From positions 41,512 through 105,511 of the IMG/VR virus record IMGVR_UViG_3300038468_000223: 64,000 nt of DNA; one strand, written 5' to 3'. This DNA comes from a virus. Positions 1 to 64,000 of the stretch are shown here, piece after piece; the first letter of the stretch is position 1, and each line of letters starts with the position of its first letter. Below the pieces are notes generated by a model. It was not told the DNA's origin and did no database searches. It worked only from the letters and a program-made list of their open reading frames with translations. Both the position numbers and the translations under genes were made by a program.

Positions 1-602
1 ACCGGCAGCTTCATCGGCGCGACCGCCGGCGTCGAGGTGCACTGCCAGGCGCGCAGCACCGGGAGCGGCGACCCGTACTCCATGGAGAGGATCTGCGAGA
101 CGAGGTCGCCGAACGTCTGGTACGCCGAGATGTACTGGACGCGCAGGCGCATGGCGTCGTCGTACTTGTCGAGGTTGCGCGGCCAGTCGGTTGGCAGCGA
201 CCTGCTACGCGGGTACGCGAGCATCGAGATCCACGCGCCCTCGATCTTCAGGCCGGGAAGCGCCGCCTGGATCTCCGTCATGGCCTTGACGAACTTGTCG
301 CCGTCGAACACGGCCTCCTTGGTCGGCGGGAGCGTGATCTCGATGCGGTAGCGGCCGGTGTTTCCGAGCGCGCTCAGGTCGTCGAGGAAGCTCCACTGCA
401 GGCAGGTCGAATCGACCAGCGCGCCGGGTGCGGCACCCGGCGTCGCGGTCGACGTGCCTCCCGTCGTCTTCGCCGACGAACGAGTCGCGACGAACGCGAC
501 TGCGAGAGCCGCCGCGACTCCTCCTCCGATCAGCAGGGCCTTCTTCTTGGGCGTGTTCGGGTTGAGGATCGAGTCCTCGCTGAGCGATTCGTGAACGTAC
601 AT
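1..602 (-). CDS. Single-pass membrane protein, C-terminus outside window
   Basis: First 200 residues of a protein that runs off the left edge. I see a short polar N-terminus rich in Pro and Lys, one hydrophobic segment at about residues 22-40 (ALLIGGGVAAALAVAFVATR), a Gly/Thr/Ala/Pro linker, then a globular part with no recognised motif. The layout (short tail, one membrane segment, low-complexity linker, soluble domain) matches many proteins of the 34-56 kb structural region, so a virion role is inferred. The start is supported by a promoter-like signal: -35 GTGACA, 17-bp spacer, -10 TACTAT, then 6 nt to ATG, with no Shine-Dalgarno sequence, as expected for a leaderless transcript. Confidence 0.75.
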   Translation of the reverse strand, partial: MYVHESLSEDSILNPNTPKKKALLIGGGVAAALAVAFVATRSSAKTTGGTSTATPGAAPGALVDSTCLQWSFLDDLSALGNTGRYRIEITLPPTKEAVFDGDKFVKAMTEIQAALPGLKIEGAWISMLAYPRSRSLPTDWPRNLDKYDDAMRLRVQYISAYQTFGDLVSQILSMEYGSPLPVLRAWQCTSTPAVAPMKLP

Positions 603-608
603 GCAGAG

Positions 609-637
609 ATAGTACCAGTAGGGGTAGGTGCTGTCAC
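609..637 (-). promoter_or_regulatory. Sigma70-like promoter of the left-edge membrane gene
   Basis: Read on the minus strand: GTGACA (637-632), 17-bp spacer, TACTAT (614-609), then 6 nt to the ATG at 602. This is the best-formed example of the leaderless arrangement seen at seven genes in this window. Confidence 0.55.
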
Positions 638-670
638 GCGAACCATGTCAAGCTGGAAGGGAGGCGTTCG

Positions 671-937
671 ATGAAACTAGGACTGGTTTTTCTCACTGCG
701 ATCGTGGTGGTTTCTTGCCAAGAAAGCGTGACGACGCCGCCGCAGGGACCCGGCACGGAGTTCCCGTGCGGCTACCGCGGCGTCGACTGCGGCGACGAGA
801 CGTGCTGCTACGAGGGCGACGTCTGCGGCGGCGCACCGTTCACCGGGTGCCCGGCGGACACGTGCTGCTTCACCGGCGAGGACGCGGTCGGGTCCAAGAA
901 GCCGTACCCGAAGGTCCGGCGGCGCCACACACAGTGA
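671..937 (+). CDS. Small cysteine-rich lipoprotein
   Basis: 88 residues. The N-terminus is a lipoprotein signal: MKLG, hydrophobic core, lipobox VVSC with Cys at residue 16. The mature part has about eight Cys in paired patterns (DETCCYEG, ADTCCFTG) separated by Gly/Pro, suggesting a small disulfide-rich exported domain. A good Shine-Dalgarno sequence (GGAAGGGAGG) precedes the ATG. It stands alone on the plus strand between minus-strand genes. Function unknown; lysis, superinfection exclusion or surface modification are possible. The stop codon lies inside a dispersed repeat (932-950). Confidence 0.75.
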   Translation: MKLGLVFLTAIVVVSCQESVTTPPQGPGTEFPCGYRGVDCGDETCCYEGDVCGGAPFTGCPADTCCFTGEDAVGSKKPYPKVRRRHTQ

Positions 938-950
938 CCCCCGTCGTTCG
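932..950 (+). repeat. Dispersed repeat, copy 1 (CAGTGACCCCCGTCGTTCG)
   Basis: 19-bp element overlapping the stop codon of the upstream lipoprotein gene. The same 19 bp occur at 8658-8676 and 18 of them at 45780-45797. Diverged copies are at 13731, 21089, 39473 and 53529. All but the 13731 copy are preceded by a C/A-rich tract. Confidence 0.7.
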
Positions 951-951
951 G

Positions 952-1025
952 CGCGCCGTGCAGGGGTCGAACCTGCAGCCTTCCAGCTCTAACGACTGGA
1001 CGCTCTACCTTTGAGCTAACAGCGC
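952..1025 (-). tRNA. tRNA with 9-nt anticodon loop, identity uncertain
   Basis: Acceptor GCGCTGT pairs with ACGGCGC. The D arm (GCTC...GAGC) and T arm (GCAGG-TTCGACC-CCTGC) are normal. The anticodon stem TCCAG/CTGGA leaves a 9-nt loop TCGTTAGAG. If a T-G pair closes it to 7 nt, the anticodon reads TTA with G at position 33; GTT (Asn) and TAG are alternatives. Not a standard tRNA. Confidence 0.75.
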
Positions 1026-1029
1026 GTGG

Positions 1030-1103
1030 TGGGAGGGGCTGGACTTGAACCAACGACCTCCTCGAGACGAGCCCGAGGCGCTCTGACACTGAGCTACCCT
1101 CCC
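1030..1103 (-). tRNA. tRNA with 9-nt anticodon loop, identity uncertain
   Basis: Acceptor GGGAGGG/CCCTCCC, D arm GCTC...GAGC and T arm GTTGG-TTCAAGT-CCAGC are clear, and ACCA follows the acceptor. The anticodon stem CCTCG/CGAGG encloses GGCTCGTCT, 9 nt. Candidate anticodons are TCG (Arg, with a G-T closing pair and C33) or CGT (Thr, if U33 is the fourth loop base). It sits 4 nt from the other odd tRNA and next to a peptidyl-tRNA hydrolase gene. Confidence 0.75.
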
Positions 1104-1108
1104 GCGAT

Positions 1109-1402
1109 CTACTTCAGCAGCGGCAACGACGCGACGTGGCGCCGCAGGACCTCCTTCCTCCTCGGATGGAGGCCCAGAGCCATGAGCTGGCCGTGGTAGG
1201 GGGGATCGGGCTCGTGGACGGCCGTCAGCGCGACGCCGGCGGCTCGCAGGCGGGCTTCCTCGCGCGCGAGCGACACCTCGTCGGGGACGGCCAGGACCAC
1301 CGCGTAGGTCCCGGGACCGAGGCCGCCGGGAGAGGACTCTCCGGCGGCGTGGCAGACTTGCGCGGCTTGTATGCCCCTGGGCAGGTCCGCGCGGACGATC
1401 AC
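1109..1402 (-). CDS. Peptidyl-tRNA hydrolase, Pth2 type
   Basis: 97 residues. The N-terminus V-IVRADLPRGIQAAQVCHA and the later AVHEPDPPYHGQLMALGL match the Pth2 family (bacterial/archaeal-type peptidyl-tRNA hydrolase), which hydrolyses the ester bond of peptidyl-tRNA released by drop-off. Most Pth2 proteins are about 115-120 residues; this is a compact version with family hallmarks at both ends. The start is GTG; no in-frame ATG exists before the upstream stop. It lies directly beside two minus-strand tRNA genes, consistent with recycling of phage tRNAs. No Shine-Dalgarno sequence is evident, so translation may be coupled to an upstream reading frame ending at the same GTGA. Confidence 0.75.
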   Translation of the reverse strand: MIVRADLPRGIQAAQVCHAAGESSPGGLGPGTYAVVLAVPDEVSLAREEARLRAAGVALTAVHEPDPPYHGQLMALGLHPRRKEVLRRHVASLPLLK

Positions 1403-1580
1403 GTAGTGGGTGACGGGACTAGGCGATTAGCGACATGGCGCCCCTCTGCGTCGATGGTCGTCCCCAGCGTGCGGACGATCGCCGCCGCTGTCAAGAAGAA
1501 CGACGGGGCTCCACCGGTCGGCGCGCCGGGCGCCGAGGGCGGTCTCGAGGAGAGGGGCGACCCTCGACGCGGTCACGACG
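1403..1580 (-). other. Gap with possible broken small gene
   Basis: Between the Pth2-like gene and the next minus-strand gene. One minus-strand frame gives a protein-like stretch ending TTIDAEGRHVANRLVPSPTT whose stop overlaps the GTG start of the Pth2 gene. The best continuation further upstream (VTASRVAPLLETALGARRA) is in another frame. This looks like a small gene broken by a frameshift or a sequence error, but the evidence is weak. Confidence 0.3.
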
Positions 1581-1988
1581 TCACGGCCGCGGTTCCTGGG
1601 GCTCCGAGAGGCCGTCCAGCTCCTCCTCGGTGAGGCCCTCGAGCGCCTTCACGATCGTTATCACACGAGATTTTGGACAGATGCAGATCTCGCGGCACTC
1701 GGCGTCGATGATCTTGTACCAGCCGTCCTTCACCCGATCTTCGTACGAGTCGGTGTCTCGGAGGGGCGCGGCCAAGAAGCCGGGCTCGTAGGTCCAGCGG
1801 TAGCCCGGCGGCGGCGGCCGGATCTGGATCGGTTCTCCCACGTGCTTCTGCATCGCCATGGAGACGAGCTGCGCTTCGCGAAAGCTCGGACAGATGCAGA
1901 ACTCGACGAACCGCCCATCGACCTCGAGTGGCGCCGTTGCGAGGAGCACAGTGATCTTGCCCGGCGGGCTCGGGATGAAACGAAACAT
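1581..1988 (-). CDS. Hypothetical protein
   Basis: 135 residues, no recognised domain. It contains two Cys-Ile-Cys-Pro motifs (EFCICPSF near residue 30 and EICICPKS near 105), which suggests a duplicated half or metal binding. A Pro-rich turn (IRPPPPGYRW) lies between them and the C-terminus is acidic. It belongs to the minus-strand operon of small genes that starts near 7.1 kb. Function unknown. Confidence 0.6.
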   Translation of the reverse strand: MFRFIPSPPGKITVLLATAPLEVDGRFVEFCICPSFREAQLVSMAMQKHVGEPIQIRPPPPGYRWTYEPGFLAAPLRDTDSYEDRVKDGWYKIIDAECREICICPKSRVITIVKALEGLTEEELDGLSEPQEPRP

Positions 1989-1995
1989 GGGAAAA

Positions 1996-2601
1996 TCATG
2001 GCCTTTCTTTGTTCAGCAGCTCCCGGAGGCGCGCACCCGCCTCCGCGAGGGGCATAGCGCGCCACCTGCGGTCCTCGAGAACCGCGCACGCCTCGTCGGG
2101 TCCGAGGCCGCCCCTGCTTGCCAGGGTCTCGAGCGACTGCCCGCCGTGGTTCTTGCGCGCCTGGTCCTCGTGGGCGGCGAGGGCGGACCACGGTACGGTC
2201 AGCGGCCCGGCGTACGTGCGGCACTGCTCGTAGGTGAGGAAGATCGGAAACTCCTTGAACGGGGCAGCACCGTCTTTCTCGGCGGATATCGCTGTTCCCG
2301 CGTCACGCGCGCCATGCTCGCCGCGTTCGATGGAGTCGAGAACGCGTTGAACTTCGATGTGCAGAGAGCTGCGGTAGTATTTCAAGATTCGTCCGCGTTC
2401 GTCGGCGCGACCTTCTTCACGAAGATCTTCGATCGGAGACGACTTAGGGCGGCCCTTGTACATGGCGACCCGAAGCCGATTGCAGACCCCTCCGAGAACG
2501 GGTGGCTGCTTGAAGACCCCACGTATCAGGTTGATGTCGCAGATGGACTGATGAAGCTCTTGGACCTCTTCGTCGTCCAGCGGAATGACGATCTCCCACA
2601 T
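1996..2601 (-). CDS. Hypothetical protein
   Basis: 201 residues, mostly charged and probably helical, starting MWEIVIPLDDEEVQEL. No domain recognised. The middle (PIFLTYEQCRTYAGPLTVPW) and the C-terminus (LAEAGARLRELLNKERP) look globular. It lies 5 nt downstream of the transglycosylase-like lipoprotein gene, so the two are probably co-transcribed. Base composition is slightly lower in GC than neighbours in places. Confidence 0.6.
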   Translation of the reverse strand: MWEIVIPLDDEEVQELHQSICDINLIRGVFKQPPVLGGVCNRLRVAMYKGRPKSSPIEDLREEGRADERGRILKYYRSSLHIEVQRVLDSIERGEHGARDAGTAISAEKDGAAPFKEFPIFLTYEQCRTYAGPLTVPWSALAAHEDQARKNHGGQSLETLASRGGLGPDEACAVLEDRRWRAMPLAEAGARLRELLNKERP

Positions 2602-2606
2602 TTTGG

Positions 2607-3395
2607 CTACTCCTTGAACGGGTGCGTTTTGCTGTACGCCGACGCGAACGACAACCGCGCCCGGGCCTTCGGGCAGCCGTCCTCGTTCTCACCACTGTAG
2701 CCACAGAGGGTCCCCGAGCGGCGGATGCTCGCCCGGGCGATGTGCAGCGCCACGCGCACGGCGAGACGGCGGTCCGCGAGCAGGTCCTTGCCGTAGTAGA
2801 GCGGGCGTCCCTTCGCCCCCCACGCGCCGACCCACCCGCCGTCCTCGGTGAGCGCGATGCCCCCGTAGGCGTGGATCTGGAAGATGGAGACGGCGATGCC
2901 CTGGTCGCAGTCGCCGGATCGCAGCGTGAGGGCCTTGCCCGCGCCCCGACGCCACTTCTCGCTGTTGCAACTCCCGTCGTCGACGTGCTGCCAGAAGTGC
3001 GACTCCCAGAAGCCGATGGCGGCGACGAGGATGGCGGTGCGCGCCTTGTTGACGTCCGTCTTCCAGATCGGCTCCTCGCCGGGCTCGCTCACGACGTCGA
3101 CGATGTCGCGTGCGATCGCGTCGTAGTGAGCGATGCTGCGCCCGGGCATCGTCGCCGCCGGCGCCCAGCGCTTCATCGCGGCGAGCACGTAGGCCTCGAG
3201 CGCCTCGTTTCGCGCAGCCGGCTTGGCCGGCTTCGCGCCCATAGAAGAGGAAGGGGCGGGGACGGGGACCGGGGCCGGAGAAGCGGAGGCCTCGGCGGCG
3301 GCGGCGTCGACGGGGGCCTCCTTGGAGACGGTGGCGGGTTTGGTGCAAGCGAAGAGCACCGCGGCGATGAGCGAGAGCTTCATGAAGGTGTTCAT
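2607..3395 (-). CDS. Lipoprotein with transglycosylase-like domain
   Basis: 262 residues. The start MNTFMKLSLIAAVLFAC gives a lipoprotein signal with lipobox LFAC, followed by an Ala/Pro-rich linker to about residue 75. The C-terminal domain resembles SLT/lysozyme-like transglycosylases: GFWESHF supplies the probable catalytic Glu, VSIFQIH matches the family's G-L-F-Q-I-type motif, and LCGYSGENEDGC carries Cys residues that may form a disulfide. It would cleave peptidoglycan glycan strands from the envelope. A longer in-frame reading extends upstream, but only this Met gives a signal peptide. A GH25 muramidase at the right edge provides a second wall-degrading activity. Confidence 0.65.
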   Translation of the reverse strand: MNTFMKLSLIAAVLFACTKPATVSKEAPVDAAAAEASASPAPVPVPAPSSSMGAKPAKPAARNEALEAYVLAAMKRWAPAATMPGRSIAHYDAIARDIVDVVSEPGEEPIWKTDVNKARTAILVAAIGFWESHFWQHVDDGSCNSEKWRRGAGKALTLRSGDCDQGIAVSIFQIHAYGGIALTEDGGWVGAWGAKGRPLYYGKDLLADRRLAVRVALHIARASIRRSGTLCGYSGENEDGCPKARARLSFASAYSKTHPFKE

Positions 3396-3442
3396 GGTGC
3401 CGGAGCTTGCTGTCCCTGGTGGGGATGTCAAGTTGGGTCGCG

Positions 3443-3616
3443 TTAGAGTCCCTCCAAGAACTGTCGGAGGGCTCGCACCTGCTCGTTGTCGGTCGCGCGC
3501 CTCCTCGCCTGCGCGATGATCTCCTGCGCGAACGCCGCCTCGCGCTTGCGCGGGCCGATCGCGGCCTTGAAGACCTCGTCGATGATGTACGCCGCGGTCT
3601 TCCATGCAAAGTACAT
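3443..3616 (-). CDS. Small hypothetical protein
   Basis: 57 residues, MYFAWKTAAYIIDEVFKAAI followed by a Lys/Arg-rich helical half. The start is fixed by a strong Shine-Dalgarno sequence (AAGGAGG) about 8 nt upstream. Probably helical throughout; no function assigned. Confidence 0.6.
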   Translation of the reverse strand: MYFAWKTAAYIIDEVFKAAIGPRKREAAFAQEIIAQARRRATDNEQVRALRQFLEGL

Positions 3617-3644
3617 GGAGGGGACCTCCTTGACGGGCGTCGTC

Positions 3645-3899
3645 TCAGCGGATGTCTTCGCCTCGCGCCCACCGCTCCGCGGCGGCCGCGCACTCCGCGC
3701 AGATCTCGTCTTGCTCATGGGCCGGTCCTTGGATCTGAGCGCCCTCGTCGCCGCACGACGCGGTCTCGGAGAGCTTGTTGTGAGCCTCGTCGTAGGTGAA
3801 GACGTGGCCGAGGCCGTCGGTGCAGCGGGCGACGACGATCTTGGAGCCGCCGGCGGGCCGCGACACGACGCGGTAGTTCATCTGCCGGTACGTCTTCAT
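3645..3899 (-). CDS. Small hypothetical protein with C-terminal CxxC
   Basis: 84 residues starting MKTYRQMNYRVVSRPAGG. The first half looks like a beta-rich module (SKIVVARCTDGLGHVFTYDE); the C-terminus has ICAEC within an acidic stretch, a possible metal site. GGAAGGT precedes the ATG. It overlaps the preceding zinc-ribbon-like gene by 4 nt. Confidence 0.6.
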   Translation of the reverse strand: MKTYRQMNYRVVSRPAGGSKIVVARCTDGLGHVFTYDEAHNKLSETASCGDEGAQIQGPAHEQDEICAECAAAAERWARGEDIR

Positions 3900-4072
3900 C
3901 GAAGTACCTTCCGCATCGCCTCGATGCAGCCCTTGCAGCACACCTTCGGCAGGGCGAAGTCGTACTTCGGGTCGATCACGGCGACGCCCTGCTCGACGAC
4001 CTTCTCGCAGATGCGGCAGGTCGCCGAGTTGGTCCTCGTGTGTGTTGCAGGATCGTAGGGCACGTACTTCAC
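3896..4072 (-). CDS. Small zinc-ribbon-like protein
   Basis: 58 residues, GTG start, reading V/MKYVPYDPATHTRTNSATC. Four to five Cys form a CRIC...CCKGC pattern, typical of a treble-clef or zinc-ribbon fold. A GGAGGAAATC Shine-Dalgarno region precedes the GTG. Start and stop both overlap neighbouring genes (GTGA, ATGA), supporting a translated operon member. The role could be transcriptional regulation or host-protein binding; not determinable. Confidence 0.6.
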   Translation of the reverse strand: MKYVPYDPATHTRTNSATCRICEKVVEQGVAVIDPKYDFALPKVCCKGCIEAMRKVLR

Positions 4073-4164
4073 GATTTCCTCCCGTTGTCGTTGCTGGCCT
4101 TGGTGGAGCGCAGGGCGTTCAAGAGGACGCTCGCGCGCAACCGGATCTCGAGTTCGTCGCTCAT
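4069..4164 (-). CDS. Very small peptide
   Basis: 31 residues (MSDELEIRLRASVLLNALRS...) fitted exactly between two genes by ATGA overlaps. It predicts an amphipathic helix. Its position in the overlapping operon is the main support. Confidence 0.4.
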   Translation of the reverse strand: MSDELEIRLRASVLLNALRSTKASNDNGRKS

Positions 4165-4730
4165 CGCGACCCGAGGTGGAAGAAGAGTGAGTAGAGCAGC
4201 ACCCACAGGCCCGCGGCGAACGTGAACCCGGTGACGTAGCCGACGTACCCGATGTCGTTCCAGTTCTCGATCTCCTCCTGTGCGTGCTGGGGAGGCGGCG
4301 GTGCAGCCTGCATCATCCGCACGACGAGGAACGTCGCCACGAAGGCCACGTAGGGGACGTGCAGGTGGGTCGTCGGCTCGAAGAACCAGGTCCAGACCTT
4401 GGCTATTACGAAGCCGTACCAGAGGGCGTTCGCGACGGTGAAGATCGACTGGAAGGCGGTACGGCGGAGCAGCAGTTGGTACTTGCCGACGCGCCCCGAG
4501 TACTTGTCGGTCCCGCGCACGAGGAGGGTGTCGGGCCCGCCGTCCTCGACAAACTCGCAGACGCCCTCCTCCCTGAGCTTCTCGAAGACGGTGGCGTAGG
4601 GCGAGCTACTCGTGGTGTGGACGTGCGCCTTCGGATTCTTGAGCGTCTTGCGCAGCGCCTCCTCGAACTGCTCGGGTGACGGGGGAGGGGGGATCGGAGG
4701 TGGCAGCGGGGGCGGGATCGGGGGGATCAT
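4161..4730 (-). CDS. Membrane protein with proline-rich N-terminus
   Basis: 189 residues. The N-terminus is almost entirely Pro and Ile (MIPPIPPPLPPPIPPPPSP), then a soluble region to about residue 85. Three hydrophobic segments follow: around SIFTVANALWYGFVIAKVW, VPYVAFVATFLVVRMM and GYVTGFTFAAGLWVLLYSLF. Topology and function are unknown. It belongs to the leftward operon. Confidence 0.6.
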   Translation of the reverse strand: MIPPIPPPLPPPIPPPPSPEQFEEALRKTLKNPKAHVHTTSSSPYATVFEKLREEGVCEFVEDGGPDTLLVRGTDKYSGRVGKYQLLLRRTAFQSIFTVANALWYGFVIAKVWTWFFEPTTHLHVPYVAFVATFLVVRMMQAAPPPPQHAQEEIENWNDIGYVGYVTGFTFAAGLWVLLYSLFFHLGSR

Positions 4731-4754
4731 GGTGGACGACTCCTTACAGGCCGA

Positions 4755-4955
4755 TCATCTCGTTTGCCGCCGTTTTGCGACGCCGGCGCGAATAGGTCGC
4801 GTAGATCGCACGCTCTCGGCTCTCACGTATTTGTGCACTGTGAAGTTCCCGTCGAACCGATCGGTCGCCTCCTCCTCGGAGTAGTGCGCCTCGATATTCC
4901 CCGCCTCCGGATCGTGGGTGACCCAGATCACTTTCGGAAGTTTTAGCTTTCTCAC
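4755..4955 (-). CDS. Small hypothetical protein
   Basis: 66 residues, GTG start (M/VRKLKLPKVIWVTHDPEAG) with AAGGA upstream. The C-terminus is strongly basic (RAGVAKRRQTR). No domain recognised. Confidence 0.5.
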   Translation of the reverse strand: MRKLKLPKVIWVTHDPEAGNIEAHYSEEEATDRFDGNFTVHKYVRAESVRSTRPIRAGVAKRRQTR

Positions 4956-5019
4956 AAACCGAGTTCCTTACTCGCCATCCTCACGCGTAAAGCTGCGCGT
5001 CTCGCCAGGCGTCGTTCCA

Positions 5020-5205
5020 TCATCCCCGCAGCTCCCGATCGATCTGGCGCTCCATCTCAGCGACGAGCTTGTCGTACAGCGACTGACTGCGCCCCTGCAG
5101 CGTCGCGAGGTTCACCCTGGTCGGCTTCTTGTTCCACCGTTCCTCTGCGAGGAGCGCGTCCATGTAGGCGCCCAGGAGGCGCACGACCTTGGGTGACGGC
5201 TGCAC
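5020..5205 (-). CDS. Small hypothetical protein
   Basis: 61 residues, GTG start, helical and charged (VVRLLGAYMDALLAEERW). Its start touches the last base of the SET-domain gene's stop codon, so translation is probably coupled. No function assigned. Confidence 0.5.
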   Translation of the reverse strand: MQPSPKVVRLLGAYMDALLAEERWNKKPTRVNLATLQGRSQSLYDKLVAEMERQIDRELRG

Positions 5206-5606
5206 TACTTCACCTTGAACCAGAGCGGCGACTCGTCCTTCGGATCCCCGTTGTAGTTGATGAAGATCTCCTCTCCCGGCTTGATGTCGTGCAGCGCGAT
5301 GAACTTCATCGACTGCATCGGCACGTACCGCTCGTAGTACGCGTTGGGTGCGTACGAGTGGTTGATGAACGATCCGAGACCCATCGCGAGCGCGGCGTTC
5401 TTCGCGTCCCAGACGTACGCGTACGCGGAGACCCGCTCGGCCATCTCGCGATTCGGTAGGATCAGCACCGGGTTGATCATGAAGACGTCTCCCTTCAAGA
5501 TCTCATCGACCGTGATCACCGTCCTACCGTACTTCCGGCTGCCGACCAACCGCAAGTACTTGTCAACGGACCATCGACATCCGCACCACGACGACATCTC
5601 GATCAT
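5205..5606 (-). CDS. SET-domain protein (candidate lysine methyltransferase)
   Basis: 133 residues. The C-terminal half carries the SET signature in order: LGSFINHSYAPNAYYERY (family: N-H-S-x-x-P-N), then IALHDIKPGEEIFINYNG (family: I-x-x-G-E-E-L-x-x-D-Y-G). SET enzymes transfer a methyl group from S-adenosylmethionine to protein lysines. At about 130 residues it is close to the minimal size of viral SET proteins and has no pre- or post-SET zinc module; three Cys/Trp near the start (SSWCGCRW) are of unclear use. The start is set by ATGA overlap with the upstream nuclease gene. The substrate is unknown; host or virion proteins are possible. Confidence 0.75.
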   Translation of the reverse strand: MIEMSSWCGCRWSVDKYLRLVGSRKYGRTVITVDEILKGDVFMINPVLILPNREMAERVSAYAYVWDAKNAALAMGLGSFINHSYAPNAYYERYVPMQSMKFIALHDIKPGEEIFINYNGDPKDESPLWFKVK

Positions 5607-6754
5607 TTCGGCACGATCTCCCGAAGCTCCTGCCTGGTGTCCTTCTCGATGCACCCGCGCGACCGCAGGTCGGCGATGAGCTGCTGCCCGTCGACGCGAC
5701 CGAGCGCGCGCTCGATCGAAGCCTTCGAGAGGTTGTCGCGCTGGCTCTCGACGATGGCCAGCTCCTTGCCGTTGCTCAGCTCGATCGGACCGTTCATCTG
5801 GACCCACCGCATGATGCGCTGGCGCCGCTTCTCGAGCGCCTTGTCGAGCGCGCGGGAGATCTCGTAGACGCGGCGCACGCTCTCGCTGCTGTTCGCGTCG
5901 CTGAGGACGTCATCCATCCCCGTGGGGCCGACGATGGCGGGGCAGATCTCGTTGGCCGGGCAGTACTTGCAGTGCGCGCCGGGCCGCATCGCCGGCGTCT
6001 TGGAGTAGACCCGTACGAGCGCCTGCTTCAGGTGCCTGCGGTGCTTCGCCCACCGCTCCGCCCCGACCTCCGCGACGTCGGGCTCGATGAACTCGTCGTC
6101 GACGCGGAAGATCGCGTTCACGCTGCGCCCGTCCCGCGCGTCCCAGACGCGCGAGAGGCCGAGCGACAGCGTGTCGAGCTGCTTGTTGGTCTTGGCCTCG
6201 TAGACGCTGCTGCCCGTCTTCCAGTCCGCGGTGAACAGGAGGCTCCCCTCGTTGACGACCGCCGCCATGTCGAGCTGCCCCGGGATCTCGGTCGCCCGGC
6301 GCGCGGAGTAGTCGCGCGAGCCCGTCCCTTCGAGGAAGCGCGCCTCGTCCCTGAAGGGGTCGTAGGCGAGCTTCTTCTCGGTGACGAGCGGGATCCCATC
6401 CCAGCCGCGGTCCGCGAGGAACCCGCGCAGGAACTCCGTCGCCCTGCGGTAGTAGTCGTAGAGCCGGCCGGGCTCCACCCGGTGACCGACCGCGATCTTC
6501 TCGATGGCCGATCGCCTGAGCCTCCCGTAGGCCGCGAACCCGCCCGCCACGTGCCGCTCCATCGCGAGGTGGAACGCCACGCCGAAGCGCGGCGCGTCGG
6601 CCAGGAGCTTCGGGTCGCGGGTGCCGAGCGGGTCGTTGGGATCAGGAGGGATCTTGACGTCGGGCCCTGCCCACCACTGGCACTCGAGCAGGAGGTCCGT
6701 CTTGCTGGCGCTTGCGTGATGCCGCGGGACGGTACCCGCCACCGTTGGTTTCAT
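5603..6754 (-). CDS. PD-(D/E)XK nuclease, RecB/Cas4-like
   Basis: 383 residues. Features in order: N-terminal SASKTDLLLECQWWA (typical of this family), GVAFHLAMERHV (conserved His), PGQLDMAAVVNEG and LLFTADWKTGS (the catalytic D...D-x-K arrangement), then HCKYCPANEICPA near residue 270, a Cys-rich motif as in the Fe-S cluster region of Cas4/AddB-type nucleases. It probably acts as a recombination or end-processing exonuclease. A strong AAGGGGAAAG Shine-Dalgarno sequence precedes the ATG. The upstream RHH gene overlaps its first 113 nt in another frame. Confidence 0.8.
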   Translation of the reverse strand: MKPTVAGTVPRHHASASKTDLLLECQWWAGPDVKIPPDPNDPLGTRDPKLLADAPRFGVAFHLAMERHVAGGFAAYGRLRRSAIEKIAVGHRVEPGRLYDYYRRATEFLRGFLADRGWDGIPLVTEKKLAYDPFRDEARFLEGTGSRDYSARRATEIPGQLDMAAVVNEGSLLFTADWKTGSSVYEAKTNKQLDTLSLGLSRVWDARDGRSVNAIFRVDDEFIEPDVAEVGAERWAKHRRHLKQALVRVYSKTPAMRPGAHCKYCPANEICPAIVGPTGMDDVLSDANSSESVRRVYEISRALDKALEKRRQRIMRWVQMNGPIELSNGKELAIVESQRDNLSKASIERALGRVDGQQLIADLRSRGCIEKDTRQELREIVPK

Positions 6755-7085
6755 CTTTCCCCTTTTGTGTGACTGCTGCGACTGCTACTGCGCGGACCCA
6801 GACGCTCGGCAGCACCTTCTCCTCCGCCGCGGCGCGCTGGATGAAGTCGGCTTCCTCGGGCGCGAAGCGGATGGAGAGGGGCTTGCCCAAGCCGTGGGCT
6901 GTGTCGTAATGCAGAGGTGGACATGCCGCGCCCCTCAGCACCCGACCGGCACGCAGCATCACCGTCTCGCGGATCCAGGCGGAGACGGTGAGCCCGTCTT
7001 GGGCAGCGCGCATGGTAACCGCGCTCAGGTCTTCAGGCTTGAACCTGATGTTCGGTTTCCAGGGGGCGGCGGGGGTGGCACTCAT
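6642..7085 (-). CDS. Tandem ribbon-helix-helix-like DNA-binding protein
   Basis: 147 residues. Two similar units: NIRFKPEDLSAVTMRAAQ with SAWIRETVMLRAGR, and LSIRFAPEEADFIQRAA with SVWVRAVAVAAV. Each has the strand-helix-helix layout of CopG/Arc-like repressors, so one chain could form the DNA-binding unit that others build as a dimer. After about residue 115 the reading frame becomes basic and low-quality and runs 113 nt into the nuclease gene, so the true C-terminus may be shorter or a frameshift may be present. It starts 1 nt from a 20-bp palindrome (7087-7106), making it a candidate regulator of those palindromes. Confidence 0.55.
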   Translation of the reverse strand: MSATPAAPWKPNIRFKPEDLSAVTMRAAQDGLTVSAWIRETVMLRAGRVLRGAACPPLHYDTAHGLGKPLSIRFAPEEADFIQRAAAEEKVLPSVWVRAVAVAAVTQKGKDETNGGGYRPAASRKRQQDGPPARVPVVGRARRQDPS

Positions 7086-7086
7086 C

Positions 7087-7106
7087 TGTTGGACGGCAGT
7101 CTAGCA
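7087..7106. promoter_or_regulatory. 20-bp operator-like palindrome, site 1
   Basis: Arms TGTTGGAC and GTCTAGCA separated by GGCA, between the divergent RHH and RepA-like genes. Four more copies lie at 9430, 26116, 30737 and 63544. On the minus strand the copy contains TAGACT, a possible -10 box for the RHH gene. Confidence 0.65.
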
Positions 7107-7126
7107 AGATACCGCAGCGAGGGGAA

Positions 7127-8194
7127 ATGGATAAGGTCACACCCATCAGGCGCACCGACGGCCCCGTGATCGGCAAGTCGAAGGCGCAGATGCAGACGTC
7201 GTACGTCGAGGCTTACACAGTGGAGGGAGGGTCGCTCCTCGGGGCCTCCACCGAGTGCGAGTTCCTCGTGGCGGGGGCGCTCCCGGTCGGCAACTTGGTC
7301 CTCATGTCCGGCGAGAGTGGCGGCGGCAAGTCCTGGTGCGCCTACGACCTCGCGCGCGCGGTGGCGACGGGCACGAAGTGGCTCCACCGCAGCAAGTCGG
7401 TGCAGGGTGCACAGCGCGTCCTGATCCTCAACTACGACAACCCGACGCCCACGCTCCAATCACGCCTGGTCCGACTCGGCTTCACCGCAGAGATGCCGTT
7501 CCGTGTGATGACGCTCGGCCACACCAAGCCGATCGACGGCCTCCCGGAGATCCTCACGCTCCCGTCGAACCGCCGGCACCTGCGCCACATCGTTCACGGC
7601 TACCAACCGGCGCTCATCCTGGTCGACTCGTTCCGGCAGCTCCACGAGCTGGACGAGAACGACAGCAAGGAGATGAAGGCGATCATGTCCACCCTGAAGG
7701 AGTGGACCACGGTCAACAAGTGCGTCGTCGTGATCATCCACCACACGAGCAAGAGCGGCGGCGGTCGATGGGAAGCGCAAGCGCGCGGCTCCGGCGAGAT
7801 CATCAGCTCGGCGGGCGTCGTGATCGAGGTGCGCAAGGCCGAGGCGAAGAACATCTCCGGCGTCGCCGGCACCCTGCACTGGAGCAAGCACCAGGCTTGG
7901 GCCATCGGCCAGACGCGCGAATGTGCCTTCGAGATCATCGACGAGGACGATCGCGAGGGCAGCCACACGATCGTGCGCGCGACCTCCGCGCTGCCCGGCG
8001 AGATCGACATGATCCAAGAGGAGAAGATCCACAAGGCCATCGTCGAAGCCGGACGTCCCGTCACGCGAGAGCAGCTCTACATCATCCTGAAGGGCACGCC
8101 CAAACCGGTCGTGAACCGCGCGCTCAACAAGCTACTGGCACGACAGGAGCTGGTCTACCGACACAAGCCGAGTCGAACGTACGCAGTTCGATGA
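7127..8194 (+). CDS. RepA-like RecA-fold ATPase (AAA_25-like helicase)
   Basis: 355 residues. Walker A is GESGGGKSW near residue 65; the Walker B region is PALILVDSFRQLHEL near 165; then KCVVVIIHHTSKSGGG and GSGEIISSAG, as in the RSF1010 RepA-like hexameric ATPases. The C-terminal 80 residues (EEKIHKAIVEAGRPVTREQL...) read as a winged-helix. It probably unwinds DNA or loads replication proteins; together with the PrimPol at 11.1 kb this resembles plasmid-style replication modules. GAGGGGAA precedes the ATG. Its stop overlaps the next start (ATGA). Confidence 0.75.
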   Translation: MDKVTPIRRTDGPVIGKSKAQMQTSYVEAYTVEGGSLLGASTECEFLVAGALPVGNLVLMSGESGGGKSWCAYDLARAVATGTKWLHRSKSVQGAQRVLILNYDNPTPTLQSRLVRLGFTAEMPFRVMTLGHTKPIDGLPEILTLPSNRRHLRHIVHGYQPALILVDSFRQLHELDENDSKEMKAIMSTLKEWTTVNKCVVVIIHHTSKSGGGRWEAQARGSGEIISSAGVVIEVRKAEAKNISGVAGTLHWSKHQAWAIGQTRECAFEIIDEDDREGSHTIVRATSALPGEIDMIQEEKIHKAIVEAGRPVTREQLYIILKGTPKPVVNRALNKLLARQELVYRHKPSRTYAVR

Positions 8195-8460
8195 GGACAT
8201 GGCAGCAGCTCCTCTACGCGTCGAGATTGGAAGACATCGAGCGTCTCTCCCGCTTCGTCGGCGTGTCGCACACGACACCCAAACACGGTGAGTCCTACTC
8301 GGCCTACAAGCATCGAGTGATCCAGAAGCTCCTGCGCTTCATGTCGGCCGAACGCCGACGAGAGGCTAAACTCGAGGCATGCAAGACGCCGAAGACCCGC
8401 CCACCCACCGAGACTCCGGCTCACTCTCGGTCTTCGAGAACACCGCCGCCGAAGCGCTGA
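8191..8460 (+). CDS. Small hypothetical protein
   Basis: 89 residues, coupled by ATGA to the RepA-like gene. The first 65 residues look globular and basic (LSRFVGVSHTTPKHGESYS, VIQKLLRFMSAERRREAK). The last 25 are a Pro/Thr/Arg tail that overlaps the next gene in another frame. A DNA-binding accessory to the ATPase is possible but unproven. Confidence 0.5.
   Translation: MRTWQQLLYASRLEDIERLSRFVGVSHTTPKHGESYSAYKHRVIQKLLRFMSAERRREAKLEACKTPKTRPPTETPAHSRSSRTPPPKR
8367..8372 (+). promoter_or_regulatory. -10-like box 6 nt before ATG
   Basis: TAAACT followed by CGAGGC and the ATG at 8379, inside the upstream gene. One of seven TANNNT-N6-ATG arrangements; no clear -35. Confidence 0.35.
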
Positions 8461-8663
8461 CCACCCTCGAAGAGTTCTCCCTCGACGAGGAGGGCCACGA
8501 GCTGATGCACGAGGCGCGGGAGCTGGCCACCATCTTCGCCGCGTGGCGCTCGCTCCCCCCGAGCCCGGAGGACCGGACCGTCGCCATCACGCGCGTGATG
8601 ACCCTGCACCGCAGCGTGGGCGAGTACGTCGTGCGGCGGCGCGCTCGACTCACCCACCAGTGA
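8379..8663 (+). CDS. Small hypothetical helical protein
   Basis: 94 residues, acidic N-terminal half (SVFENTAAEALTTLEEFSLD) and basic C-terminus (VGEYVVRRRARLTHQ). It overlaps the preceding gene by 82 nt and has a -10-like TAAACT exactly 6 nt before ATG instead of a Shine-Dalgarno sequence. Its stop codon lies inside a dispersed repeat at 8658-8676. Function unknown. Confidence 0.5.
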   Translation: MQDAEDPPTHRDSGSLSVFENTAAEALTTLEEFSLDEEGHELMHEARELATIFAAWRSLPPSPEDRTVAITRVMTLHRSVGEYVVRRRARLTHQ

Positions 8664-8676
8664 CCCCCGTCGTTCG
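8658..8676 (+). repeat. Dispersed repeat, copy 2
   Basis: Exact 19-bp copy of the element at 932-950, again covering the stop codon of a small gene (context HQ-stop). The flanking 3 bp (GCG) also match copy 1. Confidence 0.7.
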
Positions 8677-8722
8677 GCGGTGCCACTACGCAAATAGTTC
8701 AAGATCGGCCCCTCAAACTCGA

Positions 8723-8996
8723 TGCAGACTGCACCGGATCACGTGCAGGCTGCACGGATGCAGCATGCACGCACGTCGCGGTTGACATGCGCGATCTCCG
8801 CGAAAATCGCGGGGTGAGCGGCTGCATGTTGCATCCATTCGCGTGCGTGATGCACGAAGAACTGGTCGAGTAACTTGAGTAAGGGTGCGATCTACTCTCA
8901 TGCCTACATTTCCCCCCCAAAATTCGGGAAAAAGCATGCAGAGTGCACGACAGTGATCTCGCGTACTTAGGGCGCCAAAAAAGCGTGCACTATGCA
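8723..8996. repeat. Seven TGCA-N3-TGCA iteron-like elements
   Basis: Palindromic 11-mers at 8723 (TGCAGACTGCA), 8744 (TGCAGGCTGCA), 8759 (TGCAGCATGCA), 8823 (TGCATGTTGCA), 8844 (TGCGTGATGCA, one mismatch), 8937 (TGCAGAGTGCA) and 8986 (TGCACTATGCA). Two pairs are spaced exactly 21 bp, two helical turns. Such clustered short palindromes are typical binding arrays for an initiator or repressor. Confidence 0.7.
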
Positions 8997-9258
8997 GCAC
9001 CCCATTTCTCGCGATCGGGACCCGATTCGGCTGCCCCTCGCGAGATCGTTCGACTTTTTCACTGAAGCGCAGTTCAGTGGTCGGGGTCGCGGAGGGGGGG
9101 TCCGACCCACGAAACCCACTTTTGCCCGAGAAAAGCTGGGTGCGGCAGATCGCTAAACCCGGCCCAAATGCCGCTTTTCCAGACCCCCCTGCACCCTCAC
9201 CGAACCTCTTTATTTCTGCTGGATCGGTTGCCTCAAACCCTGGTGCTTCCTCACCCCC

Positions 9259-9281
9259 GGGCCCCCCCTATAAGGGGGCCC
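9259..9281. other. GC-rich hairpin
   Basis: Arms GGGCCCCC and GGGGGCCC around CCTATAA. It could form a cruciform or an RNA hairpin; it has no T-tract. Confidence 0.4.
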
Positions 9282-9283
9282 GT

Positions 9284-9430
9284 GGGAGCCCGGATGGACC
9301 ACCTGGTTGCCTGGGGATGCTTTTGCTATGCCGGGCTTGACGCTGCCAACTGCGCTCTGCAACGGCGCGCTCGGTGCGACTCGGCCCCCGCGACCTCCTT
9401 CCCCTTGGTCGCGGGGGCTTCTTTCTTTGT
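9284..9430 (+). ncRNA. Candidate small structured RNA
   Basis: Non-coding stretch with an internal pairing GCCCGG (9288-9293) to CCGGGC (9331-9336), ending in a textbook intrinsic terminator. No promoter was found just upstream, so this could also be the end of a longer transcript through the origin region. Candidate roles: replication primer, antisense or decoy RNA. Confidence 0.35.
9384..9430 (+). terminator. Intrinsic terminator
   Basis: 12-bp stem GCCCCCGCGACC / GGTCGCGGGGGC (9384-9395, 9407-9418) followed by TTCTTTCTTTGT-type T-rich sequence. It insulates the origin-side transcription from the replication operon promoter. Confidence 0.8.
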
Positions 9431-9449
9431 TGGACGCCTGTCCAGCAAA
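9430..9449. promoter_or_regulatory. 20-bp operator-like palindrome, site 2
   Basis: Arms TGTTGGAC and GTCCAGCA around GCCT, starting at the end of the terminator tail and 8 bp upstream of the -35 box at 9457. Confidence 0.65.
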
Positions 9450-9456
9450 GAAGGTT

Positions 9457-9485
9457 GACCTGCTCCGCGGTCGGGCGTAGAAGCG
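9457..9485 (+). promoter_or_regulatory. Promoter of the Sak4/SSB/PrimPol operon
   Basis: TTGACC, 17-bp spacer, TAGAAG. The expected start is about 40 nt upstream of the ATG at 9530, leaving a leader with a GGAAAGGGGAAAAC-like Shine-Dalgarno region. The operator-like palindrome lies just upstream. Confidence 0.55.
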
Positions 9486-9529
9486 GGTGATGGACTCCGG
9501 GTCGCGTCCCGGATGAAAGGGGAAAACTG

Positions 9530-10282
9530 ATGCCGTACTCGGTCGCGGACATCCGCGCTCGGCAGTTCTTGCTTCGGATGCTCCTCGTGGCGCCGCCGAA
9601 GCAGGGCAAGAGCACGTGCGCGATCTCGACGTGCCCGAAGCCCTGCTTCGTCCTGAACACGGACGGCAAGGGCGCCTTCGACTACGCCGTGCTCGCCGGC
9701 AAGGTCCAGGAGGGGGAGATGGACGTCGAGGACCTGACGAGCGTCAAGGGGTTCAAGAGAGGTCTTGCGCACGTGCGCGCGAACCCCGACAAGTACAAGA
9801 CGGTGGTCCTCGACAACCTCACCTTCTTCGCCGGGATCGTGGAGGAGGAGGTGCGTCGCGAGACCAAGGGGGAGGACGGGCGCCAGGTCTACCCGAAGAT
9901 CGAGCGCATCCTCCTCACCTGCCTGAACGACCTCATCTCGCTCCCGCACCACGTGATCGTGATCGGCCACGTCGATCCGAGCGAGGAGAAGAAGGCGGCC
10001 GGATCGTTCGGACACATCCTGTCCATCTCCGGCAAGGCCAAGATCAAGGTGCCCAGTCTCATGCAGGACTGGGTGTGGCTAGAGGTCTCGATCGACGAAG
10101 ATACGGGTCTCGCCAAATACGAGTTCTTGCTCGCTCCAGAAGGACACTGGAAGCAGGCAGTGCGATCGATCAAGACGGATACGAAGCGAATGGCTGCGGA
10201 TGTTTCCAAGTTCATTCGCCTCGCATCGAAACGCGCAGCACCGAAGGCAGCCAAAGAAGCCAATTCGAAGGAGTCGCAATGA
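9530..10282 (+). CDS. Sak4-like RecA-fold ATPase
   Basis: 250 residues. Walker A is VAPPKQGKST at about residues 20-29; a Walker B-like strand is KTVVLDNLTFF near 90; HHVIVIGHVD follows. This compact layout matches phage AAA_24/Sak4 ATPases, RecA-core single-strand annealing proteins that are often encoded beside an SSB, as here (ATGA overlap with the next gene). It probably promotes annealing or strand exchange in recombination-dependent replication. Shine-Dalgarno AAAGGGGAAAAC. The last ~65 codons use a less GC-biased codon set than the rest. RecA-like function without annealing is the alternative. Confidence 0.7.
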   Translation: MPYSVADIRARQFLLRMLLVAPPKQGKSTCAISTCPKPCFVLNTDGKGAFDYAVLAGKVQEGEMDVEDLTSVKGFKRGLAHVRANPDKYKTVVLDNLTFFAGIVEEEVRRETKGEDGRQVYPKIERILLTCLNDLISLPHHVIVIGHVDPSEEKKAAGSFGHILSISGKAKIKVPSLMQDWVWLEVSIDEDTGLAKYEFLLAPEGHWKQAVRSIKTDTKRMAADVSKFIRLASKRAAPKAAKEANSKESQ

Positions 10283-11091
10283 GCTACGACGAGCACGAGG
10301 ACTACACCGAGGAGATGAACTGGGACGAGGTCGGTACGGTCGTCCCAGAAGGGAAGTACACGCTCGAAGTCGAGAAGGCGTCGTACAAGCCCACCAAAGA
10401 CAAGAAGCACATGGCGGTCGTACAGTTCAACATCGTCGCCGCCTACGATCCGGAGAACGAGAAGTACGTCGGCAAGAAGGTGTTCGAGAACTTCGTGTTC
10501 ACGATGACCGCCGCGTTCACCGTGAAGAAGTTCATGCGCGCCGCGCAGCTCGAACAGCCGAAGGTCATCTCGAAGAAGTTTCTCGAGGACACGTGGTGTG
10601 ACGAGGTCCTCGGCGTGCAGGTCGACGCGGAGCTGAAACACGAGACCTTCCAGGGCGACACGCGCGCCAAGGTCAAGCAGTACTTCCCCGCCGGCACCGC
10701 CGAGGAGGAGGTCGACGACGAGGCCGACGACGACAAGGAGAAGAAGAAGTCGAAGCCGGCCGCGCCGACTTCGACGAAGAAGAAGAAGGAGAAGGAGGAG
10801 AAGCCCGCGCCCGAGCCGGAGGACGACGAGGACGACGACGAGGAGGAGGACGACGAGGAGGACGACGAGGAGGACGACGACGAGGAGGACGACGACGAGG
10901 AGGACGACGACGAGGAGGACGACGAGGAGGAGGAGGAGCCCGCGCCGAAGGCCGCGACCAAGCCGGCGCCCAAGACCGCCAAGAAGTCGGAGGCGGCGGC
11001 GGCGGCACCGCCACCGAAGGCGGCGCCGAAGTCGTCGCCACCGAAGGCGGCGACGAAGAAGGGGGCGAAGACGACGAAGAAGGGGAAGTGA
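10279..11091 (+). CDS. DUF669-like ssDNA-binding protein with acidic and basic tails
   Basis: 270 residues. The first ~125 residues match the DUF669 pattern (VPEGKYTLEVEKASYKPT, VGKKVFENFVFTM, VKKFMRAAQ), a phage OB-fold ssDNA-binding family usually next to Sak-type recombinases. After that comes a Lys-rich linker, about 50 almost uninterrupted Asp/Glu residues, and a C-terminal Lys/Ala/Pro tail. Acidic tips of SSBs recruit partner proteins; this one is unusually long and is followed by a basic tail, which is atypical. The tract is encoded by GAC/GAG repeats and may vary in length. The start is supported by GAAGGAGTC. Confidence 0.7.
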   Translation: MSYDEHEDYTEEMNWDEVGTVVPEGKYTLEVEKASYKPTKDKKHMAVVQFNIVAAYDPENEKYVGKKVFENFVFTMTAAFTVKKFMRAAQLEQPKVISKKFLEDTWCDEVLGVQVDAELKHETFQGDTRAKVKQYFPAGTAEEEVDDEADDDKEKKKSKPAAPTSTKKKKEKEEKPAPEPEDDEDDDEEEDDEEDDEEDDDEEDDDEEDDDEEDDEEEEEPAPKAATKPAPKTAKKSEAAAAAPPPKAAPKSSPPKAATKKGAKTTKKGK

Positions 11092-11094
11092 GCC

Positions 11095-12246
11095 ATGGCG
11101 TCCGCGGCAGCCCGCTATCTCGACCTCGGTTGGAACGTGATCCCCGTCGACGGCACGACGAAGAAGCCGCTCATCGGCACCTGGAAGGAGTTCCAGACGC
11201 GCCGGGCGGCGCCGGACGAGATCGAGTCGTGGTCGCGGCGGTTCCCCAGCGGGGGGATCGCCGTCATCTGCGGCAAGATCTCCGGCCTGCTCGTGCTCGA
11301 CGCCGACGGGGCCGAGGGTGTCGCCGAGGCCGAGAGACGCGGGCTGCCCAAGACGCCCATGGTCAAGACGCCGGGGGGCGGGATGCACATCTACTTCAAG
11401 CTCCCGCACGGCTTCAACTCTCCCAGCTCCTGCAAGGTCGGCGACAGCCGCAGGCTCGACGTCCGCGGCGACGGCTCGTACGTCGCCGCGCCGCACACGA
11501 AGCGGTCGGACGGCCGGCGCTACGAGTGGGTCGTCAAGCCGTCGACGAAGCTCGCCGACGCGCCAGAGTGGTGGAGGAAGCTGCTCAAGCAGCGGGACGG
11601 CGGCGAGTTGGAGAGGCGGAGGCAGAAGGTTGAAGCTCGAACGTCGGGGCTCCCACTGGTGGGGGCGGGGTTCGAGCGCCTCGACCCCGTCGTGCGGGGG
11701 TGGATCGAGAACGGGCACGACCTCGAGCGGTTCCCGAGCCGCAGCGAGTGCGACTTCGCGGCGGTGATGGCGCTGCTCGCGATCGGGATGGAGGACGACG
11801 AGATCGAGCGGGTCTTCGCGACCTACCCGATCGGGGAGCGGTACCGCGAGCCGGGGACGGGGGGACCGCGCTACCTCGAGCTGACCATCCGGACCGCGCG
11901 CCGGAAGCTCAAGGCGGTGCGCATCAAGTACGCGGACCTCACGGACTACGAGGCCGACGGCCGCAAGAGCGGGTGCCGGCGCCTGCACCTCGCGCTCGTC
12001 GTCGAGGACGGCGACGACGTCGGGCGGTGGATCAGGACGGGGATCACGGTCCCCAGCGACGGCCGGGAGGCGTGCGCGGCGCGCTGGCAGCGCCTGTTCG
12101 AGGCGCTCGGCGTGCCGCCCATCCCTCCGGGGGAGGTCACGCCGCGCAGCTTCAGCGGCCTGGTCGGACGCACGCTCGTCGTGGAGGTCGACCGCTCGCG
12201 GCAGCAGAACCAGGTGGTCGCGTTTCACAAGGGGAGGTGGCAGTGA
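11095..12246 (+). CDS. Primase-polymerase (PrimPol)
   Basis: 383 residues. The N-terminal domain fits the bifunctional DNA primase/polymerase family: WNVIPVDGTTKKPLIGTWKE, VICGKISGLLVLDADG (metal-binding Asp residues), then TPGGGMHIYFKLP and VRGDGSYVAAPHT. The middle (RSECDFAAVMALLAIGM...) resembles PriCT-type helical modules that follow PrimPol domains. It would synthesise primers, possibly both RNA and DNA. The operon position after Sak4 and SSB supports a replication role. No separate DnaG- or DnaB-like gene was seen. Confidence 0.8.
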   Translation: MASAAARYLDLGWNVIPVDGTTKKPLIGTWKEFQTRRAAPDEIESWSRRFPSGGIAVICGKISGLLVLDADGAEGVAEAERRGLPKTPMVKTPGGGMHIYFKLPHGFNSPSSCKVGDSRRLDVRGDGSYVAAPHTKRSDGRRYEWVVKPSTKLADAPEWWRKLLKQRDGGELERRRQKVEARTSGLPLVGAGFERLDPVVRGWIENGHDLERFPSRSECDFAAVMALLAIGMEDDEIERVFATYPIGERYREPGTGGPRYLELTIRTARRKLKAVRIKYADLTDYEADGRKSGCRRLHLALVVEDGDDVGRWIRTGITVPSDGREACAARWQRLFEALGVPPIPPGEVTPRSFSGLVGRTLVVEVDRSRQQNQVVAFHKGRWQ

Positions 12247-12470
12247 TCGACGTGGTGGTCCTCGACCCCGCCCACCGCGAGATCCTCGTGCGGGTGATGT
12301 GGCGCAAGGGCCTGCGCTTCCTCGAGCTGGCGATCTCGGGCTCCTTCCCCGAGCCGACCAAGGCGGTGTCGGAGAGCACCATCAGGGCCGCGATGGGCGG
12401 CGAGGCGATCGAAAGCCTCGCGGCGGAGAAGATCGCCTACTTCATCAAGGAGCGCGCCGAGCGGACGTAG
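12243..12470 (+). CDS. Small hypothetical protein
   Basis: 75 residues, GTG start overlapping the PrimPol stop (GTGA), with AAGGGGAGGTGG upstream. Reads as a short strand plus helices (FLELAISGSFPEPTKAVSES). The layout would suit a small DNA-binding or accessory protein of the primase; unproven. Confidence 0.5.
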   Translation: MIDVVVLDPAHREILVRVMWRKGLRFLELAISGSFPEPTKAVSESTIRAAMGGEAIESLAAEKIAYFIKERAERT

Positions 12471-12566
12471 GTTGGAGTGGAGGAAGTGGAGGGTGACGCG
12501 TGGTGTGGTGCAAGGGGCACCCACAGTGACGAGAAGAAGAAGAAGAAGGAGTGATGGAGGCCCAGC

Positions 12567-12833
12567 ATGGGCTCGCGTCCTCGTACTGAGTTCGAGTATC
12601 GCTGGCATGGTGCGCCGGTGGTGTGGGTCGAGAGCGAGCTGACCATGGTGCACGCCGTTCCCGAGGCGCTCGCTAACGTGACGCCTCTGCGCGACGTGCA
12701 CGCAATTTGCGGCAGCTTCATGCGCGGCGAGGTGTCGCTTCGGGATCGATGTTGGGGGATGCCCGTGGAGCCGTGGACGATCATGTGCTGTGGCCGGTGC
12801 GAACGAATGGTGAGGAGGAGGAAGAGATGCTGA
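12567..12833 (+). CDS. Hypothetical protein with Cys motif
   Basis: 88 residues with a good Shine-Dalgarno sequence (TGGAGGCC). The C-terminus has MCCGRCERMVRRRKRC, a basic cysteine cluster. The preceding ~95 nt hold nothing recognisable. It overlaps the MazG-like gene by 7 nt. Confidence 0.5.
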   Translation: MGSRPRTEFEYRWHGAPVVWVESELTMVHAVPEALANVTPLRDVHAICGSFMRGEVSLRDRCWGMPVEPWTIMCCGRCERMVRRRKRC

Positions 12834-13450
12834 ACAGCAGCGAGATCAAGACGCTCTGCGAGGAGTCGCACCGCATCGCCGAGGAGCACGGCTGGCTCGA
12901 CACGCCGCGCCCCTTCGGCACCATCATGGCGCTCCTGCACTCGGAGCTGAGCGAGGCGCTCGAGGAGTTCCGCGCCCACCGCGGGCTCGCCGAGATCTAC
13001 TACGAGACTACAAAGGGTGAGTGCTCCGAGGCGGAGGCGCCGGAACGTCTCGCGCAGGGCTACAAGTTGAAGCCCTGTGGCATCCCCATCGAGCTGGCCG
13101 ACTTCCTGATCCGCATCGCGCAGGAGATCGAGACGGCCGACTTCACCGGGCGCTTCTGCTCGCTCTTCAACGGGCCGTCGGGCGTGTCGGTCGGCAAGGG
13201 GCTGTACCTCGGGCAGCACGAGTTCGATGCCGGGTTCGACGCGGACCTCCTCCCGAACCTGCACCGGCTCGTGTCGAAGGCCTACGACGAGGGCAGCTTC
13301 AACGTCATCGCGGCGGCCTACCTGCATACCGCCTTCGTGCTCACGGTCCTGTACTGCGACCGCTTCGAGATCGACATCCGCCGCGCGCTCGAGATCAAGG
13401 CGGCGTACAACGAGAAGCGCCCCTACCGCCACGGCGGCAAGGCCTGCTAG
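12827..13450 (+). CDS. MazG-like nucleotide pyrophosphohydrolase
   Basis: 207 residues. GTIMALLHSELSEALEEFR near residues 28-46 is the MazG/HisE-type E-x-x-E helix, and IPIELADFLIRIAQEIE supplies the second metal-binding E-x-x-D helix. These enzymes hydrolyse (d)NTPs to monophosphates plus pyrophosphate; phage versions also lower ppGpp or clear non-canonical dNTPs. Longer than minimal MazG, with an extra C-terminal helical half. Strong GAGGAGGAGGAAG Shine-Dalgarno region. It sits with HD hydrolase, dNMP kinase and ThyX genes, consistent with dNTP pool control. Confidence 0.75.
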   Translation: MLNSSEIKTLCEESHRIAEEHGWLDTPRPFGTIMALLHSELSEALEEFRAHRGLAEIYYETTKGECSEAEAPERLAQGYKLKPCGIPIELADFLIRIAQEIETADFTGRFCSLFNGPSGVSVGKGLYLGQHEFDAGFDADLLPNLHRLVSKAYDEGSFNVIAAAYLHTAFVLTVLYCDRFEIDIRRALEIKAAYNEKRPYRHGGKAC

Positions 13451-13452
13451 CC

Positions 13453-14022
13453 GTGGGGCGCTGGACGCTCATCGCCGAGGCGGCCTACGAGGCGTTCTGC
13501 AAGCGCCTCGATCTAGAGCAGCACGGCCCGGGAGAGGAGTGGTCCGTCCTCCCCCCGGGCGTCCAGGCTGCCTGGGAGGCGGCGGTGGAGGCCGCCGCCG
13601 TCGCGACGAGCAAGGCCGTCCTGCCGCGTTCGAAGTCGAACGCCGTCCTCGAGCGAGCCGTCAAGCGCCTCACCATCTCGCAGCGCAACCACGTCTACGC
13701 CCTCGCCGTCCGGACCTCGTGGCACACCAGCAGTGTGCCCCGTCGTTCGACTCTGAATGCGCTGCGGCTGCTCGGCTTCGTCTACGTCCACAACGACCGC
13801 GCGATGTTGACGGCGAAGGGGAGGGCGGCGCACGAACTGCTCAAGAAGACGGATCACTACCCGTCCGTTCGCGCCAGGAGGATGGCGGGCCAGCCGATCG
13901 TCGTCGCGCAACCCGTCGCCGGCTGCGACGGGTCCGGCGAGTACTTCGACGATCCGACTCGAGAAGATGGGCGCGGGGCGAAGAGGCCGGTGCGATGCCC
14001 GGGCTGCCGCGCGTGTTCATGA
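13453..14022 (+). CDS. Hypothetical protein
   Basis: 189 residues, GTG start 2 nt after the MazG-like stop. Helical N-terminal half (AWEAAVEAAAVATSKAVL) and a middle like a winged-helix or sensor module (LNALRLLGFVYVHNDRAML). The C-terminus CPGCRACS is a possible metal site. A diverged copy of the dispersed repeat (13731-13749) lies inside the coding sequence. Function unknown. Confidence 0.5.
   Translation: MGRWTLIAEAAYEAFCKRLDLEQHGPGEEWSVLPPGVQAAWEAAVEAAAVATSKAVLPRSKSNAVLERAVKRLTISQRNHVYALAVRTSWHTSSVPRRSTLNALRLLGFVYVHNDRAMLTAKGRAAHELLKKTDHYPSVRARRMAGQPIVVAQPVAGCDGSGEYFDDPTREDGRGAKRPVRCPGCRACS
13731..13749 (+). repeat. Dispersed repeat, diverged copy within a gene
   Basis: CAGTGTGCCCCGTCGTTCG, matching the consensus except near the GACC/GTGC positions. 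Here it is coding sequence. Confidence 0.4.
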
Positions 14023-14042
14023 TCCAAGCCACGGAGGAAGCG

Positions 14043-14570
14043 ATGGACAGCAGCAAAGACAACAGCGAACAGGCCAAGCTCGTGACCCGCCCGGTCGTGT
14101 GGGACGGTGCCGTGCGCGTCGTCATCGACGAGCACGCGCTTCAGACGTACACGGCGAGGGGGTGGGTCCTGCTCGATCGCTACGAAGCCCCCGTGACCGA
14201 GCACACGCCGGTGACCGGCGACCGCTACGGAAGCGTCAGCGTCAACGTCGTTTCGAAAACGTACTTCTTGCTCGGCCAAGATCGCGAGAGCACGATGCGG
14301 GCGCTCGCCGACGCCAACGAGGAGCTGCGCCGCGCGGCGAATGCACACAACGGTCGAGCACGCGAAGCCGAGGCGAAGCTCGCAGCCGCCGAAAAGGCGT
14401 TTCAAGAGGAAAAGGCGAGACACCACCGTCTCTTGCAAGACGCCGAGCAAGCGCGACAGATCGCCGTAGAGGAGCGCAAGCGCTCGTGCAAGATGGAACT
14501 CGATCTCGCGAAGGTGCGCGCGCACTTCGGCGAGAAGGCGATGAACGAGGCGTTGGCGGGGAAGAAGTAA
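14043..14570 (+). CDS. Coiled-coil protein
   Basis: 175 residues. The N-terminal ~75 residues look globular (VVWDGAVRVVIDEHALQTY); from about residue 80 on the protein is a long charged coiled coil (ANEELRRAANAHNGRAREAE...). GGAGGAAGCG precedes the ATG. Unknown function. Confidence 0.6.
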   Translation: MDSSKDNSEQAKLVTRPVVWDGAVRVVIDEHALQTYTARGWVLLDRYEAPVTEHTPVTGDRYGSVSVNVVSKTYFLLGQDRESTMRALADANEELRRAANAHNGRAREAEAKLAAAEKAFQEEKARHHRLLQDAEQARQIAVEERKRSCKMELDLAKVRAHFGEKAMNEALAGKK

Positions 14571-14575
14571 CGGCC

Positions 14576-15118
14576 ATGCGCTTCATCTCCGTGGACGTCG
14601 AGACCGACGGGCCGCTCGTCGGCCGGAACTCGCTGCTCTCCGTCGGGGCCGTGGCGTTTTGCACGGAACACGGCGAACTCGCGTCGTTCAAGGTCAACCT
14701 GAAACGAGCCGGACGGCCGGATCCCGACACGATGAAGTTCTGGGCGGCGCACCCGGTCGCCTTCATTCGCGCGACGTCGGATCAGGAGGCCCCGCGGACC
14801 GCGATGAGGAAGTTCGCGGCCTGGTCGTCCCGCTTCCCCGACGCCGCGTTCGCCGCGTGGCCGGTCGCGTTCGACTACGCGTTCTGCCACGCCTACTTCC
14901 TGAAGTACCTCGGAGCCGACCCGTTCGGGTACGGCCAGCGAACGATCGACATCTCCTCGTACGCGATGGCGGTGACCGGGCTGCCTCGGTCCGAGGTCGG
15001 GGAGTGGCTCGAGAAGCTGTACCCGATGAAGAACACCCACGACGCGCTCGAGGACGCGCGCGAGCAGGGTCGGGCCTTCCTGCGCCTGCTCGAGCGCGCG
15101 AAGACGGTGGTGCGATGA
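14576..15118 (+). CDS. DnaQ-like 3'-5' exonuclease (DEDDh)
   Basis: 180 residues. Exo I is SVDVETDGP (D-x-E, residues 5-13), Exo II lies around AAWPVAFDYAFCHAYF, and Exo III is THDALEDAREQG (H-x-x-x-x-D of DEDDh). It is a stand-alone RNase T/DnaQ-like exonuclease; proofreading, RNA trimming or nucleotide recycling are possible. A second DnaQ-like gene lies at 21784. The stop overlaps the next start. Confidence 0.75.
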   Translation: MRFISVDVETDGPLVGRNSLLSVGAVAFCTEHGELASFKVNLKRAGRPDPDTMKFWAAHPVAFIRATSDQEAPRTAMRKFAAWSSRFPDAAFAAWPVAFDYAFCHAYFLKYLGADPFGYGQRTIDISSYAMAVTGLPRSEVGEWLEKLYPMKNTHDALEDAREQGRAFLRLLERAKTVVR

Positions 15119-15378
15119 ACGACCTGTTCGACGAAGACGACGACCTGTACGCGACGCTCTTCGCGTTGACGTACACCCAGCACGTTGCCGGCAAGCTGCC
15201 GCTCCCCGGGCTTCGTGATCGGATGGGGCGTCTCGAGGCCGCGATCTGCGCCGATCTGCAAGAGCGCAATCGCAGAAAAGGGCTCTGTACGTGCCCCTGT
15301 CACCTGTCGCCGGGCATGAAGCACGTCGTGCCGTGCTGCGACGGCGGCGGTTTCGGTCGGCCTGGTCGTTCCAAGTAG
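15115..15378 (+). CDS. Small Cys/His-containing protein
   Basis: 87 residues. Acidic start (NDLFDEDDDLYATLF) and a C-terminal CTCPCHLSPGMKHVVPCC cluster that could bind zinc. ATGA overlap with the exonuclease gene. Unknown function. Confidence 0.5.
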   Translation: MNDLFDEDDDLYATLFALTYTQHVAGKLPLPGLRDRMGRLEAAICADLQERNRRKGLCTCPCHLSPGMKHVVPCCDGGGFGRPGRSK

Positions 15379-15387
15379 GAGGTCATC

Positions 15388-15600
15388 ATGGAAGAAGATC
15401 GCATGCTCAAGTGGTTCGCGGTGCCGGCGGCGCCGGAGGGTGTCCTGCCGCAGCCGTTGCTGGACCTATCGCGCACGTTCTCGACGGTCGCGCATCACCT
15501 CTGCAAGGAGATCCGGCCGGGCCCCGAGCGCACCGTCATGCTGCGCAAGCTGCTCGAGGCGAAGGACGCCGCCGTTCGTGCGATGGTGGACCCCGGATGA
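15388..15600 (+). CDS. Acb2/Tad1-hairpin-like protein (candidate anti-CBASS sponge)
   Basis: 70 residues, helical hairpin. The segment RTFSTVAHHLCKEIRPGPER followed by TVMLRKLLEAKDAAVRA fits the pattern I know for Acb2-type phage proteins: aromatic/helical first arm, a turn with PxGPER, then a L-R-K-L-x-E-A-x-x-A-x-R-A second arm. Acb2 proteins form oligomers that sequester cyclic dinucleotides and trinucleotides made by CBASS. The match is from memory of the family pattern; a short helical hairpin can also arise in unrelated proteins. AGGAGG Shine-Dalgarno. The stop overlaps the ThyX reading frame. Confidence 0.5.
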   Translation: MEEDRMLKWFAVPAAPEGVLPQPLLDLSRTFSTVAHHLCKEIRPGPERTVMLRKLLEAKDAAVRAMVDPG

Positions 15601-17114
15601 CGTTCGAGTGCGATCACTGCGGTGGACCGGCCTACGACGGCGACCTGAGCGACGCCGTCGAGGGCGCCACGCGACCGTGCCTGTCGTGCGGGTTCCCTGG
15701 ACGGCTCGTGTGGGACGCGGAGACGCCTGCCGAGTGGTCTACCAACCATGACCTGCACGCCGTCTGCTTCGACGGCGACTGCGTGCAGTGTAGACGCGAC
15801 AGCGAACAGGAAGGTCCGAAGATGAAGACTCGCATCATCGACAATCTGTCCCCCGAGGACATCGCCATGGCCCAGGCGCTCTACAGCCGCAGCCCGGAGA
15901 GCGTCGACGTGCACCTCGAGAAGGTCCGCCAGACCGGCTCGGGCAAGTTCATGCAGAAGTACTACGTCGGCTACGGCCACAAGAGCATCGCCGACTGCGG
16001 TACCACGACCCTCTTCATCGAGGGGGTGAGCCTGCTCGCGGCGAAAGCCGTCCAGGACTGGCCGCTCTACTGCGGCCAGGAGACGAGCACGCGCTTCATC
16101 GACATGGCGCGGCAGCCGATCATCGACATGATCAACACACTCGACACCAGGACGATCCTCTTCGAGTGGATGCGGTTCTACGCGGGCGCACAGGAGCCGA
16201 CGCGGGTCGAGATCCGGCGCCGGTACCCGCGCCGCCCCGACGAGGATCCCGACGTCTACGAGCGTGCGGTCAAGGCGCGCACGTTCGACATCCTGCGCGG
16301 CTTTTTGCCGGCGGGCATCACCACGCAGCTCTCGTGGCACACCAACCTGCGCCAGGCGGGCGACCACCTCGCGCTCCTGCGCAACCACCCGAGCCCCGAG
16401 ATCGCGAGCCTGGGGGAGGGGCTCCTCCACGCAATGCGAACGCAGTATCCCTCTAGCTTCAGTCGTCCGGACAAGGCGTGGGACCGGCTCGTCGCTCAAG
16501 ACTACGCGTACGACTACGAGAGCGGCGGGCGCCGCACACCCTTCATGGAGTCGACCATCGTCCACGAGGATCTCGACCCCATGGCCGATCTCTTCGCCGA
16601 GCGTGGGCGCGGGGACGAGCTTCCGCATTCGTTCACTCGCTTCGGGCAGATGACCTGGCGGTTCCCGCTCGACTTCGGCAGCTTCCGCGACCTGCAGCGG
16701 CACCGCAACGGCGTGTGCGTGATGCCCTTGCTCACGACCGATCTCGGCTTCGAGCCGTGGTATCTGGAGCAGCTCGATCCCACCAGTCGGCAGCGCGCCG
16801 CACTTCTCGTCCTGGAGCAGACGGCGCGCATCGCCGAGATCCGCGATCCTGTCATGCGGCAGTACTACTGCGCGCTCGGCTTCAGGGTCCCCTGTACGGT
16901 GTGCTACGCACTGCCGGCGACGGTGTACTTGCTCGAACTCCGATCGAGTAAGATGGTGCACCCGACGCTCCGGCGCGTGGTGCAGCGGATGGCGGACACC
17001 TTCAAGAAGGAGCTGCCGATGGTCGTGCTCCACGACGACCAGGACGAGGACGACTGGTCGGTGCGGCGCGGGACGCAGACGATCGTGGAGAAGGTCGCGA
17101 CGGAGGAGGAATGA
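15597..17114 (+). CDS. thyX: Flavin-dependent thymidylate synthase, long form, with N-terminal zinc-ribbon-like segment
   Basis: Continuous frame of 505 residues. Residues 1-75 carry paired Cys (CDHCGG, CLSCGF, CVQCRR), a probable zinc ribbon. From residue 76 (MKTRIIDNLSPEDIAMAQAL) the protein is a long ThyX: YYVGYGHKSIADCG and QETSTRFIDM in the first half and LQRHRNGVCV in the second resemble the RHR-type FAD/dUMP motifs, so two ThyX-like halves seem present. It makes dTMP from dUMP using FAD and methylene-tetrahydrofolate. A strong AGGAAGGTC site lies before the Met at 15822, so a 430-residue form without the ribbon may be the main product; the ATG at 15597 is supported only by ATGA coupling. 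Confidence 0.75.
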   Translation: MTFECDHCGGPAYDGDLSDAVEGATRPCLSCGFPGRLVWDAETPAEWSTNHDLHAVCFDGDCVQCRRDSEQEGPKMKTRIIDNLSPEDIAMAQALYSRSPESVDVHLEKVRQTGSGKFMQKYYVGYGHKSIADCGTTTLFIEGVSLLAAKAVQDWPLYCGQETSTRFIDMARQPIIDMINTLDTRTILFEWMRFYAGAQEPTRVEIRRRYPRRPDEDPDVYERAVKARTFDILRGFLPAGITTQLSWHTNLRQAGDHLALLRNHPSPEIASLGEGLLHAMRTQYPSSFSRPDKAWDRLVAQDYAYDYESGGRRTPFMESTIVHEDLDPMADLFAERGRGDELPHSFTRFGQMTWRFPLDFGSFRDLQRHRNGVCVMPLLTTDLGFEPWYLEQLDPTSRQRAALLVLEQTARIAEIRDPVMRQYYCALGFRVPCTVCYALPATVYLLELRSSKMVHPTLRRVVQRMADTFKKELPMVVLHDDQDEDDWSVRRGTQTIVEKVATEEE

Positions 17115-17476
17115 GCGCGCAGAAGAAGTGGGAAACGGTTGGCACGGACACGGAGTACGGCAAGGGGTACTCCGACGGCTTCGACGTCGCCGAGGAGTTG
17201 ACAGAGAAGAAGGCGGTCGCGTGGCTCGAGGCCTGCGGCTTCCACGATCTCGCGAGGCGTGCTGAGAGCGAACTGCACAAGTTCGAAGAGCCGAAGGCTC
17301 CGGAGACCCCGAAACAGGACTGCCACTCCTGCGGTTACTACGGCATAACCATGTACATGGAGCCCTACTGCTTCGCCTTTCCACACGGCAAGACGCTCTC
17401 GCGAGGCGCCCCGAAGGAGTGCCTCGTCGACGGCGTGTACACGCTCTGGACGAAGGACACGAGGAGGTCGAAGTGA
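17111..17476 (+). CDS. Hypothetical protein with Cys motif
   Basis: 121 residues. Helical first half (GFDVAEELTEKKAVAWLEA), then CHSCGYYG and further Cys (YCFAF, ECLV) in the C-terminal half, suggesting a small metal-binding domain. ATGA overlap with thyX. Unknown function. Confidence 0.5.
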   Translation: MSAQKKWETVGTDTEYGKGYSDGFDVAEELTEKKAVAWLEACGFHDLARRAESELHKFEEPKAPETPKQDCHSCGYYGITMYMEPYCFAFPHGKTLSRGAPKECLVDGVYTLWTKDTRRSK

Positions 17477-18162
17477 AGCTGATCGGCGTCTGCGGCATGG
17501 CGGGATCCGGCAAGGACACCTTCGCCGACTTCCTCGTCCGCGATCACGGCTGGGTCAAGATCGCCCTCGCCGACCCGCTCAAGCGGTTCTGCCAGGAGGT
17601 CTTCGACTTCTCCGACGAGCAGCTCTGGGGACCGAGCGAGAAGCGCAACGCGCCCGACCGCCGCTACGTGATCAGCAAGGGCTACGAGGAGGTCGTCAAG
17701 CGGTTCGAGGCTACAGGCGACCTCGAGCGGGCGGCGTCCTACGCCGAGCAGGCCTACCTCACGCCGCGCTACGCCCTGCAGCAGCTCGGCACGGAGTGGG
17801 GGCGCCGGTGCTATCCCGACGTCTGGGTGAAGCTCGCCCTGCGCAACGCCAGGGACCTGCTCCGGCCGGTCGACGACTCCGGCCTCAACGGCTTCGGGAA
17901 CATCCAGGGCGTCGTCATCAGCGACGTCCGCTTCAAGAACGAGGTCGCCGCGATCCAGGACGCCGGCGGCACCGTGGTGCGCCTCCTGCGCGGCGCGCCG
18001 CTCCCGGGAGAGGCCGGCCGCCACCAGAGCGAGACCGAGGTGCAGGAGATCCCGGACTCGCTCTTCGACCACGTCATCGACAACCGCGAGTTCACGCTCG
18101 AGGAGCTGCGGCAGGCCGCCGGCCGACTCGTCGGGCTCTTCGCCAGGAAGAAATCTCGATGA
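17473..18162 (+). CDS. Deoxynucleoside monophosphate kinase
   Basis: 229 residues. P-loop GVCGMAGSGKDTFADFL at residues 5-21, then KIALADPLKRFCQEVFDF, typical of phage dNMP kinases (T4 gp1-like). LTPRYALQQLGTEWGR and GVVISDVRFKNEV are further family hallmarks. It phosphorylates dNMPs to dNDPs. GTG start with GAGGAGG upstream. It is followed by an HD nucleotidase in overlapping frames. Confidence 0.8.
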   Translation: MKLIGVCGMAGSGKDTFADFLVRDHGWVKIALADPLKRFCQEVFDFSDEQLWGPSEKRNAPDRRYVISKGYEEVVKRFEATGDLERAASYAEQAYLTPRYALQQLGTEWGRRCYPDVWVKLALRNARDLLRPVDDSGLNGFGNIQGVVISDVRFKNEVAAIQDAGGTVVRLLRGAPLPGEAGRHQSETEVQEIPDSLFDHVIDNREFTLEELRQAAGRLVGLFARKKSR

Positions 18163-18788
18163 ACAACGACTGGATCCAGACGGTCGACGGCAGGGCCTTC
18201 CACTTCCTCGACCCCAGGCCCGAGGACATCGACATCGAGGTCGTCGCGCACGTCCTCTCGCGCGAGGGTCGGTGGGGCAACCACCTCAAGATGTTCTACT
18301 CGGTGGCCGAGCACTGCTACCGCGTGAGCTACGTGTGCGAGCCCCAGGACGCGCTCTGGGGCCTCCTGCACGACCTGGCGGAGGCCTACCTGCGCGACAT
18401 CTCGACGCCGATCAAGCGCCACCTGCGCCACGGCGTCGACGAGGTCGTGCGGCGGCTGAAGCTCGTCATGGACCTCGATCCCGTCCTGGAGGGGATGATC
18501 CGGGGCGCCTGCAGCGACATGCTCGGCTACGACGAGATGGAGCGGCGGATCATGCGCGCGGCCTGCACGAAGTTCGGGCTGCCCGAGCAGATGCCGGAGT
18601 CGGTCGTGCGCGCCGACGCCGTGCTCCTCGTCACCGAGAAGCGCGACCTCGCCGCGCCCCCGCCGCTCCCCTGGGGACGGGCGGACGTCGAGCCGCTTCC
18701 CTACCACATCAACGATCCCTGGACGCCGAAGATGGCTCGAGAGCTGTTCCTCCGGCGCTTCGAGGAGCTGACCCGGAGGAACCCATGA
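18159..18788 (+). CDS. HD-domain phosphohydrolase, YfbR-like
   Basis: 209 residues. Metal ligands are seen in SVAEHCYRVS (His) and GLLHDLAEAYLRDIS (the HD pair), with a later Asp region near ESVVRADAVLL. This is the HD_3/YfbR-like 5'-deoxynucleotidase pattern; it would dephosphorylate dNMPs or dNTPs. The context with MazG, dNMP kinase and ThyX supports nucleotide pool remodelling. DatZ-like activity was considered, but no PurZ gene is visible. Confidence 0.75.
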   Translation: MNNDWIQTVDGRAFHFLDPRPEDIDIEVVAHVLSREGRWGNHLKMFYSVAEHCYRVSYVCEPQDALWGLLHDLAEAYLRDISTPIKRHLRHGVDEVVRRLKLVMDLDPVLEGMIRGACSDMLGYDEMERRIMRAACTKFGLPEQMPESVVRADAVLLVTEKRDLAAPPPLPWGRADVEPLPYHINDPWTPKMARELFLRRFEELTRRNP

Positions 18789-19198
18789 ATGCGATCGAGA
18801 GCCTCATCGAGCCCTGCGCCCGCGCGGCGCACGAAGTCAACCGCGCCTACTGCCTGGCACTCGGTGACACGTCCCAGGCCCCCTGGGACCACGCGCCGGC
18901 GTGGCAGAGGGAGAGCGCGCGCAGAGGCGTGCGAGGCGTCCTGCTCGACGGCAACGGGCCGGGCGCGTCGCACGCGTCGTGGCTCGCCGAGAAGACGCGG
19001 GCGGGGTGGAAGTACGCCCCGATCAAGAACGCTGCTAAGAAGGAGCACCCGTGCATGGTGCCCTTCGAGGAGCTGCCCATCGAGCAGCGGTACAAGGACG
19101 TGCTGTTCGTGGCGGTCGTCAGGCAGGTGGCCACCGCGATCCGCAAGGAGCCGATCGAGGGAGAGGCCGCCCACTACCAGAGCGAGACCGAGGGATGA
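18785..19198 (+). CDS. RyR-domain protein
   Basis: 137 residues. The region APWDHAPAWQRESARRGVRG, the GASHASWLAEKTRAGWKYAP block and the VPFEELPIEQRYKDVLF block match the RyR (ryanodine receptor repeat) domain found alone in many phages. The bacterial/phage function is not established; nucleotide or small-ligand binding has been suggested for related folds. Overlaps neighbours on both sides. Confidence 0.7.
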   Translation: MNAIESLIEPCARAAHEVNRAYCLALGDTSQAPWDHAPAWQRESARRGVRGVLLDGNGPGASHASWLAEKTRAGWKYAPIKNAAKKEHPCMVPFEELPIEQRYKDVLFVAVVRQVATAIRKEPIEGEAAHYQSETEG

Positions 19199-20802
19199 AC
19201 TGGAGCACCTACCAGCTCGCCTACTTCCGCGACACGGCGCAGGGCACCGGGAACACCGTGCTCGACGCCGTCGCCGGCAGCGGCAAGTCCACCACCGTGA
19301 TGGCGGCGATCCCGCACATCCCGAAGGACAAGGACGCGCTCATCACCAGCTTCTCCACCGCCTGCGTCGACGACCTGAAGAAGAAAGGGAGCGGCGGCGG
19401 GTGGGCGGGGCCGGAGATCCGTACGCTCAACAGCCTCGGCTTCCGCGCGTGCCGCGACGAGTTCGGCTCGCTCGAGGTCGACACCGATCGGATCTACAAG
19501 GTGCTCGACAAGGTGACCGGCGAGTCGTCGACGGTGCCGGACTCGCGGCGCGGCGAGTTCAACGCCATGCGCTACCGGCTCAAGCTCACCGTCGACCTCG
19601 CCAAGAACCACCTCGCCGACAAGCCCGAGCAGATCGTCGAGCTGTGCGACCAGTACGAGATCGCCCAGGACGTCCCCGCGTGGGCCGAGGACGCGCTCGG
19701 TCAGAAGTACGAGGCCGAGGGCAACGAGCTGTTCGCGCGCATGGCGCTCGCCGCGATGAGGATCTGCAAGAAGCCGACGGGCGGCAAGATCGACTTCACC
19801 GACCAGATCTGGATGCCCGCCGCGCTCAAGCTCGACATGCCGAAATACGATCGCATCTTCGTCGACGAGGCGCAGGACATGTGCGCCGCGCAGGTGGAGA
19901 TGGTCTTCCGATCCATCACCAAGGGCGGGCGCCTCTGCGCGATCGGCGACGATCACCAGTCCATCTACGGCTTCCGAGGCGCGGGCATCGGGATGGCGCC
20001 GTTCGTCGAGCGCGGCAAGGCGACCAAGCTCCCCCTGTCGATCAGCTATCGCTGCCCGAAGGCCGTCGTGCGAGAGGCGAAGCGGCTGGTCCGCCACATC
20101 GAGGTGGCCCCCAACGCCGCCGAGGGCCTGGTCGAGACGATCAACGTCGAGACGCTCCCGGGGCGCGTGCGGCCCGGTGACGCCATCCTCTCGCGCACCA
20201 ACGCGCCGCTCGTGCGCATCTTCTTCGACTACCTGCGGCGCGGCATCCCCACCGTGATCCAGGGGCGCGACCTCGGCGGGGCCCTCCTGGCGCTGCTCAA
20301 CAAGAGCCAGGCTCGGTCGATCGCGGCGCTGCTCGACTACGTCGCGGAGTGGCAGAAGAAGGAGAACGCGGAGCGCCACGCGAAGTTCCCGAACTGCCGC
20401 ACCGACTCGATCGACGACCGGGCGGACACGATGCGCATCATCTGCGAGATCTCCTTGAACATCGACGACGTGCGCCGCAACATCCAGCGCCTGACGCCGC
20501 CGGCGAGGGGGGGCGAACGTCGGGGGTCACAGGTGCTTACGGGTCAGGAGGTGGTGCTGTCGAGCGTGCACCGGAGCAAGGGGCGCGAGTGGACCCGGGT
20601 GTTCCTCATCGAGTCGAGCTTCGTGACCTCGGAGCACTACTGGCGCGTGCGCACGAAGGACGGTGGTGCGTCACAGAACAGCAAGCGCTGGATCCGCGAC
20701 CGGGTGGCGGAGGCGATCAGGACACCCGAGGACCGCAACATCCGCTACGTCGCGATCACTCGGAGCAAGAGCGAGCTGTACTTCGCCGCTCCGCCGGTCT
20801 GA
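19195..20802 (+). CDS. SF1 helicase, UvrD/Rep-like
   Basis: 535 residues. Motifs in order: I AVAGSGKST (about residue 25), II FVDEAQDM, III IGDDHQSIYGFRG, IV SYRCP, V SSVHRSKGREW, VI VAITRSKSELY. This is a compact UvrD-like 3'-5' DNA helicase/translocase. It probably serves replication restart, recombination or as the main replicative helicase alongside PrimPol and PolA. It overlaps the RyR gene by 4 nt. Confidence 0.85.
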   Translation: MNWSTYQLAYFRDTAQGTGNTVLDAVAGSGKSTTVMAAIPHIPKDKDALITSFSTACVDDLKKKGSGGGWAGPEIRTLNSLGFRACRDEFGSLEVDTDRIYKVLDKVTGESSTVPDSRRGEFNAMRYRLKLTVDLAKNHLADKPEQIVELCDQYEIAQDVPAWAEDALGQKYEAEGNELFARMALAAMRICKKPTGGKIDFTDQIWMPAALKLDMPKYDRIFVDEAQDMCAAQVEMVFRSITKGGRLCAIGDDHQSIYGFRGAGIGMAPFVERGKATKLPLSISYRCPKAVVREAKRLVRHIEVAPNAAEGLVETINVETLPGRVRPGDAILSRTNAPLVRIFFDYLRRGIPTVIQGRDLGGALLALLNKSQARSIAALLDYVAEWQKKENAERHAKFPNCRTDSIDDRADTMRIICEISLNIDDVRRNIQRLTPPARGGERRGSQVLTGQEVVLSSVHRSKGREWTRVFLIESSFVTSEHYWRVRTKDGGASQNSKRWIRDRVAEAIRTPEDRNIRYVAITRSKSELYFAAPPV

Positions 20803-20820
20803 TGGTTGGAGTGATGGAGG

Positions 20821-21094
20821 GTGGTGGACCTGCCGCTGCCGAAGGACCTCGCCGTCGGCAAGATCCTCCCGGCGATGGGGGGCGGCGAGATCGGCGCCGC
20901 AGTGCACGTCGCTGTTCGGCAACGGCACCCACCAGGTCAACATGCTGGTCCGCGGGTATCGGGTCTCGTTCTTGCTCGACCCCGTCGGGTTCGTGCTCAA
21001 GGTCTGGGGCCCCGACAACTTCTTGCGGCTCGCGCAGGACCCCCGCATCTTCTGGCCCGGCGGGCCCCCGGCCCGCCGGCCCGACACCCAGTGA
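20821..21094 (+). pseudogene. Small gene split by an apparent +1 frameshift
   Basis: Frame A from GTG 20821/20824 reads VDLPLPKDLAVGKILPAMGG. From about 20880 the protein-like reading moves to the +1 frame, QCTSLFGNGTHQVNML...VLKVWGPDNFLRLAQDP, and ends at 21094. The switch lies at or just after a run of six G (20877-20882) directly after ATG. Removing one G joins the two parts. It could be programmed frameshifting, a mutation, or a homopolymer sequencing error. Function unknown. Confidence 0.45.
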
Positions 21095-21106
21095 CCCCCA
21101 ACGTTC
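21089..21106 (+). repeat. Dispersed repeat, diverged copy
   Basis: CAGTGACCCCCAACGTTC, covering the stop of the frameshifted gene and ending 14 nt before the next ATG. Confidence 0.5.
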
Positions 21107-21120
21107 AAGGAAAAGGACCC

Positions 21121-21393
21121 ATGGTAAAGACCCTGAAATCTCGTCACGAAGAAGTGCTTCGCGCTCTCGCCAAGGCCTCCGAGGCCGACCCGAAGGCGTG
21201 GATCAAGCCGTCGCAGGTCGGCGGCACCAGCGGCAGCCGCCACTCCCTCACGCTCAAGCAGTTGTGGGAGCACGAACTAGTGGCGCGCGACGGCAACGCC
21301 GGCCAGGTGCGGACGACCTACCGCTACCGCCTGCTCGCCTCGGGGCGGCGCTACCTCGCGAAGCTCCAGGCCCCCAAGAAGGCCAAGCGGTAA
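21121..21393 (+). CDS. Small winged-helix-like protein
   Basis: 90 residues, basic. KSRHEEVLRALAKASEADPK, then a region like a recognition helix (GGTSGSRHSLTLKQLWEHEL) and a beta-hairpin (TTYRYRLLASGRRYLAKL) suggest a winged helix-turn-helix. AAGGAAAAGG precedes the ATG. A regulatory role is plausible but inferred from shape only. Confidence 0.45.
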   Translation: MVKTLKSRHEEVLRALAKASEADPKAWIKPSQVGGTSGSRHSLTLKQLWEHELVARDGNAGQVRTTYRYRLLASGRRYLAKLQAPKKAKR

Positions 21394-21407
21394 GAAGGAG
21401 GATCTCC

Positions 21408-21791
21408 ATGACCGAAGAGAAGAAGAAGAAGCAGGCCCTGAACCTGCACCGCCTCGTCCCCTTCCTCGCCAGCTACAACAACTTCATCCTCACCGAGAAG
21501 CTCGTCGAGACCGAGGAGCAGACGACCGAGGCCGGCATCATCGTGCCGGTCGACAAGGACAAGGCGGTGCACACCTTCAGCCGCGTCGTGTACGTCGGCT
21601 GGAGCTGCTCGAAGCGCCTCGACCCCGGCGACATCGTCATCGCCGAGAAGGCGTTCAAGACGCACCTCACGAGCCCGCGAGGTCACGAGCTGCAGCTCGT
21701 CAGGGAGACCGACATCTGCGGCTACGTGAAGTGTGAGTTCCTCCCCGAGGACCTCATCGTCGACGACTACCTGTTCATCGACGATGGCTGA
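21408..21791 (+). CDS. GroES-like co-chaperonin
   Basis: 127 residues. The order of segments follows Cpn10: NNFILTEKLVETEEQTTEAG then GIIVPVDKD, VVYVGWSCSKRLDPGDIVIA, and VRETDICGYV near the end. This resembles GroES/T4 gp31-type proteins that cap GroEL during folding of phage proteins; the sequence is diverged and the N-terminal 20 residues are extra. Very good AAGGAGGATC Shine-Dalgarno site. No GroEL gene is in the window. Confidence 0.65.
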   Translation: MTEEKKKKQALNLHRLVPFLASYNNFILTEKLVETEEQTTEAGIIVPVDKDKAVHTFSRVVYVGWSCSKRLDPGDIVIAEKAFKTHLTSPRGHELQLVRETDICGYVKCEFLPEDLIVDDYLFIDDG

Positions 21792-22527
21792 CAACTCCTG
21801 GCGCTTCAAGCAGCGGCAGATGGTGGCGGAGGCCCTCGAGCGGGGCCTCCGCCGCGTCCTGCTGCTGGACACCGAGACCACGGGGCTCGACCCGGAGGAC
21901 GGCGCGGTCTGCATCGAGGCGGCGTGCATCCGCTTCGACCTGCGGCACGCTCAGGTGCTCGACGCCTACTCGTCGCTCATTCACCATCCCGCCGGCAACC
22001 CGATCGAGGACGTCAACCACATCCCGAGCGAGATGGTCCGGCGCGCGCCCAAGGCCGAGGCGGTCTGGCGGCGCGTGGCGAAGATGATCCGGGGCTCGGA
22101 CCTGATCGTCGCGCACCGGGTCGAGTTCGACTACCAGTTCGTCCCGGACGAGTTGCGGACGACGAGGCCGTGGTGCTGCTCGAAGTTCGACATCGAGTGG
22201 CCGCACGGCAAGAACGGCGACGACCTGCTCCACCTCGCGCTCGCCAACGGCGTGGGCGTGGTCTACGCCCACCGGGCGATGAGCGACACCGAGGTCCTGG
22301 CTCGGGTCTTCGCTCGCACGATGGAGCGCTACGACATCCTCGAGATCCTGCGCAGGGCGCTCCGGCCCAAGACGCTCGTCGTCTCGCTCGAGCCCTTCCA
22401 GCGTAAGGACCACGTCAAATCTCTCGGGTTCGCCTTCGATTCCAAGACGAAGGACTGGTACAAGTGGATGCCGATCGAGGACGTCGGCAAGCTGTCCATC
22501 AAGTACAAGGTGGTGGAATCCGGCTGA
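21784..22527 (+). CDS. DnaQ-like 3'-5' exonuclease, second copy
   Basis: 247 residues. Exo I LLLDTETTGLDPEDG (about 28-42), Exo II LIVAHRVEFDYQFVPDEL, Exo III VVYAHRAMSDTEVLARV. The C-terminal ~60 residues (EPFQRKDHVKSLGFAFDSKT, DWYKWMPIED) form a small extra domain seen after exonuclease domains in some phages. Candidate proofreading or repair exonuclease, distinct from the 180-residue paralog at 14576. Confidence 0.75.
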   Translation: MADNSWRFKQRQMVAEALERGLRRVLLLDTETTGLDPEDGAVCIEAACIRFDLRHAQVLDAYSSLIHHPAGNPIEDVNHIPSEMVRRAPKAEAVWRRVAKMIRGSDLIVAHRVEFDYQFVPDELRTTRPWCCSKFDIEWPHGKNGDDLLHLALANGVGVVYAHRAMSDTEVLARVFARTMERYDILEILRRALRPKTLVVSLEPFQRKDHVKSLGFAFDSKTKDWYKWMPIEDVGKLSIKYKVVESG

Positions 22528-22561
22528 AATCGTCGACTTCCACGCGCATCGGCTCGTGTGG

Positions 22562-22567
22562 TACAAC
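22562..22567 (+). promoter_or_regulatory. -10-like box 6 nt before ATG
   Basis: TACAAC, then TGACGC and the ATG at 22574. Fits the leaderless pattern except for the final C. Confidence 0.3.
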
Positions 22568-22573
22568 TGACGC

Positions 22574-24214
22574 ATGAACCGTGCGCAAGGTAGGGTCGGT
22601 TGGGCGGCAGACACGTACCCCCAGACCGGACGCGTCGGAGGATCTTCCGGCGCGCTCGCGGCGGCAAACATCGCCGCCGCGTCGGCCCTGAACTTCGTCC
22701 CCGTCGACGGGACCTGGATCTACGTCGACTCGGTGAAGGACTACTTCTACTACGACGGCGACTCGAACCTCGTCGTCGACGGGATCACGATCATCCCCTC
22801 CTTCATGGGCGGCAACACGCGGCTCATCAGGGCTGACTACAAGGGGCATCCCTCGTGGGCGCTGCAGGCGTCGTGGGGGATCAACGGCACGACCGGCAAC
22901 GACGAGAATCCCGGCTCCCTCGCCCAGCCCCTCAAGACCTGGGGCGAGTTCGAGCGGCGCGTCAAGGGCAACACGCTCGATCAGAACACGACGGTGCGCT
23001 TCCTCGATGATCAGGCGCCGAACGACCTGATTCAGGGCACGTTCCGGGTTCGTCCCGGCTTCGGGCTCGGCATCCAGGGCGGCGTCAAGCAGGTCGTGCG
23101 CACCGCGGCGATCACCAACCTCGCGGCCATCAACCGCGCCGCCAACCAGCCGCTCATCGTGTCGGACGCGACGATCGCGACGTGGGCGCCCTACGTCGGG
23201 ATGCGGATCGCCGTCGCGGGTGGCCCGAACAACGGCGAGACCGGCTGGGTGCTCGTCGTCAACGGCGGCGACGCGACCACGTGCAACGTGTCGCGTCCGA
23301 CCAACGTACCGACCAACCCGCTCACGCCGTGGCTCGGGGCGCTCGCCCTCGGCACGTTCACCAACGGCGACACCTACGAGGTGCAGCAGCTCGTCCAGGC
23401 GACGCTCGGCTCGATCATCGTCGAGGTCGACGGGACCGATCTCGCCGGCACGCCGTCTCTCGGCTTCGCGGACCTCACGGTCGTCGGCGCGAACGACTTC
23501 CTCTTCCTCCCGACGTGCCAGGGGCCGGTCGTCTTCTACGGCTGCTACTTCCTCGATTCGCCGCTGCAGCAGACGGCCCAGACCTCGGTCGTCTACATGC
23601 TCAACTGCGGCATGTCTGGCGGCGTCTTCGTCAGCGAGGGTCAGTTCTACGCGCAGGCCGGCTACGCGTTTCCCTTCGTGGCGGCTCCGTCGCCCGCGAT
23701 CCTCGTCAACAACGCCTACGTCAACCTCGACGGCGACTTCACCGCGCAGGGCGGCGGGATCAGCATCGGCTCCGGCAAGGCGGAGATCGGCTTCGCCGCG
23801 GCCTTCGACGCGACCGCCGCGCCGGGCGACGCGGGCGGCGCGGGGCTCAACGTCGGCGGGGGGGCCACTCCTCTCGGCGGGTTCTGCACGCCGGCGACGA
23901 GCTGTTCGATGCGCACGGGCCTCTTCGGTGGCAACTCCATCTGGGGCGCCGGCAACGTCGTCGGGGTGCAGATCGGCGCGGGCTGCTTCTTCGGCTACGA
24001 CGCCGACACGCTGCTCGCGATCGCGGGGGCCGGGGCGAACGACGACTGGCGCCTCGGCACGGCGGCCAACACCGTGCAGGCCATCGACGCCGGGGGCGCG
24101 GCCATCGGCCCCAACGCCGAGTCGTGGGGCAACCTCGCGGCCGCCCGGCCGGGCGGCTTCGGCGGCTTCGCCTCCAACCCCACCAACCTCGCAACCATCT
24201 GCCCGAACGCGTGA
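22574..24214 (+). CDS. Large beta-rich surface protein A (tail-fibre or spike candidate)
   Basis: 546 residues, Gly/Ala/Asn/Thr-rich and largely beta, with few charges. The start DTYPQTGRVGGSSG then PVDGTWIYVDSVKDYFYYDG, SWGINGTTGNDENPGS and LAQPLKTWGEFERRV is shared with the protein at 24477 (see findings). The central and C-terminal parts have repeating turns typical of beta-helix adhesins. A receptor-binding or decorating virion role is inferred. No chaperone or trimerisation tip was recognised. Confidence 0.55.
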   Translation: MNRAQGRVGWAADTYPQTGRVGGSSGALAAANIAAASALNFVPVDGTWIYVDSVKDYFYYDGDSNLVVDGITIIPSFMGGNTRLIRADYKGHPSWALQASWGINGTTGNDENPGSLAQPLKTWGEFERRVKGNTLDQNTTVRFLDDQAPNDLIQGTFRVRPGFGLGIQGGVKQVVRTAAITNLAAINRAANQPLIVSDATIATWAPYVGMRIAVAGGPNNGETGWVLVVNGGDATTCNVSRPTNVPTNPLTPWLGALALGTFTNGDTYEVQQLVQATLGSIIVEVDGTDLAGTPSLGFADLTVVGANDFLFLPTCQGPVVFYGCYFLDSPLQQTAQTSVVYMLNCGMSGGVFVSEGQFYAQAGYAFPFVAAPSPAILVNNAYVNLDGDFTAQGGGISIGSGKAEIGFAAAFDATAAPGDAGGAGLNVGGGATPLGGFCTPATSCSMRTGLFGGNSIWGAGNVVGVQIGAGCFFGYDADTLLAIAGAGANDDWRLGTAANTVQAIDAGGAAIGPNAESWGNLAAARPGGFGGFASNPTNLATICPNA

Positions 24215-24226
24215 GGAGAATTGACT

Positions 24227-24502
24227 ATGTGGTTCAAGTCCGAAGGCGTCTTCCACTTCGTCGTCGCGCGCGGGCACGCCAGGCAGCTCCACCGGACAGC
24301 CTGCGGGCTCTCTTACAACCCGGTGGCGACGAAGCTCGATCTCGACGAGCAAGACGTCGCGTGCTCGAAGTGCTCGGCGAACGAACAGGCCGCAGAGAGC
24401 CTCAAGGCGCGCGAGGAGCGCCTGCTCGCCCTGGAGGAGGCTCGACTCGAGGGACTGCACGAGCAGGCACACGAGCATGACGCGCCACAGCCGACTGGCT
24501 GA
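24227..24502 (+). CDS. Small hypothetical protein between the two surface genes
   Basis: 91 residues, with GAGGAG 8 nt before ATG. First half KSEGVFHFVVARGHARQLH with Cys at CGL and ACSKC, possibly zinc-binding; second half a charged helix (LKAREERLLALEEARLEGL). It overlaps the next gene. Confidence 0.5.
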   Translation: MWFKSEGVFHFVVARGHARQLHRTACGLSYNPVATKLDLDEQDVACSKCSANEQAAESLKAREERLLALEEARLEGLHEQAHEHDAPQPTG

Positions 24503-25943
24503 TTTCGCGGCGGGTACCTACCCGCAACGAACGCCGCCCACGATCGTACCTGCAGGTACGACCGGCGCCGCATCGACCATGTCCCTGCCGCCGCTCGACG
24601 GCATGCTGATCTTCGTCGAGTCGGTGTCGGACTACTTCCGACTCGAGTTGGACAGCACCTACGTGGTCGACGGCGTCAACGTCCTCGGGTGCAGCATCCC
24701 GAACGCGCGCCTCGAGAGGCTCTACGTGCGCGACCTGCGCTGGGCCGACCAGGCGGCCTGGTACATCGATCCGGTAGGCGGTGACAACAACAATGACGGC
24801 GCTTCGCCTGCGAGCGCCCTGCAGAGCCATCAGGAACTCGAGGCGCGCCTCGATCGGATCAACCAGAGCATCACGGTTACCTACCTCAACGAACCGGCGG
24901 CGAGCGACTTCGTTCGCATCGACTTCACCCCCGACAGGCACAGCGACGGACCGTTCGACATCCCGACGGTGACGTACGTCGGGTTCCGTACGCCCCTCCT
25001 GTCGTCGACGTTCACCGCGGTCGCTGCCGCGACGCCCTCGGCGGCCGTGCCCGAGGCCACGCTCGTCACCGACGCGGCGACGGCCTCTTTCGCCGCCTAC
25101 GTAGGCAAGTGCATCGTCGTGACGAGTGGTGCGGCCGCCGGCGCCATCGCTTGGATCGCCAAGGCGACGGCGGCCAACAAGGCACGCGTGTCGCCGTTCT
25201 ACTTCGTCGACTTCTTTTCCCCGTCCCCGCTGCCCGCGCCGGGCGACAGCTACCAGATCTGCGACGCGATGGCGCTGCCGACGGTGACGGCGACCACGCA
25301 GCAGCTCGTCAGCTTCCAGAACTGCAGGATCGCGGGCGGGAGCCTCTTCTACGGCCCGCAGCTCGTCGCATACTTCGGCTGCGACCTCGACGACGTGGGC
25401 TTGAGTGCCGCCTTCATCGTCGGTTGTCGCGTGCACGTCACGAGCGTCGCGGTGCAGATCGCCAACACGGTCTGCACCGTCGACGGATCACTGATTGATA
25501 CGACCCGGCCCTCGTTCATGAACCAGGTCAACGAGAGCGGCTTCGTCGAGATCGTCCGTTCGATCATGCAGGGGCCGGGAACGGGGACCGCAATCCTTCT
25601 TGGGCGCCCAGATCCTGGGGGTCTGCTCTCGATGACGGACGTCGGCTTCTTCGACTTCGGCACGGTGATCTCGGCGGCGGGCGGCGCCAACCTGAACCTC
25701 AACCCTGGCACCTTCCCGATCACCGGGCCCTCGATCTGGGGGGCGTCGATCGCTACGAGCGGCGTCGATCTGGACGGCAACACGCGACTGCAGCACGGCA
25801 ACACGGGCCTGCCCGGCAACTTCCCGAACTTCGACGGCCCGGGGCCCGCGACGCTTCGCATCGGCGGCGTCAACACGGCGTGGGGCGCGCTGCCGCTTCA
25901 GGACCCTACTACCGGCGTGAGCGCCGTCACCTTCGCCCCATGA
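24477..25943 (+). CDS. Large beta-rich surface protein B, paralog of 22574
   Basis: 488 residues. The N-terminal ~130 residues align with the protein at 22574: AAGTYPQRT, PPLDGMLIFVESVSDYF, YVVDGVNVLG, AWYIDPVGGDNNNDGASPAS and LQSHQELEARL. The rest is diverged but also beta-rich. Probably a second receptor-binding or spike protein arising by duplication. Confidence 0.55.
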   Translation: MTRHSRLADFAAGTYPQRTPPTIVPAGTTGAASTMSLPPLDGMLIFVESVSDYFRLELDSTYVVDGVNVLGCSIPNARLERLYVRDLRWADQAAWYIDPVGGDNNNDGASPASALQSHQELEARLDRINQSITVTYLNEPAASDFVRIDFTPDRHSDGPFDIPTVTYVGFRTPLLSSTFTAVAAATPSAAVPEATLVTDAATASFAAYVGKCIVVTSGAAAGAIAWIAKATAANKARVSPFYFVDFFSPSPLPAPGDSYQICDAMALPTVTATTQQLVSFQNCRIAGGSLFYGPQLVAYFGCDLDDVGLSAAFIVGCRVHVTSVAVQIANTVCTVDGSLIDTTRPSFMNQVNESGFVEIVRSIMQGPGTGTAILLGRPDPGGLLSMTDVGFFDFGTVISAAGGANLNLNPGTFPITGPSIWGASIATSGVDLDGNTRLQHGNTGLPGNFPNFDGPGPATLRIGGVNTAWGALPLQDPTTGVSAVTFAP

Positions 25944-26101
25944 GCAAGCTCGATCTCTTCAAGAAGCGGACCTCGCCGGCGGCGCCTCCTACGGGCGAGC
26001 TGCTGCGACAACTCGTCGCCCGATGGTCCGACGAGCAGATCATCGCGAACTGGCCGCTGGTCGACCGCGAGGAGCTTCGACGTCTTCGGGGAGCTTGCTA
26101 G
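25940..26101 (+). CDS. Small hypothetical protein
   Basis: 53 residues, basic start (MSKLDLFKKRTSPAAPPTG) and a short helix-turn-helix-like tail. ATGA overlap with surface protein B. Confidence 0.4.
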   Translation: MSKLDLFKKRTSPAAPPTGELLRQLVARWSDEQIIANWPLVDREELRRLRGAC

Positions 26102-26115
26102 GGCCTCCGAGGACG

Positions 26116-26135
26116 TGCTAGACATGTGTCTAACA
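26116..26135. promoter_or_regulatory. 20-bp operator-like palindrome, site 3
   Basis: Arms TGCTAGAC and GTCTAACA around ATGT. The last base is the A of the ATG at 26135, and no Shine-Dalgarno sequence is present. Confidence 0.6.
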
Positions 26136-26428
26136 TGTCCGACGAGCAGGTCCCCGCCGCACAGTCCACCTCCCAGCAGGAAGCCGTCGACAAGCTCGCG
26201 ATGGCGTGCACCGAGGGCCTCGTCCGCGGCGGCTTCAAGCCGCACGGCGTCTTCCTCGTCGTCCAGTTCGAGATGGAGGCCTGCGGCGCCATCAACGCCC
26301 CCTCGCAGCTCTCGACGACGGCGCTGATGCGCCTCGCGGACAAGCTCGTACGCGGGGCGACGCAGATCGCGGCGAAGTGGAAGCTCGCGGTCAACACGAA
26401 GCGCAAGCCGCCGGCCAATGCGCACTGA
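26135..26428 (+). CDS. Hypothetical protein
   Basis: 97 residues from ATG 26135 (a GTG at 26126 would add three residues). Alternating strands and helices (HGVFLVVQFEMEACGAINAP), no recognised motif. First gene of an operon of small overlapping genes leading to the polymerase; its start lies at the edge of an operator-like palindrome. Confidence 0.5.
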   Translation: MSDEQVPAAQSTSQQEAVDKLAMACTEGLVRGGFKPHGVFLVVQFEMEACGAINAPSQLSTTALMRLADKLVRGATQIAAKWKLAVNTKRKPPANAH

Positions 26429-26705
26429 AACCGACCTGGAGCTGCTCGACAAGCTCCTGGACAACTACGAGATGCTGCTTACAGAGAGGCAGCGGGACGC
26501 TTTCACCGAGATGCGGGAGAAGCTGCTCGAGGGGGTGCGCAAGCGCCTGTCGGAGAAGCAGCGCCGGTGGGCGGAGAAGATCCTCCAGGAGTGGGAGCCG
26601 AGGCCGGTCGCATCGTCCGAGTTCGTGCCGCGCGGCCGTGAGGTAGAGACGCCGGCGGCGCTTCGACGGGAGAACCTGCCCATGCGACCGCCGGGGAGAC
26701 GATGA
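26418..26705 (+). CDS. Hypothetical helical protein
   Basis: 95 residues, strongly helical and charged (LLDKLLDNYEMLLTERQRDA), basic C-terminus. It overlaps genes on both sides. Unknown function. Confidence 0.5.
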   Translation: MRTETDLELLDKLLDNYEMLLTERQRDAFTEMREKLLEGVRKRLSEKQRRWAEKILQEWEPRPVASSEFVPRGREVETPAALRRENLPMRPPGRR

Positions 26706-26968
26706 TGCCGCCGCATGAAGGAACGACGAGGCTCCCACTGGAGCTGGAGGTGGACGGGGCGCTCGCGGAGGCGATGCGGGGGGTCGAGCGCCGGCCGCGG
26801 GCCGCGATCCTGGTCATGGTCTGGGAGGACGAGACCGAGGTGGGGCTGCACCTCCCCTACCAGCCCGAGCAGGCGGAGGAGGCGACCCGCGCCCTCGTGG
26901 CGCTGCGCCGCGGCGCTCGGGAGGCGTTCGACGCGCTGCTGAAGCCCGCCAAGAGGCAGGACGCGTGA
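26702..26968 (+). CDS. Hypothetical protein
   Basis: 88 residues, compact alpha/beta pattern (RAAILVMVWEDETEVGLHLP, then a helix). Overlaps neighbours by 4 nt on both sides. Unknown. Confidence 0.5.
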   Translation: MMPPHEGTTRLPLELEVDGALAEAMRGVERRPRAAILVMVWEDETEVGLHLPYQPEQAEEATRALVALRRGAREAFDALLKPAKRQDA

Positions 26969-27162
26969 TCGGGCGCCTGCTCTCTTGGGTCGCCTCCGGC
27001 GTGGCTCGCGTCGCGAGCCTTCCGGTCTGCGCGGCGTGCGTCCGGGAGAGCGACGAGATCATCGACGAGGACAAGTTCGGCGACTACGCTGCCTGCGGTC
27101 GTTGCGGGAAACCGAAGACCTCCAAGGACGCAGTGTATTACGTCATGGAGACCAAGACATAA
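26965..27162 (+). CDS. Small zinc-ribbon protein
   Basis: 65 residues, GTG start. A hydrophobic N-terminal segment (LLSWVASGVARVASLPV), then CAAC and CGRC pairs about 25 residues apart, a zinc-ribbon spacing. Unknown function. Confidence 0.5.
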   Translation: MIGRLLSWVASGVARVASLPVCAACVRESDEIIDEDKFGDYAACGRCGKPKTSKDAVYYVMETKT

Positions 27163-27176
27163 AAGGGGAAGACGTC

Positions 27177-27491
27177 ATGAGCGAGTACGAGATCCAGCAG
27201 CTCCAGACGGCGAACACCAGGCTCCGCCTGCAGCTCTCCCACAAGGAGAAGGAGGTCGCCGAGCTGAAGGCGACGATCGAGACGATCACGAACGCGCGGT
27301 CCGAGCAGATCGAGATGCTCAACGAGATCTTGAACGGCAAGAGCGACGCGCTGAAGGCGGCGACCGAGGCGCTCGAGGCCGGGAACATCAAGTGGACGAG
27401 GGCCGCCAACATCCTCCGCAAGCTCGCGGAGACCGAGCTGCCCGACCCGGCCGGCGAGCTGGTCCAGCGGGCCCTCGACAGCATCACCTGA
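27177..27491 (+). CDS. Coiled-coil protein
   Basis: 104 residues, heptad-like N-terminal two thirds (IQQLQTANTRLRLQLSHKEK), with AAAAGGGGAAG upstream of the ATG. Unknown function. Confidence 0.5.
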   Translation: MSEYEIQQLQTANTRLRLQLSHKEKEVAELKATIETITNARSEQIEMLNEILNGKSDALKAATEALEAGNIKWTRAANILRKLAETELPDPAGELVQRALDSIT

Positions 27492-27498
27492 TCCCCTC

Positions 27499-30400
27499 GT
27501 GGCCACGACGGTCGGCCACTGGAAGCGCGACGCCGACTGCGACGTGTACGTGGGGCGCCCCAGCGTATGGGGCAACCCGTACAAGGTCGGGCGCAACGGG
27601 ACGCGCGAAGAGGTCCTCCAGAAGTACGAGGAGTTCCTCAAGGCTCGCCCCGCGTTCGTCGAGCGCGCGCGCCGGGAGCTGAAGGGCAAGAAGCTCGGGT
27701 GCTGGTGCAAGCCGAAGGCTTGCCACGCCGACATCCTCGCCCGGTACGTCGACGCGCCCCCTCCTCCGCTCCCCGACCACGGACCGAACTACGTCGTCTG
27801 CCCGAAGTGCCGGTGCGCCTACTACCACACGCTCTGGAAGGAGAAGGGCTGCTCGACCTGCGGGATCCCCCTCGGTGAGAGCCCCGTCGTTCGGCCGAAG
27901 AAGATCCTCGTCACCGGTGACAGGGAGTGGACCGACCGTAAGGCTGTCCTGCGCGAGCTGAGGGCCTTCCCCGAGGGGACCATCCTCGTCCACGGCGGAT
28001 GCCGCGGGCTCGACACCATCGCGGCGAAGATCGGCGCCCGGCGCGGCTTCGTGGTCCGAGAGTACAAGGCGAAGTGGACCGCTCGAGGAGCGGTGGCAGG
28101 TCACGAGCGCAACGCGGAGATGCTCGCGCGCGAGCATCTTCCGGAGGAGCCGATCGACCTCGCGCTCGCCTTCCACGACGATCTGACCAGGAGCCGCGGG
28201 ACCGCGGACATGGTCCGCAAGATCGCGCTCGCGCGCATCCCGCATCGGGTCGTGAAAAGTAGAGCGGGGGCCCCAGCTTCCGCCGGGGCCCCCGTTCCTT
28301 CCGTACCGAGCGTGCAGAGCGATGGAGCCCTCAAGGTACCTGCTCGTCAGCTCCCCGTCTACGATCCTCGTGCGCACGGCGCGCTCTGCGACGAATGCCC
28401 GCTGAGCGGGCGCGTCGTCGTGCCGCCGTCGCCTCCGACGGCGCCGGTCGAGGGGATCGTGGTCGGCATGAACCCCGGCGCCGAGGAGGAGCGCAGCCGA
28501 CGACCCTTCTGCGGCCCCTCCGGGCGCCTGCTGGACCGGCTGCTCGACAAGAACGACCTCAGACGCGAGGCCTTCCACGTGACCAACGCGTGGCTGTGCC
28601 GTCACCGCGACGAGGTGGAGGCGTTCGAGGCGTCGCGGTGCTGCCGGCCGCGCCTGCACCGGGAGATCGACTCCTACGACAAGTCCATCCCCGTCATGAC
28701 GACGGGCAAGGAGGCCTTCCAGTCCGCCTTCGGCAGGAAGGGGGCGATGACGAAGCTCCGGGGCTTCCAGTGGAAGAAGGAAGACGGGCGCGAGTTCTAC
28801 CCGACCGTCCATCCCGCCTTCGTCTTGCGCGACAAGATCCAGTTCCCGCTCATCAGCCGCGACTTCCAGCGGTTCGCCAAGCGCATCCACCTCGGGCACC
28901 TGCCGCTCGAGCGAACCCACTACGTCTACCGCAAGCACACACCGCGCACGCTCCCGCGCCTCCGGCGCTTGCTGCGCCGCTTCGGCGACGGGATCGTCGC
29001 CTGCGACATCGAGACGACCGAAGAGCCGCCGACGGTCGCCGAGCTTCAGTGCGTCGGCATCAGCGACGGGCGGCGCACGATCGTCGTGCCGTGGCAACCG
29101 GAGTTCAAGGAGCCGCTAGCCGCCTTCTTCAAGGACCGGCGCGTCATCTTCCACAACGGGCTCTCCTTCGACACGATCGTACTCACGCGCTACGGCATCC
29201 CGATCAAGAAGGTCGAGGACACGCTCATCGCGCACCACACCTTCGCGAGTCACTTCAGGCAGGGACTCGACCACGTCGCGAGCTTCTACCTGGACACGAT
29301 CCCGTGGAAGCTCCTGTACGGCAAGGCGGCCGGGGACGAGAAGGGCGTCGCCAAGATCCAGGACGAGCGGACCTTCTTCAAGTACAACGCCATCGACGTC
29401 CATCACACCTTCCGCGTCTGGCAGGAGATGCAGAAGGACCTCGAGCCCTTCCTGTCGCTCTACAAGCACGACAAGCGGCTCGCGGTCGTCGGCCGTCGCA
29501 TGACGAGGCACGGCATCCGCGTCGACCGTCCGCGGCGCAAGGAGCTGATCAAGGCGATCACGGAGAAAGAAGAGCGACTCGTTCGTCAGATGCGCGAAGA
29601 GTGTGGTCGAGAGGATCTCGTACCGACCAAGGTGGACGACATACGCGCCATTCTGTACGAGCAGTTCGGCGCACCCGTCATCGAGCGCACGGAGAAGGAC
29701 TGCAAACCCAGTACTGGTAAGAAGATCCTGCAGTCGTTCGCCGAGGCAGTAGATCGACCGTACGCGAAATTCTGTCGCGACCTGGTCGACTGGCGCACGT
29801 GCACCAAGATGAAGAAGACCTACTTGGTCAACCTGCCGATCGACAAGGACGGAAGGGTTCGACCCAGTTGGCGATCGTTCGGTGCGTACACGGGCCGCTT
29901 CGCTTGCCGCAGGCCTAACCTGATGAACTTGAAGCGCATGAACAAGCGCTACAAGGACGAGCCCGAGCAGCACATTCGTTCGATCTACATCCCGTCGAAG
30001 GGGTGCAAGTTCGTCACGTATGACATGAGCCAGGTGGAGCCTCGTGTCGCGGCGTACATCAGCAACGATGAGGCGTTCATCGCCGCAATCGAGACTGGTG
30101 ATTTCCACACGAACAACGCGATCGTCTTGTTCGGAGAGTGTCCGGAACTACTCGACCTGAAACGCGCAAAGGATGGTGACGGGAAGCCCAAGCGAGATGT
30201 AGCCAAATCGTGCGGACTCGCAGTCAACTACCTCGCCGAGGCTCCGGCACTCAAAGACTTCTTGGCGTCGCAGGACTACTTCGTCAAGTTGAGCGACATC
30301 CAAGTGATGATCGATCGTCTGCGAAAGAAGTACCACGTTTACTTCAAGTTCGTGGCGAACAACATCGAGTTGGTCCAGCGTCAGGGTTGGCTGCGGATCG

Positions 30401-30729
30401 GTGCGCTTTCCGGTCGCATCAGGTGGCTAGGCTTCATGCCGAGCCCCTCTAGGGTCGCGGACACGCCGATCCAGGCGACAGCAGCCGACATCATGAACTA
30501 TCGGCTGATCGAGATCGATCAACTCCTGCTCGATCGCGGTTACTACAGGCGCGGCGTGCGGATCGTGGCGCAGATCCACGACGCCGTCATCTTCGACGTC
30601 CCCGAACCTCTCGTGGAAGAGATCAAGCAGCTCATCAGGGAGGTGATGGGTCAGAAGGTGAAGATCGGCGGCAAGGCGCGCACGTTCCCCATCGACATGA
30701 AAGAGGGCGCGCGCTGGAGCGAACTCTGA
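27499..30729 (+). CDS. Five-part fusion: DUF4326, SLOG, uracil-DNA glycosylase, 3'-5' exonuclease and family A DNA polymerase
   Basis: 1076 residues, GTG start. Residues 1-85: DUF4326 (VYVGRPSVWGNPYKVG, GCWCKPKACHADIL). About 100-122: zinc ribbon (CPKC, CSTCG). About 135-250: DUF2493/SLOG Rossmann-like domain (KKILVTGDREWTD, LVHGGCRGLDTIA). 255-285: Ala/Pro linker. About 295-445: family-4-like uracil-DNA glycosylase (CDECPL, GMNPGAEE, RPFCGPSGRLLDRLL, TVHPAFVL). About 498-680: DEDD exonuclease (ACDIETTEE, FHNGLSFDTIVL). About 690-1076: PolA fingers/palm (YTGRFACRRPNLMNL, TYDMSQVEPR, HDAVIFDVPE). UDG-exonuclease-PolA occurs in SPO1-like phages; the N-terminal DUF4326-SLOG part is additional. 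From about 29560 codon use is less GC-biased. Confidence 0.85.
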   Translation: MATTVGHWKRDADCDVYVGRPSVWGNPYKVGRNGTREEVLQKYEEFLKARPAFVERARRELKGKKLGCWCKPKACHADILARYVDAPPPPLPDHGPNYVVCPKCRCAYYHTLWKEKGCSTCGIPLGESPVVRPKKILVTGDREWTDRKAVLRELRAFPEGTILVHGGCRGLDTIAAKIGARRGFVVREYKAKWTARGAVAGHERNAEMLAREHLPEEPIDLALAFHDDLTRSRGTADMVRKIALARIPHRVVKSRAGAPASAGAPVPSVPSVQSDGALKVPARQLPVYDPRAHGALCDECPLSGRVVVPPSPPTAPVEGIVVGMNPGAEEERSRRPFCGPSGRLLDRLLDKNDLRREAFHVTNAWLCRHRDEVEAFEASRCCRPRLHREIDSYDKSIPVMTTGKEAFQSAFGRKGAMTKLRGFQWKKEDGREFYPTVHPAFVLRDKIQFPLISRDFQRFAKRIHLGHLPLERTHYVYRKHTPRTLPRLRRLLRRFGDGIVACDIETTEEPPTVAELQCVGISDGRRTIVVPWQPEFKEPLAAFFKDRRVIFHNGLSFDTIVLTRYGIPIKKVEDTLIAHHTFASHFRQGLDHVASFYLDTIPWKLLYGKAAGDEKGVAKIQDERTFFKYNAIDVHHTFRVWQEMQKDLEPFLSLYKHDKRLAVVGRRMTRHGIRVDRPRRKELIKAITEKEERLVRQMREECGREDLVPTKVDDIRAILYEQFGAPVIERTEKDCKPSTGKKILQSFAEAVDRPYAKFCRDLVDWRTCTKMKKTYLVNLPIDKDGRVRPSWRSFGAYTGRFACRRPNLMNLKRMNKRYKDEPEQHIRSIYIPSKGCKFVTYDMSQVEPRVAAYISNDEAFIAAIETGDFHTNNAIVLFGECPELLDLKRAKDGDGKPKRDVAKSCGLAVNYLAEAPALKDFLASQDYFVKLSDIQVMIDRLRKKYHVYFKFVANNIELVQRQGWLRIGALSGRIRWLGFMPSPSRVADTPIQATAADIMNYRLIEIDQLLLDRGYYRRGVRIVAQIHDAVIFDVPEPLVEEIKQLIREVMGQKVKIGGKARTFPIDMKEGARWSEL
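28266..28293 (+). other. Perfect hairpin inside the polymerase fusion linker
   Basis: Arms GGGGGCCCC and GGGGCCCCC with a 10-nt loop, followed by GTTCCTTCC. It resembles an intrinsic terminator stem but lies in frame within the Ala/Pro linker between the SLOG and UDG domains. Confidence 0.6.
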
Positions 30730-30736
30730 GCGAGGT

Positions 30737-30756
30737 TGCTGGACAGCGGTCGAGCA
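30737..30756. promoter_or_regulatory. 20-bp operator-like palindrome, site 4
   Basis: Arms TGCTGGAC and GTCGAGCA around AGCG, just after the polymerase stop. A -10-like TAGTCT follows at 30762-30767, consistent with a regulated promoter for the RadC-like gene. Confidence 0.6.
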
Positions 30757-30844
30757 GGGGTCTAGTCTCTCGAGAAAAGGGGGGATGCGACGGCCGTCTT
30801 GCTCAAAGCGGCCGAGCGGTTACGTTCGCGCGAGGAGGCGGACA

Positions 30845-31549
30845 ATGTCTTGCGGCTGCGATCAGAAGACCAGGCGGGTGCTCGATCCCGCGGCGACCGA
30901 GGGTCCGGTGCTCGTGGTGGCGGACGGCGAGGAGGACGCGGCCTTCGCGTGCGGGTCGGAGGAGTGTGGCGCCGAGGTCGCGCCCGCCATCCGGGCGGTG
31001 CGGGTCGAGCGCGCGCGCAAGGCTGGGGACGCGTACGAGGTGACCGAACAAGAGGTCGCGCTGCCGGAGTCCTTCGGCGCAGCCTCGCAGGACAGTCCCG
31101 GCTGCCTGCCGTGGGTCCGGATCACGCACGACACCAAGCGCTACAAGGCCTGCCTCGCCGCCGCGCGGCGCATGGGGCAGATGACCGACTCGTCGCGCCT
31201 CTACGCGGTCATCAAGGATCACATGATGGCACAGGAGCAGGAATGCTTCCTGGTCATCATGGTGGACACGCAGCTCCACGTGCGCGGCGTCTCCGAGCTG
31301 ACGCGTGGGGCGCGCGACCGCGTGATGGCCCCCATCCCGGACGTGCTCCGCCTGCCGCTCGTGGACGGGGCGATGGGCTTCGCCGTCGCACACAACCACC
31401 CGTCGGGCAAGAGCCAACCCAGCAACGCCGACACGGAGCTGACCAGGGCGCTGAAGGCGGCGGCCGACACCGTGGAGCTGCTCCTCCTCGATCACCTCGT
31501 GGTCGGGATCGACAGCTACTACTCCTACCGCGACAACGGTCTGCTCTGA
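30845..31549 (+). CDS. RadC-like JAB/MPN-domain protein
   Basis: 234 residues. The C-terminal 120 residues match the RadC family: AVAHNHPSGKSQPSNAD supplies the H-x-H and S/D metal ligands of a JAMM site, and LLLLDHLVVGIDSYYSYRD ends the domain. The N-terminus (CGCDQK, CGSEECG) may bind zinc. RadC-like proteins are common in mobile elements; their activity is unclear. AGGAGGCGGAC sets the ATG; an upstream in-frame ATG at 30785 also has a Shine-Dalgarno sequence and would add 20 residues. Confidence 0.75.
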   Translation: MSCGCDQKTRRVLDPAATEGPVLVVADGEEDAAFACGSEECGAEVAPAIRAVRVERARKAGDAYEVTEQEVALPESFGAASQDSPGCLPWVRITHDTKRYKACLAAARRMGQMTDSSRLYAVIKDHMMAQEQECFLVIMVDTQLHVRGVSELTRGARDRVMAPIPDVLRLPLVDGAMGFAVAHNHPSGKSQPSNADTELTRALKAAADTVELLLLDHLVVGIDSYYSYRDNGLL

Positions 31550-31569
31550 TCGATGGAAGGAACAAGACG

Positions 31570-32295
31570 ATGAACGAGAGCGCTCAGCAGCCCAAGAAGA
31601 AGACCATGCGGGTCGTGCAGGTCCACTGCATGGACAAGTCGGTGTGGGGTCTCGGCCAGCCGATCCCGACCCGGCCGGAGACCGTCATCCGCAACATCGT
31701 CGTGGTCAACGACTGCGTCGAGGTCTTCGCGACGGACAACGCCAACGCGATGCAGGTGCCCCACGTCACGCTGTTCCCGCCGCTCGCCATGTGCGTCACC
31801 TCCGTGTGCCCGCTCGAGACCTGGCAGGAGATGATCGCCGACTACGAGCAGATGCAGTTCGCGGTGCAGCTCAACGAGGTGGCCGACCTGCACGGCAGCC
31901 AGTGGCGCGTCGGCGGGGCCGTTCCCGGATCGGAGGTGCCGCTTCGGATCGACCGCATCGTGCGCGAGCTGGGCGACGCCAGCGTCCACATCTTCGTCTC
32001 GCCGCTCCCCGGCAGCGACATGGCGCAGAAGGGGTTCGCCCTGTACTTCCGGCTCATGCCACTGACCGTGACCGCCGCCTCGACGATCCACAACCTCGCC
32101 AAGTCGCGCGAGATCATCACGATGCTCGAGGAGCTGCAGGCCGCCATCGAGGAGCCCGAGGAGGAGGACGACGACGAGGAAGAGGAGGAGGACGAGGAAG
32201 AGGAGGAGGTCGTGCAGGCCGCCGCCGCCCCTCCCGAGACCCCGCCGCTGCCGCCGCCCCCCAACGGAGCCCCCGAGGCCCCCTCCACCAACTGA
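31570..32295 (+). CDS. Hypothetical protein with acidic C-terminal tract
   Basis: 241 residues. About 190 residues of globular, beta-containing sequence (MRVVQVHCMDKSVWGLGQP, VHIFVSPLPGSDMAQKGFAL), then about 25 consecutive mostly Glu/Asp residues and a Pro-rich end. Similar acidic runs occur at 10279 and 63211. It begins the structural region; role unknown. Confidence 0.55.
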   Translation: MNESAQQPKKKTMRVVQVHCMDKSVWGLGQPIPTRPETVIRNIVVVNDCVEVFATDNANAMQVPHVTLFPPLAMCVTSVCPLETWQEMIADYEQMQFAVQLNEVADLHGSQWRVGGAVPGSEVPLRIDRIVRELGDASVHIFVSPLPGSDMAQKGFALYFRLMPLTVTAASTIHNLAKSREIITMLEELQAAIEEPEEEDDDEEEEEDEEEEEVVQAAAAPPETPPLPPPPNGAPEAPSTN

Positions 32296-32304
32296 GAGGA
32301 TCCC

Positions 32305-32631
32305 ATGCCCTCACCCACCACGGCCACGCTCGTCTACACGGTGACGCGCGCGAAGCCGATCAAGATCGCCGACCTCGTCACCGCCGTGGGCAACGTGGTC
32401 CTGACCACCGACGAACTCACGCAGTGCGGCGTGACGCTCAACAGCGACATCACCGCGATGGTCGATGGCGATCACGCCGCGCGCACGATCGTGTTCGATC
32501 TGTCCGCCGACTTCATCGTGCAGTTCCCCGACAACACCGACCAGGCGGCGCCGTTCCGGGGTCTGTTCACCCAGACCCTCTCCGCCGCGCTCAAGACCGT
32601 CGTGGCGGCTGCGGCGCCCGTTCTCGCGTAG
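32305..32631 (+). CDS. Small hypothetical protein
   Basis: 108 residues, beta-rich and polar (TLVYTVTRAKPIKIADLVTA), with GAGGATCCC before the ATG. Possibly a minor virion protein by position. Confidence 0.5.
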   Translation: MPSPTTATLVYTVTRAKPIKIADLVTAVGNVVLTTDELTQCGVTLNSDITAMVDGDHAARTIVFDLSADFIVQFPDNTDQAAPFRGLFTQTLSAALKTVVAAAAPVLA

Positions 32632-32639
32632 GAGGCAGC

Positions 32640-34511
32640 ATGGCCAGCCGGAAGAAGGAACCCAAGACGCCGCCCGACTTCGACGTGGATCTCGCGACCG
32701 TGACCGACAAGGTCTTCCCCGAGAGCGTCCCCAAGGAGGCGGACGGGACCGTCGCCGAGGAGGCCGTGATCTCGATCGAGACGGCGAAGAAGATCGGTGC
32801 CCTGAGCGCGGAGAGCGCGCGCGCCAACAAGGAGGCCGCGCGCGTCATCGACCAGAAGCTCGATCGAGTGACGAACGTGGCGTGGAACACGCGCGACGCG
32901 ATGTCGATGTTCGACAACGTGAGGACCCTGTGCGGGACGAGCCAGATCTACGTCCACGTCCACCGCGTGGACCCGGTACCGCCCGTGCAGTTCGATCCCA
33001 TCCGCATGAACAGCTTCCGGGACGCCCCGGAGCTGTACCAGTTCATCAAGAAGAACTGCCACAAGAAGCAGCGGGAGGCGAAGTACGTCCTCTACTTCCG
33101 CGAGGGCGGCAAGGAGCGCGGGCAGGCCGACCTCATCATGCCCGACACCATGGACGAGGAGCCCGGGATGTCACCACCGAACCAGCCACCGTTCTTTCCC
33201 TTCCCGCCGATCTACGGCTACCCGCCGCCCGGGTACGGTGCCCCCGGCTACGGCGGACCTCCGCCGGGCTACGGGGGCCCGCCCCCCGGCTACGGGCCGC
33301 CACCCTGGGGCCCCGCACCCTACGCCCCGCGGTCGCCGGAGCCGCCCCCCGGCGTCGCCGCACCCCCGGCACCCGCCCCGGCCCCGCCGCCCGCCCCCGT
33401 CGCGGGGCCCCCGACCGCGCCCGCCGGGCCCGCCCCGCCCGCACCCTACGGTGTGCCCCCGACGTACGACCCGGTGCACCAACACGTCGCGACGGTGTAC
33501 CAGGAGCTGCAGCGGACGCAGGGTCTGCTGGGTCAGAACCAGCTCCAGCTCGAACGCGCGCTCGCGCGGCTCGAGGCCTTCGAGCAGCACCAGCAGCACC
33601 AGCCGGCCGCGGCGCCCTCGCCGCCGGCGCCGGTGGCGGCGGCGCCCCCGGCTCCGCCCGCGGGGCAGTGGATCTGGAACGCCGCCCGCGGCGCCTACGA
33701 CTGGCAGGTGGCCCCGCCGCCGCCTCCTCCTCCTCCTCCCCCACCGCCTCCGCCTCCTCCGCCGCCGGCTCCCTCGTCGGCGATCTGGGACGCCGCGCGG
33801 CAGCAGTGGACCTACCCGGCCCCGCCGCCGCCTCCTCCTCCTCCCCCTCCACCGCCACCGACGCCGGTCATGACCCAGCAGGTCTGGGACCCGCATCAGC
33901 AGCGATGGGTGGCGAGCGTCGGCGTCAGCGGTCCGCCGGTGCCCCCGCCCGCTCCGCAGATGGCGCCCCCCGCGAGCTTCCTCGAGCAGGCGAAGGAGTT
34001 GGGGTCCGTCGCCCGCGCGCTGAGCAAGACCGTGCACGAGATCCGCGAGGCGACGGTGGAGATGTCGGGGTTCGACGACGACGACGAGGCGCCGCCGGCC
34101 CCACCACCGCCGCCGCCGGCGCCGCCGGAGCCCGGCGTGGCGGCGATGCCGGTCGGCGACTACCAGTACGTGTTCGATCCCAAGACCGGCAACCCCAACA
34201 TCACGGGGACCATCTTCGCGAACGTGAACAAGATCCCCGACCTCCTCAGCGGGCTGGCGACCGCACTCAAGGAGGTGCAGAAGGCGGCGCAGCCGCCCCC
34301 CACGCAGCTCGTGGAGCACGTCCGCGTCGTCCACGAACCCGCTCCACTGCCGCCGCGGCCCGCGCGTCCGGCGGCCCCGCCGGCGCCTCCGCCTCCTCCT
34401 CCACCGCCGCCTGCGGCAGCGGCAGCGGCGGCCCCCGTGCCGCCCACGCCGCCTCCGGCCGCACCGGCTCCGAGCTACATGCCGTCGCTCGACGTTCTCA
34501 ACGATTTCTAG
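32640..34511 (+). CDS. Proline-rich structural protein
   Basis: 623 residues. Residues 1-180 are globular (SMFDNVRTLCGTSQIYVHVH). From about 180 the protein is extremely rich in Pro, Gly, Tyr and Ala (repeats of GYGGPPPG), interrupted by a coiled-coil segment (HVATVYQELQRTQGLLGQNQ) and repeats of I-W-x-A-A-R or V-W-D-P-H-Q-Q-R-W type at about residues 345-425. A flexible or scaffolding role is plausible. Shine-Dalgarno GGAGGCAGC. Confidence 0.5.
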   Translation: MASRKKEPKTPPDFDVDLATVTDKVFPESVPKEADGTVAEEAVISIETAKKIGALSAESARANKEAARVIDQKLDRVTNVAWNTRDAMSMFDNVRTLCGTSQIYVHVHRVDPVPPVQFDPIRMNSFRDAPELYQFIKKNCHKKQREAKYVLYFREGGKERGQADLIMPDTMDEEPGMSPPNQPPFFPFPPIYGYPPPGYGAPGYGGPPPGYGGPPPGYGPPPWGPAPYAPRSPEPPPGVAAPPAPAPAPPPAPVAGPPTAPAGPAPPAPYGVPPTYDPVHQHVATVYQELQRTQGLLGQNQLQLERALARLEAFEQHQQHQPAAAPSPPAPVAAAPPAPPAGQWIWNAARGAYDWQVAPPPPPPPPPPPPPPPPPPAPSSAIWDAARQQWTYPAPPPPPPPPPPPPPTPVMTQQVWDPHQQRWVASVGVSGPPVPPPAPQMAPPASFLEQAKELGSVARALSKTVHEIREATVEMSGFDDDDEAPPAPPPPPPAPPEPGVAAMPVGDYQYVFDPKTGNPNITGTIFANVNKIPDLLSGLATALKEVQKAAQPPPTQLVEHVRVVHEPAPLPPRPARPAAPPAPPPPPPPPPAAAAAAAPVPPTPPPAAPAPSYMPSLDVLNDF

Positions 34512-34527
34512 CCAGATCGAGCTGCGT

Positions 34528-34553
34528 GGTTCGACTGGTGATACAGTCGAGCC
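34528..34553 (+). promoter_or_regulatory. Palindrome and -10-like box before the membrane gene
   Basis: Arms GGTTCGACTG and CAGTCGAGCC around GTGATA. It contains TACAGT (34542-34547), exactly 6 nt before the ATG at 34554. Different from the 20-bp operator family. Confidence 0.45.
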
Positions 34554-35828
34554 ATGTACCGCCACGTACATTCGATCGGGCTCGGCGCTTCCGAGTTCGA
34601 TCAAAATCTCACGACCTATTTGACGACGAACGCTCCGCCGGAGGTCAGGCAGGCGATCTCGACGGAGGCGTCGGCCGAGCAGTTCGCCGCGCGCTCTCAA
34701 GCCACGATCGATTCGATGCGCGACATCGCCGAGGGCAAACAGCTCACGGTGGCGCAAGCAACAACGATCCTGACCACTGCCGCGAGCGCGATGGCCTTCG
34801 TCGCTGCAGGAGGCGTCGGATCGATCCTCGCTGGTGCCGGAGCCGCGGCCGCCACGACCGTCGCGCTCGGCGCCGCCGCTTCGGCCGGTGCGGTGATGGC
34901 GGCGATGGTCGCGGTGGTCATCGTCGTGGTTGCGGCCGTCGGATGGGCGCAAGGTGGGACGGGCAAGTGCGGGGACGCCTCGACGATCCCGTCCAGCCCT
35001 ACCGATCCTAGGTGGGTGGAGTTCACGGAATACGGACCAATCGCACAGCCTCGAAATGACTTCGAACGCTGGGCATCTCCAGTTCTAGTTCTGAACCACG
35101 AAATGAACGACAACTGCAGAAGCAGTCTGCCGGACCTTGTGCAGACGCTAGCATCGTTGTGGAATGAGCGGCACGAGGCCACGTCGATCCTGACCTACAT
35201 CGGTTACGACATCGACAAGCTTCCTACTTCAGGCCGATACAATTGGCCTGTCTACCCCAATCCACTCAACATCGTCGAGTTCGACCTGCGTGGTGGATCG
35301 ACACTCGGCGCGCCGAAAAAGATCTCCGTCAATCTCGGCAAGTTCATTCCTACTACACCTGCAGAGAAGTCGTTGCTGGTTGGACAGCTCAAAAAGGTGA
35401 GCCTGGTCGAACAACTAAACCTGAGCACGCCGTCGACGCAGTCTGCACAAACATCAACCGCGTCGAAAGTGATCGCTGGAGTCGCGGTGACCGCAGCGAT
35501 TTCTGCCGCGGCACTTTGGGCGTACGCCTACTACCAGAAGATCACCTTCGGGTCGGCGTTGTACAAGGTGGTGGGGCGCTTCGCGAAAGAGAACCCGATC
35601 GCCGTCGACGTTCCGCGCCGACGCACGTCGAAGGGACGCAGGCTGGCCTATCGCGTCAGACTCGATGCGTCGCCCTCGATGGAGTATGTTCAGGTCATGC
35701 CGGATGGATCAGCGATCCTGTTGCGCCACGGCCACCAGGTTGCGAAGTTCCGGCCTACGACCTACCAGCTCCCGAAGATCCATGCCGGCGACGGCGAGCT
35801 TCTGATCTTCGTCGATCAGCTCATCTGA
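34554..35828 (+). CDS. Membrane protein of the structural region
   Basis: 424 residues. A hydrophobic block at about residues 75-130 (AVMAAMVAVVIVVVAAVGWA at its end) gives one or two membrane segments; a second segment is near residue 310 (VIAGVAVTAAISAAALWAYA). Between them is a soluble domain (WVEFTEYGPIAQPRNDFERW). Lower-GC codon use than neighbours. No Shine-Dalgarno sequence; a -10-like box lies 6 nt before ATG. Virion membrane protein inferred. Confidence 0.6.
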   Translation: MYRHVHSIGLGASEFDQNLTTYLTTNAPPEVRQAISTEASAEQFAARSQATIDSMRDIAEGKQLTVAQATTILTTAASAMAFVAAGGVGSILAGAGAAAATTVALGAAASAGAVMAAMVAVVIVVVAAVGWAQGGTGKCGDASTIPSSPTDPRWVEFTEYGPIAQPRNDFERWASPVLVLNHEMNDNCRSSLPDLVQTLASLWNERHEATSILTYIGYDIDKLPTSGRYNWPVYPNPLNIVEFDLRGGSTLGAPKKISVNLGKFIPTTPAEKSLLVGQLKKVSLVEQLNLSTPSTQSAQTSTASKVIAGVAVTAAISAAALWAYAYYQKITFGSALYKVVGRFAKENPIAVDVPRRRTSKGRRLAYRVRLDASPSMEYVQVMPDGSAILLRHGHQVAKFRPTTYQLPKIHAGDGELLIFVDQLI

Positions 35829-35841
35829 GGAGAACGCCACG

Positions 35842-36582
35842 ATGCCCACGCTCACGCATCCGATCTTCAGCTCGGCGTACAACTTCGTGCAGCAGCAGCC
35901 GGTAGCCGCCGTGCAGCCGCTGCCGCCGACGCAGACGGTGACGACGCCGATCCAGACGCAGTCTCCGTCACCGCCGGTGATGGCGGTGAATCCGCAGGCG
36001 CCGGTCACGGCGGCGGTCCCCAACACGAACGGCCTCACCGAGATTGCGGACCGCCTGCTCGCGATGGACCAGGCGGCAGGAGGGCCGCAGAACATCGCGC
36101 AGAACATCGCGGCGGTCCAGAGCAACACCTCCTTCGGACCCGGGAACCCTCCGGTACGCCTGCTCACGGGGCTGCAGAACACGCTCTACGGCAACCCGAC
36201 CCAGAACCCGACCCAGTACAACGCCGATCAGCTCAAGGCGTCGGCGACGTACCTGCGCGACGTGGCAACGCACATGACGGCGCTCGAGGCGCAGGTGGCG
36301 ACCCTGCAGCAGCAGCTCGCTGCGGCCAACGCCGTCCCCACCACCACGAACGTGACGGTGCCGCAGGCACCGGCGTCGGGGTCGAGCATCAACTGGACCA
36401 CGCTCCTCGTCAGCGTGGGCGTCATCGCGGCGGTCGGCATCGGCGCTTGGTACGTGATGACGCACCGTCGGAAGCCGGCCGGAGTGCGCGAGGAGGAAGA
36501 GGAAGAGGCTCCGCCGCGCGTGATCGGCGGCGAGAACAAGCGCCTGTTCCCGCCGGCGCCGTCGCAGAAGCGGAAGAAGTGA
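35842..36582 (+). CDS. Single-pass membrane protein
   Basis: 246 residues. Long Gln/Pro/Thr-rich N-terminal region, a short helical segment (YLRDVATHMTALEAQVATLQ), then one membrane segment (TLLVSVGVIAAVGIGAWYVM) and a basic, Glu-containing tail ending PSQKRKK. The tail composition suggests N-out/C-in or interior orientation. GAGGAGAACGC precedes the ATG. Confidence 0.6.
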   Translation: MPTLTHPIFSSAYNFVQQQPVAAVQPLPPTQTVTTPIQTQSPSPPVMAVNPQAPVTAAVPNTNGLTEIADRLLAMDQAAGGPQNIAQNIAAVQSNTSFGPGNPPVRLLTGLQNTLYGNPTQNPTQYNADQLKASATYLRDVATHMTALEAQVATLQQQLAAANAVPTTTNVTVPQAPASGSSINWTTLLVSVGVIAAVGIGAWYVMTHRRKPAGVREEEEEEAPPRVIGGENKRLFPPAPSQKRKK

Positions 36583-36592
36583 GGAGAGGACG

Positions 36593-37324
36593 ATGAGGAA
36601 GATCAAGGCAGCAAAGAAGATCAAACACGGCGCGTACCGCGGCTGGGAAGTGATGGTCATCGACGCGACTGGCGATGGATTCCCCGGATTGTGGTGGGCG
36701 CACGCCAAACCTGCCGGCCATGCCCAATGGGTGATCTCCACCGAGCAGCGTTCATCCGCACAAGCGTTCGCTGTCATCCACCACAAGATCGACAAGATCC
36801 TCGCGCGCGCTGGTTTCCAGAAGAACCCCGTCAGCAACACCGAGACTGCCGTCATGATCGTCCTCGGAGCGGCGGCCGTCGGGGCGCTGCTCTACGCCTT
36901 CTGGCCCAAGTCGACGGCGGCGGCACCCGCCGTCACGCCGGCACCCGCACCGACGCCCGTACCGGCTCCGGTGACCAAGCCGAGCATCCCGGTCGCGACC
37001 AACAAGACGGTGGCCGTCGGTCCCGAGGCCAACGGGCAGACCATCACCCTGAACGTAGGGGACGTCCTCATCGTCCGCCTGCCGCAGCAGTCGGACACGG
37101 GCTACGTCTGGGAGTTCGCCGTCACAGGGACCTCGGTCGCTCCCAACACGAGCTACACCGAGGGCGGTACGGGCCCCGGCGACGTCCAGACGCTGGTGTC
37201 GGTCTTCAACGTCATGAGCCCCGGTTCGACCTTCGTCTCGGCGGTCTCACGCCGCGGCGGCGCGTTCGGCCAGAGCTTCACCGTCGCAGTCAACGTCCCC
37301 TCCACCACCGGCATCGAGGTCTGA
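36593..37324 (+). CDS. Membrane-anchored protein with chagasin-like (I42) domain
   Basis: 243 residues. Residues 10-75 form the recurring soluble module (YRGWEVMVIDATGDG ... AFAVIHHKIDKILA). One membrane segment follows (VMIVLGAAAVGALLYAFW), a Pro/Ala linker, then a C-terminal beta domain. In that domain NVGDVLIVRLPQQSDTGYVW fits the I42/chagasin pattern (G-D-x-L-x-V-x-L-P-x-N-x-x-T-G-Y-x-W). Chagasins inhibit papain-family cysteine peptidases. The last chagasin loop is poorly conserved (VSAVSRRGG). A papain-like peptidase is encoded at 54723. Confidence 0.6.
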   Translation: MRKIKAAKKIKHGAYRGWEVMVIDATGDGFPGLWWAHAKPAGHAQWVISTEQRSSAQAFAVIHHKIDKILARAGFQKNPVSNTETAVMIVLGAAAVGALLYAFWPKSTAAAPAVTPAPAPTPVPAPVTKPSIPVATNKTVAVGPEANGQTITLNVGDVLIVRLPQQSDTGYVWEFAVTGTSVAPNTSYTEGGTGPGDVQTLVSVFNVMSPGSTFVSAVSRRGGAFGQSFTVAVNVPSTTGIEV

Positions 37325-37327
37325 TCC

Positions 37328-39466
37328 ATGAGCGGCTTCGCCCCCGGCGTCGACAGCGCCCGCAAGAACCTGAACGGCGTCACGATCACCGAGAAGGCGT
37401 TCCCGCAGAACGCCGCGCACGGGGCGAAGTTCAGTCTGGAGGAGGTCGCCGCTCGCATCCTCAAGGGCGGCGCCGATCCGCGGATCCGCGGGTGGGCAGG
37501 CAAGGCGCTCGTCGAGGCGGGCTCGCCGAGCGACCGCCGGGAGCAGGCGCGTGCGGTGCTCAAGAAGCTGCGCTCGCAGACGGTCTACGTCGCCGATCCC
37601 GTCGGCGTCGAGTTCATCGCCGACGCGAAGTACACGCTCTGCCTCGACGAGCTGGGGCTGTGCCTTCCTGGGGCGGATTGCTTTCCGAAGGGAACGCTCC
37701 TGCTTCGCGACGACCTCGAACTCGTTCCGATCGAGGACATCCAGGTCGGCAACAAGATCTGGGGCTTGGACCAGTGGACGACCGTGCAGGCGAAGGCTTC
37801 CAAGGGCATCCTTGCGATCGATGCCCTCTTCTTGAACAACGGCTCGGTCGTCAAGCTCACCGGCGATCATCACGTCTACGTGGGTCGCTGCGAACAACAT
37901 GGACATGCCTGTTCGTGCAGATGGTCCGAGCGAAAGGAACAGCGCATCCGCGTCTCCGATCTTCGAGAAGGGGACGTGCTTGCGCAGCCCGAACGTGTTC
38001 CGTTCGGAGAAACCCCCATCTGGCGGCTCGGCGGCGATGAGTGGGCGATCTCACCGAATCGGCTGAAAGAAGATCGTGCGCCCGGTCGAATGCTTCGGGT
38101 CAAAGGGATCGAACGCGCGGTGATGGAGGTTCCGTGCTTCGACATCCAGACCGAGGACCACCGCGTCTACCTGCCCGAGCACGACGTGACGGTGAGCAAC
38201 TGCGACGATCTCGCGGTGGCCCTCGGCTCCGGACTGCTCGCCCTCGGCATCCCGGTGCAGGTCGTCGCCCAGTCCTTCGACAACTCGGGCATCCCGTCAC
38301 ACGTCCTCGTCGCCGCCGAGACGAGCCCCGACTACTGGGAGCGCGTCGATCCCTCGTCGCGCACCTACGACGTCGGTCAGTACTACCCCGCCGCTCGCGA
38401 GTGGTGGTTCGACCCTACCGGCGAGATCAAGCTCTCCGACGGCCGGCTGCGCGGCAGGTTCGTCGGCGTCGGGAACCTGCCGGACGTCTTCCCCGGCTAC
38501 CCGGGCACCGGGCTCGGGCAGTACGAGAACGTCTCGTTCCAGATCCCCAACATGACGCCCGAGCCGACGGCGAAGCAGAAGGAGGCCGTCTTCCTCACCG
38601 CGACCGAGCAGCTCTACGCCGCCGTCAACGGGCTCGACCTCGCGGTGACCGGACTGGAGAAGGCCGTCGGGCAGCTCGAGAGCGTACGACAGGTCCTGCG
38701 CCCCAGCGATCCGTTCGACCCCGGTGCGGAGGTGACCAGCGTCTCGCAGTTCCCGCGCGACGGGACGTGGTCGAAGAACATGAGCGCGATCTCGCACTGG
38801 CTGATCGACACGGGCAAGCGGCTCGTGAAGGCCGGCCGCGAGGCGCTCGCCGGCGGCCGGCGCATCTTCCTCGATCAGAAGACGCAGGACGCGTACATCG
38901 AGGGCAACGACTCCGACCCCTTCCGCCTCAACACCATCTTCAAGGTGAACGACGCGGTGCTCGCGTTCGTCAACCCACTCGGCGCCGCAGTCGCCGGGCT
39001 CACCGCGAAGGAAGGTCGCGTCCTCTCCAAGGAGGAGACGGAGGCCGAGCTGCTCGCCGCGCGGTCCAGCACGAGCGCGCAGGGCATGCAGCAAGGGCTC
39101 GGCAACCCCATCATCATCGTCGTCGTCGCCGTGGTCGCCGGCGTCATCGTCACCGGCATCGTCGCGATGCTGATCGTCAAGGAGTGGTGCCACACCGCCG
39201 AGGTGACCGCGATCGAGGCCACCAGGCAGGAGATGATGAAGTGTGTCGCCGCCGGCAGGTGCACACCCGACGACGTCATCAAGATGGAAAAGCAGCAGCA
39301 CGACAACCGCGTCGCCGAAGAGAAGGCCCGGTCCGAGAGCGACTTCTTCTCCAAGCTGGAGAAGATCGCGATCTACATGGCCGTCGGCGGCGCCGTCATC
39401 GCCGGTGCCTACGTCGCGGCCCCCGTCGTGAAGACCTTCGCCGAGAAGTGGAGCCACCGCACCTGA
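37328..39466 (+). CDS. Transglutaminase-like membrane protein interrupted by an intein
   Basis: 712 residues as translated; about 538 after splicing. Joining the exteins gives LPGAD-CDDLAVALGSGLLALGIPV, a transglutaminase/NlpC-like active-site helix with Cys as nucleophile, then a probable His/Asp region (SHVLVAAETSPDYWERVD). C-terminal membrane segments are near residues 610-635 (IIIVVVAVVAGVIVTGIVAM) and 690-708. A virion-associated peptidase or crosslinking enzyme is possible. The intein occupies residues 118-291. The unspliced protein would lack an intact active site. Confidence 0.65.
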   Translation: MSGFAPGVDSARKNLNGVTITEKAFPQNAAHGAKFSLEEVAARILKGGADPRIRGWAGKALVEAGSPSDRREQARAVLKKLRSQTVYVADPVGVEFIADAKYTLCLDELGLCLPGADCFPKGTLLLRDDLELVPIEDIQVGNKIWGLDQWTTVQAKASKGILAIDALFLNNGSVVKLTGDHHVYVGRCEQHGHACSCRWSERKEQRIRVSDLREGDVLAQPERVPFGETPIWRLGGDEWAISPNRLKEDRAPGRMLRVKGIERAVMEVPCFDIQTEDHRVYLPEHDVTVSNCDDLAVALGSGLLALGIPVQVVAQSFDNSGIPSHVLVAAETSPDYWERVDPSSRTYDVGQYYPAAREWWFDPTGEIKLSDGRLRGRFVGVGNLPDVFPGYPGTGLGQYENVSFQIPNMTPEPTAKQKEAVFLTATEQLYAAVNGLDLAVTGLEKAVGQLESVRQVLRPSDPFDPGAEVTSVSQFPRDGTWSKNMSAISHWLIDTGKRLVKAGREALAGGRRIFLDQKTQDAYIEGNDSDPFRLNTIFKVNDAVLAFVNPLGAAVAGLTAKEGRVLSKEETEAELLAARSSTSAQGMQQGLGNPIIIVVVAVVAGVIVTGIVAMLIVKEWCHTAEVTAIEATRQEMMKCVAAGRCTPDDVIKMEKQQHDNRVAEEKARSESDFFSKLEKIAIYMAVGGAVIAGAYVAAPVVKTFAEKWSHRT
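37679..38200 (+). mobile_element. Mini-intein (174 residues)
   Basis: Starts at Cys118 (CFPKGTLLLRDDLELVPIED, block A), has GSVVKLTGDHHVYV (block B, T-x-x-H), MLRVKGIERAVMEVPCFDIQ and TEDHRVYLPEHDVTVSN (blocks F and G) and ends with Asn291 before Cys292. The penultimate residue is Ser rather than His, as in some active inteins. No homing endonuclease domain is present. Its base composition is lower in GC than the flanks. Confidence 0.8.
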
Positions 39467-39472
39467 CACACC

Positions 39473-39502
39473 CAGTGAGCCCTCAACGTTCGAACGTTGA
39501 GG
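39473..39502. repeat. Diverged dispersed repeat containing a 22-bp perfect palindrome
   Basis: CAGTGAGCCCTCAACGTTCG (39473-39492) overlaps a perfect palindrome at 39481-39502 with 11-nt arms CCTCAACGTTC and GAACGTTGAGG. It lies between the intein-containing gene and the next gene; a regulatory site or a bidirectional terminator are both possible. Confidence 0.55.
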
Positions 39503-39531
39503 CCTGCACTGGTTGGGTGCAGACTCCTGGT

Positions 39532-39972
39532 GTGATTTACGTCAAGGGGTCGCACATCAAGTTCGAGCTGGTCTCGGGCGAGATCCTCTCGCTGCCGAAG
39601 TCCTTCGGGATCATCCACGATCAGGAGGGCCAGGACATCCCGCGCTGCGAGGTGTACTTCGGTCCGTTCAAGGTGATCGGGCGCGACGCGGGGCTGACGC
39701 CGGCCGCACGAGCATACTTCGGCGACGCCTATCACCCCGATCGGGTGTCGGTTGACCTACCTGAAGGGTCGTGGAATCCTATCTCCGAAGTGGTGCAGAT
39801 CTTCTACAGGCGTCCGTCGGGGGTCAGAGTCGCCAAGCACACCGGCAAGTACCACCACCCGTTCAAGAAGGTGGCGAGGCCGACGTTGTTGAAGGCGGCC
39901 CACGAGCGCTTCTACAAGTTCGAGATGACGAGCTTCTGCATCATCGATGACCGAGGGTTCGTCTTTCCGTGA
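39532..39972 (+). CDS. Hypothetical protein
   Basis: 146 residues from GTG 39532 (VIYVKGSHIKFELVSGEI). Beta-rich, with paired motifs EVYFGPFKVIGRDAGLTP and EVVQIFYRRPSG. The upstream Shine-Dalgarno sequence is weak and the exact start is uncertain. Less GC-biased codon use. It overlaps the next gene by 4 nt. Confidence 0.5.
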   Translation: MIYVKGSHIKFELVSGEILSLPKSFGIIHDQEGQDIPRCEVYFGPFKVIGRDAGLTPAARAYFGDAYHPDRVSVDLPEGSWNPISEVVQIFYRRPSGVRVAKHTGKYHHPFKKVARPTLLKAAHERFYKFEMTSFCIIDDRGFVFP

Positions 39973-42014
39973 AGCCCAAGAGCTACGTCGATGCGATGCG
40001 GAAGTTCCGGGGCGTGAGCAAACACGCCGCGGAGGGTCATCGCCGCCTCGTCGGATTGGCAGAGGGATCGACCTCAAATCCGCTGCGGGTTCCGGCCTCG
40101 TACGATCGTCAAGAGGAACTTCAACGATATTTGACCGAGAACTACGAAAGCTGTATCGTCCAGAAAACTGGTGGTGAGAGTGCTGCCGGTGCGCGCGACA
40201 AGACTCACTGCGCTAGGGTCGCGTGGAAGAGGGCTGAAGAGAGCGGGCGGTTTTCGGACTATCCAGCGTTCCACGGAGGAAGCAGGAACATGTCACGTCG
40301 CAACCTGAAGCCGCGCGCGCGGCGCCACGATCGGTGGGGTCGCTTCGCCGAGGTGATGGAGAGCAAGGCGCAGCGCAAGGCCGCCCGCAAGAAGTCGGAC
40401 AAGGCCGCGCACAAGGCCAAGAAGACGAGCAAGAAGGCCGCTGCCAAGCGCTCCGCGATGCAGGTCAAGGCCTCGAAGACCGCGGCGCAGGCGGAGAAGT
40501 CGTCGGCGATCTCGCGCGGCAAGGCGGAGGCGGCCAAGAAGGCTGCCGCCACCAAGGCGGAGAAGCACGCCAAGCGCGTGGCCGCCGGCAAGAAGGCGGC
40601 CGCCGCCAAGGCGGAGAAGCACGCCAAGCGCGTGGCCGCCGCCAAGAAGGCCGCGGAGACGCGCAAGAAGAACGAAGCCGCGGCTGCCAAGCCGGCGGCG
40701 AAGAACGAAGCCGCGGCTGCCAAGCCGGCGGCGAAAAAGAAGCCGAAGAAGACGGCCGCCAAGAAGCAGGCGAAGAAGGTCAAGAAGGAGAACAAGGCCA
40801 TGGCGCTGACCAACAGGCAGAAGGCGGCTCGGAAGGCCGCGAGGACGCGCGAGAAGAACCGGAAGGCCGAGGAGGAGCGCAAGGCGGCGGCCGCGCGCAA
40901 GCGTGCGCGCAAGGCCAAGGGCGGCGCCAAGAAGAGCAAGGGCACCAAGAAGAGCAAGGGCAAGAAGGGCGGCGCCAAGAAGACCGCCAAGAAGTCGAAG
41001 GGCAAGAAGGGCAAGCGCAAGGCCACCGTCGCCACCGTCCCCGGCACGCGCCGCGTGAAGGTCGGCGGGCACTCGCGCCAGGTCCCGAGCAACATCCGCA
41101 TCACCATCGGCGCCCCGGTGCACGCCCGCAAGGCGGCCAAGCGTCCGGCCAAGCGCAAGGGCGCGCGCGAGGACCTCGTGCTCGAGTCGATGTCGAACCC
41201 GATCTCCGAGGAGTACGCGCTCGAGAACCCGATGACGGGCGGCGAGATGTTCCTCGCGGCGGTCACGGGCGGCCTCGGCATCCTCGCCGCGAGCGGCCTC
41301 GATCGCTACCTCGCGACGCGCGACCAGACGCCGGCGCAGGGCCAGCCCGCGCTGACCCCGGCCGAGCAGGTCGCGTCGCCGCCGGGCATCCTGCGCGTCC
41401 TCGCCCAGGGCGGCATCGCGGCGGCGGCGTTCGTCGGCGCGTACTTCGTCCCGCAACCGATGGGCCGCGCGGCGCTGCAGGGCGCCGGCCTCGGCGCGTT
41501 CTCGCACCTCGTCGGGCAGGCCTTCATGACCTACCTCGTGCCGCGGTTCTTCAAGTCCAACGACACCGCGCGCAAGATGTTCCCCGCCGAGATCGCGGTC
41601 TACGAGCGCCTCAACCCGCCGCAGGCCACGACCACCGGGCAGCAGGGCCTGCCGATGGGCGTCGGCGGGTACCTGCCGCGCCACGGCATGGGCGTCGACC
41701 CCGCCGCCGCCATGATCGTGCGGCCGCAGAACCTCGACTACATGGGTCCGGCGCTGACGCGCAACCCGGTCGCGCCCCCGGCGCCGGCCGCGAACGGCGG
41801 CGGCGGATGTGGCCCGTGCGGCGGGTGCGGGGACCGCATCGAGCAGGGCGTCCCCAACGCGATCGAGAACGTCGCCAACGCCGCCAACGCGCCTGCCTCC
41901 ACGTCCGAGACCCTCTCGAGCGTGATGAGCGCGACGCGCGACGCGGTCTGCAACCCCGGCCTCGCCGGCACGAGCCGCTGGTACAACGCCGTCACCTTCG
42001 CGCCGGAGCACTGA
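39969..42014 (+). CDS. H1-like basic membrane protein
   Basis: 681 residues. Residues 45-100 carry a Cys/Trp module (ending ARVAWKRAEESGRFSDYP) shared with the protein at 52511. From about 115 to 370 it is Lys/Ala/Arg-rich like histone H1 or bacterial HctB-type proteins, with an 18-residue and an 11-residue tandem repeat. Then two hydrophobic segments (MFLAAVTGGLGILAASGLDR and GIAAAAFVGAYFVP) and a C-terminal domain with a CGPCGGCG cluster. It could tether packaged DNA to a virion membrane; this is inference. Confidence 0.6.
   Translation: MKPKSYVDAMRKFRGVSKHAAEGHRRLVGLAEGSTSNPLRVPASYDRQEELQRYLTENYESCIVQKTGGESAAGARDKTHCARVAWKRAEESGRFSDYPAFHGGSRNMSRRNLKPRARRHDRWGRFAEVMESKAQRKAARKKSDKAAHKAKKTSKKAAAKRSAMQVKASKTAAQAEKSSAISRGKAEAAKKAAATKAEKHAKRVAAGKKAAAAKAEKHAKRVAAAKKAAETRKKNEAAAAKPAAKNEAAAAKPAAKKKPKKTAAKKQAKKVKKENKAMALTNRQKAARKAARTREKNRKAEEERKAAAARKRARKAKGGAKKSKGTKKSKGKKGGAKKTAKKSKGKKGKRKATVATVPGTRRVKVGGHSRQVPSNIRITIGAPVHARKAAKRPAKRKGAREDLVLESMSNPISEEYALENPMTGGEMFLAAVTGGLGILAASGLDRYLATRDQTPAQGQPALTPAEQVASPPGILRVLAQGGIAAAAFVGAYFVPQPMGRAALQGAGLGAFSHLVGQAFMTYLVPRFFKSNDTARKMFPAEIAVYERLNPPQATTTGQQGLPMGVGGYLPRHGMGVDPAAAMIVRPQNLDYMGPALTRNPVAPPAPAANGGGGCGPCGGCGDRIEQGVPNAIENVANAANAPASTSETLSSVMSATRDAVCNPGLAGTSRWYNAVTFAPEH
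40554..40733 (+). repeat. Short tandem repeats coding Lys/Ala-rich sequence
   Basis: A near-identical 54-bp unit (AEKHAKRVAA-type, 40554 and 40608) and an exact 33-bp unit (KNEAAAAKPAA, 40668-40700 and 40701-40733). Such repeats are prone to copy-number change. Confidence 0.7.
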
Positions 42015-42078
42015 AGGAATTTCCAACGGCTTGCGTCTTGACTGATGTCGGCAGGCCAGAAGGAAGAGGGAACGAAAG

Positions 42079-43413
42079 ATGAACCCGTCGAACCAGATCA
42101 ACGTCAAGTCCGCATCGAAGTTCTACCGCGAGATGGGCCTCGGGCAGCCGCCCGACGCCTACGTCTCCGGCCCGCGCACCGCCGACGGCCAGCTCGCCGG
42201 CCCCGTGGGCATCGGCGACATGATGGACGCCGTCAAGAAGGCGCTCGAGGTCAACTTCCTGCAGGTCCCGGTCATCGAGTACGTGGCGTGGACCACGACC
42301 GTGCCGCTGACCGACGCGCAGGTGACCAGCACCTTCGGCGACACCATCAACCCGCTCGGCGGGGCGGCGCAGGTGCCCGGCATCCTGAGCGTCGACAGCT
42401 CGTTCGTCATCAACGGGCTGCTGCAGGTGGACATGATCTGCCTCGGGTTCGGGGTGCACATCTTCGGCGAGCCGCTGGCCTTCACGGTGCCCGGCAACTC
42501 GATCGAGCCGGCGCCGGCGAACGGCACCGCGCCGCTGGTCAGCCCCGACGTGTTCACCCAGAACGACCTCGCCAACGGCGCGCTCGGCGCCACGAGCGGG
42601 ATCAACCCCGCCACGATGGAGTGGGGCGTCGCCGACTGGAACGCCGCCTGGCACATGGCCAACGGCTACGAGTTCCAGTGGCTCTACCAGCAGCGCCACC
42701 TGCTCGTGAAGGAGCTGGCCGCCGACGTCTGCTACTTCGGCCCGTACGCCGAGGCGCTCGCCGCCGGCACCAGCGACATCGAGGTGCAGCAGTACATCCG
42801 GCAGGTGAACGACACCTACCGGACCCAGGGCGGCGGCGGCATCTTCGCCCCCATCAACTGGCGCCGCGTCGGGTCGGCCACGGTCAACCAGAACAACGTC
42901 GGCATCTTCCGCGCGACGCGCGACTTCGACCAGGCCAACTGCACCTGGGGCGGCATCCGCAACCAGGGCGCGACCGGCTGCTGCAACCCGTTCCGGCGCC
43001 TGTCGCGCCCGGTCCTCCTCGAGAAGGGCATCCCCATCGGGATGCAGCTCGTGGCCAAGGACCAGTACCACCAGGCGCAGATGCAGCGCTACCTCTCGAT
43101 CAGCGAGAGCCAGGGCGGCAACCTCGCGACGGTCGCGTACGACCAGAGCGTCGGCGCCGGTGGCCTCGCGGGCACCGGCGTCTCGCCGGTCGGCCTCGAG
43201 CTGACGCTCGACGCGAACCCGGTCCCCGTGCCGCAGCGGGTCCAGACCAACCGCGTGCTCTACAAGGGCGGCACCATCAAGGTGGCCATCCTGATCAAGG
43301 GCTACGAGGTGACCGGCGAGTGGAAGCAGCTCGTCGCGAGCTACCCCGGCGTCCTCAACGTCGGGGGCGTTCAGGGCATGAGCGGCGTGGGAGCGGCGGC
43401 CCTGCACCGCTGA
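42079..43413 (+). CDS. Putative major capsid protein
   Basis: 444 residues, beta-rich, moderately charged, no membrane segment or enzyme motif. Start NPSNQINVKSASKFYREMGL. Several long beta stretches (VIEYVAWTTTVPLTDAQV, FVINGLLQVDMICLGFGVHI). Support for capsid identity is contextual: size, the strong AAGGAAGAGGGAACGAAAG leader, highly biased codon use, the dedicated terminator directly after it, and two further beta-rich proteins next to it. It does not resemble an HK97-fold protein to me by sequence. A double jelly-roll fold is possible but untested. Confidence 0.45.
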   Translation: MNPSNQINVKSASKFYREMGLGQPPDAYVSGPRTADGQLAGPVGIGDMMDAVKKALEVNFLQVPVIEYVAWTTTVPLTDAQVTSTFGDTINPLGGAAQVPGILSVDSSFVINGLLQVDMICLGFGVHIFGEPLAFTVPGNSIEPAPANGTAPLVSPDVFTQNDLANGALGATSGINPATMEWGVADWNAAWHMANGYEFQWLYQQRHLLVKELAADVCYFGPYAEALAAGTSDIEVQQYIRQVNDTYRTQGGGGIFAPINWRRVGSATVNQNNVGIFRATRDFDQANCTWGGIRNQGATGCCNPFRRLSRPVLLEKGIPIGMQLVAKDQYHQAQMQRYLSISESQGGNLATVAYDQSVGAGGLAGTGVSPVGLELTLDANPVPVPQRVQTNRVLYKGGTIKVAILIKGYEVTGEWKQLVASYPGVLNVGGVQGMSGVGAAALHR

Positions 43414-43438
43414 TCGAACCGCTCCGCGCTCGTTGAGA

Positions 43439-43479
43439 GGGTGCCGGCGGCCCGAGAGGGGGCACCGGCACCCTTTCTT
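43439..43479 (+). terminator. Intrinsic terminator after the putative capsid gene
   Basis: Stem GGGTGCCGG / CCGGCACCC (43439-43447, 43465-43473) followed by TTTCTTCT. It probably raises capsid transcript level relative to the downstream genes. Confidence 0.75.
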
Positions 43480-43499
43480 CTAGAGGGAAAGGAAAGGCC

Positions 43500-44102
43500 A
43501 TGGAGCCCACGTCGATCGATCTCCAGCGACTCGCTCTGTACGACCCCATCGCGGCGTACGGGATCTTGCTCGGCCTCAAGCGGGTGCCGTTCCACATCCC
43601 GATCAGTGCCACGTTCTCCTCGTTCACCGTGCCGCAGCAGGCGATCCAGGGCAACCAGACCGTCACGCTCGCGCAGCGGACGTGGATCGAGAAGATCAAC
43701 TACAGCCTCGCGCTGCCGAACTGCTTCGCCGGCAACATCTTCAAGCCGCAGTTCGACGCCTACCTCAAGATGCACCCCGGCATCAGCGTCCAGCTCGCGG
43801 TGCTCAGCGGGCCGCGCTACCTCACGTCGCCGGTCTTCGTCGCGCTCGAGAACATGGCCGACATGTTCAACTCGAGCTGGCCGGCCGGCTGGCCGCTCGA
43901 CAAGCTGCAGGCGCTGCAGATGACCTTCCAGCTCACGCAGGCGCCCGCGACCGCGCCCAACGTGCCGCCGTACAACGTCGAGGTCGTCTTCACGTGCTGG
44001 CAGTTCCTCGACCAGACGATCGACAACGTCAGCGAGGAGGAGGCGCGCGAGGCGCTCCGCAGGGCCGGGCTCTGCACCCCGCTGGTGTGCCGAAAGGACT
44101 GA
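43500..44102 (+). CDS. Putative capsid-associated protein, 200 residues
   Basis: Beta-rich 200-residue protein (VPFHIPISATFSSFTVPQQA, TVTLAQRTWIEKINYSLALP) without membrane segments. The C-terminus has CTPLVCRKD. GGAAAGGAAAGGCC precedes the ATG. Its size and alternating strands would suit a single jelly-roll or capsid cement protein. Structure prediction is needed to decide; I infer a virion role from position only. Confidence 0.45.
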   Translation: MEPTSIDLQRLALYDPIAAYGILLGLKRVPFHIPISATFSSFTVPQQAIQGNQTVTLAQRTWIEKINYSLALPNCFAGNIFKPQFDAYLKMHPGISVQLAVLSGPRYLTSPVFVALENMADMFNSSWPAGWPLDKLQALQMTFQLTQAPATAPNVPPYNVEVVFTCWQFLDQTIDNVSEEEAREALRRAGLCTPLVCRKD

Positions 44103-44105
44103 CCG

Positions 44106-44927
44106 ATGCGCGGACGCCGCTTCGAGGTCTCGACGTACGGGTTCGACGCTGATCTGCAGCTCCTCAGCTCGGATCCGTACGGCGGCGCCGCCTCGCTCGG
44201 TCTCGCCGTACCCGCGACGCTGCCCACCGACCCGGCGCAGCGCTACCTCTTCCTCCTCGCGCAAGCGGAGTTCGGGCCGAACGTGAAGGGGCGCGTCGTC
44301 GGCCTGCGGCAGTACCTCGAGATCGGGACCTACGTGGACAACCAGGGCGGCTGCTCGTACCCGCTGTCTCTCGAGGTGACGTCGCCGAGGTGGCGCTTCA
44401 TCGACGGCAACGTGTCGTGGCACCTCACGCGGGTCGACCCGACCCTGTACCGCAACGAGCACCCGAACGACGCAGAGGGGCTGCAGTTCGCCGACTCCAC
44501 GACGCCGGCGCTGATCTTCCAGGTCCCGCCCGCCGACTACCACGGACCGAACGGCGGCAGACCGTACGGGACCGCCGTCGACCCGCAGCTCTCGTGCTTC
44601 TACGACCTGCGCTACCCGTGGAACAACGACGACGCGCAGTACCTCGACGACGAGTTCGAGGGGCCGTGCCGGATCGCGTTCTGGGCGAGCGTCCTGCAGA
44701 CCGACCCGAACGCGCGCTGCACGCTCGCCCTGCCGGGCAACGTCACCACGCTCATGATCCCGCCGGAGGACGCGTTCGTCGTGAACTTCCCGAACAGCGT
44801 CTACACGCGGGTGGCGGGGAGCATCATCTTCGAGACGGAGAACATGATCGAGCTGCCGCGCGATCTCGTCGAGCAGCGCGCCAAGTTCGATCGCTGCGGG
44901 CGCCCCGATCCGCGGATGCCCAGGTGA
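44106..44927 (+). CDS. Putative capsid-associated protein, 273 residues
   Basis: 273 residues, beta-rich, about 2 percent Trp and several Cys. Segments such as RYLFLLAQAEFGPNVKGRVV, YPLSLEVTSPRWRFIDGNVS and RIAFWASVLQ look like strands of a beta-sandwich. It starts 3 nt after the 200-residue protein, so the pair is likely made together. Virion role inferred. Confidence 0.45.
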   Translation: MRGRRFEVSTYGFDADLQLLSSDPYGGAASLGLAVPATLPTDPAQRYLFLLAQAEFGPNVKGRVVGLRQYLEIGTYVDNQGGCSYPLSLEVTSPRWRFIDGNVSWHLTRVDPTLYRNEHPNDAEGLQFADSTTPALIFQVPPADYHGPNGGRPYGTAVDPQLSCFYDLRYPWNNDDAQYLDDEFEGPCRIAFWASVLQTDPNARCTLALPGNVTTLMIPPEDAFVVNFPNSVYTRVAGSIIFETENMIELPRDLVEQRAKFDRCGRPDPRMPR

Positions 44928-44944
44928 AAGGGACGAGGGACACC

Positions 44945-46309
44945 ATGACGACCTATCGAGTGGGCATCGGGGAGACTCCGGAGAGCATCGCGCGGCGGTT
45001 CGGCGGCACGACGAAGGCGCTGCTGAACGCGAACCCGCAGGCTCACCGCGTGCGCGACGGCAAGATGACCTTCCTGGGCTTCGGGGCGGGGCAGCAGATC
45101 AAGCTGCCGGCGCAGTGGAGCCGCCGACGCCAGGGCCCCGGCGCCCCCTCCTTCAAGGTGGTCGCCGGCGGGGTCTTCGTCGACCCGCAGATCGCGCTGG
45201 CGGTGTGCCAGGGCGGGTGGAGCGGCGTGCCCTCGAGCTGGCCGTCTGCGATCACACAGCAAGCTGTCCTGATCAACGGTCAGGCGAGCACCGGCGACAT
45301 CAACTACGTCTACTACGACGGCAAGCTCTACGAGTTCACCTCGGGTGGCGGCAACACGTGGATCAGCCGCGTGTGCTCGAGCCCCGTCGCCTCCAAGATC
45401 CCCGGCGCGGGGCAGCAGATCAAGCTGCCGGCGCAGTGGAGCCGCCGACGCCAGGGCCTCGGCGCCCCCTCCTTCAAGGTGGTCGCCGGCGGGGTCTTCG
45501 TCGACCCGCAGATCGCGCTGGCGGTGTGCCAGGGCGGGTGGAGCGGCGTGCCCTCGAGCTGGCCGTCGCCCATGACCGACCAGGCCCGCGCCATCAACGG
45601 GCAGGCCTCGGACGGCGACATCAACTACGTCTACTACGACGGCAAGCTCTACGAGTTCACCAGCCGCTCCGGCGGCGGCTTCTCCATGAACACGTGGATC
45701 AGCCGCGTGTGCTCGAGCCCCGTCGCCTCCAAGATCCCCGGCGTCGTCCTCTCCAGCACCGGGCCCAACCCCACCACCCCAGTGACCCCCGTCGTTCTGC
45801 CAGTCAACTACAAGATCCCCGGCTCGACGACCACGCCGACGACGACGACCTCCCCTTCGTCGTCGAACGCGGTGCCGATCGCGATCGGCATCGCGGCGCT
45901 CGCCGCGGGCGTCGGGCTCGCGTACCTCGTCTCTAGGAAGAAGAAGGAAGAGGAGATGGGGGTGGTCCCGGCGACGGTGCCGGCGACGGAGGAGTGCGGA
46001 GCCTGCGCCGAGTCGTACGAGAACCCGGTGCTGACGTTGCAATGGAGTCGTGCCACCGGAAGTGACAACGTGTGGCGCGGCACCGGAAGGGTGAGTGCTA
46101 CGACATACGTATACGTTGTCACGGAATGGCAGGGTGGGTTCTATGTGACACGGTACGACGATGAGTACGACGATGAGTACCCAGTGGGTACGCGTTTCGC
46201 GAGTTTGGTGGCGGCGCAACAAGCGGCCGAAGCCGATTTTCAGCATCTGCGTCGCAGGGTCGCGGCCATAAAGGGAGCCCATGCTCGACGCGCAGCTCGT
46301 CGTCACTGA
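44945..46309 (+). CDS. LysM protein with duplicated 107-residue domain and membrane anchor
   Basis: 454 residues. N-terminal LysM-like unit (TTYRVGIGETPESIARRFGG ... GAGQQIKLPAQ), which binds peptidoglycan in other proteins. Then two near-identical copies of a domain (FKVVAGGVFVDPQIALAVCQ, GDINYVYYDGKLYEFTS), a Thr/Ser/Pro stalk, a membrane segment (AVPIAIGIAALAAGVGLAYL) and a C-terminal module related to the recurring one (VVTEWQGGFYVTRYDDEY). It could be a virion spike that contacts the wall. The last ~100 codons use lower-GC codons. Confidence 0.6.
   Translation: MTTYRVGIGETPESIARRFGGTTKALLNANPQAHRVRDGKMTFLGFGAGQQIKLPAQWSRRRQGPGAPSFKVVAGGVFVDPQIALAVCQGGWSGVPSSWPSAITQQAVLINGQASTGDINYVYYDGKLYEFTSGGGNTWISRVCSSPVASKIPGAGQQIKLPAQWSRRRQGLGAPSFKVVAGGVFVDPQIALAVCQGGWSGVPSSWPSPMTDQARAINGQASDGDINYVYYDGKLYEFTSRSGGGFSMNTWISRVCSSPVASKIPGVVLSSTGPNPTTPVTPVVLPVNYKIPGSTTTPTTTTSPSSSNAVPIAIGIAALAAGVGLAYLVSRKKKEEEMGVVPATVPATEECGACAESYENPVLTLQWSRATGSDNVWRGTGRVSATTYVYVVTEWQGGFYVTRYDDEYDDEYPVGTRFASLVAAQQAAEADFQHLRRRVAAIKGAHARRAARRH
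45087..45743 (+). repeat. Tandem 321-bp direct repeat
   Basis: Unit 1 45087-45407, unit 2 45408 to about 45743. The first ~170 bp of the units are nearly identical; unit 2 carries a short insertion (Ser/Gly/Phe) near its end. Recent duplication. Confidence 0.8.
45780..45797 (+). repeat. Dispersed repeat, copy 3, inside a coding sequence
   Basis: CAGTGACCCCCGTCGTTC, identical to copies at 932 and 8658, here encoding P-V-T-P-V-V in the stalk of the LysM protein. Confidence 0.65.
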
Positions 46310-46321
46310 AGGAGATCCATC

Positions 46322-46735
46322 ATGGCCGATACCGTCGTCGTTCAGCCGCCGCAGAAGGAGAGCAGCGCGATCCCCTTCATCCTCGTCGGGGTCGCCGGGG
46401 CCGTCGCCGGCGCGTTCCTCTACGCGATGGCGATGAAGAAGCGCCACACGTCGCTCCTCGGCTTCGAGCCCGTACTCGAGGAGCGCCGCCACGCCAAGCG
46501 GCTCACCGCCGCGCAGCGCCGGAACCTCCCGCGCTCGGCGTTCGCGCTGCCCGACCGCGATCCGCCGGACCTCCCGCTCGACAAGTGCAGCCGCGTCGCG
46601 AACGCGCCCGCGCGGCTCTCGATGATGAGGCACAAGCATCACGTGACCAAGCGCGAGTACCAACAGGCCGCGCGCCGCATCCTGCACGCCTCGCGCCGGT
46701 GCGGCATCCACAGCCAGTTCGAAGGGCGGTTCTGA
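46322..46735 (+). CDS. Single-pass membrane protein, DUF6582-like tail
   Basis: 137 residues. Membrane segment near the N-terminus (IPFILVGVAGAVAGAFLYAM). The rest is basic: LTAAQRRNLPRSAFALPDRD and ANAPARLSMMRHKHHVTKRE resemble a short domain (S-A-F-A-x-P, H/N-A-x-A-R) found appended to other phage structural proteins. Virion role inferred. Confidence 0.55.
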   Translation: MADTVVVQPPQKESSAIPFILVGVAGAVAGAFLYAMAMKKRHTSLLGFEPVLEERRHAKRLTAAQRRNLPRSAFALPDRDPPDLPLDKCSRVANAPARLSMMRHKHHVTKREYQQAARRILHASRRCGIHSQFEGRF

Positions 46736-46738
46736 GTC

Positions 46739-47164
46739 GTGGCCACCACCACCACCACGACCACCGCCGTCGCGCCCGCAGCGTCGTCGAGCCCCTCGCT
46801 CGTGCGGTGCGCGGACGGGTCCCTCGTCGCTCCGGGGCAGCCGTGCCCGGAGAAGAGGAGCTGGATGCCGTGGATCGTGGGGGCGGTGGCCGTGGTGGCA
46901 GGAGTCGGCGCCGCCTACTGGATCGCGCGGCAGAAGGGTCTCGTGGCGCGCGAAGCGGCCGAGCCGACTCGAGTGCTGAGGTGGCTCCCGGGGCGCCAGG
47001 GCGTCGTCGCCCACAGCGAGGTCGGGACCTACCGGATCACGGGCCAGGACGAGGGCGGTGGCCCCTACGAGCTTCACCTCGGCTCGACGTCTCTCGGCAA
47101 CCACCGGAAGTACAAGGACGCGAAGGACGCCGCCAAGGCGGACTACGACAGGAGAACGCGATGA
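46739..47164 (+). CDS. Single-pass membrane protein
   Basis: 141 residues, GTG start. Thr/Ala/Ser-rich N-terminus, one membrane segment (WIVGAVAVVAGVGAAYWIA), then a soluble domain (RWLPGRQGVVAHSEVGTYRI ... AKDAAKADYDRR) that may be a distant member of the recurring module. It is 3 nt after the previous gene. Confidence 0.55.
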   Translation: MATTTTTTTAVAPAASSSPSLVRCADGSLVAPGQPCPEKRSWMPWIVGAVAVVAGVGAAYWIARQKGLVAREAAEPTRVLRWLPGRQGVVAHSEVGTYRITGQDEGGGPYELHLGSTSLGNHRKYKDAKDAAKADYDRRTR

Positions 47165-47439
47165 GCCTCGCCGTCGACAGCGCGCGCTGTGTCGAACTCG
47201 CTCAGGCGGCGATCGAGTCGCTCGCCGAGCGGATGAAGAAGTCACAGCGGCTGCAGAACCAGTACAAGCGGATCATGTCGCGCCTCGACGCGGCCGAACG
47301 CAAGAAGAACGAGGCGGAGAGCAGGATGCTCGAGGAGCAGCGCGCCCTCGCGGCCTTCTTCGGCGTCTCGAAGAAGGCGACGGCCGAGGAGCTGACCACC
47401 ATCGCAAGGGCGCTGCGCAGCGCCATGAAGGGTCGGTGA
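47161..47439 (+). CDS. Coiled-coil protein
   Basis: 92 residues, helical, charged (ERMKKSQRLQNQYKRIMSRL). ATGA overlap with the preceding membrane gene. Unknown role. Confidence 0.5.
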   Translation: MSLAVDSARCVELAQAAIESLAERMKKSQRLQNQYKRIMSRLDAAERKKNEAESRMLEEQRALAAFFGVSKKATAEELTTIARALRSAMKGR

Positions 47440-47442
47440 TCC

Positions 47443-47913
47443 ATGAGCAACATCAGGCAGTATGCGGCGCCGTTCATCCCGACCGTCTCCAATACGCGGG
47501 GCGAATCAGCCTACTCGGCCGCCACGAACGTCGGCGATCGACTCAGCGACGCGCAGGTCGGGCCCAACAGCCCGATCTCGTTCCAGTTGGGGACGGCGCT
47601 GACCTCGCGGACGGGCGGGCGCTTTCGCATCTCGGCCACCATCTCCGGCACCACCTCGGTCGCCGGCGACGCCGTCTCCGTGCAGCTCGCACATACCATC
47701 CAAGGCGTCGGACCCACGCTCTTCGGACCGGTCGTGACCGTGAAATCTGGTGCGGCGACGGGCGAGTGGTCGGCGACGATCGAGGCGCTGACCCCCGCGG
47801 TCACCGCCGGGCAGACACTCCTGCCGGTAGTGGTTGTCACGGAACTCGGTGCCGGCACCGTGACTTCCCCCGCGGGAGCCGCGTACATCATGGCCGAAGA
47901 ACTGCCTGCCTAA
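47443..47913 (+). CDS. Beta-rich virion protein, EELP family member 1
   Basis: 156 residues. Beta-sandwich-like pattern (GGRFRISATISGTTSVAGDA) and C-terminus MAEELPA. Paralogous to the proteins at 49187 and 49659, which share the N-terminal T-R-G-x-x-A-x-x-A-x-x-N-x-G-x-x-x-x-x-A layout and the E-E-L-P end. Small spike or capsid cement proteins are likely. Confidence 0.55.
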   Translation: MSNIRQYAAPFIPTVSNTRGESAYSAATNVGDRLSDAQVGPNSPISFQLGTALTSRTGGRFRISATISGTTSVAGDAVSVQLAHTIQGVGPTLFGPVVTVKSGAATGEWSATIEALTPAVTAGQTLLPVVVVTELGAGTVTSPAGAAYIMAEELPA

Positions 47914-47928
47914 AGGAAGGGAAGGATC

Positions 47929-48984
47929 ATGCCCGTTCAGTGCCCCCAAGGAGTTCCGCAGGCCGCGTGCGACACGCTCGGCGGCCTCCTGCAGGCTCAG
48001 GGCGTCAACCCGCAGGGGTGGGACGCCTCGAACGTCGCGACGACGCTCCAGCAGTGGTACGCCACGATGTCGAAGCAGAACCCCAACGTCCCGCCGGCGC
48101 TACCCCCCAACGCCGCCGACTACGCCCTGCCCCCCTTCGCGAGCGTGCTGCCGTCGGTCCTGTCGTACTGGACCAACGTCGGCTACCGCAACCCGGGGAT
48201 CATGGGCAACGTCAACCCCGCCGCGTGGACCTTCCCGTGGCAGTACGTGAGCCCCCAAGCCACGGACTGGAAGCAGGCGACCGTCACCGCGCTCGGATCG
48301 ATGCTCGGTGACCCGAACGCGCTACCCGGCCTGCTCAAGGGTCAGCTCCCGCCGTTCGATCCGACCAAGATCAACTGGCAGCAGTTCGGCATCGCGCCGA
48401 TCGCGAGCGACCCGAACACGTTCGCGAACACCGCCAACGGCGTCGGGCAGCTCACGCCCGTCATGCAGGACTTCTTGACGAGGGCTGCGGCGTGCAACCT
48501 CCTGCAGAAGTCCGCGACCGAGGTGCAGCAGGCCTGGTCCGACTTCGTGTCCTTCGGCAAGGACCCCTGCGCGACCGCGCAGCCTCAGCAGCAGCTCCCG
48601 CCGGTCATCATCCAGCCGATCCCGGTCCCGCCCCCGACGGCCCCGCCGACGACGACCACGACGCCGGCGACGTCGAACGGCGCCCTCATCGTGGTCGGCG
48701 TGGTGGGGCTCGGCGCCGTCGGCGTGCTCCTCTACATGCTCGCCAAGAGCAGGCCCACCGCCGCCGCCGTCCCCCGCCCCGCCGAGGCCTCCGAGGAGGA
48801 AGACGCGCACCAGCACTCGTTCTGGCGCGGCTGGAACATCGTCGTCGAGCCCCGCGGCCGAGGCGCGTGGCACGCGTACGCGATGCGCCCGCAGACCAAC
48901 AAGACCTTCAAGGCCACCGCGCGTTCGAGCTACGATGCGGTGGAGGCGGTCAAGCACAAGATCGCCCACCACTACAGGAGCTGA
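47929..48984 (+). CDS. Single-pass membrane protein with recurring C-terminal module
   Basis: 351 residues. Polar, Pro/Gln-rich N-terminal domain of about 210 residues, a Pro/Thr linker, one membrane segment (LIVVGVVGLGAVGVLLYMLA), then the module FWRGWNIVVEPRGRGAWHAY ... AVEAVKHKIAHH. AAGGAAGGGAAGGATC precedes the ATG. The module is homologous to the N-terminal module of the protein at 36593. Confidence 0.6.
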   Translation: MPVQCPQGVPQAACDTLGGLLQAQGVNPQGWDASNVATTLQQWYATMSKQNPNVPPALPPNAADYALPPFASVLPSVLSYWTNVGYRNPGIMGNVNPAAWTFPWQYVSPQATDWKQATVTALGSMLGDPNALPGLLKGQLPPFDPTKINWQQFGIAPIASDPNTFANTANGVGQLTPVMQDFLTRAAACNLLQKSATEVQQAWSDFVSFGKDPCATAQPQQQLPPVIIQPIPVPPPTAPPTTTTTPATSNGALIVVGVVGLGAVGVLLYMLAKSRPTAAAVPRPAEASEEEDAHQHSFWRGWNIVVEPRGRGAWHAYAMRPQTNKTFKATARSSYDAVEAVKHKIAHHYRS

Positions 48985-48987
48985 GCG

Positions 48988-49173
48988 ATGAAGACCGAGA
49001 AGATCACCCTCATGTGCCAGGGCAAGTGCCCGCGCTGCCCCGAGATCACGATCCGCGAGGACGGATCGGCCGTCATCGAGGACAACGACGTCGATCCGCC
49101 GCAGCGCATCGAACTCAAGGACCGGGAGCAGGTCGTGCTGCTCAGGGACTTCCTCATCAAGAAGACCACGTAG
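48988..49173 (+). CDS. Small hypothetical protein
   Basis: 61 residues, CQGKCPRC near the start (possible metal site) and a charged strand-helix end. 3 nt after the previous gene. Confidence 0.45.
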   Translation: MKTEKITLMCQGKCPRCPEITIREDGSAVIEDNDVDPPQRIELKDREQVVLLRDFLIKKTT

Positions 49174-49186
49174 GAAGGAGACCATC

Positions 49187-49645
49187 ATGGGCAGGGAACG
49201 ACAGATCTTCATCCCGCAGCCGGGCGCCGACCCCACCACGCGCGGGAACGCGGCCTTCACCGCGGGCGCCAACAACGGAGAGGCGATCAACGCCGCGCAG
49301 ATCGGCCCCGCCGCGCCGGCGGTGCAGACGGGCGCCGTGACGCTCACGCCGCGCGTGAGCGGCAAGTTCCGCCTGACGGCCTCGGTCTCTGGCGTCACCG
49401 CCGCCGACGCGGACGTGACCGGCACGTTCCGCGCGAACGCCGCCGCGCTCAACAACACGATGCCGCCGCTGGCGGTCGTGACGTCGGGCGGCGCGACGCA
49501 CCGCTTCGCCCTCGACATGGAGGTGATCACGAGGGCGTACGCGCTCGGGACGCCGGTCGCCTTCGATCTCAACATCGCCTCGACGCAGAACATCACCATC
49601 GCGATCGGGCAGGCGACCTTCACCGCCGAAGAGCTGCCGGCCTGA
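49187..49645 (+). CDS. Beta-rich virion protein, EELP family member 2
   Basis: 152 residues. Close paralog of the next gene: IFIPQPGADPTTRGNAAFTA, VSGKFRLTASVSGV and FTAEELPA. Strong AAGGAGACC Shine-Dalgarno sequence. Tandem duplication suggests high-copy or heteromeric virion use. Confidence 0.55.
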   Translation: MGRERQIFIPQPGADPTTRGNAAFTAGANNGEAINAAQIGPAAPAVQTGAVTLTPRVSGKFRLTASVSGVTAADADVTGTFRANAAALNNTMPPLAVVTSGGATHRFALDMEVITRAYALGTPVAFDLNIASTQNITIAIGQATFTAEELPA

Positions 49646-49658
49646 AAGGAGCTGCATC

Positions 49659-50123
49659 ATGGGAAGCAAGGTGCAGCAGTTCGTTCCGCAACCGGAACAG
49701 CCGACCACGCGCGGGTCCTCGGCGTTCGCCGCCGCCGCCAACAACGGGCAGGCCATCAACGCGGCCCCGATCGGGCCCGCGGCCGCGGTCCAGACGGGCG
49801 CCGTGGTGGTCACGCCGCACGTCAGCGGCAAGTTCCGCCTGACCGTCAACATCACCGGCGTCACCGACGCCGACGACCTGGTCTCCGGCGCCTTCGCCGC
49901 CGACGGCAACCCGATCAACACGGTCACGCCCCCCGGCGCCGTCGTGCAGTCGGGCGGCGTCGCGCATCGCTTCGGCTTGAACGCCGAGGCGATCACCGCG
50001 GCCTACGCCGTCGGGACGCCGGTCTCGTTCGACTACCGCTTCGACACGTCGGTCGGCATCGGCTCGAACATCACCGTCGGGATCGGCCAGTCCGTCCTCA
50101 CCGTCGAAGAGCTGCCGGGCTGA
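49659..50123 (+). CDS. Beta-rich virion protein, EELP family member 3
   Basis: 154 residues. QFVPQPEQPTTRGSSAFAAA, HVSGKFRLTVNITGV and LTVEELPG align with the preceding protein over the whole length. AAAGGAGCTGC precedes the ATG. Confidence 0.55.
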   Translation: MGSKVQQFVPQPEQPTTRGSSAFAAAANNGQAINAAPIGPAAAVQTGAVVVTPHVSGKFRLTVNITGVTDADDLVSGAFAADGNPINTVTPPGAVVQSGGVAHRFGLNAEAITAAYAVGTPVSFDYRFDTSVGIGSNITVGIGQSVLTVEELPG

Positions 50124-50125
50124 TC

Positions 50126-50389
50126 ATGATCGTGGCGTTCGACATCCTCGCGCTGTCGTGCGCCACGATCATCTTCACCTGGGGCTCGCTCTTCGAGCGC
50201 CTCCGCGCCCTCTACCCCAAGATGCTCAACTGCCCGCTCTGCTGCGGGTTCTGGATCGGCCTCGGCGGCCACGTCCTGCGCTACAAGATGCAGACCGTCG
50301 TCGTCGACGCCTTCTACAGCGCCTGCGTGACGAGCGTGCTGGCGCTCGGGCTGTCGCTCGTCTTCGATCGACTGGTCGTCAAGTCATGA
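50126..50389 (+). CDS. Membrane protein, DUF1360-like
   Basis: 87 residues with two to three hydrophobic segments. LNCPLCCGFWIGLGGHVLR after the first segment resembles the C-x-x-C-x-G-x-W-x-G motif of DUF1360-type small membrane proteins. Function unknown. Confidence 0.5.
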   Translation: MIVAFDILALSCATIIFTWGSLFERLRALYPKMLNCPLCCGFWIGLGGHVLRYKMQTVVVDAFYSACVTSVLALGLSLVFDRLVVKS

Positions 50390-50859
50390 GCGACGACTAC
50401 AACTACATCCTCGGTGCCGTGCTCGCGATGGGGGGAGCGCCGCCAGAAGGGCGAGAGCTGCCGTTCGACACGCTCGTACTCTGCGCGCTGGAGCACCAGC
50501 CTCCTTCGCTCTGGTTCCCGAACACCCGCGTGATGCGGGTCATGCTCGACGACTCCGGGCCGCCCCCGACGCAGACCGAGATCCTGGCGGCAGTCGCCAT
50601 GGGACGAGAGGTCGCGCGACAGCTCCGGCACGGACGACGCGTGCTCGTGACGTGCTGGAAGGGGAGGAACCGATCGGGTCTCGTGACCGGCATCGCCCTA
50701 CTCGAGCTGGGTCTGTCGTGCCGCGCAGCGTTCTTCAACATCCGCTACGCGCGCGGTCTGAAGGCGCTCAACAACGAGCATTTCGTAGAGGTTCTGAGGC
50801 GCTACCGACCACATTCTGCGCTAGAGTTGGTCAATGACCGTCCTCGACACCATCCGTGA
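50386..50859 (+). CDS. Dual-specificity protein phosphatase-like
   Basis: 157 residues. VLVTCWKGRNRSGLVTGIAL contains the C-x5-R phosphatase loop (CWKGRNR) followed by S-G, and VMLDDSGPPP could carry the general-acid Asp. The residue before the Cys is Thr where most family members have His. Such enzymes remove phosphate from Tyr/Ser/Thr or from RNA 5' ends. It overlaps the membrane gene before it and the coiled-coil gene after it. Confidence 0.65.
   Translation: MSDDYNYILGAVLAMGGAPPEGRELPFDTLVLCALEHQPPSLWFPNTRVMRVMLDDSGPPPTQTEILAAVAMGREVARQLRHGRRVLVTCWKGRNRSGLVTGIALLELGLSCRAAFFNIRYARGLKALNNEHFVEVLRRYRPHSALELVNDRPRHHP
50822..50827 (+). promoter_or_regulatory. -10-like box 6 nt before ATG
   Basis: TAGAGT, TGGTCA, then ATG at 50834. 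It lies inside the end of the phosphatase gene. No clear -35. Confidence 0.35.
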
Positions 50860-51358
50860 GTACGCCGGCTACCTGGGGGTGGCCGGTGGCGGTGTCGCAG
50901 CGGAGATCTACAGGCGGTTTCGGCGCGCAGAGGCCCTCGCCAAGCAGGCGAACAAGAAGGCCGGCGACGCGATCGACAAGGCGAACGAGGCGATCACGTC
51001 GACTAAAACTCTAGCCGTAACGTTCGATCAACTACGACACGGTTTCCGACTCGAAGTTACGCAGTTCAAAGACGAGATCGAGAACCGCATCAACGCGATC
51101 GTGCGCGGCAGTCGTCCTGATCAGATCTTTGATCAGAGGCAAATCGATGAACTAGGAAAAGACATCGAGAAGCTTCACAAGATCTGCGACGAACTGAAGC
51201 AGGACATGCTCCGCGAACGCGGTCAACGCCACGCGCTACAAAAGGACATTCAGGAGCGTAGCCAAAAGGAAGCAGAATCATGGAGACACCTCGAAAGGAC
51301 TCTTGGAAGGATCGAGACGACGATCGAGATGCTCAAGACGCATCCACCGACGAGATGA
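50834..51358 (+). CDS. Coiled-coil protein
   Basis: 174 residues. A short hydrophobic N-terminus (YAGYLGVAGGGVAAEIYRRF) then a long coiled coil to the end. Less GC-biased codon use. It overlaps the phosphatase gene by 26 nt. It could be a spanin-like or virion-length protein; unknown. Confidence 0.5.
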   Translation: MTVLDTIREYAGYLGVAGGGVAAEIYRRFRRAEALAKQANKKAGDAIDKANEAITSTKTLAVTFDQLRHGFRLEVTQFKDEIENRINAIVRGSRPDQIFDQRQIDELGKDIEKLHKICDELKQDMLRERGQRHALQKDIQERSQKEAESWRHLERTLGRIETTIEMLKTHPPTR

Positions 51359-51471
51359 ACGAATCGGACGTCTACGACAAGCTCAAGATGTGCGAGTCGG
51401 CGCGCGCCAGTGCGCTCTCGAAAGCGAACGCACTTCTCGACGTGACCATCACTGCGGCAGCAAAGGAGTGA
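51355..51471 (+). CDS. Very small helical protein
   Basis: 38 residues (MNESDVYDKLKMCESARASA...) coupled by ATGA to the coiled-coil gene. An in-frame ATG at 51280 would give 63 residues but overlaps more. Low certainty. Confidence 0.35.
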   Translation: MNESDVYDKLKMCESARASALSKANALLDVTITAAAKE

Positions 51472-51476
51472 GCGGC

Positions 51477-51875
51477 ATGGACGACATCAAGCAGTACCTC
51501 GTGGACGACAAGAAGCTCGCCATCTTCATCGGGGCGCTCGTCATCGGGATGGTCGTGCGCCTGCTCAAGAGCGACGTGAAGGGACCCTCGATCGACCCGC
51601 GCTGGCGCATGCTCGCGGTGTGGATCCTCGGCGTCGGGCAGATGGTCCTGAACTACGGCCTGCACATGTCGTGGAAGCAGGCCGCCGAGTACGCGGTGGT
51701 CTCCGCGCTGATGGCGGTGGCGGGACACGAGACCATCATCGAGTGGTGGCGCGACGGCAAGGAGCTGCCCCTACCGGGCCTGATGGTCGCGCCATCGAAC
51801 GACAACGCGACGCCGACCAACAGCGTCGACGCGAAGAAGGATCCGCCCCCGCAAGACTCGAACAAGGCGGCATGA
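51477..51875 (+). CDS. Small multi-pass membrane protein (holin candidate)
   Basis: 132 residues. Three hydrophobic segments: LAIFIGALVIGMVVRLL, MLAVWILGVGQMVLNYGL and AAEYAVVSALMAVAG, with a charged, Asn/Pro-rich C-terminal tail. Size and topology suit a class I holin, but lysis genes are not adjacent. AAAGGAGTGAGCGGC precedes the ATG. Confidence 0.5.
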   Translation: MDDIKQYLVDDKKLAIFIGALVIGMVVRLLKSDVKGPSIDPRWRMLAVWILGVGQMVLNYGLHMSWKQAAEYAVVSALMAVAGHETIIEWWRDGKELPLPGLMVAPSNDNATPTNSVDAKKDPPPQDSNKAA

Positions 51876-51900
51876 ACGACGAGGGGCACAGGAGGTCGTG

Positions 51901-52134
51901 ATGAGCGAGAAGAAGGTGGGCGAGATGGTGGCGGGAGCCCTGGTGGGCGTGCTGCGCGACGTAGCGGTGAAGGCGGTGGGGGCGGCAGTCGAGAGCGTGC
52001 TCGAGGACGTGTCCAAGGGGCTGCAGTCGACCGACGAGAAGGTCGCGCGCACGCGCCGCAAGGTGGCGAAGACCACGCGCCGCCGCAAGGTCATCGACGT
52101 CGAGGTCGTCGACGCCGGCGAGAAGAGGCACTGA
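51901..52134 (+). CDS. Small basic protein with amphipathic helix
   Basis: 77 residues. A hydrophobic/amphipathic helix (VGEMVAGALVGVLRDVAVKA) then a Lys/Arg-rich segment (ARTRRKVAKTTRRRKV). AGGAGGTC lies just upstream. Membrane or DNA association possible. Confidence 0.5.
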   Translation: MSEKKVGEMVAGALVGVLRDVAVKAVGAAVESVLEDVSKGLQSTDEKVARTRRKVAKTTRRRKVIDVEVVDAGEKRH

Positions 52135-52508
52135 TGCGCCGGCGCCCCAAGGTCCGGCACATGTCGGAGCCCGCGGTCTTGCGGCGGGTGACCTACTTCT
52201 ACCCGCGCGCCGACGCGGGCGGTGTCCTGCACGGCGAGGCGCTCGCGATGCCGCAGGGGACGCAGCTCGTGATCATCGAGCAGCGCGGTCACCGCTACCT
52301 CGCCATGACGGAGCGCGCGCACCAGAAGTGGTGGGCGTGGCTCGAGGTGGACGCGTTCAGGACCGAGTTCCCGAACCCCATCTCGCGCCCGCTCGGGGCG
52401 GCGCTCGTGTTCGGCGCCGGCGTCGGAGCCGGCGTCCTGCTCACGATGATCCTCAACAGCGCGACGAAGGCGCAGGCGCCTTCGACGGCCGTCACCGTTC
52501 GGAGCTGA
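52134..52508 (+). CDS. Single-pass membrane protein
   Basis: 124 residues. Soluble N-terminal part (VTYFYPRADAGGVLHGEALA), membrane segment near the C-terminus (ALVFGAGVGAGVLLTMIL). Start and preceding stop share one base. Virion role inferred from its neighbours. Confidence 0.5.
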   Translation: MRRRPKVRHMSEPAVLRRVTYFYPRADAGGVLHGEALAMPQGTQLVIIEQRGHRYLAMTERAHQKWWAWLEVDAFRTEFPNPISRPLGAALVFGAGVGAGVLLTMILNSATKAQAPSTAVTVRS

Positions 52509-52510
52509 CC

Positions 52511-53158
52511 ATGCCGCTCTCCATCGATCGTTCGTACCCACGCTGGCGCCGGATGGAGCGCGACCTGACGCGCTACTACGAGGAGTGCGCGTCGAGCGCG
52601 CCGGCGAGGTTCCGCGGCAAGCGGCGCAAGAGCTACTGCGCCGGCGTGGCGTGGAAGCGCCTCAAGATGGCGGGGCGCTACCGCGACTACCCGGGCTTCG
52701 GGCGCGCGGCGGCCGAAGGCCGCGAGAACCCCCTCCCCTCCAAGACCAAGGACGCGCTCATCGCGACCGCGGTCATCGCCGGGGGCTTCGGCCTGATCCT
52801 CTACATGATCTCGAAGCTGCCGAAGAAGGCGCCGGCTCCGCCGCAGCCCTCTCCTCTTCCCGCGACGACGCCCACGGGCATCCCGGTCGTCCTCACCGAG
52901 CCGACCTACTACGTGCACCAGCGCCTCATCGACAGCCTCGACACGCAGGCGATGCGGTGCACCCTCCCCATGTTCGTATTCGCCGGGCCGAAGTCCGCGG
53001 CCGACGCCCTCGCGCGCCAGCTCACGACGCGCGCGCCGATCGGGGGGAGCGGCATGGTCGCCGTCTCGGTCGCCTCGCCGGCCGTCGAGCCGACGTGCAA
53101 CTGGCGCCGGGTCTGCCTCGCCGACGGCTCGTGCGTCGGCGCGGTCGGTCTCGGCTGA
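52511..53158 (+). CDS. Membrane protein with the AWKR...DYP module
   Basis: 215 residues. N-terminal Cys/Arg module (YYEECASSAPARFRGKRRKS, CAGVAWKRLKMAGRYRDYP) shared with the H1-like protein at 39969, then a membrane segment (ALIATAVIAGGFGLILYMI), a Pro linker and a C-terminal domain with CNWRRVCLADGSCVGA. Probably a virion membrane protein that also contacts nucleic acid; inferred. Confidence 0.55.
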   Translation: MPLSIDRSYPRWRRMERDLTRYYEECASSAPARFRGKRRKSYCAGVAWKRLKMAGRYRDYPGFGRAAAEGRENPLPSKTKDALIATAVIAGGFGLILYMISKLPKKAPAPPQPSPLPATTPTGIPVVLTEPTYYVHQRLIDSLDTQAMRCTLPMFVFAGPKSAADALARQLTTRAPIGGSGMVAVSVASPAVEPTCNWRRVCLADGSCVGAVGLG

Positions 53159-53169
53159 AGGAGGTCCTC

Positions 53170-53547
53170 GTGGTCGGCAAGGTCGTCGCGGCAGCAGCGA
53201 TCGGGGGCGTCACCGGGTGGCTGCTCGAGAACCTGCTGTTCGGGCGGCGCAACTCGAACCTGTTCGGCGGCCGGGAGGTGCCCTTCCTGCCGGTCTACGC
53301 CGTGGGGGCGGCCGCGGTCGTCGCCGCCGCCCCGCACCTGCGCGAGCTGCCCGCGGTCGCGCGCGCGGGCGTCTACGCGGGCGGCCTCTCGCTCCTCGAA
53401 CTCGCGGCCTGCGGCGCGGACCGCGAGCTTGGCCCCGCGTCCTGGGACTACGGCAACGGGGGCTGCGTAGACGTCCCCCACGCCATCACCTGGGGCGCGC
53501 TCGGCCTCGCCCTCGACGCCCTCACGACCAGTGAGCCTCGACGTTAG
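53170..53547 (+). CDS. Membrane protein, CmpB/ABC-type-IV-like
   Basis: 125 residues, GTG start with GAAGGAGGTCC upstream. Several hydrophobic segments; GWLLENLLFGRRNSNLFGGR, PFLPVYAVGA and SWDYGNGGCVDVPHAITWG follow the order of the CmpB-like putative transporter family (W-D-Y motif). Transport activity is not implied. The stop lies in a diverged dispersed repeat (53529-53545). Confidence 0.5.
   Translation: MVGKVVAAAAIGGVTGWLLENLLFGRRNSNLFGGREVPFLPVYAVGAAAVVAAAPHLRELPAVARAGVYAGGLSLLELAACGADRELGPASWDYGNGGCVDVPHAITWGALGLALDALTTSEPRR
53529..53545 (+). repeat. Dispersed repeat, diverged copy
   Basis: CAGTGAGCCTCGACGTT, at the end of the CmpB-like gene, 11 nt before the next ATG. Confidence 0.4.
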
Positions 53548-53555
53548 GAGAATCC

Positions 53556-54435
53556 ATGGATCCGATTCAGCAGACGAATCAGACGGCCGAAGAGGCGTTG
53601 TTCCTGGCACAGATGATGATGGCGCGCCTGTCGGGACGATCGGGCTCGAAGCTCTTCGTCTACCGCCCCGGCGGAGCGACGCTGCGAGACCAGAACGTCT
53701 TCGCCGACTGGAACGACCTCGAAGAGGTCCGGTCGCAGACCGTCGGTCCGAAGATCGTCCAGATCGACGACACCATCGTGTCGCCGGCAGTGATTCCTGT
53801 CGGCGTCTACGACATGGAGTCGACGACCCTCGTCGGCGACCTCGAGCGCGTGCACGCCGGCGTCAACGTGCTCTGCGACATCTCCGACGGCGCTCGTCTC
53901 GAGAACCTCGGCGACGTCGCGAACGGGCTCACCCTCACGTCGCACAGCACGACGGTGCCGGTGCACACGATGTCGGCAAACGACTTGCTCATCGTCGAGC
54001 GCGGAGCGGTCGTCCAGAACGCGCCGGGGTCGACGGTGTTCTTCAAGCTGCCGAACGGTGCGCAGGCGATCATCGTCTCGTACCTCGGCGGTCAGCTCGG
54101 CGGTGGGACGGGCGTCCCCTTCCTCAGCATCGACGCGGGCGGCGTCGCCACCGTCCTCCTCCTTCTCGGTGCTCGCCAACAACGTCATCGTGGGCGGTGG
54201 CACGGCCGGCATCATCGTGACGTCGCAGAGCGCGTTCGTTCAGACGCCGTTCCCGATCGTGCAGGGAGGGATCGCCGCACTCACCACGACGATCTACAGC
54301 TTCGCCAACTACACCGGCTTCCAGGGGCTGAACGCGGCTCCGTGGACGGCGCCGCCCCCGACGAACGTCGAAGACGCGATCAATCGCATGGCGGCGCTGC
54401 TTCAGGTCTTGAACGGTGGCGCGACCATTCCGTGA
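53556..54435 (+). pseudogene. Structural-region gene with an apparent +1 frameshift
   Basis: Good Shine-Dalgarno (TTAGGAGAATCC). Frame 1 reads about 200 residues (AEEALFLAQMMMARLSGRSG ... GVPFLSIDAGGVATV), and the protein-like sequence then continues in the +1 frame (FSVLANNVIVGGGTAGIIVT ... NRMAALLQVLNGGATIP) to the stop at 54435. The switch lies in the CTCCTCCTTCTC tract near 54152-54165. Joined, it would be about 292 residues, beta-rich, with a spike-like composition. Programmed shift, mutation or sequencing error cannot be separated here. Confidence 0.5.
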
Positions 54436-54441
54436 TAGGAT
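54436..54441 (+). promoter_or_regulatory. -10-like box 6 nt before ATG
   Basis: TAGGAT, TCGATC, then the ATG at 54448; no Shine-Dalgarno sequence. Confidence 0.35.
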
Positions 54442-54447
54442 TCGATC

Positions 54448-54723
54448 ATGAAGAAACTCATCGCGATCGTGTTCACCTCCGTCCTCGTGTTCGCTCAGGG
54501 TTGTACCAAGGAGCAACTCACGAAGGCCGAGCAGACCGTCTACGACATGCGGGCCGACCAGTTCGCCTGCGTCCTCGTCGCGAACCTCACGAGCGAGGAC
54601 GACGTCATGAAGTTCTGCCAGCTCGAGGAGCGCCTGCGGCCGCAGGTGCATCAGGTCTTCGTCGGCAAGGCGGCCGCCCGGCACGCCGAGGAGGCCGCGG
54701 CGGCGGCGCACAAGGGGCAGTGA
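54448..54723 (+). CDS. Small lipoprotein
   Basis: 91 residues. Signal MKKLIAIVFTSVLVFAQGC with a lipobox-like AQGC, then a charged helical mature part (ADQFACVLVANLTSEDDVMK). Outer-membrane spanin or exclusion lipoprotein are possible. A -10-like box lies 6 nt before ATG. Confidence 0.6.
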   Translation: MKKLIAIVFTSVLVFAQGCTKEQLTKAEQTVYDMRADQFACVLVANLTSEDDVMKFCQLEERLRPQVHQVFVGKAAARHAEEAAAAAHKGQ

Positions 54724-55448
54724 TGGGACGCCGCGGGTTCGGACTCAAGCTGGAGGCGCCGGTAGGGTTGCCGCTGCGGCCGCACCTCGGCGCCGCCGGC
54801 GATCCGATTCCGTCATCGGCCTCCATCGAAGACCTCGTCGACAAGGTCCGCGATCAGGGTCCGACCGAGGCGTGCGTGGCCTTCTGGCTCGGCGGCTCCC
54901 TCGAGATCGAGGCGCGCGCGCAGGGCATCGACCTCGGCGGCGAGATCTCGCGCCGCGGCCTGTACACGATGGCGCGCGAAGAGGAGGGGCTCTCCATCGT
55001 CGACACGGGGAGTCTCCCCTCGCTCGCCGTCTTTTCGGCGCAGAAGCGCGGCATCGTCTCCGAGCTGCGCTGGCCGTGGTCGGTGGCCGACATCAACGAG
55101 CTTTTGCCCTGGGACGTCTTCCAGCACGCGGTGAGGGTGACCGGCATCTACCGCGCCGAGGATCTCGGCGCCGTGCAGCTCGCGATCGTCAAGCGCCGCC
55201 CCGTCGGCTTCGACATGGTCGTGGACGAGTCCTACTACCACTACACGGGCGGCCTCTACGTGCCCGGCGGCAGGGTCCTCGGGCGGCACATGCAGACGAT
55301 CGTCGGCTACGAGCCCGGTCGCTACCGCGTGCTCGGGTCCTGGGGGCCCGACTTCGGTGAGAAGGGGTACGCCTGGGTTCCGGAGAGCATCGTCGACATC
55401 GCGACGAGCCGCTACGTCGTGAGCATCGCTCCGCAGGGGGTCGAATGA
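54723..55448 (+). CDS. Papain-like (C1) cysteine peptidase
   Basis: 241 residues. DKVRDQGPTEACVAFWLGGS near residue 40 corresponds to the papain D-Q-G-x-C-x-A-F block with Cys as nucleophile. GRHMQTIVGYEPGRYRVLGS then WGPDFGEKGYAWV corresponds to the His block and the N-S-W-G-x-x-W-G-x-x-G-Y block. The usual catalytic-site Asn before S-W-G is replaced by Gly here, so activity needs testing. No signal peptide or propeptide is visible, suggesting action in the cytoplasm or virion. A chagasin-like inhibitor domain is encoded at 36593. Confidence 0.65.
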   Translation: MGRRGFGLKLEAPVGLPLRPHLGAAGDPIPSSASIEDLVDKVRDQGPTEACVAFWLGGSLEIEARAQGIDLGGEISRRGLYTMAREEEGLSIVDTGSLPSLAVFSAQKRGIVSELRWPWSVADINELLPWDVFQHAVRVTGIYRAEDLGAVQLAIVKRRPVGFDMVVDESYYHYTGGLYVPGGRVLGRHMQTIVGYEPGRYRVLGSWGPDFGEKGYAWVPESIVDIATSRYVVSIAPQGVE

Positions 55449-55717
55449 AGACGATCGTTCTCGTCCTGCTCCTCGTCGTCGCTTGCGCGCCGTCGCCGGC
55501 CCCTCCGCCGCCGCTCGTACTCAGTGGGACGCCCTGCGAGCGGGCCTGCACGAACCTGCGCGCCGCGGGCTGCCCCGAGGGCGACGAGGTCAAGGGGCGC
55601 ACGTGCGAGACCGTCTGCGAGGAGAACGCGACGCTGCTCAACGTGAGCTGCATCGCGAGCGTCGAGCCGAAGCCGGAGAAGATCCGCGCCTGCGGGCGTG
55701 TTCGCTGCATGAAGTGA
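55445..55717 (+). CDS. Cysteine-rich lipoprotein
   Basis: 90 residues. Signal MKTIVLVLLLVVACAP with lipobox VVAC at Cys14, a Pro/Leu linker, then a domain with eight Cys in C-x3-C, C-x3-C-like spacing (CERACTNLRAAGCPEGD, TCETVCEENATL), typical of a helical disulfide-rich fold. ATGA overlap with the peptidase gene. Confidence 0.6.
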   Translation: MKTIVLVLLLVVACAPSPAPPPPLVLSGTPCERACTNLRAAGCPEGDEVKGRTCETVCEENATLLNVSCIASVEPKPEKIRACGRVRCMK

Positions 55718-55721
55718 CCCC

Positions 55722-56267
55722 ATGACCTGGACCAAGCTCACCCCCGAGGCGCCCATCTCGACGTTCGAGGGACCGATGTACCCGCTCGTGATGGGGCGCA
55801 CCTACCGTGGCACACTCACGCTTCCCGAGTTCAGGAGCGGGGTGCCGCAAACCTACGAGCCGTACCTGATCTCGGCCCTGACGGCGGCCTTCGCCGCGTA
55901 CGGCAACCCGACGCTCTGGCAGGCCGATCAGCAGCCCAAGGACTGGCCGGCGGAAGACGACGTGCCGACGACGGCGTCCGTCATCCGGTTCCAGCTCGTG
56001 ACGTTCCGAGATGGGGTCTTGCGAGGGCGCCTCCCGATCCCGCTCCCCAACACGCAGCCGGCACGGATCAACTACCTCTGGCGCCTCGACGAGACGACGC
56101 CCGTGACGCCGGCGCCGACTGCGCCCGCGACGCCGACCACGCCGCCAGCGACGCCGGTGAAGGGCTCGGGCGGGTGGGGCGCACTCTTCGCGCTCGCCGC
56201 GGTCGTCGCCGGGACCGGGGCGGTGGTGATGTACGTTCGATCTCAGCGACGTCTTCGACCCGCGTGA
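55722..56267 (+). CDS. Single-pass membrane protein
   Basis: 181 residues. Soluble N-terminal domain (YEPYLISALTAAFAAYGNPT), Pro/Thr linker, C-terminal membrane segment (WGALFALAAVVAGTGAVVMY) and basic tail. Last gene of the rightward structural block. Confidence 0.55.
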   Translation: MTWTKLTPEAPISTFEGPMYPLVMGRTYRGTLTLPEFRSGVPQTYEPYLISALTAAFAAYGNPTLWQADQQPKDWPAEDDVPTTASVIRFQLVTFRDGVLRGRLPIPLPNTQPARINYLWRLDETTPVTPAPTAPATPTTPPATPVKGSGGWGALFALAAVVAGTGAVVMYVRSQRRLRPA

Positions 56268-56475
56268 TGTCAGGTTCCGCCTTGACAGTCGTCGAATAAG
56301 GCATAGGGTCAACACGATGGCACTGAGCTGGCGCTCCCACAAACAGACCTCGTTGCTTCCAGCGACGACGTCGACGTATGCCGGCCAGGATTTCAACCCG
56401 GAGACCGGATAGGGAGCGGCAGAGCGCCCACGCGAGGCCGCTCCCGGGAGACCGAGAGCGGCCTTCGACGTTTCT
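56268..56475 (+). other. Leader of the tRNA array
   Basis: No gene seen. It contains a promoter (56282-56309) and a 9-bp hairpin GGGAGCGGC / GCCGCTCCC at 56412-56445. Confidence 0.5.
56282..56309 (+). promoter_or_regulatory. Promoter of the tRNA array
   Basis: TTGACA, 16-bp spacer, TAGGGT, about 165 nt before the first tRNA. Confidence 0.5.
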
Positions 56476-56555
56476 GGAGCGTGACCAGGGCATGGAGCCC
56501 AAGCCGGCTGTAACCCGGTGGCCGATGGCGAGTGGTTCGAATCCACCACGCTCCA
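56476..56555 (+). tRNA. tRNA-Tyr(GTA)
   Basis: Acceptor GGAGCGT/ACGCTCC, anticodon loop CTGTAAC, long variable arm (GCC-GAT-GGC) as in bacterial tRNA-Tyr, T loop TTCGAAT. Confidence 0.85.
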
Positions 56556-56621
56556 CGAGGAAAGAACGATGGGACTCAAACGCAAGCTCGTGCCGGCGAG
56601 GGCCGGCATGCAGACCAAGGA

Positions 56622-56694
56622 GGACTCCTAGCTCAATCGGCAGAGCAACCGGCTTTTACCCGGGAGGTTGCGGGATCGTTGCCCGCGGGGTCCA
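56622..56694 (+). tRNA. tRNA-Lys(TTT)
   Basis: Acceptor GGACTCC/GGGGTCC, loop CTTTTAC. The T loop ATCGTTG is atypical. Confidence 0.8.
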
Positions 56695-56701
56695 CGCAGA
56701 T

Positions 56702-56774
56702 GGATCCGTGGCGCAGTTGGTAGCGCAGCCGGCTCTTACCCGGAAGGTTGAGGGTTCGACCCCCTCCGGATCCA
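56702..56774 (+). tRNA. tRNA-Lys(CTT)
   Basis: Acceptor GGATCCG/CGGATCC, loop CTCTTAC, T loop TTCGACC. Confidence 0.85.
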
Positions 56775-56778
56775 CTAT

Positions 56779-56849
56779 TCCGGCCTCGTTCAATGGCAGG
56801 ACGGCAGCTTCTGAAGCTGCTCATCGGGGTTCGATTCCCCGGGCCGGGA
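56779..56849 (+). tRNA. tRNA-Gln(CTG)
   Basis: Acceptor TCCGGCC/GGCCGGG, stem GCAGC/GCTGC, loop TTCTGAA. Confidence 0.85.
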
Positions 56850-56950
56850 CCAAGCACTTCGTTCGTTGACAACCTGACGGGACCTGGCGCGGCGTCGCGC
56901 CTCTCTCGAGATCCATCAGGCGCGCCGCCGTCGTGGCGGCGCGCGTTCGT
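56850..56950 (+). other. Spacer with perfect hairpin
   Basis: Contains arms GCGCGCCGCC and GGCGGCGCGC around GTCGT (56920-56944). Possible processing or termination structure; no tRNA seen. Confidence 0.5.
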
Positions 56951-57022
56951 TCCGGGGTAGCACAATGGTCGTGCGTGCGTCTGTTCAACGCGAAGATGGG
57001 GGTTCGATTCCCTCCTCCGGAG
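56951..57022 (+). tRNA. tRNA-Asn(GTT)
   Basis: Acceptor TCCGGGG/CTCCGGA, stem TGCGT/ACGCG, loop CTGTTCA. Confidence 0.85.
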
Positions 57023-57025
57023 CTT

Positions 57026-57097
57026 GGTGACGAAGCTCAATGGCCGAGCAAGGGCCTGTTAGACCCGAGGAAGAAGGTCCGATTCCTTCCGTCACCG
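57026..57097 (+). tRNA. tRNA-Asn-like(GTT), weak anticodon stem
   Basis: Acceptor GGTGACG/CGTCACC and T arm GAAGG/CCTTC are good. Anticodon stem AGGGC/ACCCG has only three pairs, with a C-A mismatch at 31-39; loop CTGTTAG. Confidence 0.65.
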
Positions 57098-57102
57098 CTC
57101 TC

Positions 57103-57171
57103 GCCGACGACCCCATGGCGGGACCTCGCCTCGTAAGCGGGACCGATCGCGTTCGATTCGCGACGTCGGCT
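57103..57171 (+). tRNA. tRNA-Thr(CGT)
   Basis: Acceptor GCCGACG/CGTCGGC, stem CTCGC/GCGGG, loop CTCGTAA, T arm TCGCG/CGCGA. Confidence 0.8.
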
Positions 57172-57181
57172 CTCAGTAAAT

Positions 57182-57254
57182 GTCCTCGTCTTCTAGTGGT
57201 CCAGGACGCTAGGTTTTCACCCTGGCAACGCGGGTTCGATTCCCGCCGAGGACA
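57182..57254 (+). tRNA. tRNA-Glu(TTC)
   Basis: Acceptor GTCCTCG/CGAGGAC, stem CTAGG/CCTGG, loop TTTTCAC. Confidence 0.85.
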
Positions 57255-57262
57255 CTCATCAT

Positions 57263-57335
57263 GCCCCCATCGACTTCTGGTGAGGTCGTCGGCCTCTCAA
57301 GCCGACCAGGCTCGGTTCGATTCCGACTGGGGGTA
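57263..57335 (+). tRNA. tRNA-Glu(CTC)
   Basis: Acceptor GCCCCCA/TGGGGGT, stem TCGGC/GCCGA, loop CTCTCAA. Confidence 0.85.
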
Positions 57336-57347
57336 CTGTCAGTAAAC

Positions 57348-57420
57348 GCATGGAGAGCAAGTCTGGTGATTGCGGTTGGCTGAAAACCGACAGAACTCGG
57401 TTCGATCCCGAGTCCATGCA
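57348..57420 (+). tRNA. tRNA-Phe(GAA)
   Basis: Acceptor GCATGGA/TCCATGC, stem GTTGG/CCGAC, loop CTGAAAA. Confidence 0.85.
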
Positions 57421-57483
57421 CCGTCTGGATCGAGACGCTTGCGACTCGTGCAACTCTTTCGAGAGTTGCTCTAGACGATCCTA

Positions 57484-57556
57484 CGGGGTGTAGCCCAGTG
57501 GAAAGGCGCCTGCTTCGGGAGCAGGAGATGCGCGAGTTCGATTCTCGCCGCCCCGA
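57484..57556 (+). tRNA. tRNA-Pro(CGG)
   Basis: Acceptor CGGGGTG/CGCCCCG, loop TTCGGGA; CCA is encoded. The preceding spacer has a hairpin GCAACTCT-TTCG-AGAGTTGC. Confidence 0.85.
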
Positions 57557-57563
57557 CCAAAAA

Positions 57564-57635
57564 CAGCGTGTAGCGCAACGGTAGCGCGCTTCGTTGGGGA
57601 CGAAGAGGCAGCGGGTTCGATTCCCGCCACGCTGA
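57564..57635 (+). tRNA. tRNA-Pro(GGG)
   Basis: Acceptor CAGCGTG/CACGCTG, stem CTTCG/CGAAG, loop TTGGGGA. Confidence 0.85.
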
Positions 57636-57727
57636 CTGACGTGTTCGGCCGAGGAGATCCTACACGCTGGCGCAAGCCATCCTCTTTGGAATGAGACCTC
57701 GCGGTCTCCTCACTCGAACGCGTTTCT

Positions 57728-57800
57728 CGGGGAGTAGCACAGATGGAAGTGCACGAGCTTTGGGTGCTCGTCGTCGCGGGTTCGAATCCCGTCTCCCCGA
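57728..57800 (+). tRNA. tRNA-Pro(TGG)
   Basis: Acceptor CGGGGAG/CTCCCCG, stem CGAGC/GCTCG, loop TTTGGGT. Confidence 0.85.
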
Positions 57801-57807
57801 CCAGGCG

Positions 57808-57861
57808 TGGTGCGCCAATCCGGATCGGCCTACTCGGACGCGAGTAGGTTGGTGGCGCACC
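57808..57861 (+). ncRNA. Long hairpin between tRNA genes
   Basis: Outer stem GGTGCGCCA / TGGCGCACC and inner stem CCTACTC / GAGTAGG, about 54 nt, with no tRNA features. Processing element or small RNA; function unknown. Confidence 0.4.
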
Positions 57862-57875
57862 ATGCCTCCGTACAT

Positions 57876-57943
57876 GGTGAACGAAGGTATCTGGTGATGC
57901 CGGCAGGTCGTGACCTTAGGCGGGTTCGATCCCCGTCGTTCAC
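57876..57943 (+). tRNA. tRNA-His-like(GTG), short anticodon arm
   Basis: G(-1)-C73 pair, acceptor GTGAACG/CGTTCAC, normal D and T arms. The anticodon arm plus variable region is about 5 nt too short (CAGGTCGTGACCTTAG). Degenerate, or a sequence deletion. Confidence 0.55.
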
Positions 57944-58056
57944 CCTGGGTAGCTGCGAACCCGATGAGAGACCGAACGCCGAAGTTGCCTGATCAGCCCT
58001 TCGCTCGGGGCGACCCTCGGTTGCGACCTCGCAAGTAGCAGCGCCCTCCCCTCTTC
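57944..58056 (+). other. Spacer without recognised gene
   Basis: About 110 nt with no TTCGA-type T loop and no credible reading frame. Confidence 0.4.
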
Positions 58057-58132
58057 CTCCGGGTCCGGGTGGACTGTTCCCGGCTCGCGTCTCCTAAGCG
58101 CGCTGCGAAGGGTTCGATTCCCTTCCCGGAGA
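58057..58132 (+). tRNA. tRNA-Arg(CCT)
   Basis: Acceptor CTCCGGG/CCCGGAG, D stem CGGG/CCCG, stem CGCGT/GCGCG, loop CTCCTAA. Confidence 0.8.
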
Positions 58133-58140
58133 CTTCAACT

Positions 58141-58212
58141 GCCTCGTGATGCGACCGGTGTCGCAGTTCCGCTGTCTACGGAGTGAGACGGGTTCGATTC
58201 CCGTACGAGGCG
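58141..58212 (+). tRNA. tRNA-Asp(GTC)
   Basis: Acceptor GCCTCGT/ACGAGGC, stem TTCCG/CGGAG, loop CTGTCTA; CCA encoded. Confidence 0.85.
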
Positions 58213-58216
58213 CCAC

Positions 58217-58284
58217 AGGTCCGCGCACTGGGTGCAACACGGTTTCCAAGTCCGTGGAAGAGGGTTCGAATCCTTCCGGATCTG
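58217..58284 (+). tRNA. tRNA-Trp-like(CCA), 9-nt loop and short D arm
   Basis: Acceptor AGGTCCG/CGGATCT. The D arm is only GCAC-TGG-GTGC. Stem CACGG/CCGTG encloses TTTCCAAGT; CCA (Trp) is centred, TCC (Gly) is the alternative. Confidence 0.6.
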
Positions 58285-58285
58285 C

Positions 58286-58356
58286 GGGGGCGTCGTCCAA
58301 CGGGAGGACTGCTGCCTTGCAAGCAGCAAATGCCAGTTCGATTCTGGCCGTCTCCA
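58286..58356 (+). tRNA. tRNA-Ala(TGC)
   Basis: Acceptor GGGGGCG/CGTCTCC, stem GCTGC/GCAGC, loop CTTGCAA; CCA encoded. Confidence 0.85.
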
Positions 58357-58362
58357 CCATCT

Positions 58363-58433
58363 GCCGGCTTCTTCTGGCGAGGCGTCGTCCTTGGTATGGA
58401 CGCACGAGGCGAATTCAACTCTCGCAGCCGGCT
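58363..58433 (+). tRNA. tRNA-Thr(GGT)
   Basis: Acceptor GCCGGCT/AGCCGGC, stem CGTCC/GGACG, loop TTGGTAT; weak D arm. Confidence 0.75.
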
Positions 58434-58438
58434 CCAGT

Positions 58439-58507
58439 GCCAGTTTTGTCTTGGAGACGAGGCGGTTTTGTACCTCGTCTGAGCGCGTTCGACTCGCGCA
58501 CTTGGCT
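58439..58507 (+). tRNA. tRNA-like, enlarged anticodon loop, identity uncertain
   Basis: T arm GCGCG-TTCGACT-CGCGC is perfect. D arm GTCT-TGG-AGAC. Stem GAGG/CCTC then a C-A mismatch leaves an 8-nt loop GGTTTTGT (10 nt if the mismatch is open). TTG or TTT possible. Confidence 0.5.
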
Positions 58508-58511
58508 CCAC

Positions 58512-58581
58512 GCGAGCATGGTGTATTGGTGCATGCAGGTCTTCAAACCTTGCGGTGCCCGTTCGAATCGGGTTGCTCGCT
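58512..58581 (+). tRNA. tRNA-like with anticodon UCA (opal) or CAA
   Basis: Acceptor GCGAGCA/TGCTCGC, T arm GCCCG-TTCGAAT-CGGGT. Stem GCAGG/CTTGC encloses TCTTCAAAC, 9 nt. The centred 7-nt loop is CTTCAAA, anticodon TCA, with a T-C mismatch at 31-39. Confidence 0.55.
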
Positions 58582-58608
58582 CCAGAGTTCGATATTATCG
58601 TTCGCTCC

Positions 58609-59097
58609 ATGGGCTACGATGACAAAGAAAAACAACGTGCATATCAGTTGGCCTGGCTGCAAAGACGCCGTCTGAAGTGGCTAGAACAAAACGGCCCGTG
58701 CACTGTGTGCGGTTCGACAAAGGATCTTGAAGTAGATCACATCAACCCCAATACGAAGGTCGATCATAAGGTATGGGGCTGGTCCGAGAAACGACGTTCA
58801 AAGGAGTTGGCTAAATGCCAAGTTCTTTGTGCCGAATGCCACCAGAAAAAGACGTCGGCCCATGCACGTAGTCTGGTGCGACACGGGACATCTACTATGT
58901 ACGACAGAATCGGTTGTAGATGCTTCAAATGTCGAGCGTACAAATCGGCGGTGAACAAACGACGATACGAGCCCGAACCATCCGGTGATGGGCGCGGTCT
59001 GCAAAACCGCGAGCGATCGGTTCGACACCGATCGGGCTCTCCAGCTCGAGGTCTTCTTGAGCAACTGCGGAGGACGTCCGCCGGGAAGGCTGCGTAA
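58609..59097 (+). CDS. HNH endonuclease inside the tRNA array
   Basis: 162 residues. HNH signature in order: CTVCGSTKDLEVDHINPNTK (Cys pair, D-H), then ECHQKKTSAHARSLVRHG and a second Cys pair (CRCFKC). It resembles small homing-type HNH nucleases. Clearly lower GC than the surroundings, indicating recent transfer. The frame runs through the downstream tRNA-Cys gene, so the last ~40 residues are encoded by tRNA sequence and may not be functional. A TATTAT box lies 10 nt before ATG. Confidence 0.7.
   Translation: MGYDDKEKQRAYQLAWLQRRRLKWLEQNGPCTVCGSTKDLEVDHINPNTKVDHKVWGWSEKRRSKELAKCQVLCAECHQKKTSAHARSLVRHGTSTMYDRIGCRCFKCRAYKSAVNKRRYEPEPSGDGRGLQNRERSVRHRSGSPARGLLEQLRRTSAGKAA
58969..59040 (+). 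tRNA. tRNA-Cys(GCA)
   Basis: Acceptor GAGCCCG/CGGGCTC, D stem CCAT/ATGG, stem GCGGT/ACCGC, loop CTGCAAA; CCA encoded. Overlaps the 3' end of the HNH gene. Confidence 0.85.
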
Positions 59098-59119
59098 CCC
59101 CGTTACTGCGTGCAGCGCC

Positions 59120-59194
59120 CAGCGTCTCGGGTGAGCGGAGACGCTGATCGAAGCAAGGCCGGGCTTCGGAAGGTTCGATCCCTTCCTCGATCAT
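59120..59194 (+). other. tRNA-like fragment
   Basis: A hairpin AGCGTCTC/GAGACGCT, then TGATCGA ... GAAGG-TTCGATC-CCTTC ... TCGATCA: a T arm and acceptor-like ends without a full D or anticodon arm. Possibly a decayed tRNA. Confidence 0.4.
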
Positions 59195-59196
59195 CT

Positions 59197-59264
59197 GCCC
59201 CCGCTAGTGGATGGGTGGCGGTCCTCTAAACCGCACAACGCAGGTTCGACTCCTGCCGGGGGCG
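59197..59264 (+). tRNA. tRNA-Arg(TCT)
   Basis: Acceptor GCCCCCG/CGGGGGC, stem GCGGT/ACCGC, loop CCTCTAA (C at position 33). D arm unusually short. Confidence 0.7.
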
Positions 59265-59346
59265 CCGAGTTGACAGGAGGTCTGTCAGCTCACAGCGGGT
59301 GTCGAGAAGTTGACCGGCTGCTGGAGCCGTACCCGCACCAGCACTC

Positions 59347-59418
59347 TTCTCTGTCCGGGCGGACTCCCGGCGCGAGCCTCCGAAGCTCGCCGTTGCGGTT
59401 CGACTCCGCACAGAGAGA
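59347..59418 (+). tRNA. tRNA-Arg(CCG)
   Basis: Acceptor TTCTCTG/CAGAGAG, D stem CGGG/CCCG, stem CGAGC/GCTCG, loop CTCCGAA. Confidence 0.8.
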
Positions 59419-59424
59419 CTTCTT

Positions 59425-59494
59425 CTCCCCACCAGCGGACCTGGCGCCGAGGCTACGAACCTTGGTTGCGGTGGTTCAACTCCATCTGGGGAGA
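59425..59494 (+). tRNA. tRNA-Arg(ACG)
   Basis: Acceptor CTCCCCA/TGGGGAG, stem CGAGG/CCTTG, loop CTACGAA. Confidence 0.8.
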
Positions 59495-59496
59495 CC

Positions 59497-59568
59497 GCGG
59501 GAAGGGTCGTCCTAGCTCCCAACGAAGGCTCATAACCTTCGCCAGGCCGGTGCAACACGGCTCCCGCA
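59497..59568 (+). tRNA. tRNA-Met-like(CAT)
   Basis: Acceptor GCGGGAA/CTCCCGC with one mismatch, stem GAAGG/CCTTC, loop CTCATAA. The T loop (TGCAACA) is atypical. Confidence 0.65.
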
Positions 59569-59570
59569 AC

Positions 59571-59628
59571 GCACGTGTGGCGAAAGGCATACGCAGACGG
59601 TCTCAAAAACCGTTGCCGAAAGGCGCTC
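59571..59628 (+). pseudogene. 5' part of a tRNA-Leu(CAA)
   Basis: Acceptor-like GCACGTG, D region, stem ACGGT/ACCGT with loop CTCAAAA-type and a variable-arm hairpin (GCC-GAAA-GGC). No own T arm or 3' acceptor: tRNA-Val begins immediately. Confidence 0.5.
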
Positions 59629-59700
59629 GCGCGGCTCGCCGTCTGGTGACGGCACCGGCGTGACACGCCGGCGAGGCGGGTTCGATCCCCGCGCTGCGCA
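59629..59700 (+). tRNA. tRNA-Val(GAC)
   Basis: Acceptor GCGCGGC/GCTGCGC, D stem GCCG/CGGC, stem CCGGC/GCCGG, loop GTGACAC. Confidence 0.8.
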
Positions 59701-59757
59701 CCGGGGGCTCGAAGACAGTAAGTCCTTTTCGGCATCCTCTTCGCGTCCCCCGACCAC

Positions 59758-59828
59758 GAAGCGGTAAGGGCTGGTCGCCCTACGGCGTCTGATAAGCGCC
59801 GCGCTCAGGTTCGATTCCTGCCGCTTCG
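59758..59828 (+). tRNA. tRNA-Ile(GAT)
   Basis: Acceptor GAAGCGG/CCGCTTC, D stem AGGG/CCCT, stem GGCGT/GCGCC, loop CTGATAA. Confidence 0.8.
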
Positions 59829-59857
59829 ACCCCATCCATGCTACGAAAGCGAAGACC

Positions 59858-60379
59858 ATGAACTGCCTCGTCCTCCTGCCGTGGATGGCCCCTCACCGCT
59901 CGATCGACTGGACCGAGGCGGTGACGCTCGTCTTCCTCGGCAAGGCGGACGTGCTCGAGGAGTACGAGGCGACCGTCAGCTCGCCGTCGACGACGATCCG
60001 ACTCCCCGCGGTCCTGCAACTGAAGAAGCACGTCGTCCGCAACAAGAAGGACGTGAAGTTCTCGCGCGCGAACGTCTACCAGCGCGACGACCACCGCTGC
60101 CAGTACTGTGGGACGCGCAAGCCGGTCTCGGGGCTCAACTACGACCACGTCCTGCCGCGCTCGCGCGGCGGCAAGACGACGTGGGAGAACATCGCCACCT
60201 CGTGCGTCGCGTGCAACCTGAAGAAGGACAACCGCACGCCGGAGGAGGCGGGGATGAGGCTCCTGCGCAAGCCGACCAAGCCCCGGTCCCTGCCGCTCGT
60301 GAGCGTCTTCGCGCTCCCGAAGCACGTGCCCGAGCAGTGGCTCCCGTACTTGAACGCGACCACGGAGGCTGTCGGATGA
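59858..60379 (+). CDS. HNH endonuclease, second copy
   Basis: 173 residues. VYQRDDHRCQYCGTRKPVSG, LNYDHVLPRSRGG and NIATSCVACNLKKDNRTPEE form the classical HNH fold with two C-x-x-C pairs. High GC like the phage, unlike the HNH at 58609, and similar in layout to common bacterial HNH proteins. It interrupts the tRNA array between Ile and Ser tRNAs. The N-terminal 60 residues lack a known domain. Confidence 0.8.
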   Translation: MNCLVLLPWMAPHRSIDWTEAVTLVFLGKADVLEEYEATVSSPSTTIRLPAVLQLKKHVVRNKKDVKFSRANVYQRDDHRCQYCGTRKPVSGLNYDHVLPRSRGGKTTWENIATSCVACNLKKDNRTPEEAGMRLLRKPTKPRSLPLVSVFALPKHVPEQWLPYLNATTEAVG

Positions 60380-60570
60380 CGAAAATCCTGTCCCGAACGT
60401 CATTTCGCCTCTCGAAGTACGCCATCATCGGCGTCGACCCCTCCGTCGCCGCCCCCGACACCACCCACACGTGGACCCTCGTCGTTCTTGGCCGATCGCG
60501 AGAGGTCGCCGCGAGCAACGACCGCGAAGCGATCGAAGCCGCATGGCGCTTGATGAATGTCGGAGAGTGA
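60376..60570 (+). CDS. Small hypothetical protein
   Basis: 64 residues, coupled by ATGA to the HNH gene. Contains KYAIIGVDPSVAAPDTTHTW and a C-terminal helix. Its last 9 nt overlap the acceptor of the following tRNA-Ser. Confidence 0.45.
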   Translation: MTKILSRTSFRLSKYAIIGVDPSVAAPDTTHTWTLVVLGRSREVAASNDREAIEAAWRLMNVGE

Positions 60571-60643
60571 ACCGCGCGGGCGGACCTGCTTGGAACGCAG
60601 CGTGGCGCCGCAAGGCGCTCCGGATCGAGACCGGCTCTCTCCT
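60562..60643 (+). tRNA. tRNA-Ser(GGA)
   Basis: Class II with variable arm GCGCC-GCAA-GGCGC. Loop TTGGAAC, acceptor GGAGAG/CTCTCC. Confidence 0.75.
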
Positions 60644-60655
60644 CTCGCTTGACTT

Positions 60656-60742
60656 GGAGGGTTGGCCGAGCGGCAAGGCTCCGGCGTTGAATACCGGTGA
60701 CGACGCGCGAGCGTCGCGGGGGTTCGATCCACCCACCCTCCT
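60656..60742 (+). tRNA. tRNA-Ser(TGA)
   Basis: Acceptor GGAGGGT/ACCCTCC, loop GTTGAAT with a C-A mismatch at 31-39, long variable arm (GACG...CGTC). Confidence 0.8.
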
Positions 60743-60749
60743 CTCTCTT

Positions 60750-60835
60750 GGAAGACGAACCGGTCAGGCGACCGGACCTGTTTCGAAAACAGAGTGCGCC
60801 CGCAAGGGCGCGGGGATCGAGACCTCCGTCTTCCT
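60750..60835 (+). tRNA. tRNA-Ser(CGA)
   Basis: Acceptor GGAAGAC/GTCTTCC, D stem CCGG/CCGG, loop TTCGAAA, variable arm GCGCCC/GGGCGC. Confidence 0.8.
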
Positions 60836-60840
60836 CCCGT

Positions 60841-60924
60841 GGAAGCTGAACTCGCGATGGAGCGAGGCCTCCCTGCTAAGGAGTGCGCGGGTAACACCGT
60901 GCGGATCGTGACCGCCAGCTTCCT
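60841..60924 (+). tRNA. tRNA-Ser(GCT)
   Basis: Acceptor GGAAGCT/AGCTTCC, stem CTCC/GGAG, loop CTGCTAA, long variable arm. Confidence 0.8.
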
Positions 60925-60928
60925 CTAC

Positions 60929-61001
60929 GCCGGGGTAGTTCAGTCGGCAGAACGCGAGCCTTTGAAGCTCGATGTCGCCGGTTCGAGTCCGGCACCCGGT
61001 A
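60929..61001 (+). tRNA. tRNA-Gln(TTG)
   Basis: Acceptor GCCGGG/CCCGGT, D stem GTTC/GAAC, stem CGAGC/GCTCG, loop CTTTGAA. Last gene of the array. Confidence 0.8.
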
Positions 61002-61002
61002 C

Positions 61003-61257
61003 CTAGACGCGGCGCAGGTGGCTCGCGCGATGAGATCTCGGAGTGCGCGGCTTCTTGCGAGCCACAGCGTCCTTCTCCTCCTCGACGTACGCCGCCTTGT
61101 CGAGCACCGACGCGATGGTCGTGAGGCTGTCCCTGATCGTCTGGATCGACGGCCCGTCGTCCGGGATGCGCAGCCACTTGAGGAACTTCTTCGACATGTG
61201 GACGTCGAAGGTGTCCTCGGACGAGCTGGTGATGCTGAACAAGATCTCGTCGGCCAT
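61003..61257 (-). CDS. Small hypothetical protein
   Basis: 84 residues (MADEILFSITSSSEDTFDVH...). Alpha/beta N-terminal half, basic tail (ARKKPRTPRSHRASHLRRV). No clear Shine-Dalgarno sequence. It converges on the tRNA array. Confidence 0.5.
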   Translation of the reverse strand: MADEILFSITSSSEDTFDVHMSKKFLKWLRIPDDGPSIQTIRDSLTTIASVLDKAAYVEEEKDAVARKKPRTPRSHRASHLRRV

Positions 61258-61333
61258 GGGGGCGAAACGTAACCAGCGTCGAACGCCGAGCAAGCGCTGA
61301 ACGACGAGGGGCACAGGTGGCGGCGGGGCTCGG

Positions 61334-61648
61334 CTAGGAGGGGACGTCTGCCGGTCGGTACCCGGCCGCGATGAGGGCGTCGATGCGGGCCCACATTTTC
61401 TGGAGCGCCTCGTTCTCCGTGGTTCCGGTTGTCTCGATCTTTTCCTTCGTGCCGTTTGGGCTAAAGCCGTACGTGAACACTCTCGGAGGTTCGTCCTGCC
61501 CGGACCACGAAGTGGTCGCGTACCACCCGCGGTACTTGTACCCCCCGAACAGGCCCGGGAGCGGATCCTTCGACCAGCGGTAAAATTCGAGCGTGATCCA
61601 TACGAGCGCGATCCCGGCACCCACCCTGACCAGCGTCTTGGGGTTCAT
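61334..61648 (-). CDS. Membrane protein with recurring module
   Basis: 104 residues. N-terminal membrane segment (LVRVGAGIALVWITLEFY), then the module YKYRGWYATTSWSG ... EALQKMWARIDALIAAG. ATGA overlap with the upstream membrane gene. Probably a virion protein like its relatives at 36593 and 47929. Confidence 0.6.
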   Translation of the reverse strand: MNPKTLVRVGAGIALVWITLEFYRWSKDPLPGLFGGYKYRGWYATTSWSGQDEPPRVFTYGFSPNGTKEKIETTGTTENEALQKMWARIDALIAAGYRPADVPS

Positions 61649-62373
61649 GCCGCCCTCGCGAGGATCTTGTCGATGTGGTTCTTGGCGCCGACGACGGCGC
61701 GCTCGCGCGTCCTGTCGCAGATGGCCGTGGCCGCCGGCCGGAAGCGCGAGAGGCGCAGGACCCCGCCGTAGTCGGCGCAGAACCCGCCGTCGGTCTGGTG
61801 GACGTGGATGGGGACCCCGCGGTGGGTGACCGTGGAGTCGTACTTGACCGGGTTCGTGACCTCGTACGCCGGCCGGGCGTAGGCCGAGCGCGGCCTGGTC
61901 ATGAGCCAGACGAGCCCGACGATCGCCGTTGCCGCGGCCACCGCGAGCAGGAGCGTCCCGCCGCCGCCGGCGCTCGCCGGCGGCGCGGGCTCCGGAGGGG
62001 GCTGCGCGGGGCCGGCGGGGCTGTACCAGACCGCCAGCGGCCCGTACATGAGCGTCCCGTCGTAGTCGGGCAGCGTGGCCGGCTTGGCGTCCTTCCAGTT
62101 GGCGATGACCTTCAGGGCGATCGGCGGCGTCGGCGCGTTCTGGAGGGTCCCCAGCTTCGCCGCGAGCCCGGCGACCGCGGTCGCCATCTCGGGCGGCGGC
62201 GCGCCGGTGCTCACGACCTGCCAGCCACGCTGCTCGAGGTAGGCCTGCACCCACACGTCGTTGGTCTTGACCCCTCCCACCTCGCCCGGCGCGACGAGCG
62301 CGAAGAGGTAGCGGCCGCCGGGCGTGAGCGCGCGCGAGGCGAGGGGGGACCAGTAGGGTTCGAGGCTTGCCAT
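61645..62373 (-). CDS. Membrane protein with recurring C-terminal module
   Basis: 242 residues. N-terminal soluble domain (GRYLFALVAPGEVGGVKTND), Pro/Ala linker, membrane segment (TLLLAVAAATAIVGLVWLM), then a C-terminal module with HRGVPIHVHQTDGGFCADYG and ERAVVGAKNHIDKILARA. The final helix matches the I-D-K-I-L-A end of the module at 36593. Confidence 0.6.
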   Translation of the reverse strand: MASLEPYWSPLASRALTPGGRYLFALVAPGEVGGVKTNDVWVQAYLEQRGWQVVSTGAPPPEMATAVAGLAAKLGTLQNAPTPPIALKVIANWKDAKPATLPDYDGTLMYGPLAVWYSPAGPAQPPPEPAPPASAGGGGTLLLAVAAATAIVGLVWLMTRPRSAYARPAYEVTNPVKYDSTVTHRGVPIHVHQTDGGFCADYGGVLRLSRFRPAATAICDRTRERAVVGAKNHIDKILARAA

Positions 62374-62387
62374 GTAGCAAGCCTACA

Positions 62388-62774
62388 TCAGTGCTTTGAG
62401 CAAATCCAACCCGCAGCGGTTTGGCGCCATCCTCGATAGATCGCCAGCTCCGAATTGAACTCGCCGTGTTTGGGCGGAAGTCGTTCGGTGTGTTTGCACT
62501 GAGCGCAAACGATCTCGTCGTCGATGCCGCGGAGACGGCGGTTCTGCACGAACAGCTCCGTGCACCGCGCCTGCGTGTGGGTCAGGTTCTCGAGCGCGGC
62601 CGCCTCACCGTTGAGCGCGACGCGCAGCGCGCGCTTGATGGCGTCGAGCTGGTCGAGGACCTCGATCTGGCGCGCGTGCGCCTCGGACAAGGCCTTCTCG
62701 AGCCGCTCGCGCGCGGTGGCGGCGACGGCGAGGGCCTCCTCGAGCCGCGAGACGTGGCCGCCGACCTCGTTCAC
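62388..62774 (-). CDS. Coiled-coil protein with zinc-ribbon end
   Basis: 128 residues, GTG start overlapping the deaminase stop (GTGA). About 80 residues of coiled coil (LEEALAVAATARERLEKALS), then CAQC near residue 90 and a further Cys (GWICSKH). Unknown function. Confidence 0.5.
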   Translation of the reverse strand: MNEVGGHVSRLEEALAVAATARERLEKALSEAHARQIEVLDQLDAIKRALRVALNGEAAALENLTHTQARCTELFVQNRRLRGIDDEIVCAQCKHTERLPPKHGEFNSELAIYRGWRQTAAGWICSKH

Positions 62775-63205
62775 GGCTTCGGTCGCTCCACGTCGATGCC
62801 GAGCCGGAAGGAGGCCTCGCGGACGCGCTGGTCGTCGCGGTAGGTCTCGCCGTAGACGACCCGCTTGACGCCGGCGTTCGCCAGCATCTTGAAGCACGCC
62901 CAGCACGGGAAGTGCGTCACGTACGCCGTGGCCCCCTCGACGCGGTTGCCGACGCGCGCGGCGGCGACGACCGCGTTCACCTCGGCGTGGATGGTGCGCA
63001 CGCAGTGGTTGTCGACGACGTCGTGGCCCACGACGTCGCAGTGCGGCTCGCCCCGGATGCTGCCGTTGTAGCCCGTCGCCACGATGCTGTGGGTGTCCGG
63101 CTGGACCAGGACGCACCCGACGTGGGCGCGGTCGCAGGTCGCGCGCGAGGACACCTCGTGCGCGATCTTCAGGAAGTACTCGTCCCAGCTCGCTCGCTTC
63201 TCCAT
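62771..63205 (-). CDS. Deoxycytidylate (dCMP) deaminase
   Basis: 144 residues. Zinc site TIHAEVNAVVAAA (H-A-E, catalytic Glu) and FPCWACFKMLANAG (P-C-x-x-C), with GCVLVQPDTHSIVATGYNGS upstream as in dCMP deaminases. It converts dCMP to dUMP, the substrate of the ThyX at 15.6-17.1 kb. Start chosen at ATG 63205 with GAGGAG about 8 nt upstream; a GTG at 63214 would add three residues and overlap the preceding stop. Confidence 0.85.
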   Translation of the reverse strand: MEKRASWDEYFLKIAHEVSSRATCDRAHVGCVLVQPDTHSIVATGYNGSIRGEPHCDVVGHDVVDNHCVRTIHAEVNAVVAAARVGNRVEGATAYVTHFPCWACFKMLANAGVKRVVYGETYRDDQRVREASFRLGIDVERPKP

Positions 63206-63210
63206 CCCCC

Positions 63211-63543
63211 TCACTCCTCGACTTCCTCTTCTTCTTCCTCTTCGGCCTCCTCCTCCTCCTCCTCCTCCTCCTCCTCCTCCTCCTCCTCCTCCTCGGCCCC
63301 CTCTTCGGCGGCGCCCTCCTCCTCCTCCTCCTCCTCTTCCTCTTCTTCCGGCGCCGACGCCTCGGCCCAGCGCTTCGGCAGCTCACCGCCGTCCTTGAGG
63401 TGCTTGTCGAGGTCGAGGACGAGCTGCGCCAGCTCCGCGCAGTCGTCGGGATCCAGCTCCTCCTCGCTGAGGATGTGGCGCGCGAAGTGGCGCTGCAGGC
63501 GGAGGTTGCGATCGGGGGTCAGCTCTGGGTTTCGTCGACTCAT
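63211..63543 (-). CDS. Small protein with poly-Glu tail
   Basis: 110 residues. A charged helical N-terminal domain of about 65 residues (RHFARHILSEEELDPDDCAE), then about 40 residues that are almost all Glu with a few Ala/Gly. Encoded by GAG repeats. An operator-like palindrome abuts its ATG. DNA mimicry or partner recruitment is conceivable. Confidence 0.55.
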   Translation of the reverse strand: MSRRNPELTPDRNLRLQRHFARHILSEEELDPDDCAELAQLVLDLDKHLKDGGELPKRWAEASAPEEEEEEEEEEEGAAEEGAEEEEEEEEEEEEEEEEAEEEEEEEVEE

Positions 63544-63563
63544 TGTTGGACGAGTGTACAGCA
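63544..63563. promoter_or_regulatory. 20-bp operator-like palindrome, site 5
   Basis: Arms TGTTGGAC and GTACAGCA around GAGT, between the divergent poly-Glu and muramidase genes. It directly abuts the minus-strand ATG; on that strand it contains TACACT, a possible -10. Confidence 0.65.
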
Positions 63564-63585
63564 AGAGCGTGCGGGAGCCCAATGG

Positions 63586-63591
63586 TAGACT
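63586..63591 (+). promoter_or_regulatory. -10-like box 6 nt before ATG
   Basis: TAGACT, GAGCGC, then the ATG at 63598. Confidence 0.4.
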
Positions 63592-63597
63592 GAGCGC

Positions 63598-64000
63598 ATG
63601 AAGCTCTGTCCCGCAGGAGCGACCGTCGAGGGCATCGACGTCTCCGTGTACCAAGGGAAAATCGACTGGTCGGCGGTCCGGCGCTCGGGGCGCGCGTTCG
63701 CCTTCATCCGCGTGAGCGACGGCCTGCACCATCTCGACGCGCTGTTCGAGCAGAACTGGAAGGGGGCGAGGGACGCCGGCCTGCTTGTCGGGGCCTACCA
63801 ATTCTTCCGTCCGAGCCAGGACGGCGCCGCGCAGGCGAAGCTCCTGCTTGACAGGGTCGGGCGGGTGGGCGGGCCCGACCTGCCGAGCGTGCTCGACGCG
63901 GAGGAGGGCGACGGGCGCCCCGGCATCGAGATCGTCACCGCCTGCAGGGCGTGGCTCGACGTGGTCGCGGCGGCCGAGCACCGGACGCCGATCGTCTACA
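63598..64000 (+). CDS. GH25 muramidase (lysozyme), C-terminus outside window
   Basis: First ~134 residues. GIDVSVYQGKIDWSAVRRSG, FAFIRVSDG, VGAYQFFRPSQD and LPSVLDAEEGDG follow the GH25 family order, with the D...D-x-E catalytic residues present. It cleaves beta-1,4 bonds between MurNAc and GlcNAc, probably as endolysin. No signal peptide, so it would need a holin. The start has a -10-like box 6 nt upstream and no Shine-Dalgarno sequence. Confidence 0.8.
   Translation, partial: MKLCPAGATVEGIDVSVYQGKIDWSAVRRSGRAFAFIRVSDGLHHLDALFEQNWKGARDAGLLVGAYQFFRPSQDGAAQAKLLLDRVGRVGGPDLPSVLDAEEGDGRPGIEIVTACRAWLDVVAAAEHRTPIVY

Follow-up and report, generated by a model that had tools for sequence, protein, structure and literature searches.

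A 105-kb virus genome with a membrane-protein-rich capsid locus suggests a lineage of large tailless phages distantly allied to SSIP-1

The genome described here probably represents a new lineage of large phages without a tail but with a membrane, which is distantly allied to SSIP-1 (NC_017983), an unclassified tailless dsDNA phage with an internal membrane and a genome of 43.8 kb. The window, the whole stretch of 64,000 nucleotides that was analysed, covers 61% of a virus record that is 105,511 bp long. The ends of this record carry an exact repeat of 127 bp, and the genome is therefore probably circular and complete, at 105,384 bp; its size, given as "64 kb plus" in the initial annotation, is thus approximately 105 kb. 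The tailless membrane virus proposed there is supported by a homologue of the SSIP-1 protein gp34 near the putative capsid gene, and no result refuted it; the shape of the virion and its membrane we infer from the genes. The relevant features are the following, with positions in the window.

27499..30729, + strand: PolA-type DNA polymerase with an extra N-terminal domain, in the replication arm (phrog_17, E 6e-103)
34554-35828, 35842-36582 and 36593-37324, + strand: three membrane proteins (hydropathy)
37328..39466, + strand: transglutaminase-like protein with C-terminal membrane segments (relatives in 9/9 compared genomes)
37679..38200, + strand: mini-intein inside 37328, residues 118-291 (Hint match, E 0.085)
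40290..42014, + strand: protein with a K/R-rich N-terminus and a conserved hydrophobic two-helix domain
42079..43413, + strand: putative major capsid protein, 444 aa (present in 21/21 relatives)
43500..44102, + strand: second protein of the capsid module, 200 aa (adjoins 42079 in 21/21 relatives)
44106..44927, + strand: third protein of the capsid module, 273 aa (present in 21/21 relatives)
44945..46309, + strand: LysM-like protein with two internal repeats and one membrane segment, at 312 (hydropathy)
46322..56267, + strand: rest of the virion-region cluster (hydropathy)
46322, 46739, 47929, 50126, 51477, 52134, 52511, 53170 and 55722, + strand: membrane proteins of this cluster (hydropathy)
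54448 and 55445, + strand: lipoprotein-like products (hydropathy)
54723-55448, + strand: papain-like protease (Peptidase_C1, E 2e-7)
61645..62373, - strand: membrane protein of a second cluster at the circle junction, membrane segment at 140 (relative in G030)
3..602, - strand: membrane protein of the second cluster, membrane segment at 22 (292 aa in the full record)
63598..64000, + strand, continuing at L001:16-477: GH25 lysozyme across the circle junction (PF01183, E 8e-24)

For this genome, 21 relatives were found in public viral metagenomes; they were reached through a stretch of 60 aa located C-terminal of the intein in the 37328 product. PolA was discarded as a bait, as it yielded mostly unrelated contigs recruited via its N-terminal domain. 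Three genomes of the set are complete circles (78.3, 105.4 and 124.5 kb), the second being the genome studied. As far as the searches show, phage reference and bacterial genome collections contain no relatives, and the single 42079 protein used as query gave no match in viral, genome, phage and plasmid collections. The family, with genomes of 78-125 kb, is apparently undescribed.

Membrane segments were called by simple hydropathy, with a mean above 1.9 over 19 aa as the strict cut. In the capsid region (32640-56267), where gene calling gave 33 genes, a clear membrane segment was found in 13 products, including that of 55445, whose hydrophobic stretch is a lipoprotein signal only, as compared to 1 of the 101 genes of the replication arm and the left arm (Fisher p = 1.7e-8). 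The same enrichment was observed when 10 family genomes were pooled: membrane proteins are encoded by 60 of 234 genes at up to 10 kb from the capsid gene and by 69 of 962 at more than 20 kb (p = 1e-13). These results corroborate the cluster of membrane proteins noticed earlier at the capsid locus, and the two outlying proteins at 1-602 and 61.6-62.4 kb likewise possess membrane segments. Several products carry recognisable domains: the 36593-37324 protein has a chagasin-like protease-inhibitor domain (Inhibitor_I42, E 1e-5) and the 44945 product a LysM domain (E 4e-4), both just below the family cut-off, the repeats of the latter being judged by eye. Wall-degrading domains with hydrophobic tails are present in the genome; in the GH25 lysozyme, the part at L001:16-477 matches PF01183 (E 1e-14) and ends in a hydrophobic tail (hydropathy 1.7). 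A signal motif of NP before the membrane segment is not claimed, because it occurs in 7 of 36 membrane proteins as compared to approximately 6% expected, and one of the seven is the capsid protein itself.

The family has in common a module that comprises the transglutaminase-like membrane protein, the lysine-rich membrane protein, the capsid candidate 42079 and the two proteins next to it. The products of 42079, 43500 and 44106 are conserved more strongly than anything else in the lineage and lack a membrane anchor under the strict hydropathy cut. The order of the three genes is kept in 21 of 21 relatives, and among 68 genes 42079 ranks second in GC3 (0.991) and 43500 third, which bears out their annotation as real genes. 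The 43500 product is possibly a small capsid protein, and the 44106 product, which carries a conserved DGN(V/I)SWH motif, possibly a vertex or minor capsid protein. In 20 of the 21 loci, the hydrophobic domain of 40290 is encoded 5' of the capsid gene; in the genome studied, this protein reaches 45 K/R per 100 aa, and we propose that it links DNA to the membrane.

An AlphaFold2 model of the 42079 product reached a pLDDT of 67.8 and a pTM of 0.68 with the aid of 20 relatives, the pLDDT from the single sequence being only 29. The Foldseek matches listed for this model are almost all jelly-roll capsids and not significant, with a best E of 0.009 and low TM-scores. The initial annotation had named an HK97-type fold as a result that would speak against it; there is no HK97-fold protein among the listed matches, and a jelly-roll fold is no more than suggested by the model. 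The capsid candidate matched no known capsid family, and PDB sequence-profile searches with the alignments of 42079, 43500 and 44106 yielded nothing useful.

The firmest link to a characterised virion is provided by the 37328 product, which is homologous to the virion protein gp34 of SSIP-1 (profile E 6.1e-12, single-sequence E 2.7e-6). In 50,697 phage records, proteins of the gp34 type hardly occur otherwise, a pleomorphic archaeal virus being one of the few others that match. The fold of the transglutaminase-like domain is widespread, and an independent exchange of this domain is conceivable, a point against the preferred reading. The intein stops just N-terminal of the predicted catalytic Cys292; in relative L031 this intein comes with a LAGLIDADG domain, and L040 and L047 have no intein. 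Moreover, there is a weak alignment between the N-terminal half of the 42079 product and gp45/46 of SSIP-1 (HH probability 22%, pairwise E 9e-4); none of 200 nulls was as good, and hmmsearch gave no hit. A kinship of the lysine-rich 40290 protein with SSIP-1 gp44 is not claimed: the two are alike by eye and share their position, and the similarity does not exceed that of decoys.

Further likenesses to SSIP-1 are the circular dsDNA genome with an integrase, the position of gp44, a hydrophobic NP-motif structural protein, immediately before the capsid proteins, and the lack of an obvious FtsK/HerA motor, SSIP-1 gp40 being RecA-like by eye. In contrast, SSIP-1 is less than half as long as the 105 kb found here, has two capsid proteins of ~210 aa instead of one of 444 aa with neighbours of 200 and 273 aa, and is annotated without PolA, ThyX and tRNA genes; the remaining proteins are unrelated at the sensitivity used. 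With Thermus phage P23-77 and its relatives (Singelaviria, Helvetiavirae) the genome shares lysozyme and transglycosylase genes and would share the tailless internal-membrane plan, whereas P23-77 is 17 kb in size, has a packaging ATPase without counterpart in the genome studied, and its VP16 and VP17 show no detectable sequence similarity here. The products of 42079 and 43500 are candidates for a Singelaviria-type pair of single-jelly-roll capsid proteins. PRD1 and PM2 (Varidnaviria, Bamfordvirae) are reminiscent in the membrane proteins of their virion gene sets, and PRD1 in the membrane-anchored transglycosylase logic of P7 and in P3-type capsids among the weak fold matches; however, neither P3 nor P2 is linked by sequence to the genome studied, which has no P9-type ATPase, and their genomes of 10-15 kb are replicated by protein-primed or rolling-circle mechanisms rather than by PolA.

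The genome encodes PolA, a UvrD-like helicase, ThyX and a dNMP kinase, which resemble genes of tailed phages, and a tRNA array, which like a 100-kb genome is usual for them. It could be that of a tailed phage (Caudoviricetes) with terminase, portal, capsid and tail diverged past recognition, the membrane proteins serving in lysis and at the surface. However, searches for large terminase (PF03237, PF04466), portal (PF04860) and HK97 capsid (PF05065) were empty in 20 records, the genome and 19 relatives, with positive controls, as was PF03354 (terminase) in the studied complete genome; no tail family appeared among the best 25 families per group in its PHROGs and Pfam tables, and no terminase-type P-loop protein among plausible candidates. 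The failure to recognise such genes, initially reported for the window, now extends to the whole genome, and the terminase or portal gene that might have emerged elsewhere did not. Because terminase, portal and HK97 capsid are missing, and given the enrichment of membrane genes at the capsid gene and the virion protein in common with SSIP-1, we reject this improbable reading. Most tailless dsDNA viruses have an FtsK/HerA packaging ATPase. This expectation of the tailless reading failed, as PF01580 and PF01935 are empty in the genome studied; DUF87 proteins occur in 5 of 20 relatives, and a HerA/DUF87 protein was not retained as the lineage-wide ATPase, being absent from the genome studied and most others. 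FLiP and Sulfolobus polyhedral virus 1, jelly-roll viruses with far smaller genomes, ssDNA in FLiP, are likewise reported without a packaging ATPase (PMC8812541).

With the tailless membrane plan unchanged, the 42079 protein could belong with the double jelly rolls of PRD1 and PM2 (Varidnaviria) instead of the single jelly rolls of SSIP-1 and P23-77: 444 aa suffice for two barrels, the model shows a strand-helix-strand pattern twice, and PR772 and PRD1 P3 are among its weak PDB matches. We consider this rather unlikely, since PRD1-type matches occur only at E >1, the two halves of the protein show no detectable mutual similarity and SSIP-1 is the only virus firmly linked through a virion protein. 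A virus that is enveloped or pleomorphic and lacks an icosahedral shell, its particle formed by membrane proteins and 42079 having another role, would accord with the dominance of membrane proteins, the absent packaging ATPase and the archaeal virus matching gp34; it is very improbable, as the most conserved proteins are the three without predicted anchor and the model of 42079 matches capsid proteins. Finally, the circular genome, a tyrosine integrase, TnpB and the lack of a capsid-family match would fit a plasmid-like or integrative element whose module makes a cell-surface structure, a reading hardly credible in view of endolysin-type enzymes, phage-type nucleotide metabolism, the tRNA array, the homology to an SSIP-1 virion protein and the absence of any match to plasmid records.

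Under the preferred reading of a tailless membrane phage, the 42079 protein with those of 43500 and 44106 would build a jelly-roll shell of icosahedral form around a membrane vesicle, in whose membrane the single-span proteins and the membrane-anchored wall-cutting enzymes would sit. The lysine-rich 40290 protein may tie the condensed DNA to the inner face of the membrane. Infection would proceed as in PRD1, with the vesicle and its enzymes breaching the envelope of the cell and bringing in the DNA. For the fuller proposal of a family- or order-level lineage with circles of 78-125 kb, packaged without FtsK/HerA or terminase motor and with a 40290-type protein condensing DNA on the vesicle, we see an even balance of chances.

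Double-jelly-roll phages in a survey have genomes of 7-18 kb (PMC5894146), and tailless membrane phages are given as below 20 kb (PMC8812541); the range of 10-20 kb in the initial annotation likewise leaves out SSIP-1. A tailless virion with an inner membrane is in bacteria so far known only from viruses much smaller than the present one. To our knowledge, no tailless membrane phage is larger than SSIP-1, and the proposed lineage would exceed it two- to threefold in genome size. Among viruses of eukaryotes, a related body plan has given rise to giant viruses. If the reading is true, a bacterial lineage of 80-125 kb that itself encodes a polymerase, tRNAs and a nucleotide metabolism would indicate such growth also in bacteria, DNA packaging without a recognised motor would become a testable question, and SSIP-1, until now nearly without relatives, would gain a family with a conserved module.

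Neither Pfam nor PHROGs contains a significant relative of the product of the putative major capsid gene at 42079 or of its neighbours, and for the 42079 product PDB sequences and phage and plasmid collections yielded none either. A 60-amino-acid piece of the transglutaminase-like membrane protein encoded at 37328, used as a query, retrieved one relative, L031, on a 78-kb contig, whose record also encodes a 42079 homologue (35% identity) and keeps the gene order. Alignments built from L031 extended the set to four and then to 21 loci. Homologues of 42079 and the adjoining genes 43500 and 44106 are present in all 21 loci with their order kept, a homologue of the lysine-rich membrane protein gene 40290 in 20, and the transglutaminase-like protein in at least 18. 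Likewise, all of the nine other records (pieces joined) compared with the whole genome share the three capsid-module genes together with a transglutaminase-like and a JAB/RadC-like gene, beyond which gene content is patchy. Two more family records are complete circles of 124.5 and 78.3 kb, family GC spans 38 to 69%, and a search of bacterial genome contigs confirmed no relatives.

The initial annotation named jelly-roll and HK97 folds as the comparisons to make for the 42079 product. An AlphaFold2 model was built from 21 sequences (mean pLDDT 67.8, pTM 0.68). Jelly-roll capsid proteins (papillomavirus L1, PR772/PRD1 P3, microvirus, tetravirus) account for 48 of its 50 top-listed PDB matches, and HK97 does not occur among these 50; however, the matches are weak, none being significant (best E 0.009, low TM-scores). 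The best viral structure match is I1ZBH9 (probability 0.84), presumably a protein of the tailless internal-membrane phage SSIP-1 (NC_017983); its 211 amino acids equal the length of SSIP-1 gp46.

Whole-genome profile searches agree with the earlier remark that no terminase or portal gene was recognised: PF03237 and PF04466 (terminase), PF04860 (portal) and PF05065 (capsid) had no match in 20 records with positive controls, nor had the terminase family PF03354 in the present genome. With nearly all genes scanned, no tail, portal or terminase family was among the best 25 families per PHROGs/Pfam table; a 'head morphogenesis' family matched weakly (E 3e-4). By the tests that define tailed phages, the present virus is not one of them. 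An FtsK/HerA-type motor, named in the initial annotation beside TerL and portal genes, was not found in this genome: FtsK (PF01580) gave nothing above the cut-off in 22 records, and HerA/DUF87 proteins, present in 5 of 20 records, were not found here. The plausible P-loop proteins of the genome comprise a UvrD helicase, an AAA_24 protein and a RecA-like protein of the AAA_25 family. The following relatives' proteins, one of which matches PRD1 P9 (E 8.5e-4), could be packaging ATPases kept in only part of the lineage:

G038:86934-88739, G044:14076-16256 and G039:53983-55983: ATPases resembling HerA/DUF87, each extended by a long C-terminal part

With a capsid fold matched only weakly and without the packaging ATPase that most members carry, the virus cannot be assigned to Varidnaviria or Singelaviria. 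In a literature search covering few subscription papers or preprints, tailless phages this large were not described.

The record comprises 105,511 bp, the window covering 41512-105511. The 127 bases at its start recur exactly at its end, as is usual when a circular molecule has been assembled, and the genome is therefore probably complete and circular, with 105,384 bp. Its GC content is 67%; 158 genes were called on the whole record and 23 tRNAs predicted, two with stop-codon anticodons. Of 157 genes, only 9 stop at TAA, but since TGA terminates 120, TGA recoding looks unlikely. Integrase relatives occur in four of nine family genomes, and some members may therefore be temperate. The products of 22574 and 24579, which share the start motif DG..I.V.SV.DYF and have relatives in G035, are candidate spikes or receptor-binding proteins.

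950-1025, minus strand: tRNA, anticodon TTA (reads TAA)
58512-58584, plus strand: tRNA, anticodon TCA (called SeC, reads TGA)
L001:4139-5668 and L001:7528-8520, outside the window: IS605-type TnpB and tyrosine integrase
27499-27750: PolA N-terminal domain (residues 3-95), which occurs alone in many large viral contigs
22574-24214 and 24579-25943: paralogous pair of 546 and 454 amino acids, beta-rich by eye, without Pfam match

A GroES-like co-chaperonin gene (21408-21791; Cpn10 E 1e-4, over its cut-off) lies directly upstream of this pair of candidate spike genes.

The cluster of membrane proteins described in the initial annotation proved real upon gene calling and strict hydropathy filtering: a membrane segment is encoded by 13 of the 33 genes at 32.6-56.3 kb, one of these segments being a lipoprotein signal, but by just 1 of the 101 genes of the remaining arms. 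In the pooled family, though not in every single record, the neighbourhood of the capsid gene is rich in membrane genes (26% versus 7%, p = 1e-13). A second cluster, around the circle junction, contains further membrane proteins.

Across the circle junction: GH25 wall-degrading domain with hydrophobic tail
Second cluster, circle junction: M23 wall-degrading domain with hydrophobic tail
Left arm: SLT-like transglycosylase, marginal match
47443-47913, 49187-49645, 49659-50123 and L003:8116-8559: small paralogous proteins of about 150 amino acids, several ending in EELPA or EELPG
37679-38200: mini-intein inside the 37328 protein, directly before the predicted catalytic cysteine

The EELPA/EELPG family is repeated in the virion region, which also encodes a membrane-anchored chagasin-like papain-inhibitor domain (36593-37324) and a papain-like protease (54723-55448), perhaps a protease-inhibitor pair. 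The intein looks like an eroded homing intein; in L031 the same intein retains a LAGLIDADG domain, and L040 and L047 are without intein.

The sequence contains a conserved virion-type module and wall enzymes with membrane anchors, and the 40290 protein joins a lysine-rich tail (45 K/R in 100 amino acids) to a hydrophobic domain. We propose that 42079 would form the shell with 43500 and 44106, that single-span proteins would sit in an internal vesicle to which the 40290 protein would hold the DNA, and that, as the DNA is delivered, the envelope would be opened by the wall enzymes.

The icosahedral phage SSIP-1 contains a membrane (PMC6356626), and its circular genome measures 43,788 bp. Its annotated structural protein gp34 matches the family transglutaminase-like protein (E 2.7e-6 with a single sequence, 6.1e-12 with a profile); a search of 50,697 phage records with gp34 gave just two matches other than gp34, one on a faecal contig of 4.5 kb and one in a pleomorphic virus of archaea. 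The position of 40290 ahead of 42079 has a parallel in SSIP-1, where a hydrophobic protein with an NP motif, gp44, comes before the capsid proteins gp45 and gp46. In its N-terminal half, the 42079 family can be aligned with gp45/46 (PLT...GDT motif; HH-suite probability 22%, pairwise E 9e-4), with a score reached by none of 200 shuffled nulls; this likeness is suggestive only. By eye, the SSIP-1 ATPase gp40 is RecA/KaiC-like, and SSIP-1 may therefore also lack an FtsK/HerA motor. As judged from these comparisons, one virion protein is firmly common to the present virus and SSIP-1, and the two probably have the same body plan.
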